From Bacteroidales bacterium (GTDB lineage: Bacteria > Bacteroidota > Bacteroidia > Bacteroidales > UBA932), in assembly GCA_016285455.1 (NCBI GenBank), contig JAEEQS010000001.1:186001-250000 (forward strand): a stretch of DNA of 64,000 nucleotides, in the 5' to 3' direction. The notes below the pieces were generated by a model. The model made no database searches. It saw nothing but the letters and a program-made list of their open reading frames with translations, and was not told the origin of the DNA. A program made the translations under genes and the position numbers. Positions 1-64,000 of the stretch are shown in pieces. The stretch's first letter is position 1, and the number at the start of each line of letters is the position of its first letter.

Positions 1-278
1 TTGAACCTAATTCTACGGAAATGAGGATTCTGGCAAAGGACTTTGCAGTTCTTTCAGCGTTTGAGATTAAAACCTTTCCTTCAGACAATCCAGACCGCAC
101 TTTGGATTACATAATGGTTTACAATGGCGGAGAAGGAAAATCCTTAGTCAAGAAACTGGAAAAGGGGAAACTGGGCATTGCTTCCTGGGTACAGCCTGAG
201 AAGATGGCGTCTGACCACAGGCCTATTTTTACCCTTATTTTCAAAGGAGAAAACTGCGTAAAGGAAAAGCTGGATTAG
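1..278 (+). CDS. Endonuclease/exonuclease/phosphatase-fold protein, C-terminal fragment
   Basis: Only the last 92 codons are in the window; the frame is open from base 3, so the true start lies upstream. The visible part has the end of the endonuclease/exonuclease/phosphatase (DNase I-like) fold: a LDYIMVYNG strand and a SDHRPIF motif near the C-terminus, where SDH is the family's catalytic/metal-site signature. In this superfamily the Asp-His pair helps hydrolyse phosphodiester or phosphomonoester bonds; the substrate cannot be told from this piece. The gene ends 4 bp inside the convergent RelA/SpoT-like gene. The fold call is fairly sure, the specificity is not. Confidence 0.7.
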   Translation, partial: EPNSTEMRILAKDFAVLSAFEIKTFPSDNPDRTLDYIMVYNGGEGKSLVKKLEKGKLGIASWVQPEKMASDHRPIFTLIFKGENCVKEKLD

Positions 279-2410
279 CCTTTTTTTCTGTCTGAAACTC
301 TGATAACATTGGTTACTTCTCTGAGTTTTTTCAGGGATGAAATCACTTTGTCCAGATGAGCGTTTCCACCTACGGAGAGTTCCATTTCAGCTACGAATTC
401 CAGTTTACTTTTCTGCCTTTCGCTGATTCTGAAAGCTCTTATGCTGGCTCCGGCGTTTGCGGCACATTCCATTATGGCGTTAGACATTGAAGCGTCTCCT
501 ATTCCAATGACTTTCAGGCCTGTCTGGAACTGAGACGATGTGGAAGTCTGCCTCCATTTGACTTTCTGGATTCGGTAAGGATATTGGCTTATGAGCCTTG
601 CAGCGTTAGGGCATGAAATTCTATGGATGCTAACTCCGCCGCTGGCTGTAACAAAACCAAAAACATCGTCTCCAAAGATAGGGTTGCAGCACTTAGCCAT
701 CTTGAAGCTTATGTTATCTAGCTTGTCGCTGATGACAAGATAGTCTGAGCGGCTTCTGGTGCTTTTTTCAAGAAGCTTGGCAGACTGTTTTTCTTCTTTC
801 TCCTCCTTTTCTTCACTGGTATTTCCGCTCAGGAATTCCTTTATGTCCTGAAGATCCAGAGTCTGGTCATTGACGGCTATCAGGAAGTCTCCTATAGACT
901 TCATCTTGAAGTGCTTGGCAAGGATAGACAGGACTTCGTCTGTGAGCTCCATCTTCCAGTTCTTCATCCTGCGCTCCAGGGTTTCCCTTCCCAGGCGGCT
1001 CATCTTGCCTTCCTCTTCTTTCAGCTTGCTCTTGATGTGGCTTCTGGCCTTGGAAGAAATGACTATGTTCAGCCAGTCGCGAGACGGCTTCTGGTCTTTG
1101 CGGCTCATTATCTCCACTATGTCTCCGGTGTGGAGCTTTTCCCTTATGGATTTTACCTTGCCGTTGACTTTAGCCCCACTGCAGCTCATTCCCAGATTGG
1201 AGTGAATGGCAAAGGCAAAGTCCAGAACACACGCTCCCTTAGGCAGTTGCTTCAGGTCTCCGTTAGGGGTGAACACAAAGATTTCGTTCAGGTCTTTCTG
1301 AAGGGAGCCGTCAGAGAGCAGTCCTGGAGTTTCCAGGGCCTTTTTCACGTCGCCGAGCCACTCGTCCAAACCTTTTACAGACTTGATTCCCTTGTAGCTC
1401 CAGTGGGAGGCGTGGCCGTTTTCCGCCATCTGGTCCATCCTTTCAGTGCGGATCTGGACTTCCACCCTGGCTCCGTCTTTGTTCTCCACCGTTGTGTGAA
1501 GGCTTTCGTATCCGTTTGCCTTAGGATTTGATATCCAGTCTCTAAGGCGAGACACATCCGGTTTGTACTCCTGTGTCACCAGAGAATAAACCTGCCAGCA
1601 GGCTTCCTTTTCCTTGTCAAGAGGAACATCCAGAATGAATCTTATGGCAAACACGTCGCTTACGCCTTCAAAAGGTACATCCTGTTTCTGCATCTTCTGC
1701 CAGATAGACCAGGCGGTCTTTGTCCTTACCTTCAGAGTGTATTTCAGACCGGACTCTTTCAATTTCTTTTCCAGAGGTCGTATGAATTCCGCCGCCAGGG
1801 TCTGCCTGTCTTTCTCCGTTGCAAGCAGCTTGTTGGAAACTGCGCGGTAATGCTCGGGGTCTGAATACCTGAAAAAGAGGTTTTCCATCTCCCCCTTTAT
1901 CTTGTAGAGTCCTAGCTGATGAGCCAGCGGAATATACAGCATCTGGGTTTCGGTGAGCTTGCGCATCTGGCTGGATTTAGGGAAGATACCCAGGTTGCGC
2001 ATAATCTCCAGACGGTCCGCTATCTTGATTAGCGTAACCCTTGGGTCCTTGGAGTAGGATACAATCAGCTTGCGGTAGTTCTCCGCCTGGAGACGGGTTT
2101 CCTTAGGCGTGATCTTGGATATTCCGTTCAGGCCTTCTACCATATTCATTATCTCCGCCCCAAATTCTTTGCGGAGTTTCTCCTGGATTTCTTCCTTGCC
2201 TCTGGAAGCCTCGTGGAGGAAGACTGCGCATACGGCATCATACCTCAGGCCAATCTCGTCTCTAACTATAAGAGACACGCTAAGAGGATGTTCTATGAAA
2301 GGATGATGATTTTCCCTTTCCATTCCGGCAAGGGATTGCTCCGCGATAGAGTAACTCTTCTCCACAAGTTCTCTTTCCTTTCCGCTGTATGATTCAAGCA
2401 GCCTTTCCAT
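275..2410 (-). CDS. RelA/SpoT-family (p)ppGpp synthetase with degenerate hydrolase domain
   Basis: 711 residues, full length for a long RSH protein: HD domain (about 20-170), synthetase domain (about 220-340), TGS domain (about 375-440) and C-terminal ACT-like region (about 630-705). The synthetase motifs look intact, including SDVFAIRF, GYESLHTTV and the catalytic EVQIRT. The HD site is not: HD reads HE (H66-E67), the following E-D pair is replaced by R70-G71, and the ADRLHN motif reads ADRLEI. Those residues bind Mn and do hydrolysis in bifunctional Rel/SpoT, so I infer a synthetase-only, RelA-like role, with a separate hydrolase elsewhere. The gene follows uvrB by 2 bp and is probably co-transcribed with it. 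Confidence 0.92.
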   Translation of the reverse strand: MERLLESYSGKERELVEKSYSIAEQSLAGMERENHHPFIEHPLSVSLIVRDEIGLRYDAVCAVFLHEASRGKEEIQEKLRKEFGAEIMNMVEGLNGISKITPKETRLQAENYRKLIVSYSKDPRVTLIKIADRLEIMRNLGIFPKSSQMRKLTETQMLYIPLAHQLGLYKIKGEMENLFFRYSDPEHYRAVSNKLLATEKDRQTLAAEFIRPLEKKLKESGLKYTLKVRTKTAWSIWQKMQKQDVPFEGVSDVFAIRFILDVPLDKEKEACWQVYSLVTQEYKPDVSRLRDWISNPKANGYESLHTTVENKDGARVEVQIRTERMDQMAENGHASHWSYKGIKSVKGLDEWLGDVKKALETPGLLSDGSLQKDLNEIFVFTPNGDLKQLPKGACVLDFAFAIHSNLGMSCSGAKVNGKVKSIREKLHTGDIVEIMSRKDQKPSRDWLNIVISSKARSHIKSKLKEEEGKMSRLGRETLERRMKNWKMELTDEVLSILAKHFKMKSIGDFLIAVNDQTLDLQDIKEFLSGNTSEEKEEKEEKQSAKLLEKSTRSRSDYLVISDKLDNISFKMAKCCNPIFGDDVFGFVTASGGVSIHRISCPNAARLISQYPYRIQKVKWRQTSTSSQFQTGLKVIGIGDASMSNAIMECAANAGASIRAFRISERQKSKLEFVAEMELSVGGNAHLDKVISSLKKLREVTNVIRVSDRKKG

Positions 2411-2412
2411 AT

Positions 2413-4443
2413 CTATTTCTTTCCTCTCTTTGAAAGCAGTTCCTTAAGAGCGTTCATCTCGTCTCTGAAGCGTGCCGCTGAAATGAAGTCCAGTTCCTTG
2501 GCTGCGTTCTCCATCTTTATCCTTGAGCTTTCTATGCTCTTTTTCAGGTCAGCGTCAGACATAGACGATATAACAGGGTCGTTTGCAACCGATTCTGCAT
2601 CAGGCATATCAAATCTAGACGCAATTTCCGCCAGAGTCCTGTCACGCCCCAGAACATTCCTTTCTGTCTTTTCAATCTGGGTAGGGGTGATGTTGTGGGC
2701 TTTGTTGTAATCCATCTGCTTTTTCCTTCGGCGGTTGGTCTCGTCTATGGTTTCCCGCATGCTTCTTGTTATGGTGTCGGCATACATTATGACGCATCCG
2801 TTCAGGTTCCTAGCGGCTCGGCCTGCCGTCTGAGTCAGGGCGGTAGTGCTTCTCAGGAAGCCTTCCTTGTCCGCATCCAGTATGGCAACCAATGAAACTT
2901 GCGGCAGGTCAAGCCCTTCCCTGAGAAGGTTTACTCCAATCAGCACGTCGAACAGTCCTTTCTGGAAATCTTCTATAATCTGGATCCTTTCCATCGTGTC
3001 CACGTCTGAATGTATGTAGCTGCACCTTACGCCGTTCCCGTAGAGGTATTTGTAAAGGTCTTCTGCCATTCTCTTGGTCAGCGTGGTAACCAGTATCCTC
3101 TCGTCCTTTTCGGCCCTGACAGCGATTTCTTCCATCAGGTCGTCTATCTGGTTCTTTGTCGGCCTTACAATCACAGGCGGATCCAGAAGCCCCGTAGGCC
3201 TTACAAGCTGCTCAGCGATAAGTCCCTGGCTTTCTTCCAGTTCAAAGTCTGCAGGAGTGGCGCTCACGTAAACCGTCTGGTTCGTCAGGCTCTGGAATTC
3301 CTCGAACCTCAGAGGGCGGTTGTCTGCCGCTGCAGGAAGGCGGAAACCATACTCTATTAGAGTCTGCTTTCTTGAGCGGTCTCCTCCGCTCATCGCCCTT
3401 ATCTGTGGCACGGTCACGTGGCTTTCGTCTATGAAGGTTATGTAGTCTTTCGGGAAATAGTCGAGCAGGCAGAACGGCCTTGTTCCGGCCGGCCTTCCGT
3501 CAAAGTACCTGGAGTAGTTCTCTATTCCCGGGCACCATCCCAGTTCCTTTATCATCTCCAGGTCGTACTCCACCCTTTGCTTGAGGCGGTTGGCTTCGTG
3601 AGGCTTTCCTATATCCATAAAGTACCCGTACCTCTGGAAGAGATCATCTTGTATCTGCTTCACAGCCAGGGCCATCCTATCCTTGGTGGTGGAGAAAATG
3701 TTTGCCGGGTATATGGATATCTCATCGCGATACTCCTTGGTCGCTCCGCTGGCGGGGTCGAATATCTCAATCTCCTCTACGGTGTTCCCGAAGAAAACAA
3801 TCCTCGCTCCTTCTTCTCCGTATGCAAGATAAATGTCCACGCTGTCTCCCCTTACACGGAATGTCCCTCTCTTGAACTCCACGTCGCTTCTTGAGTACAT
3901 GCTGTCTACCAGCTTGTAAAGAAAAGTGTTCCTGGCAATAGCGTCACCCGTCTTGACCGTTATTGTATTTGCGTGGAAATCAGCAGGATTACCTATGCCA
4001 TATAGGCAGGATACAGAGGATATTACCACTATGTCTCTTCTTCCTGAAAGCAGAGATGCGGATGCTGCAATCCTTAGCTTATCTATTTCATCGTTGATGG
4101 AAAGATCCTTCTCAATGTATGTGTCTGTTGTCGGGATATAGGCTTCCGGCTGGTAATAGTCGTAGTAAGACACAAAGTACTCCACTGCATTCTCCGGAAA
4201 GAAAGACTTGAATTCTCCGTACAACTGGGCGGCCAGGGTCTTGTTGTGGCTGAGTATCAGCGCGGGACGGCCAAGCCTTGCAATGGCGTTTGCCATCGTG
4301 AAGGTCTTGCCGCTTCCGGTTACGCCGAGCAGTGTGACTGCCTTTTCCCCGTCTTCAATGGCGCGGACAATGGCGTCTATGGCTTCCGGCTGGTCACCTG
4401 TTGGCTGGTATCTCGAGTCTAACTTGAACTCCATTTTAGTCAT
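2413..4443 (-). CDS. uvrB: Excinuclease ABC subunit B (UvrB)
   Basis: 676 residues, normal UvrB length. UvrB is the damage-verifying helicase-like subunit of nucleotide excision repair: UvrA loads it on DNA and it then recruits UvrC. Visible features are the Walker A GVTGSGKT near residue 40, the beta-hairpin region with YYDYYQPEAYIP near residue 93, the DESH box, helicase motif VI QTAGRAARN, and the C-terminal UVR domain (AARFRDEMNALK) that contacts UvrC. The chosen ATG overlaps the end of the upstream M28 peptidase gene by 8 bp; a second in-frame ATG lies three codons later. The gene sits in a minus-strand run M28-uvrB-rsh. Confidence 0.97.
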   Translation of the reverse strand: MTKMEFKLDSRYQPTGDQPEAIDAIVRAIEDGEKAVTLLGVTGSGKTFTMANAIARLGRPALILSHNKTLAAQLYGEFKSFFPENAVEYFVSYYDYYQPEAYIPTTDTYIEKDLSINDEIDKLRIAASASLLSGRRDIVVISSVSCLYGIGNPADFHANTITVKTGDAIARNTFLYKLVDSMYSRSDVEFKRGTFRVRGDSVDIYLAYGEEGARIVFFGNTVEEIEIFDPASGATKEYRDEISIYPANIFSTTKDRMALAVKQIQDDLFQRYGYFMDIGKPHEANRLKQRVEYDLEMIKELGWCPGIENYSRYFDGRPAGTRPFCLLDYFPKDYITFIDESHVTVPQIRAMSGGDRSRKQTLIEYGFRLPAAADNRPLRFEEFQSLTNQTVYVSATPADFELEESQGLIAEQLVRPTGLLDPPVIVRPTKNQIDDLMEEIAVRAEKDERILVTTLTKRMAEDLYKYLYGNGVRCSYIHSDVDTMERIQIIEDFQKGLFDVLIGVNLLREGLDLPQVSLVAILDADKEGFLRSTTALTQTAGRAARNLNGCVIMYADTITRSMRETIDETNRRRKKQMDYNKAHNITPTQIEKTERNVLGRDRTLAEIASRFDMPDAESVANDPVISSMSDADLKKSIESSRIKMENAAKELDFISAARFRDEMNALKELLSKRGKK

Positions 4444-5431
4444 TTATCCCCGCAATCTTGCAGACTGCTCGGAAGATTAGTCTGCAGCGTTCAGCAAGTG
4501 CGTTGAAGTTTATGATTCCGGTATCGTCTGTGGTTTTGTTCGTGTACTTGTGAACTCCGCTGGTCAGGACTATGGCTGGGATTCCTGCGTCACGGAATGT
4601 TGTCTGGTCTCCCATTTCATACAACAAATCGTGCACTTTCCTGTTTCCGTAATAGGTGAAATCCAGAATAATAGGCTCGTTTGGACTATTGGCTTCCACA
4701 AAACTTTTCTTTACGGATTCATCAACGCTGTCCATTCCCAGGAACAGCAGATAGTTTTTAGGCAGTAGTCCTCCGGTTTTAGCTTCTTTAGGCGGTGCCA
4801 GAGTTGTTCCTATCTGGTCCAGGTTTATCATCAGAGAAATATCAGAAGAGGGAACAATTCCGTCGCTGAGGAATCTTTTGCTTCCAAGGCAGTCCTGCTC
4901 CTTTGCGTCAAAGGCTACAAGGCAGATATTGCATTTAGGCTTTTTGCCTTCCGTCGCAAGGGCTGCCAGCGCCTTTCCAACTTCCAGCAGAGCTGCCACT
5001 CCGGAGGCGTTGTTGTCTGCTCCAGGGTAAATGCGCCCGCCAAGGACTCCCAGATGGTCGTAATGAGCTCCAATTACAATGGTCTTTGGATTTGAAACAT
5101 CAGGGTCTGCGGGAATAATTCCAATGGCATTGATCCCCAGCACTTTCTCAAATCCTTTCAAATACCAGAATCCGTAGAGGTAAGACTGGCCTTGTATGCT
5201 TACCCCGTTGTCTATGAAAGAATCCGTTATGACTCTAAGGCCGTACTTTGTCTCTTCTTTTCCGCTTTCCCTCCCTTTCAGTTTCGGATCTGTCAGCCCT
5301 GCAATTGTGTTCCTCAGGCTTTGCTTTGTAATAAGCTCCTCTGCCTTGTTCTGGGCATGCAGATTCACAGCCCCAAGCAGCAAGAAAGCCGGGAGCAAAA
5401 CCAAAGCATATTTTCTGAAGACCTTAAGCAT
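4436..5431 (-). CDS. Secreted M28-family zinc metallopeptidase
   Basis: 331 residues from ATG 5431, which begins a clear signal peptide (MLKVFRKYALVLLPAFLLLG, ending about HAQ). A TTG three codons earlier would extend it but adds nothing plausible. M28 enzymes are co-catalytic zinc aminopeptidases. The ligand series is mostly visible: GAHYDHLG, GADNNASG, an acidic FDAKEQDCLGS motif and NLDQIG. In the last ligand region the sequence is SGVHKYTNKTTDDT, with Asn where many relatives have the YHT-type His; this may be a subfamily trait or affect activity. A TAAATTTG -7 element (complement of 5445-5452) lies just upstream. Likely a periplasmic or surface peptidase of unknown substrate. Confidence 0.85.
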   Translation of the reverse strand: MLKVFRKYALVLLPAFLLLGAVNLHAQNKAEELITKQSLRNTIAGLTDPKLKGRESGKEETKYGLRVITDSFIDNGVSIQGQSYLYGFWYLKGFEKVLGINAIGIIPADPDVSNPKTIVIGAHYDHLGVLGGRIYPGADNNASGVAALLEVGKALAALATEGKKPKCNICLVAFDAKEQDCLGSKRFLSDGIVPSSDISLMINLDQIGTTLAPPKEAKTGGLLPKNYLLFLGMDSVDESVKKSFVEANSPNEPIILDFTYYGNRKVHDLLYEMGDQTTFRDAGIPAIVLTSGVHKYTNKTTDDTGIINFNALAERCRLIFRAVCKIAGIND

Positions 5432-5474
5432 TACTGTCAAAACGCAAATTTATGACTTTTTCCACGATTAGCAT

Positions 5475-5482
5475 TATCTTTG
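5475..5482 (+). promoter_or_regulatory. Bacteroidota -7 element (TATCTTTG)
   Basis: TATCTTTG matches the TAnnTTTG -7 consensus of the Bacteroidota housekeeping sigma factor. It ends only 5 bp before ATG 5488, so the TPR transcript would be leaderless or nearly so. No clear TTTG -33 element is spaced correctly. Confidence 0.5.
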
Positions 5483-5487
5483 TAGTG

Positions 5488-7530
5488 ATGAGTGTGATGA
5501 GAAAAAAAGGATTTGCGGTTGCTTTTTTGGTATGGGTGCTGGCCTTGCTTGCGCCTGTGAAGGGCTTTGCTCAGTATGACATAGACCAGTTCTTCTTGAG
5601 GGGAAGGCAGCTTCTGATAGACGGGAAATATTCCTCAGCGATAGATAATTTCAACACTCTGGTCAGGATAGATTCCACTCTTTATGACGCATACTTTTTC
5701 AGGGGCATAGCAAAGTACAATCTGGGAGACTTCATTGGGGCGGAGAAAGACTTTGACAAATCGCTGAGCCTGAATCCGCTTTATACTCCCGCATACCATT
5801 ACAGGGCAATAACATTGAGCCGGACTGGAAAGTACGAGGCTGCGCTGAAAGATCTGGCTGAAGCGGTGGACCTTAGGCCTAGCTACACCGGCCTTTATTT
5901 CAGCAGGGGAGTGACATATTTCCTCAGCCAGCAGTTTGATAAGGCGGTTGAGGATTTCAATAAGTTCATCAAACAGGAAAGCGGCGAGCCGGACGCCTAT
6001 CTGAACAGAGGAGCCGCTTACACTTTCCTCGGCGACACGCTCAAGGCGCTAGATGACTACAATAAGGCTATAAGCCTGAATATCAATGATCCAGAAGGCT
6101 ATATCAGAAGATCCAGAATCTACTTTATGCAGGGAAGCGATTCCCTTGCCCTGGCGGATCTCAACAAGGCAATCAGGCTGGATACTGCAAACACCTTTGC
6201 ATATTTCAACAGGGCAATCATCCTATACGAGAAGAAGGAAATCAACGGTGCGCTGGATGATTTGAACAAGGTGCTGGAATATGAGCCTGGCAATGCTCTA
6301 ACGCTTTACAACAGGGCCCTAATACGCTCACAGATAGGAGACTTTGACAACGCTCTGGATGATTATGACAGGGTGATTGCCGTAAATCCGCAGAACGTGC
6401 TGGCATATTTCAACCGCGCTGCCGTTTTCCTTCAGATGAACCGCTACAGAGATGCAATGGACGACTATTCCCAGTGCATTAACCTCTATCCGGACTTTGC
6501 AAAGGCTTATATGAACAGAGCTTACGCCAAGGCTCATCTTGGGCAGTACAATTCAGCAAGGCGAGACGAGGAAATAGCCAGGGAAAAGGTAAAGGAATAC
6601 CGCTATAAAACAAGAGACAGCGTTTCCGCACAGATATTTGCAGACACCACCAAGAGATTTGACCAGATGATTTCTCTGGAGTCCGATTTTGCCAAGAGAG
6701 ACTTTTCCAACAACGAGCTTCTCCAGTACAGAGATGTGGATATTCAGCTGAAGCCGCTGTTCAAGTTCAGCCTGGCGGAAAAGAGGCCGGAAAGGATGGC
6801 TATGGACAGAAGGTTCGAGTCTCTTAAAATGGAGGATTTCATAGATGATCTGCCTGTGGCTTCTGACCTTGTGGCTGTAAGGCATTCATATGATACACAG
6901 AAGCTAGAAGCATCTCTGAAAAGGCTGAGAGACTCTCTAAGCGCGGTAATCTCCAAGATGAAAGACAGGGAAGAAGCCATAGACGCTCTGGTCTATTTCT
7001 CCAGGGCTCTGGCAAACGACTCCCAGAACCGTTTCAACGAGGCTCTGGGAGACTATGACAAGGCAGTCAGCCTCCAGCCGGACAATCCGTTCTTCTACAT
7101 AAACCGCGGAGCTTTGCAGGCTGAGATGATAGACTTCATTTCTTCGATGGAGCAGAACGTACAGGTGCTTTCTCTGGACAATTCCCGTACTGCCAGGGCC
7201 AGGGTGAACGAGAACCGCTCCAACTATGACTATACTGCTGCAATCCACGATATGAAAAAGGCCGCGGCCTTGATGCCGGAATTCCCTTATTCGTACTACA
7301 ATCTCGGAAACCTTTACACTCTGTCTTCGGATCTACCAGAAGCTATTCTGCAATATACCAAGGCAATACAGCTTTATCCCGCTTTGCCTGAGGCTTATTA
7401 CAACAGGGGCTTGGTTCTGATTTATCTCAAAGATAGCGAGAAGGGCTGTCTGGATATGAGCAAGGCCGGAGAATTGGGCGTTCCCGAAGCCTACAGCGTT
7501 ATCAGCAAGTACTGCATCAAGAAGCAGTAA
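5488..7530 (+). CDS. Secreted tetratricopeptide-repeat protein
   Basis: 680 residues from ATG 5488, or 677 from 5497. The signal peptide is clear (MRKKGFAVAFLVWVLALLAP, cleaved after KGFAQ). Upstream codons to 5452 are open but contain the -7 element, so I exclude them. The mature protein has at least ten TPR units in two blocks, about residues 30-370 and 500-670, with the usual A-x-x-x-R/Y and P helix-turn positions (for example AYFNRAIILYE). A non-TPR linker lies about 375-500. TPR proteins are scaffolds, so an envelope protein-binding role is likely; the partner is unknown. Convergent with the phosphoesterase gene, which ends 1 bp away. Confidence 0.9.
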   Translation: MSVMRKKGFAVAFLVWVLALLAPVKGFAQYDIDQFFLRGRQLLIDGKYSSAIDNFNTLVRIDSTLYDAYFFRGIAKYNLGDFIGAEKDFDKSLSLNPLYTPAYHYRAITLSRTGKYEAALKDLAEAVDLRPSYTGLYFSRGVTYFLSQQFDKAVEDFNKFIKQESGEPDAYLNRGAAYTFLGDTLKALDDYNKAISLNINDPEGYIRRSRIYFMQGSDSLALADLNKAIRLDTANTFAYFNRAIILYEKKEINGALDDLNKVLEYEPGNALTLYNRALIRSQIGDFDNALDDYDRVIAVNPQNVLAYFNRAAVFLQMNRYRDAMDDYSQCINLYPDFAKAYMNRAYAKAHLGQYNSARRDEEIAREKVKEYRYKTRDSVSAQIFADTTKRFDQMISLESDFAKRDFSNNELLQYRDVDIQLKPLFKFSLAEKRPERMAMDRRFESLKMEDFIDDLPVASDLVAVRHSYDTQKLEASLKRLRDSLSAVISKMKDREEAIDALVYFSRALANDSQNRFNEALGDYDKAVSLQPDNPFFYINRGALQAEMIDFISSMEQNVQVLSLDNSRTARARVNENRSNYDYTAAIHDMKKAAALMPEFPYSYYNLGNLYTLSSDLPEAILQYTKAIQLYPALPEAYYNRGLVLIYLKDSEKGCLDMSKAGELGVPEAYSVISKYCIKKQ

Positions 7531-8847
7531 TCATTTCTTTATCACGACAGAGTCAACTTCTTTTCCCTCCCTGTCCAGAAGGGTAAGCGTCATGGAGTTT
7601 CTGTCTACTTCCATAAGCATTGCGCCAATAGTCTTTCCGCCCTCGCTCCAGCGCTTTGCTATAATGTCCTGGTTGTGTGTAAGTTCTCCCACATCTACTC
7701 CTCTCTCATTGTCTGAAGAAGGAGTCTGGATATATACGGTTGGAAGATTCTTGCTTCTTACATAAATGTGGTTGTTGGCTCCAAGGGCCAGGTCCACTCT
7801 GCATTCTTCAAACAGGTCTTTCCATCTTCTCATCTGGCTGGTCTTTCCGTTTTCTCCGAAAAACCACTGATAATGCTCGCACACCACCTTGAACTTGGCA
7901 TTGCTGGAATTCAGTACATTGCGAGTCCACGCTTGAGCCTTTGCCAATCCTAAGCTGTCTCTCATGCTCTCGCTGTTCAGCATCACAAACAGCACGTTCT
8001 TGTATGTGAAATGGTAGCAAACTCCTTCTTCTCCTTCATATCCGTTCAGAGGATTTGCTGTGGCATTCTTGAAAAACTGGTTTGTCAGCTGATACTTCCT
8101 TGTCATATTGTCGTGATTGCCGTTCAGCCCCGCCCACATATAGTTCCTGAACGCATCCACCTGGTACATCTCCTTCCAGAAACTCCAGCTTCCGCCCCAA
8201 GCGCAAACATCTCCCAGATGAAGCACCCAGTCAAAGCCTTTCCTGTTTTTCTTTACCGCATAGTCATTAACTGTTTCCACCATCTTCATCGCTGAGGCAA
8301 GCCTTTTGGGAAGAGGAGGATAGCTGTGGAAATCAGAGATTACGCAAGCGCTCCATTTGTCGTTTCCTGCGGTTTTGAATTTGCTGATATCTGACTGGCT
8401 GTGGCGGGTAATGCCGTTATCGTCTTTATAGCTGCACACAATCCAGTAGCAATATTCGGTATCGGGTTTCAGGTTGGAGAAAGAGCAGCTGAACTTGTGG
8501 AACCGAGCATCTTCGTAGAAATTCTCGCCGTTAGCTTTCTTGGAATAAATGCTGTCATAGACTGTGCAGAGCGTTTCTTCACCAGCTTTCAGAAGATAGC
8601 CTTTTACACGAGTATTCCTTTTATTCTGAAACAGATAGATTAAACAATTGTCTGTAGATTCTCTGGCGGCAAAACTCACGTTCATCTGCGTTGAGCAATC
8701 TTCTCCAGGGCAAGTGTTGATGCTGAAGATCTCTCTTCCCGTACTGTCTCTATTAACGGAAAGAGAATCTGACAGAAGATATTTGCTCGGATTGCAGCCG
8801 GCAAGAGCCAGAAGCAAGAAGGCAAAACTGAATAAAAGCTTTTTCAT
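7531..8847 (-). CDS. Lipoprotein calcineurin-like phosphoesterase (purple acid phosphatase type)
   Basis: 438 residues from ATG 8847. The frame stays open to 9102, but MKKLLFSFAFLLLALAGC is an SPII signal with lipobox LALAGC, which fixes the start. An FNIII-like N-terminal region (about 30-160) resembles the purple acid phosphatase N-domain, followed by a metallophosphatase domain: SDFH, GDVCAWGG, GNHDNM, CEHYQW and NNHIYVR. In active relatives the last motif is GHxHxYxR; here the first His is Asn (ANNH), so one metal ligand may be missing. Probably a surface or periplasmic phosphoesterase with an altered site; substrate unknown. Confidence 0.85.
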   Translation of the reverse strand: MKKLLFSFAFLLLALAGCNPSKYLLSDSLSVNRDSTGREIFSINTCPGEDCSTQMNVSFAARESTDNCLIYLFQNKRNTRVKGYLLKAGEETLCTVYDSIYSKKANGENFYEDARFHKFSCSFSNLKPDTEYCYWIVCSYKDDNGITRHSQSDISKFKTAGNDKWSACVISDFHSYPPLPKRLASAMKMVETVNDYAVKKNRKGFDWVLHLGDVCAWGGSWSFWKEMYQVDAFRNYMWAGLNGNHDNMTRKYQLTNQFFKNATANPLNGYEGEEGVCYHFTYKNVLFVMLNSESMRDSLGLAKAQAWTRNVLNSSNAKFKVVCEHYQWFFGENGKTSQMRRWKDLFEECRVDLALGANNHIYVRSKNLPTVYIQTPSSDNERGVDVGELTHNQDIIAKRWSEGGKTIGAMLMEVDRNSMTLTLLDREGKEVDSVVIKK

Positions 8848-8941
8848 ATTGCTGAGTAAAACTATTGCTAAAATAATACAAATTGGGCGAAATCCGGCAT
8901 TTTTGCTAAATTGCAAGATGTAAAGATTAATGCTTTGAAAT

Positions 8942-9469
8942 ATGAAAATGTCGAGATTTCTTTTTATCGCCTCAGCGATTTTTCTGTTAGCCGCAGCTTC
9001 CTGCAAGAATGGCGGCAAGGTTGGCGGAGCTGATGACAAGACGTCAGAAGATGCTATTCGCCAGAGGATTGAGCAGATGATGAAGGTGGAAGTGTTCACC
9101 AAAGAGAACAGGGCTCAGTATCTGGGAAAAGAGCTGTGCGAACTTTACAGCAAGATTGACCCGTTCAGCGAGGAGGGAGATCTTTACCTGGATTTCCAGT
9201 GGGCTGGAAAGGTGCTGGACGCCTGCTGTGAAGACCCTAACATCCGAAAAGCCACGCTGAAGGAAGTGAGAGTTTTGCCGGGCAACAAGGCTGAGGCTGA
9301 CGTAAACTTTGTGGATCCTCCTTGCTATGACTGGAACTACACCTTGCTTCTTGGCTTCAACGGCCAGGAGTGGATGATAGAAGACGTCATCTGGCAGCAC
9401 GCTGAATATGAGCCCACAAAGGAAACAGAAGAAGCCAGAGGATTTCTTGCAGAGCATAATGTAGAATAG
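8942..9469 (+). CDS. Small lipoprotein, possibly DUF3828-like
   Basis: 175 residues beginning with an SPII signal ending LAAASC; starts at 8942 or 8948 are both possible. The mature part is acidic, ends in an NTF2-like-looking segment (YNYTLLLGFNGQEWMIEDV style) and contains no catalytic motif I recognise. It loosely resembles DUF3828 lipoproteins of Bacteroidales, but I cannot confirm this. It starts divergently from the phosphoesterase lipoprotein and lies 17 bp before the S9 peptidase gene, so it may share that transcript. Function unknown. Confidence 0.75.
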   Translation: MKMSRFLFIASAIFLLAAASCKNGGKVGGADDKTSEDAIRQRIEQMMKVEVFTKENRAQYLGKELCELYSKIDPFSEEGDLYLDFQWAGKVLDACCEDPNIRKATLKEVRVLPGNKAEADVNFVDPPCYDWNYTLLLGFNGQEWMIEDVIWQHAEYEPTKETEEARGFLAEHNVE

Positions 9470-9486
9470 TTTTATTGCACCATACA

Positions 9487-11916
9487 ATGAAAAGAATATT
9501 GCTTTCCATCATTCTTCTTGCATTTGCCGTTTGCGCATATGCCCAGAAGGTTACAACTGTAGACAAATTCAACTATGCCGGGCCGTACCAGGTGTCTTCT
9601 CCGCTGTTTGATACCAAGGACGCCAAGGGCAAGGCCTTTGACCGCAAGAGCCTGATGGACGCGGCTCCGCTTAAGGCTAAGCAGACTAGAGAAGTTGCTT
9701 CCGGAGCTGTTCCTGAAGCTGAAGGTGAGAGTGTAGGAGTGTTCTCTTTCTTCATCAACGACCTGAATTTCAAGAAGGTGGATGTTGAGATAAAGGGAAC
9801 CAAAGATTACAAGGCTTATCTCGACGGCAAGGAAAGTTCCCTCAAAGGCCTCAAGCTGGATCCAAAGCAGCACCGCATAGACATAAAGGTTCTCAGCGAT
9901 GGGGAAGGCAAGGATTCACTTTTCGTAAGCCTGAAGTCTGATAGCGAAGTGGCCTGGACTTTGTCCCAGAAACATAATTTCGGGATGGACGAGGTTCTCT
10001 ACGGCGAAAAGATGGGAAACGCAAGCATATCCGAAAACGGCCAGTACATCATTGTAAACACTTCAGATACAGACCACAAGGCCAAGACCACCCGTAAGAC
10101 TCAACTAAAGGAAATATCAACCGGAAAGGTGCTCAGGGAAAAGGGTGGAATTTTCTGGCTCAACGGCGGGAATGAGTACGCCTGGTACGAGACTATAGAC
10201 GGCAACCGAAAGCTCTGGAAAGCCATCCCAGGCGGAGCGGACGAGCTAGTGGCCGAGAACCTGCCGAAGGGCAATATTTTCCTGGCCCCGAATATGAAGT
10301 TTATGATTATCGCTGAGGAAGCTGAGGGACCTAAGGAGGATGCAGATGTTTACCAGATTCTGGATCCGGATGACCGGCAGCCAGGATGGAGAGACCGCTC
10401 ATACTTCAGCTATTACGACCTGGAAACTGGCAACCTGAGAAGGCTTTCATTCGGAACTAAAGAGGTTTATCCTTTGGAAATTACGGATGATTCCAGATAT
10501 ATGCTGGTGGAGATCCACAACCTTCAGGTCCAGAAAAGGCCGTCTCGCAGTACGGACTTGTGTGTTGTGGACCTTCAGACCTGGGCTGTAGATACCATAA
10601 TCAAAGGCGACGGCTTCCTTTCCAGGGCTATGTTCTCGCCTGACGGGAAGAGCCTGCTTGTTCTGGGCTCTCCTGAAGCATTTGGCGGCATAGGCAACGC
10701 AACACCTGGCCAGACTCCGAATATGTACGATATCCAGATGTTCATTTTTGATATAGCCAGCTGCACTCCAAGATGCATTACCAAGGACTTTGACCCTTCA
10801 ATTGACGGAGCCAGCTGGAACCGCAAAGACGGAAAGATCTATGCCGGAGCAACGGAAGGCGAATACAAGACTCTCTATGCCTTTGATCCTAAGAGCGGAA
10901 AGAGCCGCAAGCTGAGCCAGATTCCTGAAGTTGTTACCTCCTGGAATCTGCCTGAAAAGGGAGAGACGATGTGTTATGTGGGCGGCGGAGCTTCATCTCC
11001 TTCCAAGCTCTATATCAAGGACATGAAGAAAGACAAGGACTATCTTCTGGAAGACGTTTCTGCAGATAAGTACCAAGACGTGATAATGGGCGAGTGCAAA
11101 AGCTGGAGCTTTACCAACCGCCTCGGCGACGAGATACAGGGAAGGTTTTATCTTCCTCCAGGATTTGACCCTGAAAAGAAGTATCCGATGATAGTCAACT
11201 ACTATGGCGGATGCACTCCTACAACCCGCTCTCTTGAAAGCCGTTACCCGCAGCAGTACTATGCCAGCCTTGGCTATGTGGTTTATGTGATACAGCCAAG
11301 CGGGGCCGTAGGCTTTGGCCAGAAGTTCTCCGCCCGCCACGTGGAGACCTGGGGAGATTACGTTGCTGATGACATCATTGAAGGAGTTAAGAAGTTTTGC
11401 GATGCCCATCCGTTTGTAAACCGTGATAAGATAGGCTGCATTGGAGCCAGCTACGGCGGATTTATGACTCAGTATCTTCAGACCAAGACCGACATATTTG
11501 CCTGCGCAGTTTCCCACGCCGGAATAAGCAATATTGCAAGTTACTGGGGAGAAGGCTATTGGGGCTATTCCTACGGTCACGTGGCAAGCGCCGAGAGTTA
11601 TCCGTGGAACAATCCTGATATGTACACCAAGCATTCTCCGCTTTTCAATGCAGACAAGATCCACACGCCGCTGCTTCTGCTTCACGGTTCTGCAGACACC
11701 AACGTTCCTCACATAGAGAGTATCCAGATGTTTACAGCCCTGAAGATTCTGGGCCGGGAAGTGGCGTTTGTGGAAGTTAAGGGAGAGAACCACTGGATTC
11801 TGGATTACCCTAAGAGAATAAAGTGGAGCAACACCATTATGGCCTGGTTCCAGAAATACTTGAAAGACGATCCTTCCTGGTGGGAGAATATGTATCCAGA
11901 GAAAAACCTTTATTAG
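9487..11916 (+). CDS. Secreted S9-family prolyl oligopeptidase-like serine peptidase
   Basis: 809 residues from ATG 9487 with a signal peptide (MKRILLSIILLAFAVCAYAQ). The N-terminal part (to about 560) is a beta-propeller-like region with repeated SPDGKSLLVLGSP-type blades; the C-terminal part is an alpha/beta-hydrolase domain. The catalytic triad is visible: Ser655 in GASYGGF, Asp737 in GSADTNVPH and His769 in GENHWI. S9 enzymes of this type (DPP-IV or acylaminoacyl-peptidase-like) cut short peptides, often after proline or alanine; subfamily specificity cannot be read here. Likely periplasmic, in peptide nutrition. The zinc-ribbon/CD225 gene begins 3 bp after the stop. Confidence 0.93.
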   Translation: MKRILLSIILLAFAVCAYAQKVTTVDKFNYAGPYQVSSPLFDTKDAKGKAFDRKSLMDAAPLKAKQTREVASGAVPEAEGESVGVFSFFINDLNFKKVDVEIKGTKDYKAYLDGKESSLKGLKLDPKQHRIDIKVLSDGEGKDSLFVSLKSDSEVAWTLSQKHNFGMDEVLYGEKMGNASISENGQYIIVNTSDTDHKAKTTRKTQLKEISTGKVLREKGGIFWLNGGNEYAWYETIDGNRKLWKAIPGGADELVAENLPKGNIFLAPNMKFMIIAEEAEGPKEDADVYQILDPDDRQPGWRDRSYFSYYDLETGNLRRLSFGTKEVYPLEITDDSRYMLVEIHNLQVQKRPSRSTDLCVVDLQTWAVDTIIKGDGFLSRAMFSPDGKSLLVLGSPEAFGGIGNATPGQTPNMYDIQMFIFDIASCTPRCITKDFDPSIDGASWNRKDGKIYAGATEGEYKTLYAFDPKSGKSRKLSQIPEVVTSWNLPEKGETMCYVGGGASSPSKLYIKDMKKDKDYLLEDVSADKYQDVIMGECKSWSFTNRLGDEIQGRFYLPPGFDPEKKYPMIVNYYGGCTPTTRSLESRYPQQYYASLGYVVYVIQPSGAVGFGQKFSARHVETWGDYVADDIIEGVKKFCDAHPFVNRDKIGCIGASYGGFMTQYLQTKTDIFACAVSHAGISNIASYWGEGYWGYSYGHVASAESYPWNNPDMYTKHSPLFNADKIHTPLLLLHGSADTNVPHIESIQMFTALKILGREVAFVEVKGENHWILDYPKRIKWSNTIMAWFQKYLKDDPSWWENMYPEKNLY

Positions 11917-11919
11917 AAG

Positions 11920-12303
11920 ATGAAAATCTTTTGCGAGGAATGCGGCGCGGCCAACAGACCGGAAAGTACCAGATGCAGCCTTTGCAATGCAAAGCTTCCG
12001 CAATACGGTTCTACTCCGGATTACGGCAAGTTTGACTTTTCCGCCGATCCAAAGCCGGTAAAGGATAAGGCTCCGATGACTTATCTGGGCTGGAGCCTTC
12101 TCGAGACTCTGTGCTGCTGTTCCCCGCTGGCAATCCTGGCCATAGTCTTTGGCGCCCAGTCCGCCTATGCTTTCAAGCACAAGGATTACGACAAGGCGGA
12201 GCGCAAGTCTGAGGCTGCCCGCAAAACTGTGCTCTGGGCCCTGGTATTGGCTTTCATACTTTGGATAATCATTTTTGCATCCGGCGTTCTGGATAAAGTT
12301 TGA
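11920..12303 (+). CDS. Zinc-ribbon plus CD225/dispanin-type membrane protein
   Basis: 127 residues. The N-terminus is a rubredoxin-like zinc ribbon, CEECGAANRPESTRCSLC (two CxxC knuckles at about 5-8 and 20-23). After a linker come P-x-TYLGWSLLETLCCCSPLAI, a following helix, KDYDKAERKSEAAR, and a second TM helix. That layout (hydrophobic helix, CC pair, G-D/KDY-x-K-A-x-x-x-S-x-x-AR, second helix) matches the CD225/dispanin family, related to eukaryotic interferon-induced transmembrane proteins. Bacterial members are of unknown function. The stop overlaps the next gene's start (TGATG), suggesting translational coupling. Confidence 0.8.
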   Translation: MKIFCEECGAANRPESTRCSLCNAKLPQYGSTPDYGKFDFSADPKPVKDKAPMTYLGWSLLETLCCCSPLAILAIVFGAQSAYAFKHKDYDKAERKSEAARKTVLWALVLAFILWIIIFASGVLDKV

Positions 12304-12659
12304 TGGCTAGACAATTGGACAAAACGGAAAAATGGGGGCTGCGGCTACTCTTCCTGTTTGTGGCAGGATGGCTGTCTTTGTTTGCATATACGAAATGGGG
12401 GTTGAAAGATCCTGAGATCTCCCTCAGGCAAGGCGATATCAAAAGGCTTCTAAATTGCGAGATTTTTTCAGATACAGCCAATGTTCATTCCTCTGTTTAC
12501 GTAGACAAGGTCAAGATCGCTGAGTTTGATTCCATTACCCCGTCGGGGACAAAATACATCAAATTCCGGTACAGAATCAAGAGCAAGGAAAACGGCAAAT
12601 CTTGGCACGACGGCAGCGTGGAAGACAAGGATATGGAATACAGCAATCTGAAGTATTAG
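12303..12659 (+). CDS. Hypothetical protein with one N-terminal membrane helix
   Basis: 118 residues from the ATG overlapping the previous stop by one base. One TM segment (about 13-30, LRLLFLFVAGWLSLFAY) is followed by a mostly beta, polar domain of about 85 residues. No family recognised. Co-translation with the CD225-like gene suggests they act together, but nothing in the sequence shows how. Convergent with the membrane protein gene that ends 4 bp later. Confidence 0.65.
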   Translation: MARQLDKTEKWGLRLLFLFVAGWLSLFAYTKWGLKDPEISLRQGDIKRLLNCEIFSDTANVHSSVYVDKVKIAEFDSITPSGTKYIKFRYRIKSKENGKSWHDGSVEDKDMEYSNLKY

Positions 12660-12662
12660 CTG

Positions 12663-13055
12663 CTACTTTTTCTTTTCCTGGCGCCTTTTCATCAGCTCCA
12701 TAAATTCCTCTGCAGCAATGGTTTTTCTAAGTATGCCAATCGCGATAATATTGAGGATTACGCAGATTATCGGGAAGATTGTTGATACTGGGAACCTTAC
12801 TACTTTTATGTCTGTAAACCAGAGCAGGTAGACAATCCAGGCCTGATATGCCAACAGCACTATTGATGTGTAGATGCAGAGCCTCAGCTGAAGCTTCTTG
12901 TGGTGTATCAGGAACAGGTTCACAAGACAAATCAGAAAAGCGATGATTGTAAGCACAAGAAATGGGGGATATGCCCTGTAAATCTCGCCGAAAAGCATTA
13001 TTCCCAGCAGTACCGCAGACGCAAGTATAAGTGTCAGATAATTTATCTTCTTCAT
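12663..13055 (-). CDS. Hypothetical four-helix membrane protein
   Basis: 130 residues from ATG 13055; a GTG one codon upstream is also open. Four hydrophobic segments are visible (about 7-24, 32-50, 57-80 and 92-112), then a basic C-terminal tail rich in Lys, Arg and Glu (MKRRQEKKK). No family recognised. Its -7 element (complement of 13061-13068) lies 6 bp upstream, so the mRNA may be leaderless. Confidence 0.65.
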   Translation of the reverse strand: MKKINYLTLILASAVLLGIMLFGEIYRAYPPFLVLTIIAFLICLVNLFLIHHKKLQLRLCIYTSIVLLAYQAWIVYLLWFTDIKVVRFPVSTIFPIICVILNIIAIGILRKTIAAEEFMELMKRRQEKKK

Positions 13056-13060
13056 CACTG

Positions 13061-13087
13061 CAAATTTATCTTTTTTTACTAAATTTG
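13061..13087. promoter_or_regulatory. Divergent pair of -7 elements
   Basis: CAAATTTA at 13061-13068 is TAAATTTG on the minus strand and serves the membrane protein gene. TAAATTTG at 13080-13087 serves the nucleoside phosphorylase on the plus strand. The two lie only 11 bp apart, so polymerases at the two promoters would probably compete. Confidence 0.55.
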
Positions 13088-13109
13088 GGAAAATTAAAAT
13101 ATCGATTTT

Positions 13110-14003
13110 ATGAAAACTTCAAGATCAAAGAAGATTGCGGCATCGGAACTTTTGCTTAATGCCGACGGGTCCATATATCATCTTAATCTCCGTCCTGAGG
13201 AACTTGCAGACACGGTGATTCTTGTGGGCGATCCGGGAAGAGTTGCGATGATTGCCAAGTTTATGACAGCCATCGAGTTTACCAAACAGAGCAGAGAATT
13301 TGTCTCAACGACAGGCCTTTACAAGGGCAAGAGGATTACGGTTCTTTCCACAGGAATTGGAACGGACAACATAGACATAGTGATGAACGAGCTTGACGCT
13401 GTTGCCAACATAGATTTCAACACCCGCAAGATCAAGGAGCAGAAAAGAAGCCTTACTCTCGTTAGAATCGGAACCAGCGGCGCCTTGCAGCCTGAGATTC
13501 CTCTTGGATCATTTGTGCTTAGCCATTATTCCATCGGCTGCGACGGCCTGGTGAACTGGTATGCAAATCGCGACAGCGTAACAGACAAGGAGATAGAGAA
13601 TGCCCTGGTTGAGCATATGGGCTGGGATCCTAATCTTCCAAGACCTTATATCGTACGCAACTCAGACCGCCTGATCAAGGCTTTCCAGAGGAAGACCGTC
13701 AAGGGAATGACCATTTCCGCTCCGGGTTTCTTTGGTCCTCAGGGAAGAGTTCTTCGCCTCGGCCTTGCAATGCCTAAGATGAACGCCAAGTTCGAGAGCT
13801 TTGCCGCAAAGGGCTACAAGGTAACCAATTACGAGATGGAAGGCAGTGCCATTGCAGGCCTTGCAAAGGAGATGGGCCACGAGGCCATCACCGTTTGCTG
13901 CATCATTGCAAACAGATACGCCAAGGAAGCTATCACAGACTACCATCCATACATAGAGAAACTCATCAAGATGGTTCTCGATACTCTTGTCAAGCTTAAA
14001 TAA
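13110..14003 (+). CDS. Nucleoside phosphorylase (uridine phosphorylase-like)
   Basis: 297 residues, PNP/UDP phosphorylase superfamily. It would cleave a nucleoside with phosphate to a base and (deoxy)ribose-1-phosphate in cytoplasmic nucleoside salvage. Visible motifs are VILVGDPGRV near the N-terminus (phosphate-binding GDPxR), RIGTSGALQPEIPLGSFV in the middle, and YEMEGSAIAGLA with the Met-Glu that contacts ribose. The GDPGR and GTSG motifs favour a uridine phosphorylase-type enzyme over a purine one, but specificity is inferred. The proline dehydrogenase gene follows after 31 bp. Confidence 0.9.
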   Translation: MKTSRSKKIAASELLLNADGSIYHLNLRPEELADTVILVGDPGRVAMIAKFMTAIEFTKQSREFVSTTGLYKGKRITVLSTGIGTDNIDIVMNELDAVANIDFNTRKIKEQKRSLTLVRIGTSGALQPEIPLGSFVLSHYSIGCDGLVNWYANRDSVTDKEIENALVEHMGWDPNLPRPYIVRNSDRLIKAFQRKTVKGMTISAPGFFGPQGRVLRLGLAMPKMNAKFESFAAKGYKVTNYEMEGSAIAGLAKEMGHEAITVCCIIANRYAKEAITDYHPYIEKLIKMVLDTLVKLK

Positions 14004-14034
14004 GACAACGAATCAACACTAAGACATAACCGTT

Positions 14035-15207
14035 ATGGTAGATTTCAATAACCTTGAAATAGCATTCTCCTCCAAAAGCAAAGGCGAGTTGAAGAATGCG
14101 CTCCTGCTTTTCAATACTATCAAGAATCCAGGAATGGTCAAGTTCCTCAAGGGAGCTTCCAACCTTGCCCTCAAAATCGGCTTTCCTATAGGCTGGGCCG
14201 TAAAACCTACTCTTTACAAGCAGTTTGTGGGCGGCGAGACTCTGGAAGACTGCAAGAAGACCATAGATCATCTCCAGAGTTTCAACGTTAAATCTACCCT
14301 CGACTTTTCCGCCGAGGGCAAGCAGACTCCTGAGGGCATCCAGTATACCTTTGAGGAGACCATGCGTTCAATAGATTTTGCCAAGGGCAATCCTTCCCTT
14401 GCTTATGCCGTGTTCAAGCCAAGCACCATCATCACCGATGAACTTCTTGCCAAGGCTTCCGAGAAGAGGGAGCCTCTGACCGCTGAGGAAGAAAAGGAAT
14501 TCAAGGCTTACCAGGAGAGGTTTGCCGCTTTCTGCAAGAGAGCATACGACAACGATGTAAGGCTGATCATAGACGCTGAGGACTACTGCTTCCAGGATGC
14601 CATTGACGCCCAGACAGATGAGATGATGAGGCTCTACAACAAGAAGAGGGCTATCATCTTTGCCACCCTTCAGATGTACCGCCACGACCGCATGCCTTAT
14701 CTGAAGAAGATTTACGAAGACGCTGTACAGAACAATTACATTGCCGGCATCAAGTTCGTTCGCGGAGCCTATATGGAAGAAGAAAGGGCCAGGGCTGCCG
14801 CTATGGGCTATCCAGATCCTATCTGCAAAGACAAACCTACAACCGATGCCAACTACAACGCAGGCGTAAAGTTCGTTATGGACCATCTGGATCATTTCGA
14901 GCTGTTTATGGGTACTCACAACGAGGAGAGCAACCGTCTTCTTGCCCAGCTGATCGATGAAAAGGGCCTTGCCCACAATGATCCTAGAATCCACTTCGCC
15001 CAGCTTCTGGGTATGAGCGACAATATCTCCTTCAACCTTGCCCACGAAGGCTACAACGTAACCAAGTATGTTCCTTACGCCAAGGTTAAGGATGTTGTTC
15101 CTTACCTTGTAAGACGTGCCGAGGAGAACACCTCCGTTGCCGGCCAGACCGGAAGGGAACTCAACCTCCTCCGCGCCGAAAAGAAACGCCGCAAAGCCAA
15201 GAAATAG
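14035..15207 (+). CDS. Proline dehydrogenase
   Basis: 390 residues, a stand-alone PRODH with a beta/alpha-barrel FAD domain. It oxidises L-proline to pyrroline-5-carboxylate, passing electrons to quinones; P5C dehydrogenase is not in the window. Recognisable parts are the LDFSAEGKQ strand, YAVFKPSTI, GIKFVRGAYMEEERARA (Arg contacts to proline/FAD), FMGTHNEES and the C-terminal Y-x-x-RRAEEN-x-S-x-x-GQTGREL helix that binds the proline carboxylate. The C-terminus is basic (KKRRKAKK). Supports proline use as carbon and nitrogen source, consistent with the peptidases nearby. Confidence 0.92.
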   Translation: MVDFNNLEIAFSSKSKGELKNALLLFNTIKNPGMVKFLKGASNLALKIGFPIGWAVKPTLYKQFVGGETLEDCKKTIDHLQSFNVKSTLDFSAEGKQTPEGIQYTFEETMRSIDFAKGNPSLAYAVFKPSTIITDELLAKASEKREPLTAEEEKEFKAYQERFAAFCKRAYDNDVRLIIDAEDYCFQDAIDAQTDEMMRLYNKKRAIIFATLQMYRHDRMPYLKKIYEDAVQNNYIAGIKFVRGAYMEEERARAAAMGYPDPICKDKPTTDANYNAGVKFVMDHLDHFELFMGTHNEESNRLLAQLIDEKGLAHNDPRIHFAQLLGMSDNISFNLAHEGYNVTKYVPYAKVKDVVPYLVRRAEENTSVAGQTGRELNLLRAEKKRRKAKK

Positions 15208-15231
15208 AAATCAATAATAACATTTCAACTT

Positions 15232-15789
15232 ATGAAAAAGCATTTATTATCCCTGGCTGTTATTGCCCTTGCAATTGTTCTGGCTGCGGCCTGCAAGGAA
15301 AAGCCTGCTGAAAATCCGGAGCCGGTAAAACCTGCAAGCATTACCGCTGAGCACTTTACGGCCTTCCTGGTTACAGAGCCTGAAAAAGCCCAGGCTTTTC
15401 TGGATTCTATGGGAATCAAGAAGCTTAACTATTTTTTTGAAGAAGGAGGTCCTGGCGCCCAGTGCGACAATGAGCAGTCCTATTACGGAAGAGGAGCTGT
15501 CGTTGAGCTCACCGAGGATGGCGGCACCAGCAAGATTACTCCTGAAGATGAGCACGCAGTGGTTATCCACGTAGGAGGAGAGGGCACGGTCAATGGCTAC
15601 TTTGCATTCCGCAGCGAGGAAGACTACAACAACTTCATCAGCAAGCTTCCTAAGATAGATGAAGAGACACAGGAAGCTCCTTGGCTGGAAGTTGAGCCAA
15701 AGGGCAATGGTGATGCCAATGATTGGCTGTGGGATTCCGGCTTTGAGAAAGGCAAGTGGTACATTGCTGAGTTTATGCTCCGCGAATAA
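15232..15789 (+). CDS. Hypothetical lipoprotein
   Basis: 185 residues with an SPII signal (lipobox LAAAC at the end of a 20-residue hydrophobic stretch), then a Pro/Glu-rich spacer (KEKPAENPEP) and an acidic globular domain without known motifs. It lies 24 bp after proline dehydrogenase in the same direction. No function can be assigned. Confidence 0.65.
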   Translation: MKKHLLSLAVIALAIVLAAACKEKPAENPEPVKPASITAEHFTAFLVTEPEKAQAFLDSMGIKKLNYFFEEGGPGAQCDNEQSYYGRGAVVELTEDGGTSKITPEDEHAVVIHVGGEGTVNGYFAFRSEEDYNNFISKLPKIDEETQEAPWLEVEPKGNGDANDWLWDSGFEKGKWYIAEFMLRE

Positions 15790-15798
15790 AAGAACTTA

Positions 15799-16677
15799 TT
15801 ATTCCTGATATTCCAGCCCCTTGACAGCAATTCCTATGTTGACGGGGATATGCTGCATTTTGCCAAGGGCGTTTTCCCTTAGATAGCTGCTTTTTAAGAA
15901 AATGGCAGTTGTCATCTTCATTTCATTTTTATCACGATCCTTTTCAGGCTTGGCCAAGTAGGCTTCAAGAGCGTCTTTATTGCATTCGACAATCTGGAAT
16001 GCGATGAAATAATTCCCAGGTTCCAGCAGTATGGCTTCTGAGGGGTGAATTACTAGTCTTTGTGGTGTCTTTGAGACCGGAACGTTGAAATAGATCGGTT
16101 TGTTAAGCACGTTGACAAAAGATTCCTTTTTACCCTCGATACGGTATATGTTGATGGAAGCGACGCAGTCAGGTATAGAGTTGTCTCTGAGAGTAAGCTC
16201 AATATTCTTTATCTTGAAAGGCTTTTTTGTCTTGGCGACGGAACCCAGCTCGCCACCCTTGAATTCTTTGGTAGCCAGAGCTAAGCTGATTGCGCCTTTA
16301 TCTCCCAGCACCTTCTTCCCGGGGCGGACAAGGTATTTCTCTTTCGTTTTTCCGGCAATTAACACAACCGGCGGCAGTTCGTTTTCCTTAAGCACTATGA
16401 CCACGTCATCCGCCGCTCCGGTAACCGGAAAGCGGGCTGCCTGATAGGAAACGTGGTGGAATTCCAGAGTATCTCCTGGAACATTAATCTTGAAGTGTCC
16501 GTCAACAGTGGAGACCGTGCCGATATTGAGCTTGGGAATACCTATTTGCACGTATTCCACGGCTTCGCCTTTTTCATTGATTATCCGGCCTTGGATTGTG
16601 AAACTTTTCTGAGCTAGGGTGCAGATTGGAAACAATAGAACTGCTATAAGAAGTGCAGGAAACAGTTTTGTACGCAT
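15799..16677 (-). CDS. Carboxypeptidase-like regulatory domain protein
   Basis: 292 residues with a signal peptide ending about TLAQ. Residues about 25-105 form a CarboxypepD_reg-like beta-sandwich: ITIQGRIINEKGEAVEYVQI, then STVDGHFKINVP and a closing V-x-x-V-L-K. In Bacteroidota this domain often sits at the N-terminus of SusC-like receptors; here it stands alone with a C-terminal domain of about 190 residues I do not recognise. Probably a periplasmic or outer-membrane-facing protein of unknown role. Confidence 0.8.
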   Translation of the reverse strand: MRTKLFPALLIAVLLFPICTLAQKSFTIQGRIINEKGEAVEYVQIGIPKLNIGTVSTVDGHFKINVPGDTLEFHHVSYQAARFPVTGAADDVVIVLKENELPPVVLIAGKTKEKYLVRPGKKVLGDKGAISLALATKEFKGGELGSVAKTKKPFKIKNIELTLRDNSIPDCVASINIYRIEGKKESFVNVLNKPIYFNVPVSKTPQRLVIHPSEAILLEPGNYFIAFQIVECNKDALEAYLAKPEKDRDKNEMKMTTAIFLKSSYLRENALGKMQHIPVNIGIAVKGLEYQE

Positions 16678-16764
16678 AAGTATTATTTTGCCGTACTGTA
16701 AGACAAAAAATATGCCTCAATTATGAAATCCGGAGATGTTTTCTTGGCAAATGCGGCTTATTAA

Positions 16765-16779
16765 CCGCAAAATTTGCGG
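16765..16779. promoter_or_regulatory. Perfect palindrome, candidate operator of the Fic gene
   Basis: CCGCAAA-A-TTTGCGG is a perfect 7-1-7 inverted repeat 70 bp before the fic start. A direct repeat GCGGCTTATT (16753-16762 and 16777-16786) overlaps it, and TTTGCGG recurs at the -7 element (16814-16820). The arrangement looks like a repressor site beside the promoter. Confidence 0.5.
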
Positions 16780-16783
16780 CTTA

Positions 16784-16817
16784 TTTGCCGAATCATTGCT
16801 TAATTGTATTATATTTG
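16784..16817 (+). promoter_or_regulatory. Candidate promoter of the Fic gene
   Basis: TTTG at 16784-16787 and TATATTTG at 16810-16817 match the Bacteroidota -33 and -7 elements with a 22-bp spacer, slightly longer than the usual 19-21. ATG 16835 follows 17 bp later. Confidence 0.5.
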
Positions 16818-16834
16818 CGGAAAACAGACAGCTT

Positions 16835-17962
16835 ATGAAATATATTTACAACTATCCTCAGTGGCCTGATTTCACCTGGGACCAAGCTCTGATTTCCAAT
16901 ATATTGGCAAAGATTAACAAAGAGGCTGGCTTTCTCTCTGGAAGGCTTAGCACTATAGGACTTGATGCCAGAATGGGTGCGGTTGTCGAGACTGTAACCC
17001 ATGATATTGTGTCATCATCTGAGATAGAAGGTGTTGTTCTGAATACAAATGAGGTACGCTCGTCTGTAGCGCGTCGTTTAGGAATAGTCATTCCGCATAG
17101 TCAAGACTCATCGAGATATATAGATGGCATTGTGGAAATGATGCTGGATGCAACGGTTAATTATAAGAAACCTCTTACAAACGAGAGGCTTTTCGGTTGG
17201 CACAACGTCTTGTTTCCTGGCGGCAGAAGCGGTATTAATATCATCGATGTGGCAAAATACCGGTCAGGAGGAATGAAAGTTGTTTCTGGTATCCTTGGCA
17301 AGGAGAAAGTGCATTATGTGGCTCCTTCTCCAGACAGATTAGAGAAAGAAATGAATACTTTCCTCGATTGGTTCAATGATAGCAATACTACTTGCAACTA
17401 TCTCAAATCTGCTATTGCTCATCTTTGGTTTGTCTGTATTCACCCGTTTGACGACGGTAACGGGCGAATAGGCAGGGCCATATCTGATATGGCTCTCTCC
17501 CAGGCCGATGACAGCCAGATGAGATATTTCAGTATGTCCAAACAAATTAATAAAGACAAGAAATCTTATTACGACATTCTTGAAAGAACCCAGAAGAGAG
17601 GTTGCGATATTACAGAATGGCTTTCTTGGTATTTGGGTTGTATGTCGAGAGCAATCTCAGCTTCTGATACAATACTCTCACGTGTTTTGAATAAAGCCAT
17701 TTTCTGGCAGACGCACGCAGGAACACCTTTTACAGACAGAATCCAGACAGTTCTTAATATCTATTTGGATGGGTACGAAGGTAAACTGACTGCTAAAAAC
17801 TGGGCAAACCTTTCAAAGGTATCATTAGATACTGCTGCAAGAGACATCAAATATTTGGTTGACACTGGAATTCTCATTCCTCAGCCTGGTAACGTTAGGA
17901 ATGTCTCTTATGGCATTTGCTGTTCAGATGGCAATACCATAATTCCAGGAAATTCAGATTGA
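16835..17962 (+). CDS. Fic-family protein with DUF4172-type N-terminus
   Basis: 375 residues from ATG 16835 (the earlier open frame runs through the promoter). Fic proteins transfer AMP or another nucleotide part onto Ser, Thr or Tyr of target proteins. The catalytic motif is canonical: HPFDDGNGR with His203. The N-terminus (MKYIYNYPQWPDFTWD) fits the DUF4172 domain of a common Fic subfamily, and an SSEIEG inhibitory motif near residues 61-66 fits the autoinhibitory (S/T)xxxE(G/N) helix. A winged-helix-like segment about 305-365 may bind DNA. Base composition is AT-richer than the neighbours, and the stop codon touches the tRNA-Gly 3' end, suggesting acquisition. Confidence 0.9.
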   Translation: MKYIYNYPQWPDFTWDQALISNILAKINKEAGFLSGRLSTIGLDARMGAVVETVTHDIVSSSEIEGVVLNTNEVRSSVARRLGIVIPHSQDSSRYIDGIVEMMLDATVNYKKPLTNERLFGWHNVLFPGGRSGINIIDVAKYRSGGMKVVSGILGKEKVHYVAPSPDRLEKEMNTFLDWFNDSNTTCNYLKSAIAHLWFVCIHPFDDGNGRIGRAISDMALSQADDSQMRYFSMSKQINKDKKSYYDILERTQKRGCDITEWLSWYLGCMSRAISASDTILSRVLNKAIFWQTHAGTPFTDRIQTVLNIYLDGYEGKLTAKNWANLSKVSLDTAARDIKYLVDTGILIPQPGNVRNVSYGICCSDGNTIIPGNSD

Positions 17963-18034
17963 GCGGAAAACGGGATTCGAACCCGCGGCCCTCAGCTTGG
18001 GAAGCTGATGCTCTACCAACTGAGCTATTTCCGC
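17962..18034 (-). tRNA. tRNA-Gly (anticodon CCC)
   Basis: 73 nt on the minus strand, reading GCGGAAA...TTTCCGC. The acceptor stem is perfect (7 bp), the D-arm contains AGCTCAGTTGGTAGAGC, the anticodon stem TCAGC/GCTGA encloses loop TTCCCAA with anticodon CCC, and the T-arm contains GGTTCGAATCC. CCA is not encoded. Its 3' end overlaps the last base of the convergent fic gene. Confidence 0.95.
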
Positions 18035-18107
18035 TTGCTGTTGGTTTTGGGAGTGCAAAATTAACAAAAAAGCAGTAATTTTACAATGTCATAAAAAGTG
18101 TACTGGC

Positions 18108-18875
18108 ATGAAAACAAAAGTGTTTTTCTCCTTGTTTGCAGCAATGATTCTGGGCATTTCCTGCTCATTTGCTCAGAACTATCCGTCTTTTAAAGACAAT
18201 CCATACGCTGAAACAATCAAGATCAAGGGGCAGAGGCCTACTATTGTTGATTTTGCCAACTATATGTTCCGTGAACCCGAGGAAGAAGAAGGTTCAGAAT
18301 GCACCGGATGGCTCAGGAATGCCTGGAAAAGGCATCTTGCCGGAAAACCCCAGGAAGATGGCACTAAAGTTACCCTTGATGTGCAAAACGGATATGTGAA
18401 GTTTGAAGGAGGATACGAAGATGAAGACAGCAAGGTCGTCCACGTGAGTGAAATGTGCTATTGGAACTGCTCAGACGGCAAACATAAGATAGTGGCCTTT
18501 ACCAACAACTTATGGGATAACGGGAGACTTGTCCAGACAGAATGCACTGGAGCGTATTTCCTGATTTACGAGAATTCCTCACGAAAGATACAGGGCGTCT
18601 ATTGCGGGGATATAGGCGCAAAGCCTGTGGCTCCGTCTGAGAAGGTAGAGGACGGAGCAGACGGCACGGGCTGGTATCGCATTGAAAACGGCAAGAAGAT
18701 TTATATGACAACAGAGGAGAGGAATATGTGGTATGAGGAAACTCATCCTGAGGCAGTCTATCATCTTCCACGCAAGGGCAAGAATATAACTGTTGACTTG
18801 GTTTACCCAGGCAAAACTGAAACCATCACCCTGACCTGGGACGGCCTTAAGTTTAATGCACCTGAAGGATACTAG
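18108..18875 (+). CDS. Hypothetical secreted protein
   Basis: 255 residues with a signal peptide (MKTKVFFSLFAAMILGISCS, cleaved after SFAQ or modified at the Cys). The mature protein is acidic and rich in aromatics, with several Cys (SECTGWL, MCYWNCSD, QTECTGAY, GVYCGD). No known domain. The next gene starts 20 bp before its stop, so they may be translated together, but the downstream permease does not explain its role. Confidence 0.65.
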   Translation: MKTKVFFSLFAAMILGISCSFAQNYPSFKDNPYAETIKIKGQRPTIVDFANYMFREPEEEEGSECTGWLRNAWKRHLAGKPQEDGTKVTLDVQNGYVKFEGGYEDEDSKVVHVSEMCYWNCSDGKHKIVAFTNNLWDNGRLVQTECTGAYFLIYENSSRKIQGVYCGDIGAKPVAPSEKVEDGADGTGWYRIENGKKIYMTTEERNMWYEETHPEAVYHLPRKGKNITVDLVYPGKTETITLTWDGLKFNAPEGY

Positions 18876-20070
18876 TAGTTTGAGACTCAGCTGGTTTATA
18901 GCAAACAGGATTGGGAGCGGGGGAAAGGGAAGGCTTTCCTCCATGGGGAACGTTATAGCGGTCCTTTCTGTTGCTGTAAGCATATTTGTAATAATACTTG
19001 CAATATCTATTTCCAGAGGGTTCAGGAGCCAGATGCTGGAAAAGATGGCGGCTTTTGCCGGAGACGTGAATGTTTCCGTAATGCTGCCTTCCGGCGGATC
19101 TGATATGATCAACGCAGACCAGTATTCCCTTGCGCCGCTGAAGTGCAGAGACGATATCCTGGAGCTTCCGTATGTGAAGAGTGTTCAGGGAGTAAGCTAC
19201 AGGCCCGGAATGATAAAGACTGAAGACAATATCCAGGGCGTGATGCTGAAGGGAGTGGATACGGTGCAGGCTGAGGATGCTGCTTATATATCGGGGAAGA
19301 TGGCTGATATGCTGGGATTTAAAATCGGTGACAAAGCCACTTTCTATTTTGTGGGAAAGGCCGTAAAAGTGCGAAGGCTCAGGATAGCGGGATTCTTTTC
19401 TTCATCGATAGAAAATCTTGACAAGTTCTATGTGATCTGCTCAAAGAAGCTTGTCAATTCTCTCAACGGCTGGGAGGAAGACCGCGCAAGCTGCTATCAG
19501 ATAATGTTTACTGACCATAACGATAAAGCGTATCCGGTTAGGAAGACTAGGATAGGGAATATGGTTTACAGCAGTATGGAAGGGGAGAACTATCCTAGGG
19601 TGTCTGGAGCTATGGATGATATGGTGAACATAGTGGACTGGCTAAGGCTCCTGGATATGAACGTGATGATTATACTGGTGCTGATGATTGCGGTGGCGGC
19701 GTTCAATATGGTAAGCTGCGTGCTGATAATCCTGTTTGAGAACATATCATCTATTGGAGTGCTCAAGTCTCTGGGAATGAAGAACTCCGGAATAAAGAAA
19801 GTGTTCCTGGCAAAAAGCTCAAGGATAGTGCTTGCTGGGTTGATAATAGGGAATGTTCTTGCAATTGCTTTTTGCCTATTGCAGCATAAATATCATCTTG
19901 TCAAGCTCAATCCGGAGAATTATTTCATAGACCATATGCCTATAGACATTTCCTGGTGGAGCATACTGGCTGCGGATGTGATTTCCTTTTTGGCGATAAT
20001 GGCTATACTTCTGATACCTTGCCACTTCATAAGCAGGATTCAGCCGTCAAAGACTATTCGGGTGAGGTAG
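18856..20070 (+). CDS. FtsX/LolE-type ABC transporter permease
   Basis: 404 residues from ATG 18856, overlapping the previous gene by 20 bp; a TTG near 18879 is an alternative start. The layout is that of MacB/LolC/LolE permeases: one N-terminal TM helix (about 35-57, NVIAVLSVAVSIFVIILAIS), a large periplasmic domain (about 60-270), then three TM helices (about 275-300, 325-345 and 370-395). LolC/E proteins extract lipoproteins from the inner membrane. No ATPase gene is adjacent, so a partner must be encoded elsewhere. Its 3' end overlaps the convergent MltF-like gene by 17 bp. Confidence 0.87.
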   Translation: MHLKDTSSLRLSWFIANRIGSGGKGRLSSMGNVIAVLSVAVSIFVIILAISISRGFRSQMLEKMAAFAGDVNVSVMLPSGGSDMINADQYSLAPLKCRDDILELPYVKSVQGVSYRPGMIKTEDNIQGVMLKGVDTVQAEDAAYISGKMADMLGFKIGDKATFYFVGKAVKVRRLRIAGFFSSSIENLDKFYVICSKKLVNSLNGWEEDRASCYQIMFTDHNDKAYPVRKTRIGNMVYSSMEGENYPRVSGAMDDMVNIVDWLRLLDMNVMIILVLMIAVAAFNMVSCVLIILFENISSIGVLKSLGMKNSGIKKVFLAKSSRIVLAGLIIGNVLAIAFCLLQHKYHLVKLNPENYFIDHMPIDISWWSILAADVISFLAIMAILLIPCHFISRIQPSKTIRVR

Positions 20071-21160
20071 CAACAGTATTCTTGTAGACTTCGTACTGGC
20101 CCATTACCCTTTCCGGGTAGTTCATTGTCTGGGCACCGCCGCGGAACGGGCTGACCTTGACTCCGTTCTTGTCGTATCCGTCTGCCATCAGAGGAATTAC
20201 GGACTTTACGTTTTCCCATACGTTGGGGTTAAGCCCTTCAGCTTTGGCAACCTTCTGGCACTGCTGGATCCTGCCTTCTCCGGCATTGTAGGAAGCCAGG
20301 GTGAAAAGCAGGGCGTTTTCCTCGTCCATTCCCGAAGAGAGGTATTTTTTGTGGGTTTTTCCGAGAATCTTGCAGCCTGTCTTTATGTTCTGCTCCGGAT
20401 CGTAGATATTCTCCACTCCCATAGCGTCAGCCACGCTTTGCAGAACCTGCATAAGACCTACGGCACCCATACTGGAAACTATGCCCGGATTAAAGCCGGA
20501 CTCCTTGTAAATCAGGGCGCTTAGAAGCCTCCAGTCCCAGCCAATGGTCTCGCTGTACTTCTTTATCAAGCCGTCAAAAGGAGAGATTCCATCCTTTGAC
20601 GGAGGGAGATTCCAGGTTTCGCCTTTGCCTTTATTGCTTTTTGAGAATTTGGCATATAGCTTCTTGTATCCTGCTGTTGGTTTTATGTGGGTGATCCAGA
20701 AATTGACGTTATCTATAATAGCCTTGTCATCATATCTCATTGCGCAGACATAGTCCTTTTCCATAGGAACGGATGTGACAAGATAATCCTTGAAGGCATC
20801 CGGAATGGTATCTACGGCTGAATTGAAAATAATGACGTCTGTTAGGCGGTCTGCAAGGTCTTCCCAGTTTCTTAGAGCCGGTTTTTCCATACTTGTTTCA
20901 ACCTTGCATCTCTGGTTTGAAGAGAACTGGCGGATGAGATCGTAGGCGAATTTGAGTGCTGGGGTTCCAGGGCCCAATTCGCTGTCTGTTATGAGAGTGC
21001 AGTAAAGCGTATCGCCCATAATGGAAGTTGTCTGGGCGTTGGGGTCAACCCTCTTGTGGTCAGGATGAAGGCCGGATATCAGGAAGATATAGACAACTAT
21101 CAGCGCCATAGCCACTATAGCGCCAACCCTCATTGCCTTTGTCTTCCAAACCTTATTCAT
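20054..21160 (-). CDS. MltF-like membrane-bound lytic transglycosylase
   Basis: 368 residues with one N-terminal TM/signal anchor (about 12-30), a periplasmic region similar to solute-binding proteins (about 45-170) and a C-terminal SLT domain (about 200-330). SLT motifs are present: ALIYKESGFNPGIVSSMGAVGLMQV with the catalytic Glu, and ASYNAGEGRI. Lytic transglycosylases cleave peptidoglycan between MurNAc and GlcNAc, leaving 1,6-anhydroMurNAc ends, the substrate family of AnmK encoded at the window's end. ATG 21160 directly follows the putative porin stop codon, so the two genes are probably coupled. Confidence 0.88.
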   Translation of the reverse strand: MNKVWKTKAMRVGAIVAMALIVVYIFLISGLHPDHKRVDPNAQTTSIMGDTLYCTLITDSELGPGTPALKFAYDLIRQFSSNQRCKVETSMEKPALRNWEDLADRLTDVIIFNSAVDTIPDAFKDYLVTSVPMEKDYVCAMRYDDKAIIDNVNFWITHIKPTAGYKKLYAKFSKSNKGKGETWNLPPSKDGISPFDGLIKKYSETIGWDWRLLSALIYKESGFNPGIVSSMGAVGLMQVLQSVADAMGVENIYDPEQNIKTGCKILGKTHKKYLSSGMDEENALLFTLASYNAGEGRIQQCQKVAKAEGLNPNVWENVKSVIPLMADGYDKNGVKVSPFRGGAQTMNYPERVMGQYEVYKNTVATSPE

Positions 21161-23431
21161 CTACCTTATGTAGAACGGCCACCAGATGCCGAACTTGAGG
21201 GCTCGCTGAGGCCTGATGTACCTGTAGGTGGAGTAATACTCGTTGTTCGGGGTTCCCTGAAGAACGTTCTCGCATTTGACGAAAATGCAGGCTCTCTTCC
21301 ACTGGAGATTCACGAATACGTCCACGTACGGGTTGTTTCCAATCTTGTAGCGTTCCTGGTTGTAGAACATTCCGAGAGCAGGGTCAAAGGCCTGGGCGTA
21401 ATACTTGGTGTTGTAAGTCATATCTGCGCCTATCTGCACGTTCAGAATGTTCTTTACAGCATAGAACTCCAGATAGTACCTCAAGTTCAGTGCCACTTTA
21501 GGAAGCGGAACGATTTCCTGCTTTGAAGACGTTTGAAGAAGGATTCTGTTGTCCAGATGAAGGACTCCGAGCTTTATGTTCTTGGCAATGTATCCGCTTA
21601 TGATGCTCATTGCCTCTCCATTTTGAACAGGGGTGCAGAGAGTGTCCAGATAAACGTTCTTGTTCAGAAGGGTGTAGCCGACAGATGCCTCCAGGCCCCA
21701 GTGCGGAATCTCCAGTTTGCCCTGAATGCTGGTGGTGCTGGTCTTGTCAAAGTCGTAGTCGAACAGATGGTGGTTAGAAGTATAGTTGTTTAGGAAGTAA
21801 GATGGTTTCCTCAGCGATGAGGAGAATTTGGCCGTCAGGTGGATTCCGTCCTTTACTGCCCAGGACGAGAAGCGCATTGCGGCGTCCAGGCTGAAATTGC
21901 CTTTGTAATAACCTGCTATGTCGGCTTTTGCAAGTGCATTCCAGGCAAAGAACTTCTTGAACTTTCCTCCTGCGCCAAAGTAGGCGTAAATGTTGTTGTA
22001 GGTCTTGTTCTGGTTGCCGGAAATGAAATACTCTGGCTTGAATCCGTAGAAATTCAGCATCTGGTGGCCTATTCCGCCGTCCAGATTTGAGACTACGGCA
22101 TCGGCATTCCACGGCTGGATTTTCAGGAAGAAGCGGTTCTCAAGGTTCATCACCCTGGCCGAGTCTGCCGTTGTTGTAGGATTCAGCAGGAAAATATCCC
22201 TGTAAAGAGATCTTCCAACAGAGTCAGTTATGTTGTCTGTATAGCTTCTGCTAAAGACGGTGTATTCTCCGTAATGACCAAAGTATGTGGCAGTTCCTTC
22301 TCCCGTGGATAGAGTATCCTTGATCTTGTTTCCCAGGGAATCTCTCTGGGCCTTCCATCTGATTGGAACTCCGTAGCTGTGCGTTATGAAGAACGTGTTC
22401 CTTCTCATAATGGAATTGGCGTTGGAAAGATAAACTGGGACGGTGCGCACATCTATGGTTGTATCGCTGATCATCTTCAGGTCTTCCACTCCGCCGTTCT
22501 CTTCTCTCTTCAGGCGGGAGAATATGTAACCGCCCTGGGCTACATATTTCTTGCCCAGATAGTTTCCGGTAATGGAGAATGTTCTGAAATCGGTTTTCTC
22601 ATGCTGCAAAAGTCCGCCTGCTCCGTTTCTCTGGTAGAGAATTGTGAAGTTGAAGGAAGGTGTGAAATTCTGTGTATGGAGGAATTTTATATTGTCTTCG
22701 CTCTTCTGGCGGTTTGCAAACAGGGTTCCGTAATAAGCCAGTTCCGTATATGGAGTCTTTGTGTTGTAAAACGGCAGACTCTCAGGCATATACGTATATG
22801 TCATATACGGAGTGAAGAACGGGAACAGCTCCTGAGTCTGGCGATTGTGGTAGTTGTAAGGCAGAGCCGCGCTGCCGCTTACTCCAAGATACTGGCCGTT
22901 GATGTCATCGCGGTGGAAAGGCAGGTCGTGGAAGTGGTAGTTGAATGTGGTATCCATCTTCAAGACTTCCTGGTTGTTGAGGTAGGTGTCGTGCTTCCAG
23001 GAGAAGATTCTAGTGTATTTTATGCTGTCTGCAAATAGGTAAGTGTCAAGAACTCTCGGCGTATTGCGGATTATGCTGTCGTTATGCTTATTAATGCTGT
23101 CACGTTTCATCCTCCTAAGTTCCTTTGGAGTGTAGACCTTTATCTGGCTCAGGGAATCGGCCTTTCTCAGGGAGTCTATGGAGAACAGTACTGCATCGCT
23201 GAGCCCCATCTTCCTCAGAGAATCAGGGCTGAGGTTCAGCTCATACAGAGAGTCTATCATCTGCTGGTATGCCGTCTTGACAATTGTGTCGCAGAGCCTG
23301 AATGGAACTCTGTGTTTTCCAGGGTCTTTTTCCGGCCTGCTCCAAGCGCAGACTAGAAGCACGGCTCCAAGTCCAATGCAGGAGATAAGGATTTTCCTCA
23401 GCGATTGGCATATCTTGTTATTGCTGCTCAT
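21161..23431 (-). CDS. Putative porin (Bacteroidota outer-membrane beta-barrel)
   Basis: 756 residues. An N-terminal signal/TM segment (about 10-30) is followed by a charged periplasmic part with repeated DSLRK units (about 60-130), then about 600 residues of alternating aromatic and polar positions typical of an outer-membrane barrel (for example PYMTYTYMPESLPFYNT), ending with aromatic IWWPFYIR at the C-terminus. It fits the putative porin family of Bacteroidota (PF14121-like). The start overlaps the 3' end of pncB by 14 bp; the stop abuts the mltF-like start. Substrate unknown. Confidence 0.82.
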   Translation of the reverse strand: MSSNNKICQSLRKILISCIGLGAVLLVCAWSRPEKDPGKHRVPFRLCDTIVKTAYQQMIDSLYELNLSPDSLRKMGLSDAVLFSIDSLRKADSLSQIKVYTPKELRRMKRDSINKHNDSIIRNTPRVLDTYLFADSIKYTRIFSWKHDTYLNNQEVLKMDTTFNYHFHDLPFHRDDINGQYLGVSGSAALPYNYHNRQTQELFPFFTPYMTYTYMPESLPFYNTKTPYTELAYYGTLFANRQKSEDNIKFLHTQNFTPSFNFTILYQRNGAGGLLQHEKTDFRTFSITGNYLGKKYVAQGGYIFSRLKREENGGVEDLKMISDTTIDVRTVPVYLSNANSIMRRNTFFITHSYGVPIRWKAQRDSLGNKIKDTLSTGEGTATYFGHYGEYTVFSRSYTDNITDSVGRSLYRDIFLLNPTTTADSARVMNLENRFFLKIQPWNADAVVSNLDGGIGHQMLNFYGFKPEYFISGNQNKTYNNIYAYFGAGGKFKKFFAWNALAKADIAGYYKGNFSLDAAMRFSSWAVKDGIHLTAKFSSSLRKPSYFLNNYTSNHHLFDYDFDKTSTTSIQGKLEIPHWGLEASVGYTLLNKNVYLDTLCTPVQNGEAMSIISGYIAKNIKLGVLHLDNRILLQTSSKQEIVPLPKVALNLRYYLEFYAVKNILNVQIGADMTYNTKYYAQAFDPALGMFYNQERYKIGNNPYVDVFVNLQWKRACIFVKCENVLQGTPNNEYYSTYRYIRPQRALKFGIWWPFYIR

Positions 23432-24956
23432 AGGATTCTTTCAGTTCGTCAATTTCCTTTATGAGGTTGTTTATCAGTTTCATCTTGAGGTCGTAAAGCT
23501 CATCTGATATATCCACCTTGTAAATGTGCGGATTGATTAGACGCCTTTCTGTTTCGTTAAAGCTCTTGAGGTTATTCAGGAAATACTCGCGTTTCTTTTC
23601 CACCGGCTCGTCTGTGTAGCAGATCTTGCCGTCTTTCATAGTCTGATTCTGGAGTATGCGGAAAGAGTAGCTTCCTTTCTTGAACTTCTTCCTCTGTGTT
23701 TCGTCAAACTCGTTCTGGATCTTGAGCTCTTCTCCGGCCTCAATCTTCTTTGAAGTGGCGTCGCCCCTTAAGCAGGTGACATCGGCCTTGAACATTCCGT
23801 TCTGGATTATGCGGTAAGTTACCTGGAATCCAGGGTTTATGAGTTTGACTTTGTCTTCGCTGCGCTTGAGCACAGGCTGGTCATCTACTTGAACGAGCTT
23901 GTAGACATTGCCAAAGCAAGGGTTGTGCTTGCTGGTGGCTATGGCGTCTCCCACTCCGTAGGAATCTATGCAGGCTCCCTGCTGCTCCAGCTCAGATATC
24001 AGGTATTCATCCAGGGAGTTTGTTGCGAATATCTTGCAGTTCTTCAATCCTGCATTGTCCAGAATCTCCCTTGCCTTGCGTGAAAGGTATGCAAGGTCTC
24101 CGCTGTCTAGCCTGATGCCGTAACCTTGCGGATATGAGTCGTCTATGCCCAGTGCCTTGTATGCCTTGATGGCGTTCCGTACGCCGCAGTTCAGGGTGTC
24201 GTAAGTATCAACCAGAAGAATCAGCGGCTCGCCCATATGAGTCTTTATGTAGTTCTCGAACGCCAGATACTCTCCCTTGATGGAGCAGCCGAAACTTGTA
24301 ACATAGCTGTGGGCCATTGTTCCGGATGCCGGGGTTCCGAATATCTCCGTGGTCAGTACATTGGAAGAGTTGGCGCAGCCTCCTATGTATGCGGCCTTTG
24401 CTCCGTAGGTTGCAGCCCACGGGCCGTGAGCCCTGCGGCTTCCGAACTCGCTTACCGGCTTCTTGGTACTGCGGCAAACGCGGCTTGCCTTGGTGGCGAT
24501 TGCCATCTGGTGGTTCATTATGCAAAGCAGAGGGGTTTCCAGCACCTGAGCCTCAATGATAGGGGCCTCTATGGTAATGACCGGTTCTCTCGGGAATGCA
24601 ACTTCACCTTCCTTCATAGCGTACACGTTTCCGGTAAATTTCATCGCTGAGGCATATTCCCTGAACTCTTTATAACTGTCTCCAGGCAGGAATTTCTCAA
24701 AGAACTCCGGAGATTTTCCGCCCAGATTGGCAATCATTTCCATAGCTTCCCTGATGCCGCTTACCACAGCCCAGTTATTGTTGTCCGGGGCCTTGCGGTA
24801 AAACAGGTTAAAGTAGGCTATCTTATCCTTCATTCCGCATTCCAGGAATGATTTGCCCATTGTATATTGGTATTTGTCAGAGCAATAAGAAACATCGCTC
24901 ATTACCTTTAGCAGGTTGTCTTCCTTTTCCATATCTGAAAGCATATAATTATCCAT
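23418..24956 (-). CDS. pncB: Nicotinate phosphoribosyltransferase
   Basis: 512 residues, full length. It makes nicotinate mononucleotide from nicotinate and PRPP (Preiss-Handler NAD salvage) in the cytosol; NadD at 56 kb does the next step. Motifs are SDKYQYTMGKSF at the N-terminus, SEFGSRRAHGP near residue 160 with the phosphohistidine-type site, GGCANSSNV, GYGIRLDSGDLAYLS and the PRPP-site region with FATNSLDEY. The -7 element is TATCTTTG on the minus strand (24973-24980), divergent from the amgK promoter. Other in-frame ATGs follow the first within ten codons, so the start is uncertain by a few residues. Confidence 0.95.
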   Translation of the reverse strand: MDNYMLSDMEKEDNLLKVMSDVSYCSDKYQYTMGKSFLECGMKDKIAYFNLFYRKAPDNNNWAVVSGIREAMEMIANLGGKSPEFFEKFLPGDSYKEFREYASAMKFTGNVYAMKEGEVAFPREPVITIEAPIIEAQVLETPLLCIMNHQMAIATKASRVCRSTKKPVSEFGSRRAHGPWAATYGAKAAYIGGCANSSNVLTTEIFGTPASGTMAHSYVTSFGCSIKGEYLAFENYIKTHMGEPLILLVDTYDTLNCGVRNAIKAYKALGIDDSYPQGYGIRLDSGDLAYLSRKAREILDNAGLKNCKIFATNSLDEYLISELEQQGACIDSYGVGDAIATSKHNPCFGNVYKLVQVDDQPVLKRSEDKVKLINPGFQVTYRIIQNGMFKADVTCLRGDATSKKIEAGEELKIQNEFDETQRKKFKKGSYSFRILQNQTMKDGKICYTDEPVEKKREYFLNNLKSFNETERRLINPHIYKVDISDELYDLKMKLINNLIKEIDELKESYEQQ

Positions 24957-24972
24957 ATTAACATATAACGTC

Positions 24973-25018
24973 CAAAGATACGGTTTTTTGGTTTAATGGC
25001 GGCGTTTTATTAAATTTG
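24973..25018. promoter_or_regulatory. Divergent promoters: pncB (-) and amgK-rapZ operon (+)
   Basis: The plus-strand promoter is textbook: TTTG at 24987-24990, a 20-bp spacer and TAAATTTG at 25011-25018, 29 bp before ATG 25048. The minus-strand -7 element of pncB is the complement of CAAAGATA at 24973-24980. This plus promoter is the only clear one ahead of the thirteen-gene run to 38262. Confidence 0.7.
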
Positions 25019-25047
25019 TTGGATAGATTGCAATTGTATTTATCTTT

Positions 25048-26469
25048 ATGAAGCAGTTAAAGGATTTATTCGAACAATATACCGGAAAGAAGGCCACTTC
25101 CTGCGAGGAATTGCCTCAGAGCGGAAGCAACCGCCGCTATTTCCGCCTTCAGGCAGAAGGAATATCGCTGATAGGGGCGATGGGAACGAGCGTGGAGGAG
25201 AACAAGGCATTTATTTCTCTGGCAAACCATTTCAAGGAAGTGGGGCTGAATGTGCCGGAGGTTTACTCCGTGTCTTCTGACAAGGTTTATTATCTTCAGG
25301 AAGATCTGGGAACTATTTCCTTGTTTGACGCTATTTCTTCAGGAAGGCAGAAAGGCTCTTACAGTACCAAGGAAGTTGCCCTGCTGAAAAAGACTATGGC
25401 GCTGCTGCCTAAGTTCCAGTTTGAGGGTGGAAGGGATCTGGACTATTCCGTTTGCTATCCGCAGCCGGAGTTCGACGAGAGGAATATCTGGTTTGACTTC
25501 AACTACTTCAAGTATAGTTTCCTTAAAACTAGCGGCTTGGATTTCAGTGAGATACGCCTGTATGAAGATATGAAGAAAATGGCAGCTGACCTGCTTGGGG
25601 TAATGAGGGGAAATACCTTTATGTACCGCGACTTCCAAGCAAGGAACGTGATGCTGAAAGATGGCAAGCAGCCTTACTTCATAGACTTCCAGGGCGGAAG
25701 GAGGGGGCCTTTCTACTATGACATTGCATCCTTTGTATGGCAGGCCAGGGCAAACTATTCAGACGAGCTGAAAGATATCCTGATTAGCGTTTACAAGAAG
25801 GAACTCAAGAAGTACATTATGGTTCCGGACAAGGAGTTTGAGAAGAATCTCCGGCTGTTTGTCTTGTTCCGCACGCTTCAGGTTCTTGGAGCCTACGGTT
25901 TCAGAGGATATTTTGAGAAGAAGCCGCATTTTTTGCAGAGCATTCCGTTTGCAATCGAGAACCTGAGGAAGCTCATCAAGAAACCATTCTCTGAATACCC
26001 TTATCTGCAGCAGGTGCTGACGGAACTTACCAAGATGCGCCAGCTGAAAGACCTTAGGCGAGACGTTACGCTTGAAGTACATATCTTCTCCTTTGCCTAC
26101 AAGAAGGGAATTCCTATGGACGACAGCGGAAACGGCGGAGGTTATGTATTTGACTGCCGAGGCCTGGAGAATCCTGGCAAGTTTGAAAGGTACAAGACAT
26201 TTACAGGCCTGGATGAGCCTGTTATCAAGTTCCTTGAAGACGAGGGCGGCATAAAGAAGTATCTTGCAAACGTTTACGATATAGTTGATCCGCACGTTAA
26301 ACGTTTTGTGGAAAGGAAATTCACCCATCTTCAGGTTTGCTTCGGCTGCACGGGAGGACAGCACCGCAGCGTTTACTGCGCCCGCCATCTTGCAGACCAT
26401 ATAGCCAAGAAATTCAACGTAAAAGTCAAGCTCACGCATCGCGAGCTGGATCTGGAAGAAGAAGTTTAG
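25048..26469 (+). CDS. AmgK-type amino-sugar kinase fused to RapZ C-terminal domain
   Basis: 473 residues. Residues about 1-330 are an APH-fold kinase: SNRRYFRL near the nucleotide loop, MYRDFQARNVML with Asp195 and Asn200, FIDFQGGRRGPFYYDIAS with Asp213. The SFRRY-like motif and IDFQ-x-x-x-x-GP-x-x-YD signature are those of AmgK, which puts a phosphate on the anomeric carbon of MurNAc and GlcNAc for peptidoglycan recycling. Residues about 340-470 match the C-terminal domain of RapZ, including FGCTGGQHRSVY (Cys434, His439); in E. coli that domain binds glucosamine-6-phosphate. MurU-like gene follows after 6 bp. Kinase plus amino-sugar sensor in one chain suggests feedback control of salvage (inference). 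Confidence 0.87.
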   Translation: MKQLKDLFEQYTGKKATSCEELPQSGSNRRYFRLQAEGISLIGAMGTSVEENKAFISLANHFKEVGLNVPEVYSVSSDKVYYLQEDLGTISLFDAISSGRQKGSYSTKEVALLKKTMALLPKFQFEGGRDLDYSVCYPQPEFDERNIWFDFNYFKYSFLKTSGLDFSEIRLYEDMKKMAADLLGVMRGNTFMYRDFQARNVMLKDGKQPYFIDFQGGRRGPFYYDIASFVWQARANYSDELKDILISVYKKELKKYIMVPDKEFEKNLRLFVLFRTLQVLGAYGFRGYFEKKPHFLQSIPFAIENLRKLIKKPFSEYPYLQQVLTELTKMRQLKDLRRDVTLEVHIFSFAYKKGIPMDDSGNGGGYVFDCRGLENPGKFERYKTFTGLDEPVIKFLEDEGGIKKYLANVYDIVDPHVKRFVERKFTHLQVCFGCTGGQHRSVYCARHLADHIAKKFNVKVKLTHRELDLEEEV

Positions 26470-26475
26470 CCATTT

Positions 26476-27234
26476 ATGAAAGCGATGATTCTGGCGGCTG
26501 GTCTTGGAACAAGACTGAAGCCGTTGACAGACGATAAACCCAAAGCCCTTGTGGAAGTAGCTGGCCGCCCTCTTGTAGAGTGGCAGATACTCAGGCTTTA
26601 TTCCTACGGCTTTGCGGACATAGTGATAAATGTCCACCACTTTGGAGATATGGTGGAAAAACGGGTTAAGGAATTCCTTGAAAGGGAAGAGCACCCTTGC
26701 CTGAACATAAGTTTCTCAGAAGAATTCGACCTTCTCCGCGATACTGGCGGCGGAATCCGGCACGCTTCTGATTTGCTTTCAGACGGAGAGCCTTTCCTGG
26801 TTCACAACGTGGATATACTGTCCGATATGGATATCGAGGAGTTCTATTCTTCCTGCCGCTCAAAGATGGAGGAAGATGAGCAAATCATTTCCTATGTTCT
26901 GGTAACCGGCCGTTATTCGGATCGCAGACTACTGTTTGACAACACTTTGCGCCTGAAAGGCTGGGAGAACATAAAGACCGGAGAGGTAAAGTCACAGTTT
27001 GGAGATATAGCAGGGCTCCAGCCTTTTGCCTTTGGCGGAGTTCACGTGCTTTCTCCAAAGGCTCTGGAAATAATGAAGAGCTGGCCTGAAAAATTCTCCA
27101 TCGTCGATTTTTATCTTCAGAATTCTTTCTCCTCAAAGGTTATGGGAGAGTTTCTGGAAGATGCAACGATAATTGATGTTGGCAGGCTGGAGAATCTGCC
27201 TAAGGCGGAAGAGTTTATGAAAGAAATGCTTTAG
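26476..27234 (+). CDS. MurU-like sugar-1-phosphate nucleotidyltransferase
   Basis: 252 residues. It begins with the nucleotidyltransferase signature MILAAGLGTRLKPLTDDKPK, followed by VINVHHFGDMV, a LRDTGGGIRHA loop, VHNVDILSDMD (metal-binding Asp) and VDFYLQN/IIDVGRLENLP near the end. MurU turns MurNAc-1-phosphate into UDP-MurNAc; the family also has mannose-1-phosphate guanylyltransferases. Position right after an AmgK-like kinase supports MurU: the pair bypasses de novo UDP-MurNAc synthesis in Pseudomonas. The fabG gene starts 3 bp after the stop. Confidence 0.88.
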   Translation: MKAMILAAGLGTRLKPLTDDKPKALVEVAGRPLVEWQILRLYSYGFADIVINVHHFGDMVEKRVKEFLEREEHPCLNISFSEEFDLLRDTGGGIRHASDLLSDGEPFLVHNVDILSDMDIEEFYSSCRSKMEEDEQIISYVLVTGRYSDRRLLFDNTLRLKGWENIKTGEVKSQFGDIAGLQPFAFGGVHVLSPKALEIMKSWPEKFSIVDFYLQNSFSSKVMGEFLEDATIIDVGRLENLPKAEEFMKEML

Positions 27235-27237
27235 TTT

Positions 27238-27966
27238 ATGAAATACGCGTTGGTAACAGGAGGCAGCCGGGGAATAGGGGCTGCAATATGCAAAGCTCTT
27301 GCAAAAGAGGGCTATCCGGTCATAATCAACTATGTAAGCAGAGAAGATGCTGCTCTTGAGGTAAAGAGGGAAATTGAAAATTTTGGCGGAAAGGCTGAAC
27401 TTCTGAAGTTCAATGTTGCTGACCTGAAGGAAACGGATGCTGCCCTGGACGGATGGATATCGTCTCATCCGGAAGATTACATAGCCGTTCTGGTAAACAA
27501 TGCCGGCATCCGTAGAGACGGCCTTCTGATGTGGATGGAAGACTCTGACTGGTACGATGTTGTAAATATTCATCTCAATGGCTTTTTCCATACAACTCGA
27601 AAGCTTATTACACCGATGGCCAAGAAGAAATGGGGCAGGGTGGTAAGTGTAGCTTCTCTTTCCGGCATTAAAGGAATGCCGGGGCAGACCAACTACTCAG
27701 CTGCCAAAGGCGGAGTTATAGCCGCCACCAAGGCCCTGGCTCTTGAGGTTGCAAAGAGAAAGGTTACGGTTAATGCTGTGGCTCCTGGATTCGTGGAGAC
27801 CGATATGACTAAGGAGCTGGACCAGAATACTTTGAGGGAAACTATTCCGGCCGGAAGATTCGGCACGGCAGAAGAAGTTGCGGATCTGGTTTGTTTCCTT
27901 GCCTCTGACAAGGCCGCCTACATAACGGGTCAGGTGGTGGAAATCAACGGAGGACTTAATACCTAG
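27238..27966 (+). CDS. 3-oxoacyl-ACP reductase (FabG-like SDR)
   Basis: 242 residues, a classical short-chain dehydrogenase. NADP site TGGSRGIGAA, NNAGI, active-site Ser in VASLSGIKG and YSAAK with catalytic Tyr and Lys, and the C-terminal VEINGGLNT end of FabG proteins. It would reduce 3-oxoacyl-ACP to 3-hydroxyacyl-ACP. Embedded between murU and a lipid cluster, it is most likely the ketoreductase of the cluster's polyketide-like chain rather than the housekeeping FabG. In aryl-polyene clusters this is the ApeQ role. Confidence 0.88.
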   Translation: MKYALVTGGSRGIGAAICKALAKEGYPVIINYVSREDAALEVKREIENFGGKAELLKFNVADLKETDAALDGWISSHPEDYIAVLVNNAGIRRDGLLMWMEDSDWYDVVNIHLNGFFHTTRKLITPMAKKKWGRVVSVASLSGIKGMPGQTNYSAAKGGVIAATKALALEVAKRKVTVNAVAPGFVETDMTKELDQNTLRETIPAGRFGTAEEVADLVCFLASDKAAYITGQVVEINGGLNT

Positions 27967-27970
27967 CGTT

Positions 27971-28861
27971 ATGCCTGAGTGGAAAGGCCAGACAGAAGGC
28001 GGAGACGTAAACCAGTCTCTTCTTATCCGCATATTAAGGAGAGTGGATATCAGGGTGATATACTGCTTTCTCCCGTTTGTGGTAATATATTATCTGCTTT
28101 TCCATAGAAAGAGGGCCCGTTCAATCTACCTTTATCTGAGGCGTATACACGGCTGGAGCTGGTTCAAGGCCAAATGGGGGACTTACCGCAACCATATACT
28201 GTTCGGAAAGTTTCTTATGGACCGTTTCTACGTTTACGCTGGGCATAAAGACAAGTTCATTGTAGACGGTCTGGAAAAAGAGCTTGTCTTCAAGTATTTC
28301 AATACCCCCAAGCCGCTGGTTATGCTGAGCGCCCACGTGGGAAACTTTGAGATCTCGTCCTATCTGTGCGGCCATCTCCCCAAGAAACTCAATGTGCTGG
28401 TTTTTGGCGGAGAGACAAAGCAGATGCTCCGGCTCCGAAGCCTTGCTATGAAAGACAACAACATCAAGATGATTATGGTCAAGGAGGATATGGAGCATAT
28501 CTTCCATATCAACGATGTTATAAGAGATTGCGAGGCCATAACCCTTACCGGAGACCGCACCTTTACTGGAAGAAGGAACCACGTGTTCGAATTTCTTGGC
28601 AAGGAAGCGGAGTTTCCTACCGGAATCTACAATATAGCGGACCGTTACAACGCAGACATTATTGCGATGTTTGTGCTTGGAACAGGAAAGAACTTCCATT
28701 ACAAGATTCACGTGGAGTCTATAAGCGTAGATCCTTCTATCAAGGGAAGAGATGCCAGGGCCGCCGCCTACGGCCAGGCCTATGTAAACATTCTGGAGAA
28801 GGTGGTAAAGGAAAACCCTCTGCAATGGTTCAATTTCTACGATTTCTGGAAAATTTTGTAA
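27971..28861 (+). CDS. LpxL/HtrB-like lipid acyltransferase
   Basis: 296 residues of the Kdo2-lipid A acyltransferase superfamily. One N-terminal TM helix (about 26-43), then the HX4D/E site SAHVGNFEISS (His and Glu), a GDRTFTGRR loop, and the C-terminal WFNFYDFWK typical of the family. These inner-membrane enzymes move an acyl chain from ACP to a lipid acceptor. Next to an ACP and two ketosynthase genes, it probably transfers the cluster's chain onto its lipid or sugar acceptor; aryl-polyene and flexirubin clusters carry the same kind of gene. Confidence 0.87.
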   Translation: MPEWKGQTEGGDVNQSLLIRILRRVDIRVIYCFLPFVVIYYLLFHRKRARSIYLYLRRIHGWSWFKAKWGTYRNHILFGKFLMDRFYVYAGHKDKFIVDGLEKELVFKYFNTPKPLVMLSAHVGNFEISSYLCGHLPKKLNVLVFGGETKQMLRLRSLAMKDNNIKMIMVKEDMEHIFHINDVIRDCEAITLTGDRTFTGRRNHVFEFLGKEAEFPTGIYNIADRYNADIIAMFVLGTGKNFHYKIHVESISVDPSIKGRDARAAAYGQAYVNILEKVVKENPLQWFNFYDFWKIL

Positions 28862-28887
28862 ATTGCGCCCCTAAATCTTTTTTAGAA

Positions 28888-29139
28888 ATGGATATACTGA
28901 AACTTAAGACCCAAATTATAGATGCTCTCAATCTGGAAGAGCTTACACCAGAGGACATTGCAGATGATGCTCCATTATTCGGCACAGAGGGGCTGGGCCT
29001 GGATTCTATTGATGCCCTGGAACTGATTGTGTTGCTGGAGAAGAACTACGGCATAAAGCTCACAGATCCTTCTCAGGCAAAGGGGGTGCTTACCAGCGTA
29101 AGCGCCATCGCCAAGTTCATCGAGGAAAACCAGAAGTAA
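28888..29139 (+). CDS. Acyl carrier protein
   Basis: 83 residues from ATG 28888, which restarts after the acyltransferase stop; the longer open frame upstream runs in a shadow frame of the acyltransferase and is discarded. GLGLDSIDALEL contains the Ser that takes 4'-phosphopantetheine. Acidic (about a quarter Asp/Glu), typical four-helix ACP. It lies 6 bp before the ketosynthase gene and carries the chain they build. Most probably cluster-specific, since housekeeping acpP normally sits with fabF. Confidence 0.9.
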   Translation: MDILKLKTQIIDALNLEELTPEDIADDAPLFGTEGLGLDSIDALELIVLLEKNYGIKLTDPSQAKGVLTSVSAIAKFIEENQK

Positions 29140-29145
29140 TCCCTG

Positions 29146-30345
29146 ATGGCTTTGGACATTGCCATAACAGGAGCAGGAATCATCTCCGCCTTGGGTCTCG
29201 GTCTTGAGAAGACACGGCAAAATCTCCTTGCAGGCAATTGTGCGATAAACTCTCCGAAACATCTGGAAACAGCACATTCAGACCTTCCTTGCGGGGAGGT
29301 CGATTTGTCTGATGTTCAGTTATATGAGATGTGCGGAAAGGATTCTTCCTTGCCACTGTCAAGATCGTCGCTTTTGGGCATTTTAGCCGCAAGGCAGGCG
29401 GAAGAAGACGCCGCTCTTGAAAAGGGAACAAGGGTTGCCCTTATAAGCGGCACCACAGTTGGCGGAATGGATATCACCGAACGCCATTTCCTGGATTATT
29501 TCAAGGGAAACGAATTTGACTCTCTGATTCCTCTCCACCTCGACGGCAGTGCCACGGATCCTATAGCAGACAGCTTAAAAAGCAATGTGGTATTCACCGA
29601 TGTGATTTCAACCGCATGCAGCGCTGCTGCAAACGCCATAGCCTTTGGGGCGGAACTCCTGCTTGAAGGCAAATTTGATGTAGTTATAGCTGGCGGAACA
29701 GAATGCTTGACGCGATATCATCTGAACGGTTTCAACTCCCTTATGATTCTGGACAACGAGCCTTGCAGGCCGTTTGACGCGTCCAGAAAAGGGCTTAACC
29801 TGGGAGAGGGAGCCGGCTTCATCGTTCTTGAAAGAAAATCTCACGCTCTAGGACGCAGGGCAAGGGTAAGAGCCTGGCTTTCTGGCTGGGGCAACAGCTG
29901 CGACGCATTTCACCAGACGGCTTCTTCTCCAGACGGGGAAGGGGCATATCTTGCAATGAGCAAGGCTTTAAGAATGGCATCGCTGAGGCCGGAAGACATT
30001 GATTACGTGAACGCCCACGGCACAGGCACCCAGAACAATGACCTTAGCGAGGGTGTTGCCCTTACAAGGATTTTCGGAAAGAAGATGCCGTATGTGAGTT
30101 CAACAAAAAGCTTCACCGGTCATGCTACAAGCGCTGCCGCCGCTCTTGAAGCGGTCATATCGCTGATCTGCATAGAAAACAGCTTTGTTCCGGCAAACCT
30201 GCGCTTCATGGAAAAAGACCCGGGGCTGGATTTTTGCCCTGTAGCAAGCAATATTGAAAATGTTAAACTGAATCACGTGCTTTCCAACTCCTTTGGGTTC
30301 GGTGGCAATGATTCTTCTCTGATATTCTCATCTCCTGAATTATGA
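29146..30345 (+). CDS. Beta-ketoacyl-ACP synthase (FabF/KAS II type)
   Basis: 399 residues with a complete condensing-enzyme triad: Cys158 in STACSAAANA, His291 in NAHGTGTQNND and His326 in SFTGHATSAAA. N-terminal DIAITGAGIISALG and C-terminal NSFGFGGNDSSLIF are typical. It extends an acyl-ACP by decarboxylative condensation with malonyl-ACP. The Cys-less partner overlaps its end by 4 bp, so it probably works as the active half of a ketosynthase/chain-length-factor-like pair. Confidence 0.93.
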   Translation: MALDIAITGAGIISALGLGLEKTRQNLLAGNCAINSPKHLETAHSDLPCGEVDLSDVQLYEMCGKDSSLPLSRSSLLGILAARQAEEDAALEKGTRVALISGTTVGGMDITERHFLDYFKGNEFDSLIPLHLDGSATDPIADSLKSNVVFTDVISTACSAAANAIAFGAELLLEGKFDVVIAGGTECLTRYHLNGFNSLMILDNEPCRPFDASRKGLNLGEGAGFIVLERKSHALGRRARVRAWLSGWGNSCDAFHQTASSPDGEGAYLAMSKALRMASLRPEDIDYVNAHGTGTQNNDLSEGVALTRIFGKKMPYVSSTKSFTGHATSAAAALEAVISLICIENSFVPANLRFMEKDPGLDFCPVASNIENVKLNHVLSNSFGFGGNDSSLIFSSPEL

Positions 30346-31283
30346 AAAGAAAGGCCTACATAGCGTCAGCAGCGCATATTTCAGCGCAGAAGCCTTTCTG
30401 CGGCATTGAGGTTTTTGTTCCTCTGGCTTGGGAGGGGGCGCTTGTTCCTTGCCAGGATCCTGATTTCAGGCCTTTTATTCCGCCTATGGCTGCAAGGAGG
30501 ATGAGTTCTATACTCAAACGCAGCATAGCGGTTTCAAAGTATGCTCTGGAGAAGGCGGGGATATCTTGCCCGGAAGCCATTGTAGGGGGAACCGGTCTGG
30601 GCTGTGTTACGGATACAGAAGCATTTCTGAGAAAGATGCTTGAAGACGGTGAGTATATGCTCAATCCGTCCAGGTTTATCTGCTCAACGCCTAACACCAT
30701 AGGATCCCAGATAGCTATATCTCTGGGATGCAGGGGATTCAACTCCACTCACGTGAACGACCGCTTTGCTTTTGAGGGAGCCCTTATGGAAAGCCTTCTG
30801 CTTCTGGGAAACGGAGAGGCAGAAAATGTTCTGCTTTGCGCAGCGGACCAGATGCCAGAGGTTCTGCATTCCCTTGTAGACAGGCAGGGTCTGTGGAAAG
30901 GAAGGCCGGCAAGCGAGGCAGCCTTAAGTTTTGTTCTTTCTTCAGCTAGAGAAAATGCAGTCTGTGAAGTTATAGATGTTGTCCAGACAAGGAGCAACCC
31001 TTCCCAGGAGCTTTCACGCCTTCTTTCTGCAAACAGCATAGACGAGATAGATATTTGTGTAACATCAGACCTACCTTCGGGAAAGACTGGTAATTTCTCC
31101 TTTATTCCGCAGGAGAAGATGACTTACAAGCAGTACTGCGGAGATTTCTTTACGGCTTCCGCCTTTGGCCTTTTCGTGTGTTCGGAACTTATCCGTACGG
31201 GGAAGGCAAAGAAAATCCTTCTTGCGGAAGAAAGCCGAGGAACTTATTCATTCACTTTGATTGGCGGCTTATGTACAAACTGA
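30342..31283 (+). CDS. Cys-less ketosynthase-like protein (chain-length-factor type)
   Basis: 313 residues, shorter than a full ketosynthase, resembling the N-terminal-like ketoacyl synthase domain of aryl-polyene and flexirubin clusters. PPMAARRMSSILKRSIAVSKYAL, GGTGLGCVTDTE and STPNTIGSQIAISLGCRG mark the family. At the nucleophile position there is STHVNDRFAFEGAL, with no Cys, so it cannot condense by itself. By analogy with chain-length factors it should pair with the active ketosynthase just upstream; the ATGA overlap supports equal expression. Confidence 0.8.
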   Translation: MKRKAYIASAAHISAQKPFCGIEVFVPLAWEGALVPCQDPDFRPFIPPMAARRMSSILKRSIAVSKYALEKAGISCPEAIVGGTGLGCVTDTEAFLRKMLEDGEYMLNPSRFICSTPNTIGSQIAISLGCRGFNSTHVNDRFAFEGALMESLLLLGNGEAENVLLCAADQMPEVLHSLVDRQGLWKGRPASEAALSFVLSSARENAVCEVIDVVQTRSNPSQELSRLLSANSIDEIDICVTSDLPSGKTGNFSFIPQEKMTYKQYCGDFFTASAFGLFVCSELIRTGKAKKILLAEESRGTYSFTLIGGLCTN

Positions 31284-31627
31284 TTCTTTTTTCCATAGTC
31301 CAGAGCGCCCTTCTGGTTGCAGGGCAGATGTTCCTCAAGTTCACTATGAACAGGATAGACAAGCTCTCCTTTACCTGGAGGTGTATCAAGCAGCTTTTTA
31401 CAGACTACAATTTCCTGCTTTGCGGCTTGTGCATGGGCGGCGCGTCCGTTCTTTGGTTCTACATTCTTAAGAATTATCCGTTCAGCGCGGCATACCCTAT
31501 GATAAGTTTCAGTTACGTGCTTGGTCTGGTAGTTGCAGGAGTGGTATTCCACGAGCACATTCCATTTGTAAGATACGTGGGAGTGGCTCTGATAATCATA
31601 GGCGCAATACTTATAGTCCAGAAATGA
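31271..31627 (+). CDS. Small EamA/SMR-like four-helix membrane protein
   Basis: 118 residues from ATG 31271, overlapping the previous gene by 13 bp (an earlier frame is open but belongs to its shadow). Four TM helices: about 3-20, 43-62 (FLLCGLCMGGASVLWFYIL), 68-88 (AAYPMISFSYVLGLVVAGV) and 97-115. The pattern YPMISFSYVLGLV and a closing GVALIIIGAILI are those of EamA/SMR proteins such as ArnE/ArnF, which flip lipid-linked sugars. With a GT2 gene three genes on, it could flip a lipid-linked sugar; this is inference. Confidence 0.75.
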   Translation: MYKLILFSIVQSALLVAGQMFLKFTMNRIDKLSFTWRCIKQLFTDYNFLLCGLCMGGASVLWFYILKNYPFSAAYPMISFSYVLGLVVAGVVFHEHIPFVRYVGVALIIIGAILIVQK

Positions 31628-32223
31628 TGAGATTAAGACTCTGCATAACGGCATTTTTGGCTCTTCTGCCTGTTTGGCTTTCTGCCCAAACTCCACAGGA
31701 AAAGGAGGCTTTTTCCCGCATAGTGTCTTCCACCACGGGAATGAAGACAATGACCGCTGACTTTGCGGAAACCAAACATCTGAAGATGCTCAGCGATGAT
31801 GTTGTCCAGAGCGGAAAGCTCTGGTACAAAGCCCCTTCCTGTATGAGATGGGAGTATGGCAGAGATTTCTACGGAGTGCTTTCTCCAAAGAGCGCGTATA
31901 TGGTAAAGGCCGGAAAGAGAGACGGAGCGCTCACCAGGGGATTTTCCCAGACCGGAAAGATGGTAACTGGCCTTATAAGCAACCTCAGCGATAATCTCAA
32001 GGACTACAAGGTTTCCTATGCCAAGGAAGGCGGAGACCTGAAAATCACGGCAGTTCCAACATCGCCGAGAATGAAGGGAATGGTCGATTGCGTGGTGATG
32101 ATGTTCGACATTTCCACTTGCCTGATCAAATCATTCGAGATCCAGAATAATGCCGGATACACCCTTATCACTTTCTCCAATGTGAAAAGGAATGCGGAAA
32201 TAGATTCACAACTATTCAATTGA
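31624..32223 (+). CDS. LolA-like outer-membrane lipid/lipoprotein carrier
   Basis: 199 residues with a signal peptide (cleaved about WLSAQ). The mature domain fits the LolA fold: MTADFAETKHLKML, SGKLWYKAPSCMRWEYG and the later strands ITAVPTS, MMFDISTCLI. LolA proteins carry lipid-modified cargo across the periplasm; LolA homologs in aryl-polyene clusters (ApeL) likely help deliver the pigment lipid to the outer membrane. ATG overlaps the preceding stop (ATGA). Together with the MMPL pump this is the export half of the cluster. Confidence 0.85.
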   Translation: MMRLRLCITAFLALLPVWLSAQTPQEKEAFSRIVSSTTGMKTMTADFAETKHLKMLSDDVVQSGKLWYKAPSCMRWEYGRDFYGVLSPKSAYMVKAGKRDGALTRGFSQTGKMVTGLISNLSDNLKDYKVSYAKEGGDLKITAVPTSPRMKGMVDCVVMMFDISTCLIKSFEIQNNAGYTLITFSNVKRNAEIDSQLFN

Positions 32224-32227
32224 TGTT

Positions 32228-32965
32228 ATGGACCGTATTCCTTTATGTTTCATAGTGCCGTTTTTCAACAACGAAAAAACAGTAGGCGCAGTCATAAAAA
32301 GCATAAAGGATGCAGGTTATCCGGTCCTGGCCGTTAGCGACGGCTCTACGGACTCCAGCCTTGAAAAAGCGCGGCAGGCAAATCCAGACTACATTGTATC
32401 ATACCCTGAAAACAAGGGAAAAGGCTATGCCCTAAGGCAGGGTTTCCGCAGTGCCCTTTCCGAAGGATTCCGCTACGCCGTTGTCTTTGACGCCGACGGG
32501 CAGCACACTCTTTCAGGAGCAAAGGCGATGATAGACAAGGCCTTGGAACTGCCAGAAGACAGGAGAAGGAGAACAATAATCGTGGGAAGCCGCAGCCGCA
32601 GGGGAGCGGACGGCGGAGGAAAGTTTGCCAACAATTTCTCCAATTTCTGGCTTACCGTCCAGACCGGAAAACGCCTGAGCGATACCCAGAGCGGGATGAG
32701 GCTGTATCCCCTGGAGAAAATATGCAAGGTGAATTTCATTGGAAGGCGATATGAGTTTGAAACGGAGATACTTGTGAGGATGGCTTGGAGAGGCTTCGAC
32801 CTTGTGGAAGTTCCAGTGGATGTTCTCTATCCAGAAGACCGCGTGACTCATTTCCGAAAAGGGGCGGACTTTGCCAGGATATCCCTTATGAACACTTTCC
32901 TTACGGGGGCGGCTGTCTTTTACGGCTACCCTCGTATGCTTATGGAAACACTCAGGAGGAAGTGA
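32228..32965 (+). CDS. GT2-family glycosyltransferase (DPM1-like)
   Basis: 245 residues, GT-A fold family 2. CFIVPFFNNEKTV, AVSDGSTDSS, ENKGKGYALRQG, VFDADGQH (DxD metal site) and the acceptor motif SDTQSGMRLYP are visible. No C-terminal TM helices. Family members move a sugar, often mannose, to polyprenyl phosphate or another lipid. It likely glycosylates the cluster's lipid or makes the sugar donor for it; which is not decidable here. It lies 4 bp after lolA and 1 bp before the MMPL gene. Confidence 0.85.
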   Translation: MDRIPLCFIVPFFNNEKTVGAVIKSIKDAGYPVLAVSDGSTDSSLEKARQANPDYIVSYPENKGKGYALRQGFRSALSEGFRYAVVFDADGQHTLSGAKAMIDKALELPEDRRRRTIIVGSRSRRGADGGGKFANNFSNFWLTVQTGKRLSDTQSGMRLYPLEKICKVNFIGRRYEFETEILVRMAWRGFDLVEVPVDVLYPEDRVTHFRKGADFARISLMNTFLTGAAVFYGYPRMLMETLRRK

Positions 32966-32966
32966 T

Positions 32967-35900
32967 ATGCAAAAATTCTTTCTGAGGATATATGACTTTT
33001 TTGCAGACGGGCGCAGATGGCTGGCATTTGCGGTTCCGCTAGTTCTTCTGGCTGGATTCTGGCTGGGAATCAGAAAGATAGACCTTAACGAAGACATTGC
33101 CGCCTTCCTTCCATACGGAAGCGGGGAGAGCAGCCGCCAGAGCCAGTTCGTTTACCAGAACCTCCGCAAGCAGGACAAGGTGATGGGCCTTCTCCGCCTG
33201 AGGGAAAGCAAGGAAGACATTTACCAGACCATAGATCGTCTGGCGGAAGCTGCAGACGAGTTCACTTTCCAGATAGAAGAAGCCGGGATTGAGGGAATAA
33301 AAGATCCTGTCTTCAGGGTGGATGCTTCCTCTATGCTTGGCGTTGGCAATTTCATCGCCGAGAATATGCCTTATTTCCTGGATTTTTCTGATTACTCAGC
33401 GATGGATTCCATTGTAAAGGCTGGAGAGTGGCTGAAGGCTCTGGAAGAAGACAAGGCGTCTCTGGTTTCAACCTCCGGTATTACCCAGGGAATCGTTAGC
33501 GGCGATCCCTTCCATTTTTCTTCAGGCCTTATGAAAAAGCTTTCTGCTCTTGGTGCAGGAAGCGGATACAAGGTTATCGGAGACTATCTCTATACTCCCG
33601 ATTCTTCTGCCGTGATGATGAGTTTTTCGTCTGATTTCGGTGGAAGCGAGACTAATCATAACAAGCAGATGCTCAGCCGAGTATATCAGGCCCGCGATTC
33701 CGTGGAGAAGTTGTTCCCCGATGTAGAGCTGACCTTTACCGGATCTCCTGTGGTAGCCGTGATGAACGCGGACAGGATGAAGAAGGATTCTGTATGGTGC
33801 GCTGGTATAGCCGTGGCTTTGATACTGCTTCTTCTGGCCTGGTATTTCAGGAGAATAAGGCCTATAATCCTGATTTGCGTGCCGGTTATTTTTGGCATAG
33901 CGGCAGGACTGGGATTTATGGGAGCATTCAGGGCAGAGGTTTCCAGCGTGGCGCTTGCGGCTTGCTGCGTGATTTTCGGAATAGCAGTGGATTATTCCCT
34001 TCTATATTCCACCCGCCTTGGATTTACTCATAGTCCAAGGGCGGCATTGAGCGACATTGCCAGCCCTATGGTCATAGGCAACATAACTACGGTGGGAGCT
34101 TTCCTATCCCTTCTGGTTATGAGCGCTTCAGGAATGAGGGATTTCGGACTGTTCGCCGCCGTGGCTCTGGTTGGAGCAATAGTTTTTGTGGTGCTTTTCC
34201 TTCCGCATTGGGTAGGGAAGAAGGACTACAAGCCTAGAGACGGCGGATGGATGGGAAGATGGGCCAATCTGCGCCCGGAGGAAAGCCGCTTTGTGTTCTG
34301 GATTATTCTTGGGATTACCGTTGTGCTGTTTTTCTTCAGCCGGAAAGTTACTTTTAGCGGAGACTTTACCAAAATCAATTATATGGCGCCAGAGCAGAGG
34401 CAGCTGCTTGCAGACCTGTCTTCCTACTCCAGCGGAAAAGATGCCGTTGCCGTTTATGCAGTCTCGGAAGGCGAGACTCTGGACAAGGCTCTTGAAGCCG
34501 CTGAAAAAGGCCGCTCTTTTGTCCTGGCGTCTGAGGAAAGCGGCAGCGTATTGAAAAGCAGCGGAATAGGGCCGTTCCTTCCATCTGCGGCAGCGCAAAA
34601 GGAAAGGCTGGAAATGTGGAAAGAATTTTCAGAAAAGAACTCTGCGGTACTTCTCAAAGCCCTGGATGAGAACTCTTCAAAGGCAGGCTTCAGCAAAGAT
34701 GCTTTTGATTCTTTCAGGAATCTTCTGGAAAGTGATCTTGAGATTCAGGGGGAGGAATTCTTCTCTCCTGTAGCTGGGCTTCTTTCTCCGTTCATCCTCA
34801 AAGACAGCTCTTCTGCTATTGTTATGGACATACTATACTGTCCGGCCGGCAAAGTCGGAGACTTGTATTCGTCATATGAAAATTACAGGGAAAAGGCGGA
34901 AGGATCATTCCTTTTTGACTCCTATTCAATGACGGACAAGATGATAGACATCCTCCAGGCAGACTTCAATAAAGTGTTGGCTATCTGTTCTATACTTGTG
35001 TTCTGCTTCCTCTGGATAGCTTTCCGCCGTCTGGAACTCGCCTTTGCGGCTTTCCTTCCAATGGTGGTGAGCTGGATCTGGATAACGGGTATAATGGGAA
35101 TTTTCGGAGTTGACTTCAACATCGTGAACATCATACTTGCAACATTCATCTTTGGACTGGGAGACGACTACACCATCTTTATGGTTGAAGGTCTTCAGTG
35201 GGAGCATACTTTCAAGAAACCTCTGCTACCGTCTTACAAGACAGGCGTTACGCTCAGCGCTCTTACTATGTTCATAGGCGTGGGATCGCTGGTATTTGCT
35301 GTTCATCCGGCTCTGCACTCTCTTGGCAGCGTGGCCGTTATTGGAATGGTCTGCGTTGTGGCACTGGCGTTTGTGCTCCCTCCGGTGCTGTTCCGTTTCC
35401 TGGTTTGCAAATCGCTGAGAAAAGACAAACAAGACAGGATATTCCCGGTCAGGCTTTCCGATATAGGGGTTACGCTTTGGAGCGGGATTGTATTTGCGGC
35501 GGTTTTGCTTGGCTTCAAGCTCAAGACCGCGCTTGGAGGAAAGCAGAGTCCTGAAGCTCTGAGAAAGAAGATAAAAGGGCTGATGAGGTTCTTCTCCACC
35601 GGCCTTCCGAGGACTTCTTTCCGCCTGATGCTCAGCGATGCGGAATTTGAAGGCAAGCAGGCTTTCAAGGAGGCGGAAAAGATTCTTGAAGAAGAGGATC
35701 CGGCCGTTATAATATGCAATCACCAGTCTCATCTGGACCTTATGTACCTGCTCGCGCTTTCAGACAAAATCGCGGTTGTCACCAACGGATGGGTGTATAA
35801 GTCGCCAGTTTATGGTAACTTTGTGCGCCGGGCCGGTTTCGTGTGCATCGATGATGGTGTAGAAGCCAACCTGGAAAAACTTAAAGCCCTTAAAGAAGAA

Positions 35901-36281
35901 GGGGTGTCCATTCTGGTTTTCCCTGAAGGGACAAGGAGTGAAGACTGCAGCATACTCAAATTCAAGAGCGGAGCCTTCTCCCTTGCATCTGAGCTGGAAA
36001 TGGATATCCTGCCTTTGGTTATTTTCGGGCCGGGCGAGATTCTTCCAAAGGGAGAGCACATACTCAGGAGAGGCAAGGTTGCGCTTCAATTTTGTGACAG
36101 GATAAAGTCCTCGCAGCTCAGCGATTGGGGTCCTAGGCCGCTGAAGCAGGCGCAGGAATTCAGAAGATACTACACTCAGGCTTACTCTTCTCTGAAAGGG
36201 AGGATGTATGCCGATGAAGATTTTAAGAAGACTAGGGATAATGACGCTAATCTTTACAGGTCTGAAGAAGATATGGTTTAA
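32967..36281 (+). CDS. MMPL/RND lipid exporter fused to PlsC-type acyltransferase
   Basis: 1104 residues. The N-terminal 870 residues are an RND-type MMPL transporter: TM1 about 18-34, a periplasmic loop, five TM helices about 268-420 containing GIAVDYSLL, then a second half (TM7 about 440-460, loop, TM8-12 about 670-865) with the matching FGLGDDYTIF; the Asp residues are the proton-relay positions. Residues about 885-1085 are a lysophosphatidic acid acyltransferase domain with NHQSHLD (near 917) and FPEGTRS (near 985). MMPL proteins of aryl-polyene clusters (ApeM) move the lipid through the inner membrane. Joining the pump to an acyltransferase implies acylation during export. Confidence 0.88.
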   Translation: MQKFFLRIYDFFADGRRWLAFAVPLVLLAGFWLGIRKIDLNEDIAAFLPYGSGESSRQSQFVYQNLRKQDKVMGLLRLRESKEDIYQTIDRLAEAADEFTFQIEEAGIEGIKDPVFRVDASSMLGVGNFIAENMPYFLDFSDYSAMDSIVKAGEWLKALEEDKASLVSTSGITQGIVSGDPFHFSSGLMKKLSALGAGSGYKVIGDYLYTPDSSAVMMSFSSDFGGSETNHNKQMLSRVYQARDSVEKLFPDVELTFTGSPVVAVMNADRMKKDSVWCAGIAVALILLLLAWYFRRIRPIILICVPVIFGIAAGLGFMGAFRAEVSSVALAACCVIFGIAVDYSLLYSTRLGFTHSPRAALSDIASPMVIGNITTVGAFLSLLVMSASGMRDFGLFAAVALVGAIVFVVLFLPHWVGKKDYKPRDGGWMGRWANLRPEESRFVFWIILGITVVLFFFSRKVTFSGDFTKINYMAPEQRQLLADLSSYSSGKDAVAVYAVSEGETLDKALEAAEKGRSFVLASEESGSVLKSSGIGPFLPSAAAQKERLEMWKEFSEKNSAVLLKALDENSSKAGFSKDAFDSFRNLLESDLEIQGEEFFSPVAGLLSPFILKDSSSAIVMDILYCPAGKVGDLYSSYENYREKAEGSFLFDSYSMTDKMIDILQADFNKVLAICSILVFCFLWIAFRRLELAFAAFLPMVVSWIWITGIMGIFGVDFNIVNIILATFIFGLGDDYTIFMVEGLQWEHTFKKPLLPSYKTGVTLSALTMFIGVGSLVFAVHPALHSLGSVAVIGMVCVVALAFVLPPVLFRFLVCKSLRKDKQDRIFPVRLSDIGVTLWSGIVFAAVLLGFKLKTALGGKQSPEALRKKIKGLMRFFSTGLPRTSFRLMLSDAEFEGKQAFKEAEKILEEEDPAVIICNHQSHLDLMYLLALSDKIAVVTNGWVYKSPVYGNFVRRAGFVCIDDGVEANLEKLKALKEEGVSILVFPEGTRSEDCSILKFKSGAFSLASELEMDILPLVIFGPGEILPKGEHILRRGKVALQFCDRIKSSQLSDWGPRPLKQAQEFRRYYTQAYSSLKGRMYADEDFKKTRDNDANLYRSEEDMV

Positions 36282-37101
36282 GTGGCTGATGGCTGCATTT
36301 CTGCTGCTTGCGGTGAGCGGAGCATATGGCCAGAAGCTTGCCCAAATACACAAGCTGTGGAAGGATGCGGATGCCAATGTTTCCGGACGCCACCGCAGCA
36401 AGGTATTTGTTTACGTTCCGGACGGTGCAAAGGAGAATTGTCCGGCAGTAGTCATTATGCCTGGTGGAAGCTACACATACCTGGGAATCAAGGGAGAAGG
36501 TCATTTTGTGGCCAAATGGTTTGCTGAAAGGGGCTTTGTGGCTGTGGTGCTGCGCTACAGGATGGGCTTCTACGGAGCAAGATATCCTCAGCAGCTGGAA
36601 GATTACCGCCTGGCTATGGATTATCTTAAAGACAGCTGCAGGCGCTTTGGAATAGATACCAGCAGGATAGGGGCCGTAGGCTTTTCCGCCGGAGGCCATC
36701 TGGCTGGCTGCGCCGCTATGGAAGACAATCCTCATTACAGGGCAGATTTTGTGGCAATGATTTATCCAGTCATCACAATGAGGGATCCACACGTTCACAA
36801 GCCATCCAGAAAACATCTTCTCAGGGGAGACCAGTCTCTGATTTCAAAACTCTCTCTGGAAGAGAATGTTACAAGGGATTTTCCGCCTGTTTTCCTGCTT
36901 CATTGCGAAGATGATCCTGTTGTTGATCCTGCGGCTTCCCATACTTTTGCTTCCGAATTAGAGAAATTAGGCGTATCTTGCCACATAGAATTCCATTCCA
37001 AGGGCGGGCACGGCTTCGGCATTTATCCAAGGAAAAAGTCAGGAGCATTGAATTGGCAGGAAAGATTTGTGGAATGGCTGGAAAAATCAGTATTCAAATA
37101 A
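36241..37101 (+). CDS. Secreted alpha/beta-hydrolase (esterase)
   Basis: 286 residues from ATG 36241, chosen because an ATG at 36208 would overlap the MMPL gene by 74 bp; the overlap here is 41 bp. A signal segment with a hydrophobic core MAAFLLLAVSGAYG follows FKWL. The hydrolase domain shows PAVVIMPGGSYTY (oxyanion HGG-like), nucleophile GFSAGGH, acid EDDPVVD and base GGHGFG. It is a BD-FAE/esterase-like enzyme and may remove or swap an acyl group on the exported lipid, or be a carbohydrate esterase. The next gene starts 10 bp later. Confidence 0.82.
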   Translation: MTLIFTGLKKIWFKWLMAAFLLLAVSGAYGQKLAQIHKLWKDADANVSGRHRSKVFVYVPDGAKENCPAVVIMPGGSYTYLGIKGEGHFVAKWFAERGFVAVVLRYRMGFYGARYPQQLEDYRLAMDYLKDSCRRFGIDTSRIGAVGFSAGGHLAGCAAMEDNPHYRADFVAMIYPVITMRDPHVHKPSRKHLLRGDQSLISKLSLEENVTRDFPPVFLLHCEDDPVVDPAASHTFASELEKLGVSCHIEFHSKGGHGFGIYPRKKSGALNWQERFVEWLEKSVFK

Positions 37102-37110
37102 GCTAAAGAC

Positions 37111-38262
37111 ATGAACAAGAAAACCCCGAGAGACATCTCTTCCATTTGGGATGATATCCGCCCTTTCAGAGACGATGAGATTCCCGACGCAATGCACCGC
37201 ATCGCTGAGGACAAGGATTTTCCAAAAGTCATAGAATATCTTTACGGACCGGATTGCATAGAGGAGAAAATCAAGGAATTCTCCGCCTACAAGAGCGTTT
37301 ATGAATTCCAGTCCAAGTTTATGTCAGAGGCAATCAAGACCATTGCCCGCAAGACCACAACCGGCTTTACATTCGACGGCTTCAAAAATCTGGAAAAGGG
37401 AAAGGGATATCTCTTTGTGTCTAACCACAGAGACATTCTTCTGGATGCCGCGCTTTTGCAGATAGCCCTTTACGACGAGGGCCTGGACTGCTCAGAAATC
37501 ACCTTTGGAGACAACCTTATGCAGCCAGGCATTGTTACGGACCTGGGCAAGAGCAACCGTATGTTCAAGGTCATAAGAAGGGGAACTTCAAAGGATTTCT
37601 TCAAGACATCTCTCCATCTTTCCAGCTACATCAGATACGTGCTTACGGAAAGGAACACTTCCGTTTGGATTGCCCAGCGTAATGGCCGTACAAAAGACGG
37701 AGACGACAAGACAAGCCAGACCGTTCTTAAGATGTTCTCTCTTTCCGGAGACAGGAACATCGGCACCAACTTCTCCGCCCTGAATATAGTTCCTATGGCA
37801 ATTTCCTACGAGTGGGAGACCTGCATTACCCAGAAAGTAAGGGAACTGTACTTGTCTCAAGAGCATCCTTACATCAAGGAGAAAGGGGAGGATTTCCGCA
37901 GCATAATGGAAGGAATCCTTTCTCCAAAGGGCAAGGTTCACATTCAGATTTGCGAGCCTATTTCTGCAGAAGAACTTCTGGCGGCCGGCTCATTGGACCG
38001 CAACGAGGCTCTCTCCTACATAGCCTCCGTAATAGACAACAGGATTTACAACGGCTACAAGCTATTCAGCACCAACTACATAGCTTATGATATGCTGTAT
38101 AACACCTTCCGGTTTACAGACAAGTACACCAAGGAGGAATACAAGCATTTTGCAGACGTGATGCACGCCACGCTTTCAAGATGGAAAGAAAGCATCCTTC
38201 CGCTTATGAACCTTTACCTGAAGGTTTACAGCAATCCGGTAGTCAACAAGCTGTCTTTGTAA
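37111..38262 (+). CDS. Glycerophosphate/lysophosphatidate-type acyltransferase
   Basis: 383 residues with a PlsB/PlsC-like acyltransferase domain: YLFVSNHRDILLDAALL (the NHxxxxD-like motif, here NHRDILLD), FKVIRRGTS, WIAQRNGRTKDG in place of the classical EGTR, and IVPMAISYEWE. No clear TM helix. Likely transfers an acyl chain to a glycerol- or sugar-phosphate. Last gene of the 25-38 kb run; it may belong to that operon or to general phospholipid synthesis. Ends 3 bp before the convergent DJ-1 gene. Confidence 0.8.
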   Translation: MNKKTPRDISSIWDDIRPFRDDEIPDAMHRIAEDKDFPKVIEYLYGPDCIEEKIKEFSAYKSVYEFQSKFMSEAIKTIARKTTTGFTFDGFKNLEKGKGYLFVSNHRDILLDAALLQIALYDEGLDCSEITFGDNLMQPGIVTDLGKSNRMFKVIRRGTSKDFFKTSLHLSSYIRYVLTERNTSVWIAQRNGRTKDGDDKTSQTVLKMFSLSGDRNIGTNFSALNIVPMAISYEWETCITQKVRELYLSQEHPYIKEKGEDFRSIMEGILSPKGKVHIQICEPISAEELLAAGSLDRNEALSYIASVIDNRIYNGYKLFSTNYIAYDMLYNTFRFTDKYTKEEYKHFADVMHATLSRWKESILPLMNLYLKVYSNPVVNKLSL

Positions 38263-38265
38263 GAA

Positions 38266-38832
38266 TCAGCGGATTTCCATTTTTCTTTTAACCTCGGCGA
38301 TGACAGCATCGCCAACCAGAGCCTTTGCGCACTCGAAGGCGAATTCAATGCATACTCCGGCGCCGCGTCCAGTAACAAGAAGGCCGTCTGTCTCGGTCTT
38401 TTCAGAAGACAGGGCGTATGATTTTGAAACGATATCTCTGACTGATGTGTGGCAGGTGGCTTTTTTGCCCGTCATAATGCTGAAAGCGGCCAGAGCAGAC
38501 GGGGCTCCGCAAATTGCGGCAACCAGCTTTCCTTTCTTCTCGAATTCCTTCAGCAACGCTCCGACAAGACTGTTTTCCGCCAGATTCCTGTAACCAGGGA
38601 ATCCGCCCGGAAGAATAACCATATCTCCTTGAAGGACAATTCTATCCACATCCTTTTCATCGCTGAGGAAAGAGTCCGCCTTAAGGAAAACATTGTGGGA
38701 AGACGGCACTAAAAGATCATTGCCCAATGATACTTTTTCCACCTCTACTCCGCACCTTTCCAGCACGTCTATAGGGGCTGTGGCTTCCAGCAGCTCAAAC
38801 CCCGGAGCCAAAAGCAAAAAAACTTTCTTCAT
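38266..38832 (-). CDS. DJ-1/PfpI-family protein (YajL-like)
   Basis: 188 residues, one DJ-1/PfpI domain. VFLLLAPGFELLEA with the conserved Glu, MVILPGGFPGYRNL, VAAICGAPSAL with the nucleophilic Cys elbow, and GAGVCIEFAFE near the end. YajL/DJ-1 proteins act in oxidative-stress protection and as proposed glyoxalases or deglycases. The -7 element TAACTTTG is the complement of 38840-38847, 8 bp from the start, again a very short leader. Confidence 0.9.
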   Translation of the reverse strand: MKKVFLLLAPGFELLEATAPIDVLERCGVEVEKVSLGNDLLVPSSHNVFLKADSFLSDEKDVDRIVLQGDMVILPGGFPGYRNLAENSLVGALLKEFEKKGKLVAAICGAPSALAAFSIMTGKKATCHTSVRDIVSKSYALSSEKTETDGLLVTGRGAGVCIEFAFECAKALVGDAVIAEVKRKMEIR

Positions 38833-38926
38833 AATGTCACAAAGTTAGTTTTTATTCGTCTAAGAAGTAGTATATTTATATCGCAGAAATTATTATTCAA
38901 AAACAAATATTAAAACAATCTCATTT

Positions 38927-41900
38927 ATGAATCATTTTTCCAAAAGAATCTTTTCGGCAGCCGCAGCGGCTTTGCTTCTGATTGCATCTGCCGGTGTTTC
39001 CAGCGCCCAGCAGGAAGCCAGATGGCTCCGCAATCCTGCAATTTCCCCAGACGGAACCCAGATAGTCTTCGGGTATATGGGCAATCTCTACAAAGTTTCT
39101 TCTGAAGGCGGCCAGGCAACTGCAATCACCAGCGGAGACAATTACTGCGGCTATCCCGTTTGGAGCCGCGACGGCAAGAAGATTGCCTATGCTTCAGATA
39201 TCTATGGCAATTTTGACGTGTTTGTTATGCCCGCAGGCGGCGGAGTTCCTACCCGTCTGACATATAACTCCACCCCAGACTACCCGTTCGACTTTACCCC
39301 GGACGGGAAATACGTGCTTTTCGGAAGCGGAAGAATAGCTCCGGCTGAGAGCATGCGTTTCCCTTCCTCAATGTTCAAGATCCTCTACAAAATTCCTGTA
39401 GGCGGCGGAAGGCCGATTCTGGTGACCGCAGCAGGCGCAGACGAGGCCAACTTTAACGCAGACGGAAGCCAGATCGTATTCCAGGACAAAAAGGGCTACG
39501 AGGATCCTTGGAGAAAGCATCATACATCTTCAGTAACCAGAGACATCTGGGTTTATGACCTGAAAGCCAATACGTATACCAAAGTCAGCACATACGAGGG
39601 CGAGAACCTCAAGCCGGTATTCAGCCCAGACGGAAAGAGCGTATACTACATCTCCGAAATGAAGCTCAACAAGGCAAATAACGCTCTGAACCTTTTCAAG
39701 CAAGATCTTTCATCGGGGACAAAGACTCAGCTCACCGATTTCAAGGACTTTCCTGTAAGAGAGGTGAGCATTGCCAAGAACGGCACTATCTCCTTCGTAT
39801 GGAAGGGTGACATCTACACGATAAAGGAAGGCCAGAAGCCGAAGAAACTCAACATCTACGTGGCTGACAACGCCGGCTACCAGAAGATCAAGAACTTGGA
39901 TATCAAGAACGCCACTGAGATGAGCGTGAGCCCGACCGGCAAGGAAATAGCTCTGATCAACCGCGGAGAACTCTTTGTTGTTGGCGTGAACGACGGCCGC
40001 ACCAAGAGAATCACCAACACTCCTTATCAAGAGAGGATGATTACCTGGGATCCGGATGGAAAGGCCATCTACTATTCCGCTGAGGTTGACGGCAACTGGA
40101 ACATTATGAAGGCCACTCTGAAAGACACCACAGAGAAGTACTTCTACGCTTCCACCCTTGTGAATATCAGCAAGGTAGTTGCCGACGGCAAAGACAACTT
40201 CATGCCAGACGTTTCTCCAGACGGCAAGAAGCTGGCTTACATCAGCGAGCGCAACACCCTGAAAGTTATGGACTTGAAGAGCAAGAAGACCGTTACCGTT
40301 CTTCCTAAGGGGCACAACCATTCTTATCGCGATGGAGACTGGGGATTCGAGTGGTCTCCTGACAGCAAGTGGCTGCTGGTTGATGACCAGAAGAATATGA
40401 TGAGAGGCGGTGCCACTGCCCTTATCAGCGCAGAAGGCGGCGAGATCCGCTACCCGGTAAACAGCGCTTACGGAGAGAGAATGGCCAAGTTCGGATTCGG
40501 CGGACAGGCAATGACTTACATCGGCGGCGGCGGAAATCGCGGTGGTGGCGGAGTGAAGGCTGCTTTCTTTGACAAGGAGTCTTATGACAAGTTTATGCTC
40601 TCAAAGGATGACTTTGAGCTTCTGGAAGAAAAGGAAAAAGGCGAGAAGAAACCGGACGTGAAGCCGGGTGAAAAGCCTGGCAAGCCAGACGGAAAGCCTG
40701 GTGATAAACCAGGTCCAGGGGGTCCTAAGAAGCCTGAGAAAAAAGAGGTTAAGCCAATCGTTTTCGACGACTTTGACCTGATTGAAACCCGCATAGCAGA
40801 TATCCGTACAGACGGCTCTCCAATGGCTTATTTCCTTACCAAGGACGGAAAGAAGATGTACTATGCAAAGAACGGAGAGAAGGGAATGGAACTCTGGAGC
40901 ACCGATACCCGCAGCCGTGAAAGCAAGAAAGTTGGCCAGGGTTCAGTTGGCGGAATGCTTTCTGCAGCTGAGCTCAGCGCAGACGAGAAGAGCATTTTTG
41001 CCCTCAGAAACGGCTCTCCTGTGAAGATTGACCTTATGAGCGGTATGGCTAAGCCAATTATGATTGCAGGCAAGATGGAGCTTGACGCCGCTGGCGAGCG
41101 TGCCTATATGTTCGACCATATGTGGCTCCAGGTTACCAAAAAGTTCTACGATCCAACTATCCACGGAATCAACTGGAAGATGTATCACGATGAATATGCA
41201 AAGTTCCTCCCTTACATCAACAACAACTATGATTTCCAGGTTCTTCTGAGCGAGCTTCTGGGCGAATTGAACGCTTCCCACACCGGAGGCCGCTACTATT
41301 CTAACAGGGTTCTTACCGGAGGTGACGTTACAGCCAACTTCGGAATGATCTTCGACGAGACCTACACCGGCGAGGGCATCAAGGTTTCAGCCATCATCCC
41401 TGGCGGTCCAGCAGACAAGCTTTCCAACAAGATCCGCCCTGGCGACATCATCACCGCCATCAACGGTGAAAACATTCCTGCATCGGAGAACTACTACAAA
41501 TATCTCAACAACATTGCCAACGCCAACACCGTGGTAACCGTAAAATCCACTGCAGGCAATACTTTCAGCCAGACTCTCCGCCCTGTTGCAGAGAGTAGTC
41601 TAGCCCACCTGATTTACGAGTGGTGGGTAAGAAGATGCGAGGAAATGGTTGACAAGCTTTCCGGCGGCAAGATCGGCTATGTTCACGTTGAGGGAATGAA
41701 CCAGCAAAGCTATCAGGTTATCTACAACCGCCTTATGGGCAAGCATGTGAAGAAACAGGCCGTTATCGTTGACACCAGATTCAACGGAGGCGGATGGCTC
41801 CACGACGAGCTTGTTACCTTGCTCGGCGCCAAGACCTATATGCGCTACGCTCCTCAGGGAGACCTTCTGGATGATGGCGAGCCTCTTGGCAGATGGCAGA

Positions 41901-42223
41901 AGCCAAGCGCAGTCCTTACCTGCGAGGGCAACTACTCAGACGCCTTCATGTTCCCGTTCGTTTACCAGCAGAACGGCATCGGCAAGGTTTACGGAATGCC
42001 AGTTCCTGGCACCGGCACGGCAGTATGGTGGGAGACTCAGATAGATCCTACCATTGTCTTCGGCATCCCGATGATTGGCTCTATGGGCACAGACGGCAAG
42101 GTTACCGAGAACAAGCAGTTTGAGCCTGACGTAAGGGTTGAACTTCCTTACAACGACTTCCTTGCTGGAAAAGACCCTCAACTCGAAGCAGCAGTAAAGG
42201 GCCTCCTGAAAGAAATCAAGTAA
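38927..42223 (+). CDS. Tricorn-like S41 peptidase with WD40/TolB-like propeller
   Basis: 1098 residues with a signal peptide (cleaved after VSSAQ). The first 560 residues are propeller blades of the WSRDGKKIAYASD / SPDGKKLAYISE type. Residues about 573-608 are a low-complexity linker of Lys, Pro and Gly (KPGEKPGKPDGKPGDKPG), absent from usual tricorn proteins. After a second propeller-like region come a helical core with ELNASHTGG, a PDZ domain (GPADKLSNKIRPGDIITAIN) and the S41 domain with DTRFNGGGW and EGNYSDAFMFP, whose Ser is the likely nucleophile. Periplasmic peptidase, probably cutting peptides made by other proteases. A strong terminator follows. Confidence 0.9.
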   Translation: MNHFSKRIFSAAAAALLLIASAGVSSAQQEARWLRNPAISPDGTQIVFGYMGNLYKVSSEGGQATAITSGDNYCGYPVWSRDGKKIAYASDIYGNFDVFVMPAGGGVPTRLTYNSTPDYPFDFTPDGKYVLFGSGRIAPAESMRFPSSMFKILYKIPVGGGRPILVTAAGADEANFNADGSQIVFQDKKGYEDPWRKHHTSSVTRDIWVYDLKANTYTKVSTYEGENLKPVFSPDGKSVYYISEMKLNKANNALNLFKQDLSSGTKTQLTDFKDFPVREVSIAKNGTISFVWKGDIYTIKEGQKPKKLNIYVADNAGYQKIKNLDIKNATEMSVSPTGKEIALINRGELFVVGVNDGRTKRITNTPYQERMITWDPDGKAIYYSAEVDGNWNIMKATLKDTTEKYFYASTLVNISKVVADGKDNFMPDVSPDGKKLAYISERNTLKVMDLKSKKTVTVLPKGHNHSYRDGDWGFEWSPDSKWLLVDDQKNMMRGGATALISAEGGEIRYPVNSAYGERMAKFGFGGQAMTYIGGGGNRGGGGVKAAFFDKESYDKFMLSKDDFELLEEKEKGEKKPDVKPGEKPGKPDGKPGDKPGPGGPKKPEKKEVKPIVFDDFDLIETRIADIRTDGSPMAYFLTKDGKKMYYAKNGEKGMELWSTDTRSRESKKVGQGSVGGMLSAAELSADEKSIFALRNGSPVKIDLMSGMAKPIMIAGKMELDAAGERAYMFDHMWLQVTKKFYDPTIHGINWKMYHDEYAKFLPYINNNYDFQVLLSELLGELNASHTGGRYYSNRVLTGGDVTANFGMIFDETYTGEGIKVSAIIPGGPADKLSNKIRPGDIITAINGENIPASENYYKYLNNIANANTVVTVKSTAGNTFSQTLRPVAESSLAHLIYEWWVRRCEEMVDKLSGGKIGYVHVEGMNQQSYQVIYNRLMGKHVKKQAVIVDTRFNGGGWLHDELVTLLGAKTYMRYAPQGDLLDDGEPLGRWQKPSAVLTCEGNYSDAFMFPFVYQQNGIGKVYGMPVPGTGTAVWWETQIDPTIVFGIPMIGSMGTDGKVTENKQFEPDVRVELPYNDFLAGKDPQLEAAVKGLLKEIK

Positions 42224-42252
42224 AACTCTGATAACCCAGGCAACTGAAAAAG

Positions 42253-42288
42253 AACTCCCGACTTCTTATTGAGGTCGGGAGTTTTTTG
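42253..42288 (+). terminator. Rho-independent terminator of the tricorn-like gene
   Basis: AACTCCCGAC pairs perfectly with GTCGGGAGTT (10 bp, 42253-42262 with 42274-42283), with an 11-nt loop and a run of six T from 42282. It ends about at the -7 element of rmuC. Confidence 0.9.
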
Positions 42289-42296
42289 TAAATTTG
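42289..42296 (+). promoter_or_regulatory. Bacteroidota -7 element (TAAATTTG) of rmuC
   Basis: TAAATTTG lies 15 bp before ATG 42312 and directly after the terminator, so the -33 region sits inside the terminator hairpin. Confidence 0.55.
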
Positions 42297-42311
42297 GAAA
42301 AATTTGAAAAT

Positions 42312-43583
42312 ATGCCAGAGGTTTTGATTTATGTGGTTTTTGCGCTGTTGGTTGTGGCGCTTGTGGTGCTGTTCATCCTTTCTGCAAAGCAGGGGAGGAT
42401 GATCAGGTCTTTGAAAGAGGATAATCAGGGCTTTATGAAGGATCTTTCTCAGAATCTGAAAGAGTATCACAAGGAAAACAAGGATGATTACGAGAGGGCC
42501 CAGACATCGCAGAGAGAAGAGATATCGGAGAGGATAAAGGATATGCGGGAGAGCCAGAAAGACCAGATAGAGAGCCTCAAAACGATGCAGGAACAAAGGC
42601 TCAAGTCTATGGAGGAAAGCCAGAAGGAAAGGCTGTCGTCTATGGAAAAACAGCAGCAGAACTTGATGCAGACTACGGAAAAGAGCCTGGACAAGATGAG
42701 GGACACCGTGGAGGAGAAGCTGGAGAAGACACTCAACGACAGAATCAGCAAGAGCTTTGAGACAGTGGGGCTTCAGCTGGACAACGTGAAGAATGGCCTG
42801 GCCGAGATGAGAGACCTGGCAAAGGATGTAGGAGGTTTGAAGAAGGTACTTTCTAATGTGAAGATGAGGGGAGGGCTAGGAGAAGTACAGCTGCAGATGC
42901 TTCTGGAACAGTATCTTGCGCCAGGGCAGTATGTAGCCAACGCCCATACCGGAGAAGACAAGAACGCTGTGGTGGAGTTTGCCGTGCGTTTTCCCGGCCA
43001 GGACGGGAATCCGATACTTCTGCCTATAGACTCCAAGTTCCCTAAGGACAGGTATGACGCTTTGCTGGAGGCGTATGAGTCTGCAGACAAGGAAGCAATG
43101 GAGAATGCCCGCAGAGATTTTTGCTCAGCTATCAAGAACGAAGCCAAGAATATCTCCAAGTACATCAACGTGCCTGAAACCACGCCGTTTGCAATTATGT
43201 TCCTGCCTTTTGAAGGGCTTTATGCTGAGGTGGCAAGAGACAACAATCTGCTGGAAAGCCTGCAGAAGGAGTTCAGCGTAACGGTGGCAGGACCTACAAA
43301 CTTGTCCGCGATTCTTACCAGTTTCCAGATGGGATTCAGGACATTGGCAATCCAGAAGAAAGGCAGCGATGTATGGAAAGTCCTGGGAGAAGTCAAGACT
43401 GAGTTCGGCAAGTTCGGCGATATGCTGGAGAAGGCTAAAGGCAAGATAGCCGGAGGACTTGAGGATATGGACAAGCTCATAACCACCAGAACCAATGTAA
43501 TAAACCGCAAACTCAGAGACGTGGAAGCCGATGTAACCTCCATAGACACCGATTCTCCGAACAGGCAGCTTGAAGAAGAGTAA
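42312..43583 (+). CDS. rmuC: RmuC-family DNA recombination protein
   Basis: 423 residues from ATG 42312; a TTG six codons upstream falls inside the promoter. One N-terminal TM helix (about 4-24, LIYVVFALLVVALVVLFIL), then a long coiled coil (about 30-150) with Lys/Glu/Gln-rich heptads and SQKERLSSMEK-type repeats, then the RmuC nuclease-like domain (about 170-390) with GGLGEVQLQMLLEQYL, LPIDSKFPKDRY and PFAIMFLPFEGLYAE. RmuC limits rearrangement at inverted repeats in E. coli; the domain resembles PD-(D/E)xK nucleases. The upstream terminator makes it an independent transcript. Confidence 0.93.
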   Translation: MPEVLIYVVFALLVVALVVLFILSAKQGRMIRSLKEDNQGFMKDLSQNLKEYHKENKDDYERAQTSQREEISERIKDMRESQKDQIESLKTMQEQRLKSMEESQKERLSSMEKQQQNLMQTTEKSLDKMRDTVEEKLEKTLNDRISKSFETVGLQLDNVKNGLAEMRDLAKDVGGLKKVLSNVKMRGGLGEVQLQMLLEQYLAPGQYVANAHTGEDKNAVVEFAVRFPGQDGNPILLPIDSKFPKDRYDALLEAYESADKEAMENARRDFCSAIKNEAKNISKYINVPETTPFAIMFLPFEGLYAEVARDNNLLESLQKEFSVTVAGPTNLSAILTSFQMGFRTLAIQKKGSDVWKVLGEVKTEFGKFGDMLEKAKGKIAGGLEDMDKLITTRTNVINRKLRDVEADVTSIDTDSPNRQLEEE

Positions 43584-43595
43584 TCATCTTTTATT

Positions 43596-43603
43596 ATCTT
43601 TGC
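43596..43603 (+). promoter_or_regulatory. Bacteroidota -7 element (TATCTTTG)
   Basis: TATCTTTG starts 13 bp after the rmuC stop and 24 bp before the AMP nucleosidase ATG. No well-spaced TTTG -33 element was seen. Confidence 0.55.
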
Positions 43604-43627
43604 GAGTAACCGAAAACACTTTTAGTT

Positions 43628-44440
43628 ATGGAACAGAAAAACGCGCTAGCCCATCCCGATGCCAGAGTGATGAAAGAAAACATTGCAAGAAACTGGCTTC
43701 CAAGATATACCAAGAGAAAACTGGAAGATTTTTCAGACTGCATTCTTCTGACAAACTTCGGCAACTACGTGAATATGTTTGCCGAGAAGTTCGGAGTTGA
43801 GGTAGTGGGAAAAGACGGCAATATGCCTAATGCCAGCGCTGAGGGTATAACCATTATAAACTTTGGTATGGGAAGCCCGAACGCGGCCACCATAATGGAC
43901 CTTCTGGGCGTGATTCATCCTAGGGCCTGCCTTTTCTTGGGCAAGTGTGGCGGAATTGACAAGCATACCAAAATAGGGGACCTGGTTCTTCCTTTGGCCG
44001 CCATCAGGGGAGAGGGAACTTCAGATGACTATTACCCTCTTATTGTTCCGGCTCTTCCTGCATTTATGCTTCAGCGAGCTATTTCCTCAGCCATCCGAGA
44101 CCACGGCAAGGACTATTGGACAGGAACGGTATTCACCACCAACAGAAGGCTTTGGGAGCACGACGAGCATTTCAAGACATTGCTTTCTACCACAAGGGCA
44201 ATGTGCGTGGATATGGAAACAGCCACTCTGTTTATCTGCGGATTCGCCAATCATATTCCTACGGGAGCCCTGCTTCTGGTTTCAGACCAGCCTATGATTC
44301 CTGAAGGCATAAAGACTGAGGCTAGCGACCAGATTGTTACCCGCAATTATGTGGAGGATCATCTTCAGATGGGTATAGACTCTCTCCGTATGATTATAGA
44401 AGAGAAGAAGACCGTAAAGCACCTGAAATACGACTGGTAA
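43628..44440 (+). CDS. AMP nucleosidase (phosphorylase-fold)
   Basis: 270 residues with the nucleoside phosphorylase fold. It would split AMP to adenine and ribose-5-phosphate, regulating the adenylate pool. Features: IINFGMGSPNAATIMDLL, ACLFLGKCGGIDKHTKIGD, GEGTSDDYYP, and the Met-Glu site CVDMETATLF. It lacks the N-terminal regulatory domain of E. coli Amn (about 480 residues), as do the short Bacteroidota enzymes of this length, so control by ATP may differ. The Nudix gene follows after 4 bp, a likely nucleotide-sanitation pair. Confidence 0.9.
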   Translation: MEQKNALAHPDARVMKENIARNWLPRYTKRKLEDFSDCILLTNFGNYVNMFAEKFGVEVVGKDGNMPNASAEGITIINFGMGSPNAATIMDLLGVIHPRACLFLGKCGGIDKHTKIGDLVLPLAAIRGEGTSDDYYPLIVPALPAFMLQRAISSAIRDHGKDYWTGTVFTTNRRLWEHDEHFKTLLSTTRAMCVDMETATLFICGFANHIPTGALLLVSDQPMIPEGIKTEASDQIVTRNYVEDHLQMGIDSLRMIIEEKKTVKHLKYDW

Positions 44441-44444
44441 TCAG

Positions 44445-44822
44445 ATGAAAAGCATAGAAGTTGTAGCGGCCGTCATAGTCAGGGACGGCCGTATTTTTGC
44501 CACTCAGAGGGGCTACGGAGATTTCAAGGATTTCTGGGAATTCCCCGGCGGAAAGATTGAACCCGGAGAAAAAGCGGAAGATGCCCTTATTCGTGAAATC
44601 AAAGAAGAACTTGATGCGGACATTACAGTTGACTCCTTCCTCCAGACAATAGAATATGATTACCCCAAGTTCCATCTGATTCTGCACTGCTATCTATGCA
44701 GCCTGAAAAACAACACCCTGCATCTTTTGGAGCACGAATCCGCCAAATGGCTCTCCCCCAGCGAACTGGACTCAGTTAACTGGCTACCCGCAGACCTGTC
44801 CGTCATTCAGAAACTTAAATAA
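44445..44822 (+). CDS. MutT-like Nudix hydrolase
   Basis: 125 residues, a single Nudix domain. The Nudix box reads GGKIEPGEKAEDALIREIKE followed by E-L, and the N-terminus EVVAAVIVRDGRIFATQRG resembles MutT/NudG-type enzymes that clean 8-oxo-dGTP or methylated dCTP from the pool. Substrate is inferred. Shares a transcript with the AMP nucleosidase gene. Confidence 0.9.
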   Translation: MKSIEVVAAVIVRDGRIFATQRGYGDFKDFWEFPGGKIEPGEKAEDALIREIKEELDADITVDSFLQTIEYDYPKFHLILHCYLCSLKNNTLHLLEHESAKWLSPSELDSVNWLPADLSVIQKLK

Positions 44823-44980
44823 TAGAAGTTTCAATATTGCTATATTTCAGATATTGTTAACTATGGTTTACAAAAAATACCGATATTTGTAAATAACGCT
44901 TTATGAAATTGCATAATTCATATCATTGTTCGATCAGATTATTTACGCAGTTTTTGCAATAGACTAAAATATTTTTTGTT
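44823..44980. other. AT-rich intergenic region with an 8-bp inverted repeat
   Basis: 158 bp, AT-rich, no ORF. TTTACAAA (44867-44874) and TTTGTAAA (44886-44893) are perfect inverted repeats with an 11-bp spacer; the arms could pair as a hairpin or be a regulator site for the downstream secreted-protein gene. No T-run follows, so a terminator is unlikely. Confidence 0.4.
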
Positions 44981-45997
44981 ATGAAAAAGTTGTTTCTTTT
45001 TTTATTGCTTATACTATCTGCTAATTTGTCTTTTTGCCAGTTTGTTAGGTTTAAGGTTGATGTCCGTTCTGTAGGCAAATTTGATGTGTCTGGCAAATCA
45101 TATTATATAGACTATCTTGATTCAAATGACACGTCAAGAACTTCTAAGCAGGCTTCATATATTGAAAAAGCGCTAAATCTTCAAGGTGCCAAAAGAACTT
45201 TTGAAAAGAATGGCGCAGATTTCATAGTGAACTTTTCATTTAATCGGGATCGTGAAGGAAGGACTATTTATAGGGATATTAAAAAGCACTCCATTTATGG
45301 CGCTAAAACAAAAGAAGAATATGATTCATACCTTTCAGAGTCAAATCGTTCAAGCAGGACAGACCCCGGAATGCCTTACTATCGCCAAGCCTCTCGACCA
45401 ATTGAAAGACAGACTTATTCTCAGAGAATTAATTCATCCATTCATTATTTTTCTCTGATTATTGAAGGTGTTTCTCAGAAAGGAGATATCTTGTGGACAA
45501 CAATAGTAACAGACATTCGCTCTGCCGCCATTTCAGATGCAATAACGCCATATCTTTGTTTTGCCGCCATTGGCTATTTTGGGGTAGAAGCGGACATCTC
45601 TGAACAGTTTCCAAACAACGACCCTCTATATTTAGAATGGGCAGAGGGTTTGCTCAATTCATCGAACGTTGTTTTATATCCTGAAAGCAGCGCTTCTTCC
45701 AAGAAAGTGACTGTTGCAGCCATAGTAAAAAAAGACAATAAGACTGCGATTGTTCTGAAAGACAGTCATCCGAAGTTCTTCAACAAGTCAGATGCCTATC
45801 TGGAGCATAATGGTCAAAAGATACCGGCTTCCGGCTCTTATCTCGATGAGAAAAGGCTCCCTATAAACAGTTATTCCGCATTTACTATATGGGAATTCCC
45901 GGTCAATTCAAACAATCTGGAAGAATTTGACCTTGTCTTTTACAGCGAAAAAGGCAAGGAAAAACTTGCCATCAGAAAAATTTCAATGGCAAAATAA
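44981..45997 (+). CDS. Hypothetical secreted protein, possibly DUF4136-like
   Basis: 338 residues with a signal peptide (MKKLFLFLLLILSANLSFCQ). The early KVDVRSVGKFDVSGKSYYID and the ADFIVNFSFNRDREGR stretch recall DUF4136-type outer-membrane-associated proteins, but I am not certain. The C-terminal half has no known motif. The gene is AT-richer than its neighbours (Tyr, Asn, Lys, Ser rich), and neighbours on both sides are housekeeping, which may mean acquisition. Ends 22 bp before the convergent HerA-like gene. Confidence 0.6.
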   Translation: MKKLFLFLLLILSANLSFCQFVRFKVDVRSVGKFDVSGKSYYIDYLDSNDTSRTSKQASYIEKALNLQGAKRTFEKNGADFIVNFSFNRDREGRTIYRDIKKHSIYGAKTKEEYDSYLSESNRSSRTDPGMPYYRQASRPIERQTYSQRINSSIHYFSLIIEGVSQKGDILWTTIVTDIRSAAISDAITPYLCFAAIGYFGVEADISEQFPNNDPLYLEWAEGLLNSSNVVLYPESSASSKKVTVAAIVKKDNKTAIVLKDSHPKFFNKSDAYLEHNGQKIPASGSYLDEKRLPINSYSAFTIWEFPVNSNNLEEFDLVFYSEKGKEKLAIRKISMAK

Positions 45998-46019
45998 GGA
46001 GATTTGTCTAAGGCAAAGA

Positions 46020-47591
46020 TTACTTGATCAGGTTGCCCAGGATGTCTCTGGTGAGAGTTCTGGTGGCGGCTGTCGTGGCGTTTTTAACTATGGACTTGCC
46101 GGCACTGGTTTTGCTCTTTTTGCCTGTAAGCTTGTTGCCTACGATGGTTGCAATGGTAGCGGTAACGGCAGTCACAACGGCTTTCCATATCTTGCTCCAG
46201 ACGCTCTTGCCTTTCTTCTTGGATTTCTCCTTTTCTTCCTTCTCCTTCTGTTTCTGCTTCTCGGCTTCTTCCTTGGCTTTCTGCTTCTCCTCTTCTTCTT
46301 TCTTTGTCAGTTCCAGAAGAGTTTCAAATGCGGATTCCCTTTCGTGAATCTTGTCGTATTTGCCTGAAAGCCTGGATGACTTGATTATCTGGCTTCTCTG
46401 GCTCTCGTCGATAGGGCCTATCTGGCTCAGAGGGAAGAGAATTTTGGCGTTCTCCACAATTCTAGGTGCTCCCTTTTCGTCGAGGAAGGAAACCAGAGCC
46501 TCTCCGGTTCCAAGAGCCATAATAGCCTCTTCGGTCTTGAACTCAGGGTTGGCGCGGAAAGTCTCGGCAGCAACCTTCACGGCTTTCTGGTCCTTAGGAG
46601 TATAGGCCCTCAGGGCGTGCTGGATGCGGTTTCCGAGCTGGCCCAGGATCACTTCTGGAATGTCTGTAGGAAGCTGGGAGATGAAGTAAACGCCAACGCC
46701 CTTTGAACGGATGAGGCGGATTACCTGCTCAATCTTGTCTGTCAGGCTCTTGGAAGTGCCGTCGAAGAGCATATGAGCCTCGTCGAAGAAGAACACCAGC
46801 TTAGGGAATTCCAGGTCGCCCACTTCAGGAAGGGTGGTGTAGAGCTCGCTCAGCAACCAAAGCAGGAAGGTGGAATAGAGCTTAGGGTTGTGCATAAGCT
46901 TGTCTGCCGCCAGCACGTTCATAATTCCCTTGCCGGTAGCCAGATCAATCTGGAGCAAGTCCATAATGTCAAAGGCAGGCTCGGCGAAGAAATTGTTTCC
47001 GCCCTGGTTTTCAAGCGTCAGCAAAGATCTCTGGATAGCTCCGATGCTCTGGGTGGCAATGTTGCCGTACATTGTGGTGTACTCGGCTGCGTGCTGGCCC
47101 AGATAGTTGAGCATAGAGCGCAGGTCCTTGATGTCATCCAGCAGCAGGCCTTTTTCATCGGCGATGCGGAAAAGGATGTTAAGGACTCCCTCCTGGGTAT
47201 CGTTGAGCTCAAGAATTCTTGAAAGAAGCTGAGGACCCATCCTGGAGATGGTTGATCTCATTGGATGGCCCTGCTCTCCGAATACGTCAAAGAACCTTAC
47301 AGGGCACGGCTGGAATTTAGGGTCAGGAATGCCGAACTCATCTTTTCTCTTCTCGATGAAGCCGCTGAGCTTTCCTGCCTGGCTGATTCCGGAGAGGTCT
47401 CCTTTCATATCCGCCATAAAGCAAGGTACTCCCACCTGGCAGAAGCTCTCCGCCATAACTTGCAGGGAAACAGTCTTTCCGGTACCGGTGGCGCCGGCAA
47501 TCAGTCCGTGGCGGTTGGCCATATTTCCAACCAGGCTAATCGGGCCGTTGGCGCAATGGGCTATATACAGCCCGCGTTCTTTGTCGTACAT
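46020..47591 (-). CDS. HerA-like (DUF853/YjgR) P-loop ATPase
   Basis: 523 residues. Walker A GATGTGKT at about 33-40, Walker B LVFFFDEAHMLF near residue 255-266, arginine-finger region LRAYTPKDQKAVK, and a C-terminal Lys/Glu-rich coiled coil (about 420-475, with EKQKQKEKEEKEKSKKK). It belongs to the HerA/FtsK-related YjgR group, whose role in bacteria is unknown; archaeal HerA works with NurA in end resection. No NurA-like gene is adjacent. Eight bp from the CoA-transferase gene, likely transcribed with it. Confidence 0.87.
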   Translation of the reverse strand: MYDKERGLYIAHCANGPISLVGNMANRHGLIAGATGTGKTVSLQVMAESFCQVGVPCFMADMKGDLSGISQAGKLSGFIEKRKDEFGIPDPKFQPCPVRFFDVFGEQGHPMRSTISRMGPQLLSRILELNDTQEGVLNILFRIADEKGLLLDDIKDLRSMLNYLGQHAAEYTTMYGNIATQSIGAIQRSLLTLENQGGNNFFAEPAFDIMDLLQIDLATGKGIMNVLAADKLMHNPKLYSTFLLWLLSELYTTLPEVGDLEFPKLVFFFDEAHMLFDGTSKSLTDKIEQVIRLIRSKGVGVYFISQLPTDIPEVILGQLGNRIQHALRAYTPKDQKAVKVAAETFRANPEFKTEEAIMALGTGEALVSFLDEKGAPRIVENAKILFPLSQIGPIDESQRSQIIKSSRLSGKYDKIHERESAFETLLELTKKEEEEKQKAKEEAEKQKQKEKEEKEKSKKKGKSVWSKIWKAVVTAVTATIATIVGNKLTGKKSKTSAGKSIVKNATTAATRTLTRDILGNLIK

Positions 47592-47599
47592 ATTGATTG

Positions 47600-48943
47600 T
47601 TAGTAGGTTACAAATGTTTTGCCGTTAAACTCCCAAGGAGTGTAAGGAGTCCTGTGGAATCTCCTCTCGAACTCGTGGATCAGGTCGTCGCGGAACTTAG
47701 GGTGAGCCAGTCCGATGAGCATCCTTGCCCTGTCTTTGAGGGTAGCGCCCTTCAGGTGAGCAATACCGTATTCTGTGATAACATAATCTATGTCGTCTCT
47801 TGGAGTAGTAATTCCGGCTCCCTCTGTCAGGAAGGCCTTGATTCGGGAAAGTTCTCCGTGCTTTGCAGTAGAAGGGAATGCAAGGATAGCCTTGCTGGTT
47901 CTGTTCCAGGAAGCTCCTCTGATGAAGTCTACCTGTCCGCCTGTGCCGCTGAAGGTCTTAAGTCCGATGGTTTCTGCGGTGCTCTGGCCCTGGAGGTCCA
48001 TCTCAAGAGCCGAGTTGATGGAAACGAAGTGATCCATCTGGCAGATGGTTCTAGGATCGTTGCAGTAGTTCACAGGGAACATCAGCACATCTGGGTTATG
48101 GTCTACAAAATCGTAGAGCATCTGGCTTCCCATCAAGAATCCGGTAACGAGTTTTCCAGGATGGAGTTTCTTCTTTGCATTGGTTACAACTCCCTTCTTT
48201 ACAAGCTCTACCACGCCGTCTGAGAACATCTCGGTATGGATTCCGAGGTCTTTCTTGTTGACCATATAGTGGAGCGCTGCATCCGGAATGGCTCCGATTC
48301 CAAGCTGAAGGGTAGCGCCATCCTCAACCAGAGAAGCGCAGTACTCGCCGATCTTCTCCTCAACAGGTCCAATGTTAGGCTTAGGAAGCTGGAACATAGG
48401 CCTGGAAGTCTTCACGATGTAGTCCAGCTTTGAAATGTGGATCAGGCAGTCTCCATAGCCAAGGAAAGGCATCTGGTCATTCATTTCGCAGATGATCATC
48501 TTTGCGCGGTCAACAGCCAGCTTGGTGTAGTCAACAGAAATACCGAGGCTGCAGTATCCGTCCTCATTAGGAGGAGTTACTGTAATCATAGCCACGTCAA
48601 TAGGGTAGCAGGTGTCAAACCAGTCTGCTATCTGGTGGTAGTAGTAAGGGAAGAAATCTCCGCGGTCGTCGTTGATGCCTTCTCTTGTGTTGCCGTGAGC
48701 AAAGTTTGTGATGTGGCGGAAATGCCCGTAGCCCTCAGGCAGCATATAAGTTGCAGGGTGCAGGGTCACCATGTGGTAAATGTCCACATCCTTCAGCCTT
48801 TCTCTCTGGTCCATCATTGCCAGAGGAATTTCCTGAGGAGCCGCTGCAGAGTGGCCTAATGCTATGTTCATTCCGTTTTGGATAGCGTTTGCCGCAACTT
48901 CAGCAGTAACGATGCGGTCTTTATATTTTTCTAACCAATCCAT
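47600..48943 (-). CDS. Acetyl-CoA hydrolase/transferase family CoA-transferase
   Basis: 447 residues, two-domain class I-like CoA-transferase of the 4-hydroxybutyrate/butyryl-CoA:acetate type. GHSAAAPQEIP in the N-terminal domain, LGIGAIPDAAL, SDGVVELVKKG with a likely catalytic Glu that forms a glutamyl-CoA, and VITEYGIAHLKGATL. It exchanges CoA between short-chain acids such as acetate, butyrate or succinate; substrate not decidable. A -7 element (complement of 48998-49005) sits 54 bp upstream, and the dnaK terminator precedes it. Confidence 0.88.
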   Translation of the reverse strand: MDWLEKYKDRIVTAEVAANAIQNGMNIALGHSAAAPQEIPLAMMDQRERLKDVDIYHMVTLHPATYMLPEGYGHFRHITNFAHGNTREGINDDRGDFFPYYYHQIADWFDTCYPIDVAMITVTPPNEDGYCSLGISVDYTKLAVDRAKMIICEMNDQMPFLGYGDCLIHISKLDYIVKTSRPMFQLPKPNIGPVEEKIGEYCASLVEDGATLQLGIGAIPDAALHYMVNKKDLGIHTEMFSDGVVELVKKGVVTNAKKKLHPGKLVTGFLMGSQMLYDFVDHNPDVLMFPVNYCNDPRTICQMDHFVSINSALEMDLQGQSTAETIGLKTFSGTGGQVDFIRGASWNRTSKAILAFPSTAKHGELSRIKAFLTEGAGITTPRDDIDYVITEYGIAHLKGATLKDRARMLIGLAHPKFRDDLIHEFERRFHRTPYTPWEFNGKTFVTY

Positions 48944-49040
48944 ATAAGTTGTTTTGTTATTAATCTGAAAATCTAAAAATTCGTTTTTTCAAGATTTCAA
49001 AGTTAAGAATAATTCAGCAAATCCGCCATATACTTTAAAC

Positions 49041-49070
49041 AAAAAAGCGTGCTTCCTAAGAAACACGCCT
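49041..49070 (-). terminator. Rho-independent terminator of dnaK
   Basis: On the minus strand GCGTGTTTC-TTAG-GAAGCACGC forms a 9-bp stem (one G-T pair) with a 4-nt loop, followed by TTTTTT. It lies 23 bp after the dnaK stop. Confidence 0.88.
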
Positions 49071-49092
49071 TTTTTGTAGCTGAAAGCGAGAT

Positions 49093-51033
49093 TTACTTCA
49101 CTTCCTCAAAGTCCACGTCGGTTACTTCGCCGTCCTGGCCGTTGGAACCATTTCCGGTACTGCCGGTATTGCCGGAGTTCTGGCCGTAGCCGCCCTGAGT
49201 ACCGGCGCCCGGATTAGGACCCTGTGCGCCTGCTGCGCGGTTCATCTCCTCGCTGGCAGCGTGCCAAGCCTCGTTGAGCTGGTTCATCAGATTGTCAAGC
49301 TCAGCGATGTTCTTGTTCTGGTGGGCTTCCCTGAGTTTGCGTGTGGCTTCCTCGATCCTGGACTTCTTGTCGGCAGGAATCTTGTCGCCATAGTCCTTCA
49401 GGTTCTTCTCGCTGGCAAAGATCTGGGCGTCTGCTGAATTCAGCTTGTCTGCCTTCTCCCTTTCTGCCTTGTCGGCCTGCTCGTTGGCCTTGGCCTCGTC
49501 TCTCATCCTCTTGATTTCAGCATCGCTGAGGCCGCTAGAAGCTTCAATTCTAATTTGCTGCTCCTTGCCGGTTCCCTTGTCCTTTGCGGAAACGTTAAGG
49601 ATACCGTTGGCGTCTATGTCGAAGGTTACCTCAATCTGAGGAACGCCTCTTGGTGCAGGCATAATTCCGTCCAGGTGGAATACTCCGATAGACTTGTTGC
49701 CGGCTGCCATAGGACGCTCGCCCTGAAGCACATTCACCTCTACAGATGGCTGATTGTCAGATGCAGTTGAGAATATCTGGCTCTTGCGGGTAGGGATGGT
49801 GGTGTTGGCTTCGATGAGCTTTGTGAACACTCCGCCGTAGGTCTCGATACCGAGGCTCAGAGGAGTAACGTCCAGCAGAAGCACGTCCTTTACATCGCCT
49901 GCCAGAACGCCGCCCTGGATGGATGCTCCGATAGCAACAACCTCGTCTGGGTTTACACTCTTGTTAGGCTCTTTTCCGAAGAAGTCCTTAACCATCTGCT
50001 GAACCTTAGGGATACGGGTTGAACCGCCCACGAGCAGAACCTCGTTGATGTCGGATGCGCTCAGGTGAGCGTCTGAGAGAGCCTTGCGGCAAGGCTCGAT
50101 GCACTTCTGGAACAGGCTGTCTGCCAGAGCCTCGAACTTGGCCCTTGTAAGAGTCTTTACAAAGTGCTGAGGAACGCCGTCAATAGGCATGATGTAAGGC
50201 AGGTTGATCTCAGTGGTAGTCTGGCTTGAAAGCTCGATCTTAGCCTTCTCTGCTGCTTCCTTCAGCCTCTGGAGAGCCATAGGGTCTTTGCTCAGGTCAG
50301 CTCCGCTGTGGTCGTTCTTGAACTCCTGTACCATCCAGTCTATGATAACGTGGTCGAAGTCATCTCCTCCAAGGTGGGTATCACCGTTGGTGGACTTAAC
50401 TTCGAATACGCCGTCGCCGAGCTCAAGGATTGAGATATCGAAGGTACCGCCGCCAAGGTCGAACACTGCAACCTTTGCGTCTTTCTCCTTCTTGTCCAGA
50501 CCGTATGCCAAAGCGGCTGCGGTAGGCTCGTTGATGATTCTCTTTACGTGAAGTCCGGCAATTTCTCCAGCCTCTTTGGTAGCCTGCCTCTGAGAGTCAG
50601 AGAAGTATGCGGGAACAGTGATAACAGCCTCTGTAACTGCCTGTCCCAGATGATCCTCTGCGGTCTTCTTCATCTTCTGGAGAACCATTGCAGAAATCTC
50701 CTGTGGAGAATAGAGCTTGCCGTCTATGTCTATTCTTGGAGTGTTGTTGTCTCCGCGAACAACTTTGTAAGGCACTCTGGCGATTTCGGTCTGTACCCTG
50801 TCATAGGTCTCGCCCATGAACCTCTTGATAGAGTATATGGTCTTGGTAGGATTGGTGATTGCCTGACGTTTTGCAGGATCGCCGATCTTCCTCTCTCCGT
50901 TTCCGGTGAAAGCAACTACTGAAGGAGTAGTTCTTTTTCCTTCGCTGTTGATGATTACGGTAGGCTCAGAGCCTTCCATTACTGAGACACAACTGTTGGT
51001 TGTTCCCAAGTCGATTCCGATAATTTTTCCCAT
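49093..51033 (-). CDS. dnaK: Molecular chaperone DnaK (Hsp70)
   Basis: 646 residues. It starts with [20 protein letters not shown], has the ATPase signatures [13 protein letters not shown] and [16 protein letters not shown], a substrate domain with [15 protein letters not shown], and a Gly/Asn-rich tail ending [10 protein letters not shown]. DnaK folds proteins with DnaJ and GrpE, here encoded together at 59-61 kb. A GGAGATAAAATT stretch before ATG 51033 is one of few Shine-Dalgarno-like sequences in this window, in keeping with high expression. The shared palindrome-like motif upstream is described separately. Confidence 0.98.
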
Positions 51034-51134
51034 AATTTTATCTCCTTTTTTTGATTATTCTGTTTTGGGGAGAATTGTCTCCGACTTGGGACTATCTTCT
51101 ATAATTGTGCCATCGCTAAGAAACGGCAATTTTC

Positions 51135-51147
51135 TGCCATTTTGTCA
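51135..51147 (-). promoter_or_regulatory. TGACAAAATGGCA motif upstream of dnaK
   Basis: On the minus strand TGACAAAATGGCA lies about 100 bp before dnaK and begins with the stop codon of the upstream lipoprotein gene. It matches 12 of 13 bases of the perfect palindrome TGACA-AAA-TGTCA ahead of grpE (59414-59426). Confidence 0.45.
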
Positions 51148-51927
51148 ATTTAGGCCTTGCCACTCTCCCTTGATGTTCTTGCACTGGGTGTAGCAAGAAG
51201 GGCAGTTGAAGACTTTGTACAGCGGGCTTCCCTCTGCCTGGAATATTTCTACGCCTCTTTGCCTGGTGTCCCAGCCGTCTGCCAGAATGTAGGTGTAGGT
51301 TACAGTGCCGTCTTGGGTTTCATGTACTCCGTTAGGGGATGCGCACATTTCAACCGTGTAAGGCATATCCGGACTGTAGGCGTTTTTGTTATTTGCTCCC
51401 TTGAGAAGAGCTGCAGCCATATATCGCTGAAGATAAGGGTCGTTCTGAGGAGAGTATTGAGAAGGGCTTAGCTTGGTATCAAGTATCCTGGTAATGTTGT
51501 TGACTGTTGCTTGGCTGTAGCACAGGAGGTTAAGGCATTTGTTCCCTTCCTCTCTGTCTCTTGCGTAGATCTCTATAGCCATAGGAATCATTGCGCCGGT
51601 TCCCTGAATGCTTTTGCCCAGGAGCGCATTGTAAACTGCCTCAAACTCCTTGTAGCCAGACGGAATGTTTGTGAAAGTCACAAAAGCGGTAGGGGTTGAG
51701 CCAGGGGTGCTTATTTCACCGGAAACCGTGTAGGAATGGTCTCCGTAGGTAACAGTGTTTCCATCAACAACAGCTTCGATCTTTGCAGGAGATTTTGTCT
51801 GGGAAATGGATGAAGGATCGCCGTTCCCGTCCTGGACGTTTTTCTGGCCGGTGTTTTTGCAGCTAAACGTAAGCAGCAAAACAGAAGCGCAGGCCATCAG
51901 GATGGTTGCTTTTCTGAGGGTTTTCAT
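51145..51927 (-). CDS. Hypothetical lipoprotein
   Basis: 260 residues with an SPII signal (lipobox LTFSC). A Ser/Gly/Lys-rich spacer is followed by TVTYGDHSYTVSGEIS, a run with TGAMIPMAIEIYARDREEGNKC and a Cys-rich end FNCPSCYTQCKN, where paired Cys could bind a metal or form disulfides. It resembles Bacteroidales lipoproteins of the DUF6935 kind, but I cannot confirm. Its stop overlaps the dnaK upstream motif; 111 bp separate it from dnaK. Confidence 0.7.
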   Translation of the reverse strand: MKTLRKATILMACASVLLLTFSCKNTGQKNVQDGNGDPSSISQTKSPAKIEAVVDGNTVTYGDHSYTVSGEISTPGSTPTAFVTFTNIPSGYKEFEAVYNALLGKSIQGTGAMIPMAIEIYARDREEGNKCLNLLCYSQATVNNITRILDTKLSPSQYSPQNDPYLQRYMAAALLKGANNKNAYSPDMPYTVEMCASPNGVHETQDGTVTYTYILADGWDTRQRGVEIFQAEGSPLYKVFNCPSCYTQCKNIKGEWQGLN

Positions 51928-52001
51928 AATGAGAGGATATTTAAGATTTGTGTTGTATTGTCAGGACTATGTTTTCAGGCATAAAAATACAAATAATTCC
52001 T

Positions 52002-52033
52002 TTTGGAAATATCTGTTTGAATCGTTAAATTTG
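52002..52033 (+). promoter_or_regulatory. Consensus Bacteroidota promoter
   Basis: TTTG at 52002-52005, a 20-bp spacer and TAAATTTG at 52026-52033, 31 bp before ATG 52065. One of the two best matches to the phylum consensus in the window. Confidence 0.65.
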
Positions 52034-52064
52034 TAATATCTGAAAACATTTGAAAACGAATATC

Positions 52065-53333
52065 ATGAAAAAGTATTTAAGACTCTTGATGGTGGCAGTG
52101 CTGGCACTGGGAGTGTCTGTTTCTGCCGAGGCTCAGCTTAAGGGTGTTCTCAACAAGGCAAAGAAAGCCGTTAAGGAAAAGACAGAAAAGGCTGTAGACA
52201 AAGCAGTTGACCAGGCTTTGGGCGATGACTCCCAGAGTACGTCTACAACAAAGACGAATACAAATACTAATACTAATACTTCAAAACCGGCAAAGACACA
52301 GTCTACTGCTTCCAAAGAAGAAGCCGCTCCAAAGGCCAAGGCAATTCCTTCCGGCCCTGAGATTCCTCAGCTTATGGCGATGCCAGAGGCTTACAACGAT
52401 TATGATGAAACAGGCAGATACATTAACAGCCTGGCCTGGGGCCTGAGAAAAACATCTGAGGCTGATGCAAAAGCCCTTGCCGCAAAGCTTACTGAAAGGA
52501 TGAAGTTTGATATGAAGACTCTGGAGGAGCTTGAAGAAGGAGAAAACTGGGAGCTTCAGCAGCAGCTGATCAAAGAGATAAAGAACTGGCAGTATTTCTA
52601 TGTGAAAATGGGCGAGATAATGAATCTTATCAATTTTGCCCAGATGAAGAAAGACAGTCAATCCGGAGCCTATTATTATGAAGGAAGCCCTATGATGAAT
52701 TGCGGAATGCACGTAGCGGGCAATACTGCCAGCGAAGAGGGAGTAATGGGCAGAGGTGCTCTGCTTTTTACCCGCAAAAACGGCAAGGCATATTTCTGCG
52801 ATGCCAAGCTTCAGCCTATTTTTGCCGAGGATGATGACATCAGGGTTGCAAAACTGGATCTGAATATGGTTACCAACATTTTCAATATGTTTGACGGTTA
52901 TCCTCTTGAATGGTGCCAAGCAACCCAGCAGGGAAGTATGAAAGACCAGTTCGACGTTTATTTCCATAAGGCTTCTACTTATATCACCAATCTGAGAGAA
53001 GCCATTAAAGGCAATTCGCTGAGCAATCTGGAATTCAAGCCAATGCCAAAGGCTGGAAGCCTGAACGCGTCTATGAAAGCCAAGGCTCTTGCAGCCGAGA
53101 GGCAAAAGGCAAAGGATGTGGTTGACGTAGTGATAGTTAGCAACTCCTGGGAAATTCAGAAGAATGCCGCAGGCCAGCCAATTCGCAGGGTAATCTACGG
53201 CTATTCAGTTGGAAACACCAAGCACGGCAAGATGGCAACAAGAGTTTCCTGGGCAGAAGACTACCAGGGCGGCGGAAAGTACGGCAGCCTGCATCCATAC
53301 GGAGTTGGTATGGATTCCTTCTACGTAAAGTAA
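52065..53333 (+). CDS. Hypothetical secreted protein with low-complexity linker
   Basis: 422 residues from ATG 52065; a TTG five codons earlier is in the leader. A signal peptide (cleaved about AEAQ) is followed by a Lys/Ala helix (VLNKAKKAVKEKTEKAVDKA), a Ser/Thr/Asn linker with TNTNTNTNT made by ACTAAT repeats (52259-52285), and a larger domain from about 95 to the end with YNDYDETGRYIN and an acidic EELEEGENWE helix. No known domain. Probably periplasmic or surface; function unknown. Confidence 0.7.
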   Translation: MKKYLRLLMVAVLALGVSVSAEAQLKGVLNKAKKAVKEKTEKAVDKAVDQALGDDSQSTSTTKTNTNTNTNTSKPAKTQSTASKEEAAPKAKAIPSGPEIPQLMAMPEAYNDYDETGRYINSLAWGLRKTSEADAKALAAKLTERMKFDMKTLEELEEGENWELQQQLIKEIKNWQYFYVKMGEIMNLINFAQMKKDSQSGAYYYEGSPMMNCGMHVAGNTASEEGVMGRGALLFTRKNGKAYFCDAKLQPIFAEDDDIRVAKLDLNMVTNIFNMFDGYPLEWCQATQQGSMKDQFDVYFHKASTYITNLREAIKGNSLSNLEFKPMPKAGSLNASMKAKALAAERQKAKDVVDVVIVSNSWEIQKNAAGQPIRRVIYGYSVGNTKHGKMATRVSWAEDYQGGGKYGSLHPYGVGMDSFYVK

Positions 53334-53353
53334 AACTCCGTTATTTTTAAAGA

Positions 53354-53385
53354 ACAGGCCTGAAGTTTTGTAACTTTGGGCCTGT
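53354..53385 (+). promoter_or_regulatory. Two-step inverted repeat overlapping a -7 element
   Basis: ACAGGCC (53354-53360) pairs with GGCCTGT (53379-53385) and AAGTT (53363-53367) with AACTT (53372-53376), leaving a 4-nt loop. TAACTTTG at 53371-53378 is the likely -7 element of the pseudouridine synthase gene and lies in the right half. It may be a weak terminator of the preceding gene or an operator. Confidence 0.45.
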
Positions 53386-53391
53386 ATTGTT

Positions 53392-54195
53392 ATGGAAGAT
53401 AATTCAATTTACAGGAGACTAGCGAAGGCTGAATATGATGACATTGCCAGCCGCATCTTGTTTGAAGACAATCACTTCCTTGTATTCAACAAGCGTAGCG
53501 GGGAGATAGTTCAGGGAGACAAGACCGGAGACGAGCCTCTCAGCGAAACTCTCAAGGCCTTTATTGCGCAGAGAGACGGCAAGGCCGGTCAGGTGTTTAT
53601 GGGAGTTGCCCACAGGCTGGACCGTCCTGTAAGCGGAGCCGTGCTGTTTGCCAAGACAAGCAAGGGGCTGGAAAGGATTAACGAGATGCTCCGCGATGGT
53701 CAGGTTCACAAGACCTACTGGGCTTTGGTCCAGACCCCTGAGAATGGGGTGCCGGACAGCGTGGCAGATCCGGACGGCTGGACAGAGCTCCACGACTTCA
53801 TCTATCGCGATGAAAAAAGCAATAAATCCTACGTGTTCAGAGGAAAAGGCACTCCTGTCAATATCTATAAGGAGGCTCGTCTTCTGTACAGGATACTGAA
53901 AGTTCTGGACCGTTACACTCTTGTGGAAGTGGTGCTTCTGACCGGCAGGCATCATCAGATAAGATGCCAGCTGTCTTCCATAGGCTGCCCTATAAAAGGA
54001 GACCTCAAGTACGGCTCCAGACGTTCTAACCGCGACGGCTCCATCTGCCTGCACGCCAGGCTTCTGGAATTTATTCATCCGATAGGGCGGAAAGACGCCA
54101 AAGGAGAGGATACGGGAAACGACAGGCTCATAAGCGTAGAAGCTCCGCTTTCAGGAGAAATGGGCCGTATACTTGGAATTGACTCAGCGATATGA
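53392..54195 (+). CDS. RluA-family RNA pseudouridine synthase
   Basis: 267 residues, RluA/RluD family without an S4 domain. The catalytic motif HRLDRPVSG (Asp attacks uridine) lies near residue 77, with VHKTYWALV and TGRHHQIRCQLSSIGCPIKGD downstream. It makes pseudouridine in rRNA or tRNA; which site cannot be told without the S4 domain. ATG 53392 follows the -7 element by 13 bp. The SDR gene overlaps its stop by 4 bp (ATGA). Confidence 0.92.
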   Translation: MEDNSIYRRLAKAEYDDIASRILFEDNHFLVFNKRSGEIVQGDKTGDEPLSETLKAFIAQRDGKAGQVFMGVAHRLDRPVSGAVLFAKTSKGLERINEMLRDGQVHKTYWALVQTPENGVPDSVADPDGWTELHDFIYRDEKSNKSYVFRGKGTPVNIYKEARLLYRILKVLDRYTLVEVVLLTGRHHQIRCQLSSIGCPIKGDLKYGSRRSNRDGSICLHARLLEFIHPIGRKDAKGEDTGNDRLISVEAPLSGEMGRILGIDSAI

Positions 54196-54938
54196 AAAAG
54201 GCTATCATAATGGGAGCCACTTCCGGAATGGGACGGGAGGTTGCAAAGATCCTTGCAGAAAAGGGCTGGATGCTCGGCATTGCCGCAAGGCGTGAGAAAA
54301 AGCTCAAGGAACTCCAGTCTCTGTTTCCTCAACAGATAGAATATCAAGTCATTGACATAGAGAAAGAGGACGCTCCGCAGCTTCTTAGGTCTCTGATATA
54401 CAAGATAGGGGGAATGGACCTTTACTTCCACGGCTCGGGAGTGGGTTGGCACAACAAGGAGCTGGAGCCTTCAACTGAACTCAAGACCTGTTCCACCAAC
54501 GTTCTGGGCTTTACGCGTATGGTTGATGCTGCCTGGCATTATTTCAGGGAAAAGGGAGATGGGCATATTGCGGTCATCAGCTCCATAGCAGGAGTCAAAG
54601 GCCTTGGCCCTGCACCGTCTTATTCCGCAACAAAGAGCTTTGACAACACCTATATCCAAGCCCTTGCCCAACTATCGCGGAGTACAATTCTTGAAAACGG
54701 CAAAAGATTGAAAATCAGATTTACAGATATACGCCCGGGTTTTGTGGACACTCCTCTTCTGGATACTTCAAAGCATCATTATCCTATGCTGATGAAACCG
54801 GAAAAGGTAGCCAGGAAGATAGTTAGGGCAATAGAAAGGAAAAAAAGAACCGCCATAATAGACTTCAGATACAGAATCCTTGTCTTTTTATGGCGGATGA
54901 TTCCCGGTTTCCTTTGGGAAAGAGTCAAACTAGGTTAA
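54192..54938 (+). CDS. Short-chain dehydrogenase/reductase
   Basis: 248 residues. GATSGMGREVA cofactor loop, HGSGVG in place of NNAG, ISSIAGVKG with catalytic Ser, and YSATKSF with Tyr and Lys. The C-terminal part is hydrophobic and basic (RYRILVFLWRMIPGFLWERV), so it may sit on a membrane. Substrate unknown. Coupled to the pseudouridine synthase gene by ATGA overlap. Its 3' end overlaps the convergent lipoprotein gene by 9 bp. Confidence 0.87.
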   Translation: MKKAIIMGATSGMGREVAKILAEKGWMLGIAARREKKLKELQSLFPQQIEYQVIDIEKEDAPQLLRSLIYKIGGMDLYFHGSGVGWHNKELEPSTELKTCSTNVLGFTRMVDAAWHYFREKGDGHIAVISSIAGVKGLGPAPSYSATKSFDNTYIQALAQLSRSTILENGKRLKIRFTDIRPGFVDTPLLDTSKHHYPMLMKPEKVARKIVRAIERKKRTAIIDFRYRILVFLWRMIPGFLWERVKLG

Positions 54939-55409
54939 CTCATTTATATACTCAAATGAAACCTCTACAGGATCTGCGAGCTCTTTTGTGCCTCCAACCA
55001 GACTCTGGACGTGAACCTTATAAATAACCTTAAAACTGCCTTTTCCGTAATAGGAAAAATTCTTGAGCTTGTCTCCATATTCTTTTTCCTTCCAGCTTTT
55101 GAACTTGGTAAGGAAGATACCCATATTCTCAACGGCAACCTTGTCATATCCAGCCAGTTCTTCTGCTGTTTCATACTTGACCACATAGCCGGCAGCGTTT
55201 ATCCTGTTCCATTTTTCCACGTCTGTCTTCAGATCTGAAAACAACTGCTGGAGCTCAACGTTGCTAGAACTAATGCTAGAGGATTCAGAATCCCATTCAA
55301 CAAAAAACTGGTATGCCTGCTCCTGGTATTTGTCTTTGGATGAGGAGCTGCATGAGGTAACTGCGATTGCCAATGCGGCAATGGACAGTAATGATAAAAA
55401 CTTCTTCAT
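54930..55409 (-). CDS. Hypothetical lipoprotein
   Basis: 159 residues with an SPII signal (lipobox VTSC) and a Ser-rich linker. Residues about 35-95 are helical (LFSDLKTDVEKWNRINAAGY) and the C-terminal part is beta-rich. No known domain. It follows nadD by about 34 bp in the same direction. Confidence 0.7.
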   Translation of the reverse strand: MKKFLSLLSIAALAIAVTSCSSSSKDKYQEQAYQFFVEWDSESSSISSSNVELQQLFSDLKTDVEKWNRINAAGYVVKYETAEELAGYDKVAVENMGIFLTKFKSWKEKEYGDKLKNFSYYGKGSFKVIYKVHVQSLVGGTKELADPVEVSFEYINELT

Positions 55410-55443
55410 ATTATAAATTTTATTCTAAATAATCCGTCTGAAA

Positions 55444-56007
55444 TCAAGCAAAAATCGCACCAGTAGCGCGGATTTGGGTGGATGAAATGTTGTTTAGCGG
55501 GGCGTCTTCCAGATAGAGGGCCTTGTACTTTTTGCACATAGTCTTGACCCTGTAGCCTTTTCTCGGATAGACTATCACCTTGAATTCCTTGAGGATATCT
55601 TCTCCAAGGTACCATTTGGGCATAATCTTGAAGCTGTCTGCCCCGACAACAATTATGTATTCCGTCTTTGGATTCCGCTTCTGTAGCTCCTTCATAGTGT
55701 TGTAGGTGTACAGAGGCTCCTTCAGGTGGAATTCAATATCGTTGACTTTAACTCCCTTGCACTTTACCTGAGGGTTGGCTTCAATCTTTGGCTTCAGCTC
55801 TTTGTTGAACGCCCTTATTGCTTTTCTCAGCGATTGGAGCCGTTCCTTTGGGTCCTGAAGCATCTTCTTGTCTTTGAATGGATTGTGGGGGCTGAGAATC
55901 ATTTCAAAGCGGTCTATTCCGCAATTGAGAATGACATATTCAGCCACTCCCAGATGTCCGTAGTGGAGAGGGTTGAAAGAACCGAAGTAAAGTGCCGCTT
56001 TCTTCAT
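55444..56007 (-). CDS. nadD: Nicotinate-nucleotide adenylyltransferase, short C-terminus
   Basis: 187 residues. NadD adenylates nicotinate mononucleotide, the NAD step after PncB. The nucleotidyl-transfer motif GSFNPLHYGHL, SPHNPFKDKK, IIVVGADSF and ISSTQIRAT are present. The protein stops just seven residues after the STxIR motif (ATGAIFA), whereas usual NadD has about 20 more residues (the xxxYLVPExVxxYI tail). No frame downstream restores such a tail, so either the C-terminus is naturally short or it was lost. One base separates it from gmk. Confidence 0.9.
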   Translation of the reverse strand: MKKAALYFGSFNPLHYGHLGVAEYVILNCGIDRFEMILSPHNPFKDKKMLQDPKERLQSLRKAIRAFNKELKPKIEANPQVKCKGVKVNDIEFHLKEPLYTYNTMKELQKRNPKTEYIIVVGADSFKIMPKWYLGEDILKEFKVIVYPRKGYRVKTMCKKYKALYLEDAPLNNISSTQIRATGAIFA

Positions 56008-56008
56008 T

Positions 56009-56608
56009 CTATTTCTTCTTTGCTGGAGCTTTTTTCTTAGGCTTCAGGCCGGTGAACAGGGTTACAAGCCTTTCTGCCTTGGCAAATGACTCTTCAAGCA
56101 CATCGTTGACAAGCACACAGTCAAACTTGGCGGCGTATGTCATCTCTTCGGAAGCCTTGGCGATTCTGGTCTTGATGGCCTCTTCAGAGTCTGTGCCTCT
56201 GGTTCTTAGCCTCTGCTCCATAACTTCCAGGGAAGGTGGCTGGATGAATACTGTAAATGATTTTTCTCCAAAGATTTTCTTGATGTTGACTCCGCCCTTG
56301 ACATCCACGTCAAACATAATGACGTTGCCCTTGGCCCAGATTCTTTCAACCTCGCTCTTTAGGGTACCATAGAAAGAGCCTGGGTAAACTTCTTCATATT
56401 CCACAAACTCCTTGTTCTTTACCCTTTTCTTGAACTCCTTTACAGAGAGGAAATAATAGTCTTTGCCGTCAACTTCCTGGCCTCTAGGAGCTCTTGATGT
56501 GGCTGATACTGAAAACTCGAGTTTCTTGAAAGTTTCAAGCAGATGAGTCACTATTGTTGTCTTTCCGGCTCCGCTCGGTGCGGAGAAAACCATCACTTTG
56601 TTTTCCAT
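56009..56608 (-). CDS. gmk: Guanylate kinase
   Basis: 199 residues. P-loop SAPSGAGKTT at about 9-18, SATSRAPRGQEVDGKDYYFLS (GMP binding), YEEVYPGSFYGT, FDVDVKGG and RLRTRGTDSEE. Gmk phosphorylates GMP to GDP, needed for GTP, dGTP and ppGpp. The C-terminus is basic (GLKPKKKAPAKKK). Gmk-nadD is a common Bacteroidales order. The -7 element (complement of 56632-56639) forms part of a long palindrome shared with fba. Confidence 0.97.
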   Translation of the reverse strand: MENKVMVFSAPSGAGKTTIVTHLLETFKKLEFSVSATSRAPRGQEVDGKDYYFLSVKEFKKRVKNKEFVEYEEVYPGSFYGTLKSEVERIWAKGNVIMFDVDVKGGVNIKKIFGEKSFTVFIQPPSLEVMEQRLRTRGTDSEEAIKTRIAKASEEMTYAAKFDCVLVNDVLEESFAKAERLVTLFTGLKPKKKAPAKKK

Positions 56609-56627
56609 TTCAGATTCCGTTTGTTTA

Positions 56628-56664
56628 GTTGCAAATTTACGAATCTGTTTGCTAAATTTGCAAC
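56628..56664. promoter_or_regulatory. Symmetric divergent promoter of gmk and fba (12-bp inverted repeat)
   Basis: GTTGCAAATTTA (56628-56639) and TAAATTTGCAAC (56653-56664) are perfect inverted repeats around a 13-bp spacer. Each arm contains a TAAATTTG -7 element, one facing gmk and one facing fba, so both promoters have the same sequence. Confidence 0.65.
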
Positions 56665-56721
56665 GATTTTTGCGGCAAGTGTGCCGATTATATGTGATAA
56701 ACTATTAAAAATCTTTATATT

Positions 56722-57720
56722 ATGGTATCTTACAAAGAGTTAGGCCTTGTCAACACCAGAGAGATGTTCGCCAAGGCTGTAGCAGGCGGATATGCAATTC
56801 CGGCTTTCAACTTCAACAATATGGAGCAGCTCCAGGCCATCATCAAGGCAGCGGCCACCAAGAGGTCTCCGGTTATCCTTCAGGTTTCCAAGGGAGCGCG
56901 CTCATACGCTAACCAGACACTTCTCAGATATATGGCTCAGGGAGCTGTTGAGTATGCAAAGGAACTCGGATGGGAGAATCCTCAGATTGTTCTCCATCTG
57001 GATCACGGCGACACTTTCGAGACTTGCAAGAGCTGCGTGGATATGGGCTTTTCTTCTGTTATGATAGACGGCAGCGCCCTTCCTTACGATGAGAACGTTG
57101 CCCTTACAAAGAAAGTTGTGGAGTACGCCCACCAGTTTGACGTAACAGTAGAGGCTGAGCTAGGAGTGCTTGCAGGAGTAGAGGACGAGGTTGCCGCTGA
57201 GGAGTCTCACTACACTCGTCCTGAGGAAGTCATAGACTTTACCAGCAAGACCGGCTGCGATTCTCTGGCAATTTCCATAGGAACATCTCACGGAGCATAC
57301 AAGTTCAAGCCTGAGCAGTGCACCAGAGACCCTAAGACCGGAATTCTCATTCCGCCTCCACTGGCATTTGACGTTCTGGCAGAAATCGAGAAGAAGCTTC
57401 CTGGATTCCCTATCGTTCTCCACGGCTCATCCTCAGTTCCTCAGGAATACGTTAAGATCATTAACGAGAATGGCGGAAAACTTCCTGATGCTGTGGGCAT
57501 TCCAGAGGAGCAGCTCCGCAAGGCCGCAAAGAGCGCTGTCTGCAAAATAAACATAGACTCAGACTCACGTCTGGCAATGACCGCGATGGTTCGCAAGGTG
57601 TTCAACGAGAAGCCAGGCGAATTCGATCCTAGAAAGTACCTCGGCCCTGCAAGAGACGAGATGCAGAAGCTCTACGAGCACAAGATAGTTAACGTTTTGG
57701 GCTCAGACGGCAAGGCATAG
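56722..57720 (+). CDS. Class II fructose-bisphosphate aldolase
   Basis: 332 residues. The zinc ligands VLHLDHGDTFE, the VEAELGVLAGVEDE loop with its Glu, SIGTSHGAYKF and IVLHGSSSVP are typical of class II FBA. It cleaves fructose-1,6-bisphosphate to dihydroxyacetone phosphate and glyceraldehyde-3-phosphate. ATG 56722 has a leader of about 55 nt from the -7 element. The HAD phosphatase begins on the last base of the stop codon (TAGTG). Confidence 0.96.
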   Translation: MVSYKELGLVNTREMFAKAVAGGYAIPAFNFNNMEQLQAIIKAAATKRSPVILQVSKGARSYANQTLLRYMAQGAVEYAKELGWENPQIVLHLDHGDTFETCKSCVDMGFSSVMIDGSALPYDENVALTKKVVEYAHQFDVTVEAELGVLAGVEDEVAAEESHYTRPEEVIDFTSKTGCDSLAISIGTSHGAYKFKPEQCTRDPKTGILIPPPLAFDVLAEIEKKLPGFPIVLHGSSSVPQEYVKIINENGGKLPDAVGIPEEQLRKAAKSAVCKINIDSDSRLAMTAMVRKVFNEKPGEFDPRKYLGPARDEMQKLYEHKIVNVLGSDGKA

Positions 57721-58520
57721 TGACCGCCGCCCCAGACATAAAAGCAGTTTTCTTTGACATCGACGGAACCTTGGTGTCTTTCAAGACGCACAAGGTAACC
57801 CAGAGCAATATTGAAGTCCTTGACGCTCTTCGAAGGAAGGGCGTCAAGGTTTTCATTTCTACCGGAAGGATGCTTAAGATGACAAGTGTCCTGAACGGGA
57901 TAGAGTTTGACGGCTATATTGCAAACAACGGCGCAACTTGCTATGATTCAGCCAAGAAGATGTTATTCGGCCGCACTCTCCCTAAGAAGGAGCTATACGC
58001 TATTCGCGAAAGGCTTCTCAGGCCTGACTTACCTCCGTTTGCTGTATCTTTTATGGCGTCCGACGACTATTACATAAACTGCCCTTCAGACGTGGCGGAA
58101 GAAATCGCAAGAGTGGTAGGGGTGGCTCCGCCAACACTTTGCAGCATAGATGAAATAGCCGAGATGGATATCTACCAGATGTGTATCTATCTAAAGGGAA
58201 AGCCTCTGGATGACCTTATGAAAGACTGGCTTACAGGCTGCTGCGCCGCTGTCTGGAATCCTTTGTTCGCCGATGTGAATGAAAAGGGAATAACCAAGGC
58301 CTATGGAATAGACAAGCTCTTGGAAGTGTTCGGACTGGACCTTAGCCAGACTCTATCCTTCGGCGACGGAGGAAACGACATTCCGATGCTTGAGCATACA
58401 GCCATCAGCGTTTGCATGGGCAATGCAGACGAAGAAGTCAGGGCGGCATCTAACTATGTCACTGAAACGGTGGATGAAGACGGGGTTGCCAAAGCCCTGG
58501 TCAGGCTAGGCATCCTGTAG
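57720..58520 (+). CDS. Cof-type HAD phosphatase
   Basis: 266 residues from GTG 57720, overlapping the aldolase stop (TAGTG). HAD motif I FFDIDGTLV, motif II ISTGR, motif III Lys region EKGITKAYG, motif IV LSFGDGGNDIPMLE, with a type IIB cap between. Cof-like enzymes dephosphorylate sugar phosphates or cofactors; substrate unknown. Coupling to the aldolase hints at sugar phosphate control. An upstream ATG is missing, so GTG is the likely start. Confidence 0.88.
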   Translation: MTAAPDIKAVFFDIDGTLVSFKTHKVTQSNIEVLDALRRKGVKVFISTGRMLKMTSVLNGIEFDGYIANNGATCYDSAKKMLFGRTLPKKELYAIRERLLRPDLPPFAVSFMASDDYYINCPSDVAEEIARVVGVAPPTLCSIDEIAEMDIYQMCIYLKGKPLDDLMKDWLTGCCAAVWNPLFADVNEKGITKAYGIDKLLEVFGLDLSQTLSFGDGGNDIPMLEHTAISVCMGNADEEVRAASNYVTETVDEDGVAKALVRLGIL

Positions 58521-58525
58521 AAATT

Positions 58526-59341
58526 CTATTTGTGCAGCTGCTTGATTATAAGCAGAGTGCTCATCGTGATGATAATTATTGTCACAAATATCTTTATGAA
58601 TTTTTCTCCGCCCTTGATTGATGCGTATGAGCCGGCGATTCCTCCGATTATATTTCCCACGGCATAAATAAGGGCGATTCCCCAGTGAACCTGCCCGTAG
58701 ATTATGAAAATAGCCAGAGCAAGCGGAGTGTAGACAGTTACCGCAAACTGCTTGATGGCGTTGGAACGTATCATATCCAGACCTAGGAAAAAGAAGCTTC
58801 CGAACATAATCAGAAGTCCCACGCCGGAGTGGGTGAATCCGCCGTAAACTCCTATGGCGGTAAAAATCAGGAAAATCCAGAAATCTGAAATACTTGGCTT
58901 GAAGCCTGATTCTTCTGAAGCCCTTTTTAAGGCAATCTTCTTTCTGTCCACGAAAAGCAGTATAGACATAATGGGCAGAAGCACTGCCATCACTATTTCT
59001 ATGACTTTGACTTCTAGAATGGCGGCAAGCAGGGCTCCGAAAATGGCACCGCAACCAACAGGAATCCCCACCTTCCATCCGGTTTTCATATCCAGAAAGC
59101 CTTTCTTCTTGAAAATCACGGATGTAGTAATGAACTGGAGCAAAACGCCGACTCTGGTTGTGCCGTTAGCCACGTTGATAGGAAGTCCCATCATCATAAA
59201 CAGGCCGTAGGATATGGCGGTTGCCATTCCTGCCATGGTGTTAATGAAGCCCACAAAAGTGCCGCAGCCTACAAGCAGGAGTATGATCCTGTAGTCCGTA
59301 AAAGGAGTGGTGCTCAAAAAGTTATGGAGCTGCTCGAACAT
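58526..59341 (-). CDS. TauE/SafE-family sulfite/organosulfur permease
   Basis: 271 residues with 7-8 hydrophobic segments. LLVGCGTFVGFINTMAG near residue 25-40 and GVYGGFTHSGVGLLIMFGSF near 160-180 are the two characteristic Gly-rich repeats of TauE/SafE (DUF81) exporters. Family members move sulfite, sulfoacetate or organosulfonates; the real substrate is unknown. Divergent from grpE, with a 172-bp gap that holds the candidate operator. Confidence 0.88.
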   Translation of the reverse strand: MFEQLHNFLSTTPFTDYRIILLLVGCGTFVGFINTMAGMATAISYGLFMMMGLPINVANGTTRVGVLLQFITTSVIFKKKGFLDMKTGWKVGIPVGCGAIFGALLAAILEVKVIEIVMAVLLPIMSILLFVDRKKIALKRASEESGFKPSISDFWIFLIFTAIGVYGGFTHSGVGLLIMFGSFFFLGLDMIRSNAIKQFAVTVYTPLALAIFIIYGQVHWGIALIYAVGNIIGGIAGSYASIKGGEKFIKIFVTIIIITMSTLLIIKQLHK

Positions 59342-59380
59342 CTGGAGGGTTTTCCTTGATTTGCCTTATTGACAAAGATA

Positions 59381-59426
59381 ATGCAAAATGTCAGTCGCGG
59401 GCGAAAATGTTACTGACAAAATGTCA
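59381..59426 (+). promoter_or_regulatory. Repeated TGACA/TGTCA motifs upstream of grpE, candidate operator
   Basis: AAAATGTCA occurs at 59385-59393 and 59418-59426, with a near copy AAAATGTTA at 59404-59412. The last is part of the perfect palindrome TGACA-AAA-TGTCA (59414-59426). TGTCAGT (59389-59395) and ACTGACA (59412-59418) are also perfect inverted repeats. A near copy of the palindrome lies before dnaK. Confidence 0.5.
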
Positions 59427-59513
59427 ACACTTCTTATAAAAAGAACAATGGCAAAGAAATTGCCGTATCCGCCTCTGAATTCAACACAGCAAACAGTAAA
59501 ACCAAAAGATATT

Positions 59514-61314
<1,801 letters not shown>

Positions 61315-63039
61315 ATGAGAAAATTCAACTTCTGCGCTGCTTTGTTCCTTTGTGCTTTGTCCGTATTCCCGGCCTTTTCCCAGGATACGGATTATTCGCA
61401 TCAAAAAGAAGTGACAGACAGGTTCTTAGTTCCTATTGAGTCTTACAATGGATTTGCCGGAACATACGGTGAGCTGAGGGGAAACCATTTTCACTGCGGC
61501 TTGGATATGAGAACCGGCGGCGTGGAGGGGAAGAAAATCTATGCAGCGGATGACGGCTATGTTTCAAGGATAACAATAGGGCCGTGGGGATACGGCAATA
61601 TGATAGAAATAACTCATCCGTCGGGATACAAAACCATCTACGGTCATCTGAAGAGTTTTGCGCCTAAATACAAAAAGCTGGTAATTAAAAAGCAATACGA
61701 AGAAGAGAGCTGGGGTCAGCACATTGATTTCCCAAAAGACAGCCTTCCTGTAAAAAGAGGGGATCTCATTGCATATTCCGGCAATACGGGATCATCCGGC
61801 GGACCGCACCTTCACTTTGAGGTTCTGGATGAAAACGGAACTCCGGTTAATCTCCAGATTACTGGTATCTTTAACCTTAAAGACAATGAGAATCCAGTAA
61901 TCCGCGATGTCAGAATCGTAGGCTGCGCTCCGTTTTACGGTACTCTTTATACATTTCCGGTTGAGAGCAAAGGAGATACCGTCAAGGTTCCAAAGTCTTT
62001 TTACATTGCTGTGGATTCTTACGACGTGATGGCCGGAACTCCCGGAAAACTTGCCGTTTACAAATATGAAACCTTCCTGGACGGGGAGAGTTTCTTCCGC
62101 TTTGAAGAAGGTAACATCCCATATTCCGAAGGGCGATATATAGCATCGCTTCTGGACCATCCGCTAAGGCGCTCGACCGGCCGTTATTTCGTAAAGACTC
62201 AGATTGATCCCAACAACGGCCTTGCAGGTAGGATTAAGGCTGAAAACGATGGAATTGTCAGCATCGTCGATACACTTATTCACTTATTAAGGATAGAGGT
62301 CACCGATGTATATGGCAACAAAACCGTTAAGGAAATTAACGTGGCGCGGTGTGATTCCCTTTTCAGCGGAAGCGTTCCTTTTTCTCCGAAAGGAGAGTTT
62401 GCTGCCTGGGACAAAGACAATAAATATGTGTTTGACGGCTTAAGCGTACTGATTCCGGAAAAAGCCCTTTTCAGAAACGCTTTCTTCTACGCTATCCGAG
62501 AAAGAGACTCCTATGCTCCAGAGAAAAACATTCCCGCAATGAGTCCGCTTTGGAGTGTAGGAGATGAGAATATTCCTCTGAACAAGTCTGTTACGCTAAC
62601 ATTAAGATGCTCCGTTCCGGCAATGTACTTGTCCAAGGTAATAGTTGCAAGGGTGGGTCGCGGTGGATCGCTGAGCAGCGTTGGAGGAACCCTAAATGCC
62701 TTGACTAACGAGATGACGGCCAGCGTTTCTTCCTTTGGAAATTATTGCGTGACAGCGGATATGGAGGCTCCTGAAATCTCAATCAGGCTCAAGGAGGGGG
62801 CTGCTGTAAAGGAATCGTCCATAAAGATTACCCTAAAAGACCGCCTTTCCGGAATCCGGAAGTTCAGGTGCGAGATAGACGGGCATTGGGTGGTGGCTCC
62901 TTTGGACGGCAAGACTTCCACCGTGGAAATACCTCTGGCAGATGCCAGAATAGCAAAGGGCAAGCGTCACCGCCTGAAGGTTGAGGCAGAGGACAATGTG
63001 GGAAATAAATCTATGGCTGAGAAAAATTTTACTTGGTAG
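61315..63039 (+). CDS. M23-family zinc metallopeptidase
   Basis: 574 residues with a signal peptide (cleaved about AFSQ). The LytM/M23 domain (about 45-190) has NHFHCGLDMRTG, HPSGYKTIYGHL and GPHLHFEV, so the zinc ligands His-x3-Asp and His-x-His are all present. M23 enzymes cut peptidoglycan cross-bridges. The remaining 380 residues are beta-rich and of unknown kind. Start at the base after the dnaJ stop; anmK follows within 5 bp, so cell-wall genes follow the chaperone operon. Confidence 0.9.
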   Translation: MRKFNFCAALFLCALSVFPAFSQDTDYSHQKEVTDRFLVPIESYNGFAGTYGELRGNHFHCGLDMRTGGVEGKKIYAADDGYVSRITIGPWGYGNMIEITHPSGYKTIYGHLKSFAPKYKKLVIKKQYEEESWGQHIDFPKDSLPVKRGDLIAYSGNTGSSGGPHLHFEVLDENGTPVNLQITGIFNLKDNENPVIRDVRIVGCAPFYGTLYTFPVESKGDTVKVPKSFYIAVDSYDVMAGTPGKLAVYKYETFLDGESFFRFEEGNIPYSEGRYIASLLDHPLRRSTGRYFVKTQIDPNNGLAGRIKAENDGIVSIVDTLIHLLRIEVTDVYGNKTVKEINVARCDSLFSGSVPFSPKGEFAAWDKDNKYVFDGLSVLIPEKALFRNAFFYAIRERDSYAPEKNIPAMSPLWSVGDENIPLNKSVTLTLRCSVPAMYLSKVIVARVGRGGSLSSVGGTLNALTNEMTASVSSFGNYCVTADMEAPEISIRLKEGAAVKESSIKITLKDRLSGIRKFRCEIDGHWVVAPLDGKTSTVEIPLADARIAKGKRHRLKVEAEDNVGNKSMAEKNFTW

Positions 63040-63043
63040 ATAT

Positions 63044-64000
63044 ATGAAAAAGGTATATGATTTTGAAAACGGAGTGGAGATGATAGGCCTTATGAGCGGA
63101 ACGTCTCTGGACGGGCTGGATCTCTGCCACGTTCGTTTCTTCTATAGAGAAGGCAAGTGGAGTTTCAAGACTCTCCACGCTGAGGATGAGCCATATCCCA
63201 AGGATCTCAAAGACAGGCTTTCACGCGCCCAGACTATGACGGCTCAGGAATATGCCCTTCTGCATTCTGACTACGGCCTGTATCTTGGAGAAAGGGTTAA
63301 GGCGTTTATGGAACGCAACAGCATCCGAGATGTTGCAGCTGTTGCTTCTCACGGGCAGACGGTTTTCCACCAGCCTCATCTCAGGTTTACAGGCCAGATA
63401 GGAAGCGGAGCCGGAATTGCGGCTGCCAGCGGAGTGGACACAATCTGTGATTTCCGCACCACAGACGTGGCTCTGGGAGGGCAGGGAGCTCCTCTTGTTC
63501 CAGTAGGTGACAGGGCTCTTTTCGGTGACTATGACTATTGCCTGAACCTCGGCGGTTTCTCCAACATTTCATCAGAAGGCTTCAAAGATGGCAAATCCAT
63601 AAGGGTTGCCCACGACATATCTCCAGTAAACTATGTGCTTAACCACTATACCCGTGGAATAGGCCTGGAATATGACCGGGACGGGGAGATTGCCCGCAGC
63701 GGCAGAGTATGCCGCCAGCTTCTTCAAAAGCTCAATGCCCTGCCTTTCTATTCCCAGATGGGGCCTAAGTCTCTGGGCAGGGAGTGGGTTGAAAACGAGG
63801 TCATTCCTCTAATAGAGGCCGCCCGGATGGAAGATGGAAATCAGTTGAGCCTTGCTGACAAGCTCTCTACTTTTACAGAGCATGCGGCTTATCAGATATC
63901 GTTGAACGTTAAGCAGCAGAATGCAGATAAGGCCAAAGTCCTCACAACCGGAGGCGGGGCTTTCAACAAGTATCTACTGGAAAGAATGCGCTTCAACGCT
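63044..64000 (+). CDS. anmK: Anhydro-N-acetylmuramic acid kinase, N-terminal part
   Basis: The first 319 residues; the gene runs past the end of the window. IGLMSGTSLDGLD near the N-terminus is the AnmK signature, followed by VASHGQTVFHQP, TDVALGGQGAPLVPVGD, CLNLGGFSNIS and LTTGGGAFNKYL (ATP-binding). AnmK opens 1,6-anhydroMurNAc and phosphorylates it to MurNAc-6-phosphate, salvaging the products of lytic transglycosylases such as the MltF-like protein here. The start lies 5 bp after the M23 gene. Confidence 0.93.
   Translation, partial: MKKVYDFENGVEMIGLMSGTSLDGLDLCHVRFFYREGKWSFKTLHAEDEPYPKDLKDRLSRAQTMTAQEYALLHSDYGLYLGERVKAFMERNSIRDVAAVASHGQTVFHQPHLRFTGQIGSGAGIAAASGVDTICDFRTTDVALGGQGAPLVPVGDRALFGDYDYCLNLGGFSNISSEGFKDGKSIRVAHDISPVNYVLNHYTRGIGLEYDRDGEIARSGRVCRQLLQKLNALPFYSQMGPKSLGREWVENEVIPLIEAARMEDGNQLSLADKLSTFTEHAAYQISLNVKQQNADKAKVLTTGGGAFNKYLLERMRFNA

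Follow-up and report, generated by a model that had tools for sequence, protein, structure and literature searches.

The nonamer ATCGCTGAG is strongly over-represented in a 64,000-nt stretch of the genome of a Bacteroidales bacterium (GCA_016285455.1, JAEEQS010000001.1, positions 186,001-250,000, forward strand; called the window here, all coordinates referring to it). Together with an A-rich flank it is probably the dialect in which this lineage spells a DNA-uptake-sequence-like signal. The over-representation in the window is confirmed. A recount returned the same 27 exact copies as the original prediction, 12 on the plus and 15 on the minus strand, spanning positions 3211-62675. About 0.5 copies had been estimated by chance, and 100 dinucleotide shuffles of the window gave a mean of 0.69 and a maximum of 5. 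The first and the last base are specific as well: ATCGCTGA followed by another base and TCGCTGAG preceded by another base occur four times each (about four and three had been claimed), and each one-base variant of the word is found zero to four times.

Table 1. Exact copies of the nonamer in the window.
Word	Position	Strand	Remark
ATCGCTGAG	3211..3219	-	in uvrB
ATCGCTGAG	5634..5642	-	
ATCGCTGAG	5760..5768	+	exact in 7/9 aligned ATCGCTGAG-dialect relatives
ATCGCTGAG	8288..8296	+	
ATCGCTGAG	8971..8979	-	
ATCGCTGAG	9892..9900	-	
ATCGCTGAG	10309..10317	+	
ATCGCTGAG	12516..12524	+	
ATCGCTGAG	21810..21818	-	
ATCGCTGAG	23195..23203	+	
ATCGCTGAG	23397..23405	-	
ATCGCTGAG	24643..24651	+	
ATCGCTGAG	29979..29987	+	
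ATCGCTGAG	31789..31797	-	
ATCGCTGAG	31984..31992	-	
ATCGCTGAG	33395..33403	-	
ATCGCTGAG	35411..35419	+	
ATCGCTGAG	35631..35639	-	
ATCGCTGAG	36117..36125	-	
ATCGCTGAG	37201..37209	+	
ATCGCTGAG	38659..38667	+	
ATCGCTGAG	49300..49308	-	in dnaK
ATCGCTGAG	49522..49530	+	in dnaK
ATCGCTGAG	54183..54191	-	
ATCGCTGAG	55826..55834	-	
ATCGCTGAG	60304..60312	-	
ATCGCTGAG	62667..62675	+	

The excess extends over the whole genome (2.15 Mb), which carries 625 copies, 308 forward and 317 reverse; the same word read backwards, used as a control pattern, occurs 0 and 1 times. In 464 kb of the genome, 142 sites were counted, where Markov models of order 1, 2, 3 and 4 predict 4.5, 2.2, 3.4 and 6.4. Called ORFs make up 93% of this DNA and hold 135 of the 142 sites. 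The word is found in each of the five coding phases in which it brings no stop codon into frame. Codon usage fails to account for the excess: 100 repeats of a synonymous-codon shuffle leave on average 6.5 copies (largest 12) of the 136 observed in ORFs. Gaps of about 9-10 kb do exist in the window as described, but there is nothing special about them, the spacing in the 464 kb fitting an exponential distribution (KS p 0.33). Positions 2-4, 7 and 8 of the word are near-strict, and near-variants differing at position 6 are enriched in the 464 kb. A palindrome, ATCGCGAT, is enriched there too, as a lesser companion found at 30 places.

The distribution of the word was surveyed in 39 members of one little-known Bacteroidales genus and, within the same family, in 359 genomes from other genera. 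It is abundant in 11 of the 39 members, with 168-625 copies each, and does not exceed 59 copies per genome in the other genera. Thirteen other members of the genus are rich in YTGTCGGGA (219-922 copies), which reaches 18-60 copies in the 11 ATCGCTGAG-rich genomes. The two words are never both rich in one genome of the genus, and the remaining 15 members are word-poor, both words being few in them. The UvrB tree orders the spellings as TGTCGGGA, ATCG(G/C)GA and ATCGC(T/C)GAG, with the intermediate spellings of G252 and G023 in order along it and the word-poor members at several places. Word-poor groups include G195/G249/G157, G189/G258, G008/G255, G136/G232/G079 and G002. The spellings share the core RTCGS(N)GA; ATCGCTGAG is one dialect of an evolving motif. 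GTTCAGATGC, seen in G079, was considered as a third dialect and rejected. It is numerous only in G079 (139) and G232 (70), and the copies in G232 lie mostly in clustered arrays.

The flanks of the word were compared in two dialects with control positions of the same gene and the same phase. On the 3' side (+1 to +8), A was counted 393 times versus 280 in the controls for 132 sites and 404 versus 279 for 129 sites, the largest of 300 controls being 328 and 313, respectively. On the 5' side A is raised less, with 328 versus 275 (controls up to 330) and 319 versus 278 (controls up to 318). In the 464 kb, G is scarce just 5' of the word (7 of 142), and a second flank segment was not seen within 25 bases, leaving a single A-rich segment. 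Conserved flanks had been reported as absent. This has to be corrected for the raised A and the rare 5' G; no flank is conserved beyond the A-rich tendency.

Conservation in relatives was analyzed at orthologous places. Within the clade, the word is retained in 95 of 338 comparisons versus 416 of 2527 for control words, which is somewhat above the controls, and the spelling is clade-bound. This comparison supersedes an earlier one based on too few sites (13 of 64), in which conservation appeared no better than background. The majority of individual sites nevertheless turn over between relatives. Of 46 sites, 32 have an exact match in one or more further genomes of the clade, and 40 have a counterpart with at most two mismatches in another clade genome. 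The sites arise mostly by substitution. Differences of at least four bases are commoner than for control words (83 of 338 versus 255 of 2527), and so are gaps (8% versus 3%); both count against the uptake reading.

Several explanations other than uptake were weighed. An origin by insertion, through a small mobile element or a family of repeats, could draw on gaps at orthologous places, which amount to 8% for the sites versus 3% for control words, and to 17% versus 4% when word-poor and TGTCGGGA relatives are compared. However, 310 of the 338 comparisons within the clade are ungapped and flank conservation is limited to the A-rich tendency, which largely refutes insertion and makes it scarcely credible. 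Chi, KOPS and other elements oriented with replication would likewise be short over-represented words, and have only this in common with the data. The orientation of the sites shows no bias with local GC skew (72 with, 70 against, in the 464 kb), in line with the genome-wide ratio of 308:317. This strand balance rejects such an element unless its orientation alternates over shorter distances, and we regard it as very improbable. The original prediction, which had set an uptake-like or a chromosome-binding or repair motif above Chi and KOPS, is partly supported. It is correct in this respect; of its two favoured readings, uptake appears to fit best, and binding or repair is the main rival.

An intracellular sequence-specific protein, acting in the nucleoid, segregation, replication or repair, might need many dispersed, unoriented sites, so that selection keeps the word. 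The genome-wide spread with near-random spacing, the strand balance and the slightly raised retention would suit such a protein. A housekeeping factor would hardly be expected to switch spelling between sister lineages or to leave the word scarce in 15 of 39 members, however, and most single sites turn over and stand inside genes in every stop-free phase; we consider this explanation unlikely. It is quite improbable that a biased repair or mutation process writes the word without any function for the word itself. Models for such a process are very-short-patch repair in E. coli and HIP1 in cyanobacteria, the latter a clade-specific, hyperabundant short word inside genes that is palindromic. ATCGCTGAG resembles HIP1 in being clade-specific, hyperabundant and intragenic, whereas both ATCGCTGAG and TGTCGGGA are non-palindromic. 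The origin of sites mainly by substitution and the enrichment of position-6 near-variants and of the palindrome agree with biased repair. But single-site repair can hardly explain an asymmetric nine-base word that has five near-strict positions and, beyond the core, an A-rich flank, and each replacement of a dialect would require a new enzyme specificity.

The dialects, the A-rich 3' flank, the origin by substitution and the repeated scarcity are best accommodated by an uptake sequence. A surface DNA receptor would prefer fragments that carry the word, and DNA of relatives would then be taken up, ComEC drawing in a single strand for recombination by DprA and RecA. Because word-carrying alleles would be imported more often, copies would build up through molecular drive. 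A shift in receptor specificity would lead to a shift in dialect, and the copies would decay where uptake is lost. The receptor would sit at the surface or in the outer membrane and would not belong to a pilus; it may be of the type that genetic work in Riemerella has revealed for the Bacteroidota.

Genes for such a pathway were searched in the 39 genus genomes and in 14 control genomes. ComEC and DprA were each identified in 38 of the 39, word-poor members included, and also in 10 and 11 of the 14 controls, respectively, so their presence is not discriminating. Word-poor members and most controls also have helix-hairpin-helix proteins. Being near-universal, all three were rejected as an explanation of the word distribution, and the losses are explained by no tested gene. 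The type IV pilus/type II secretion ATPase (PF00437) is over the cut-off in none of the 39 genus genomes, 31 of which show weak sub-cut-off matches, and in 13 of the 14 controls; a receptor would therefore be of a non-pilus kind. G000 contains a gene pair with CarboxypepD_reg and DUF5689 domains inside a nuclease operon. DUF5689 was detected in 11 of 11 ATCGCTGAG genomes, 3 of 13 TGTCGGGA genomes and 7 of 15 word-poor genomes, at a genome completeness of 73-96%. As a general receptor it was discarded, since no DUF5689 was detected in 10 of the 13 TGTCGGGA-rich genomes and the CarboxypepD_reg-DUF5689 operon is intact in the word-poor G157, G249 and G195.

To our knowledge, genomic uptake sequences are established only in two families, the Pasteurellaceae and the Neisseriaceae, both Proteobacteria with pilus-type uptake. 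The receptor of the neisserial DUS is the pilin ComP, and in Neisseria close inverted pairs of DUS are frequent at gene ends. For the USS of Pasteurellaceae, passages of PMC1626085 describe an origin by mutation and not insertion, spellings specific for subclades, an AT-rich motif 3' of the core and species with defects in competence genes. The AT-rich 3' flank, the subclade spellings and the origin by substitution in this genus resemble those of the Hin and Apl USS types, as far as these passages go (PMC1626085). Word and phylum are different, however, the PF00437 ATPase is not over the cut-off, ATCGCTGAG has a single flank segment with A raised also on the 5' side, and an uptake bias is only putative here. 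DUS are portrayed in parts of PMC3630211 and PMC3868556 as abundant short words with a shared core, whose spellings follow the species tree and whose single-base variants are also common. The abundant word of this genus, with spellings along the tree around one core, is similar. It differs in the missing over-cut-off pilus-type ATPase and in the near absence of close inverted pairs (<60 bp; 2 among 142 sites in 464 kb), so that no Neisseria-like pairing is seen. Within the Bacteroidota, transformation of Riemerella anatipestifer needs, among others, ComEC, DprA, ComF and RecA and also a CarboxypepD_reg outer-membrane protein beside a DUF5689 protein, according to sections of PMC8459023, the main text of which does not contain the term "uptake sequence". 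G000 has the same pair of domains, but in this genus the pair does not track the word. Literature searches for an uptake sequence in Bacteroidales or Bacteroidota found no such report among the papers listed, and a search on the nonamer gave no such motif by title or start of abstract among the matches listed.

Sex guided by uptake sequences may well have arisen a third time, independently, in this genus. Bacteroidales would then recognise the DNA of kin via a pilus-free surface receptor, the spelling having changed stepwise within one genus (TGTCGGGA, ATCGSGA, ATCGCYGAG) and the trait having been lost several times. Such a case, coming from a genus in which no pilus ATPase was detected, would imply that the trait evolves more widely. 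An uptake signal would also allow DNA to be tagged for use in bacteria that are difficult to manipulate, and the ordered dialects and repeated losses would form a natural series for studying receptor-signal coevolution and for a receptor search by gene content. Should the word instead prove to be an intracellular site for binding or repair, it would still be new as a hyperabundant motif of genomes, one whose specificity changes quickly.

Phage DNA was approached by comparing 7 fragments of the CRISPR spacers of G000 (26 spacers) with IMG/VR. Twelve loci were returned, among which only L313 matches a whole spacer (30/30). ATCGCTGAG does not occur in the 11.4 kb of L313 examined, where about 3 copies are expected at host density, a weak comparison from one locus. 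Word-free stretches were seen at Cas1/Cas9 (L262, 1-10742) and at an island with integrase, AbiEii and GmrSD (contig 14); the island lies within a 21.7 kb gap in which there are housekeeping genes as well. Both stretches were delimited after the gaps had been seen, and they agree, weakly, in direction with the word-free L313.

The window contains 27 exact copies of ATCGCTGAG, 12 on the plus and 15 on the minus strand, the same counts that the original prediction had placed far above chance. Dinucleotide-preserving shuffles of the window gave a mean of 0.69 copies and a maximum of 5. Across the whole draft genome G000 (2.15 Mb in 25 contigs, with the window at positions 186001-250000 of contig 21) the word occurs 308 times forward and 317 times in reverse, and the word read backward 0 and 1 times. 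The enrichment also held against Markov models of orders 1, 2, 3 and 4: in a 464 kb sample, consisting of the window and 400 kb more of this genome, 142 copies were found vs 4.5, 2.2, 3.4 and 6.4 expected. The top ten 9-mers by order-2 z-score are without exception ATCGCTGAG itself, words overlapping it, variants of it or the companion ATCGCGAT(A). ATCGCGAT, a palindrome, is likewise overrepresented, at 30 places in the 464 kb and, in nine relatives with the ATCGCTGAG dialect, at 26 places in 165 kb.

In this sample, 135 of the 142 sites lie inside ORFs, identified with a simple purpose-made caller (395 ORFs, 93% of bases covered). They occupy all five phases free of in-frame TGA, with 44 and 25 sites in the two same-strand phases and 35, 4 and 27 in the three on the opposite strand. 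Synonymous-codon shuffling (100 times) yielded a mean of 6.5 and a maximum of 12 copies vs 136 observed, so the excess is not due to codon bias. The word is not oriented either, with 72 sites running with and 70 against the local GC skew. Inter-site gaps match an exponential distribution (KS p 0.33); the gaps of 9-10 kb noted previously are therefore ordinary and need no explanation.

Position 6 of the word is loose (T 142, C 58, G 32, A 25; 1-3 expected each), and position 5 slightly so (7-9 per variant vs 1-2). Position 1 also accepts G (19) and T (10), and position 9 T (22) and A (16). Variants at positions 2-4 are close to chance, those at positions 7 and 8 at chance level or lower (0 or 1 each). 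G is scarce directly upstream (7 of 142 sites). Flanks were compared with 300 sets of control positions in the same gene, phase and strand. A is enriched at +1 to +8 (393 vs 280, control maximum 328) and shows a smaller rise at -8 to -1 (328 vs 275, controls up to 330; 132 sites). The second word, TGTCGGGA, which was found by k-mer scans of the relatives' stretches, has similar values downstream (404 vs 279, control maximum 313) and upstream (319 vs 278, controls up to 318; 129 sites). A pyrimidine directly precedes it at 138 of 150 sites in five genomes.

Within the genus, 11 of 39 genomes carry 168-625 copies of ATCGCTGAG and the other 28 fewer, six of them 30-76 (G252, G222, G189, G258, G157 and G264). 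For YTGTCGGGA, 13 genomes have 219-922 copies and four (G002, G079, G136 and G232) have 71-111; the remaining 22, among which are all 11 ATCGCTGAG genomes, have at most 60. There is no overlap between the two rich sets. Intermediate spellings exist between these dialects. G023 combines TGTCGGGA with some TGTCGCGA (8 vs 0.1 expected in 60 kb), which G001 contains once in 22 kb, and G252 has ATCGGGA (29 vs 3.3) and ATCGCGAT (16 vs 0.4, both strands counted) in 60 kb. Across stretches from nine further ATCGCTGAG genomes, GTCGCCGAG (27 vs 0.5) is nearly as enriched as ATCGCTGAG (38 vs 0.9). The core RTCGS(N)GA is common to all spellings. None of these words was comparably enriched in about 20-40 kb from each of ten genomes that represent nine other genera of the family, and among 359 genomes from other genera the maximum of ATCGCTGAG was 59. 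Some genomes of one such genus, g30, show a mild excess (40-59 vs 2-15 backward-read controls). Other repeated words were GTTCAGATGC, with 139 copies in G079 and clustered arrays in both orientations in G232 (many contigs; spacings such as 24, 87 and 187 bases), and the 12-mer CGTGGACAGGCG, found 6 times in 77 kb of G216 (L033-L036).

A protein tree of a single gene, UvrB, was calculated for 38 genus members, omitting the fragmentary G261, and four outside rows. A group of 21 rows (support 100/100) consists of the TGTCGGGA genomes G023 and G001 and a 19-row clade (95/89) to which every one of the 11 ATCGCTGAG genomes belongs; the remaining 11 TGTCGGGA genomes are placed outside. The earliest branches within the clade are G264, G222 and the pair G227/G252, with forks partly open, followed by the word-poor groups G195/G249/G157 and G189/G258 and then ten ATCGCTGAG genomes. 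Word-poor rows are scattered over several separate places. The distribution on the tree takes at least 2 changes for ATCGCTGAG (mean after shuffling 9.9), 3 for TGTCGGGA (11.3) and 5 for the word-poor state (12.0). The branching order near the base is uncertain, since the resolution of deep branches is weak and the outside row L089, which has an extreme branch length, falls among those of the genus. The spellings can be read as a series TGTCGGGA, ATCGSGA, ATCGCYGAG with repeated loss, and we infer that it ran in this direction.

For ten ATCGCTGAG genomes, the origin of sites was analyzed along syntenic DNA (the start of the window and further loci), using ordered, mutually non-independent comparisons. 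Of 338 comparisons, 95 (28%) were exact, 28 (8%) gapped and 83 (25%) had at least four differences; for control words with the same letters (2527) these were 416 (16%), 79 (3%) and 255 (10%). When the comparison partner was a word-poor or TGTCGGGA relative, none of 189 cases was exact and 32 (17%) were gapped; controls gave 105 exact of 1516 (7%) and 4% gapped. Of the 46 distinct sites, 32 recur unchanged in one or more further genomes of the clade, and 40 have a match there with two mismatches or fewer. For 16 sites, half or more of the comparisons show strong differences, in some cases within indel-rich stretches. By these ortholog counts, the sites arise mainly by substitution, lie in somewhat variable places, are kept slightly better than other words and mostly turn over.

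The word is probably a signal of the uptake-sequence type. Preferential import of word-bearing kin DNA would drive it to high copy number, and actual uptake would presumably stand behind such a signal. According to PMC3630211, the dialects of Neisseriaceae likewise have a common core and track the species tree. PMC3868556 gives 682 one-off copies alongside 1,474 exact ones for Neisseriaceae; similarly, the 464 kb hold 267 one-off copies of ATCGCTGAG (about 73 expected) beside the 142 exact. That the copies serve as binding sites inside the cell is unlikely, and a biased repair process as their source is more doubtful still.

Transformation machinery was searched for in the 39 genomes. ComEC and DprA were each found in 38 and helix-hairpin-helix domains in all 39, in word-rich and word-poor genomes alike. 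PF00437 (type IV pilus/type II secretion ATPase family) passed the cut-off in none of the 39, vs 13 of 14 control genomes. In Riemerella anatipestifer (Bacteroidota), transformation requires, according to PMC8459023, ComEC, DprA, ComF and RecA as well as four unfamiliar proteins; one of the four is a CarboxypepD_reg outer-membrane protein adjoining a DUF5689 protein. G000 has a pair of this kind in a co-directional gene run, which makes it an attractive candidate. DUF5689 is present in 11 of 11 ATCGCTGAG, 3 of 13 TGTCGGGA and 7 of 15 other genomes (completeness 73-96%), and the word-poor G157, G249 and G195 have an intact run. The pair thus fails to track the word and was rejected as a general receptor, and no receptor is therefore named. 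Summed over 11 genomes (two partial), the operon contains 0 exact ATCGCTGAG in 86 kb and 27 RTCGCNGAG variants; the remainder of these stretches has 15 ATCGCTGAG in 115 kb.

Features of the draft genome G000 and their coordinates
Feature	Coordinates	Contig	Content
Nuclease/CarboxypepD_reg/DUF5689 operon	L261:1817-10621 (orthologs L290-L299)	9	In order: weak-BACON-match protein, Endonuclease_NS, Exo_endo_phos_3, CarboxypepD_reg, DUF5689, Peptidase M3
CRISPR locus	L301:13042-14798, L262:1250-5789	9	Array of 27 repeats next to Cas1 and a 1216 aa Cas9-like protein
Small island 3' of dihydrouridine synthase gene	L263:11359-19410	14	Integrase, metallophosphatase, AbiEii, GmrSD
Gene run	window 27238-36281	21	Reductase, acyltransferase, carrier protein, ketosynthase-like, LolA-like, glycosyltransferase, large exporter (ORF translations, by eye)

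The island on contig 14 is without ATCGCTGAG. Spacer 11 of the CRISPR array matches IMGVR_UViG_3300028805_002217 in 30 of 30 bases. Read by eye, the gene run in the window resembles an aryl-polyene-type lipid cluster.
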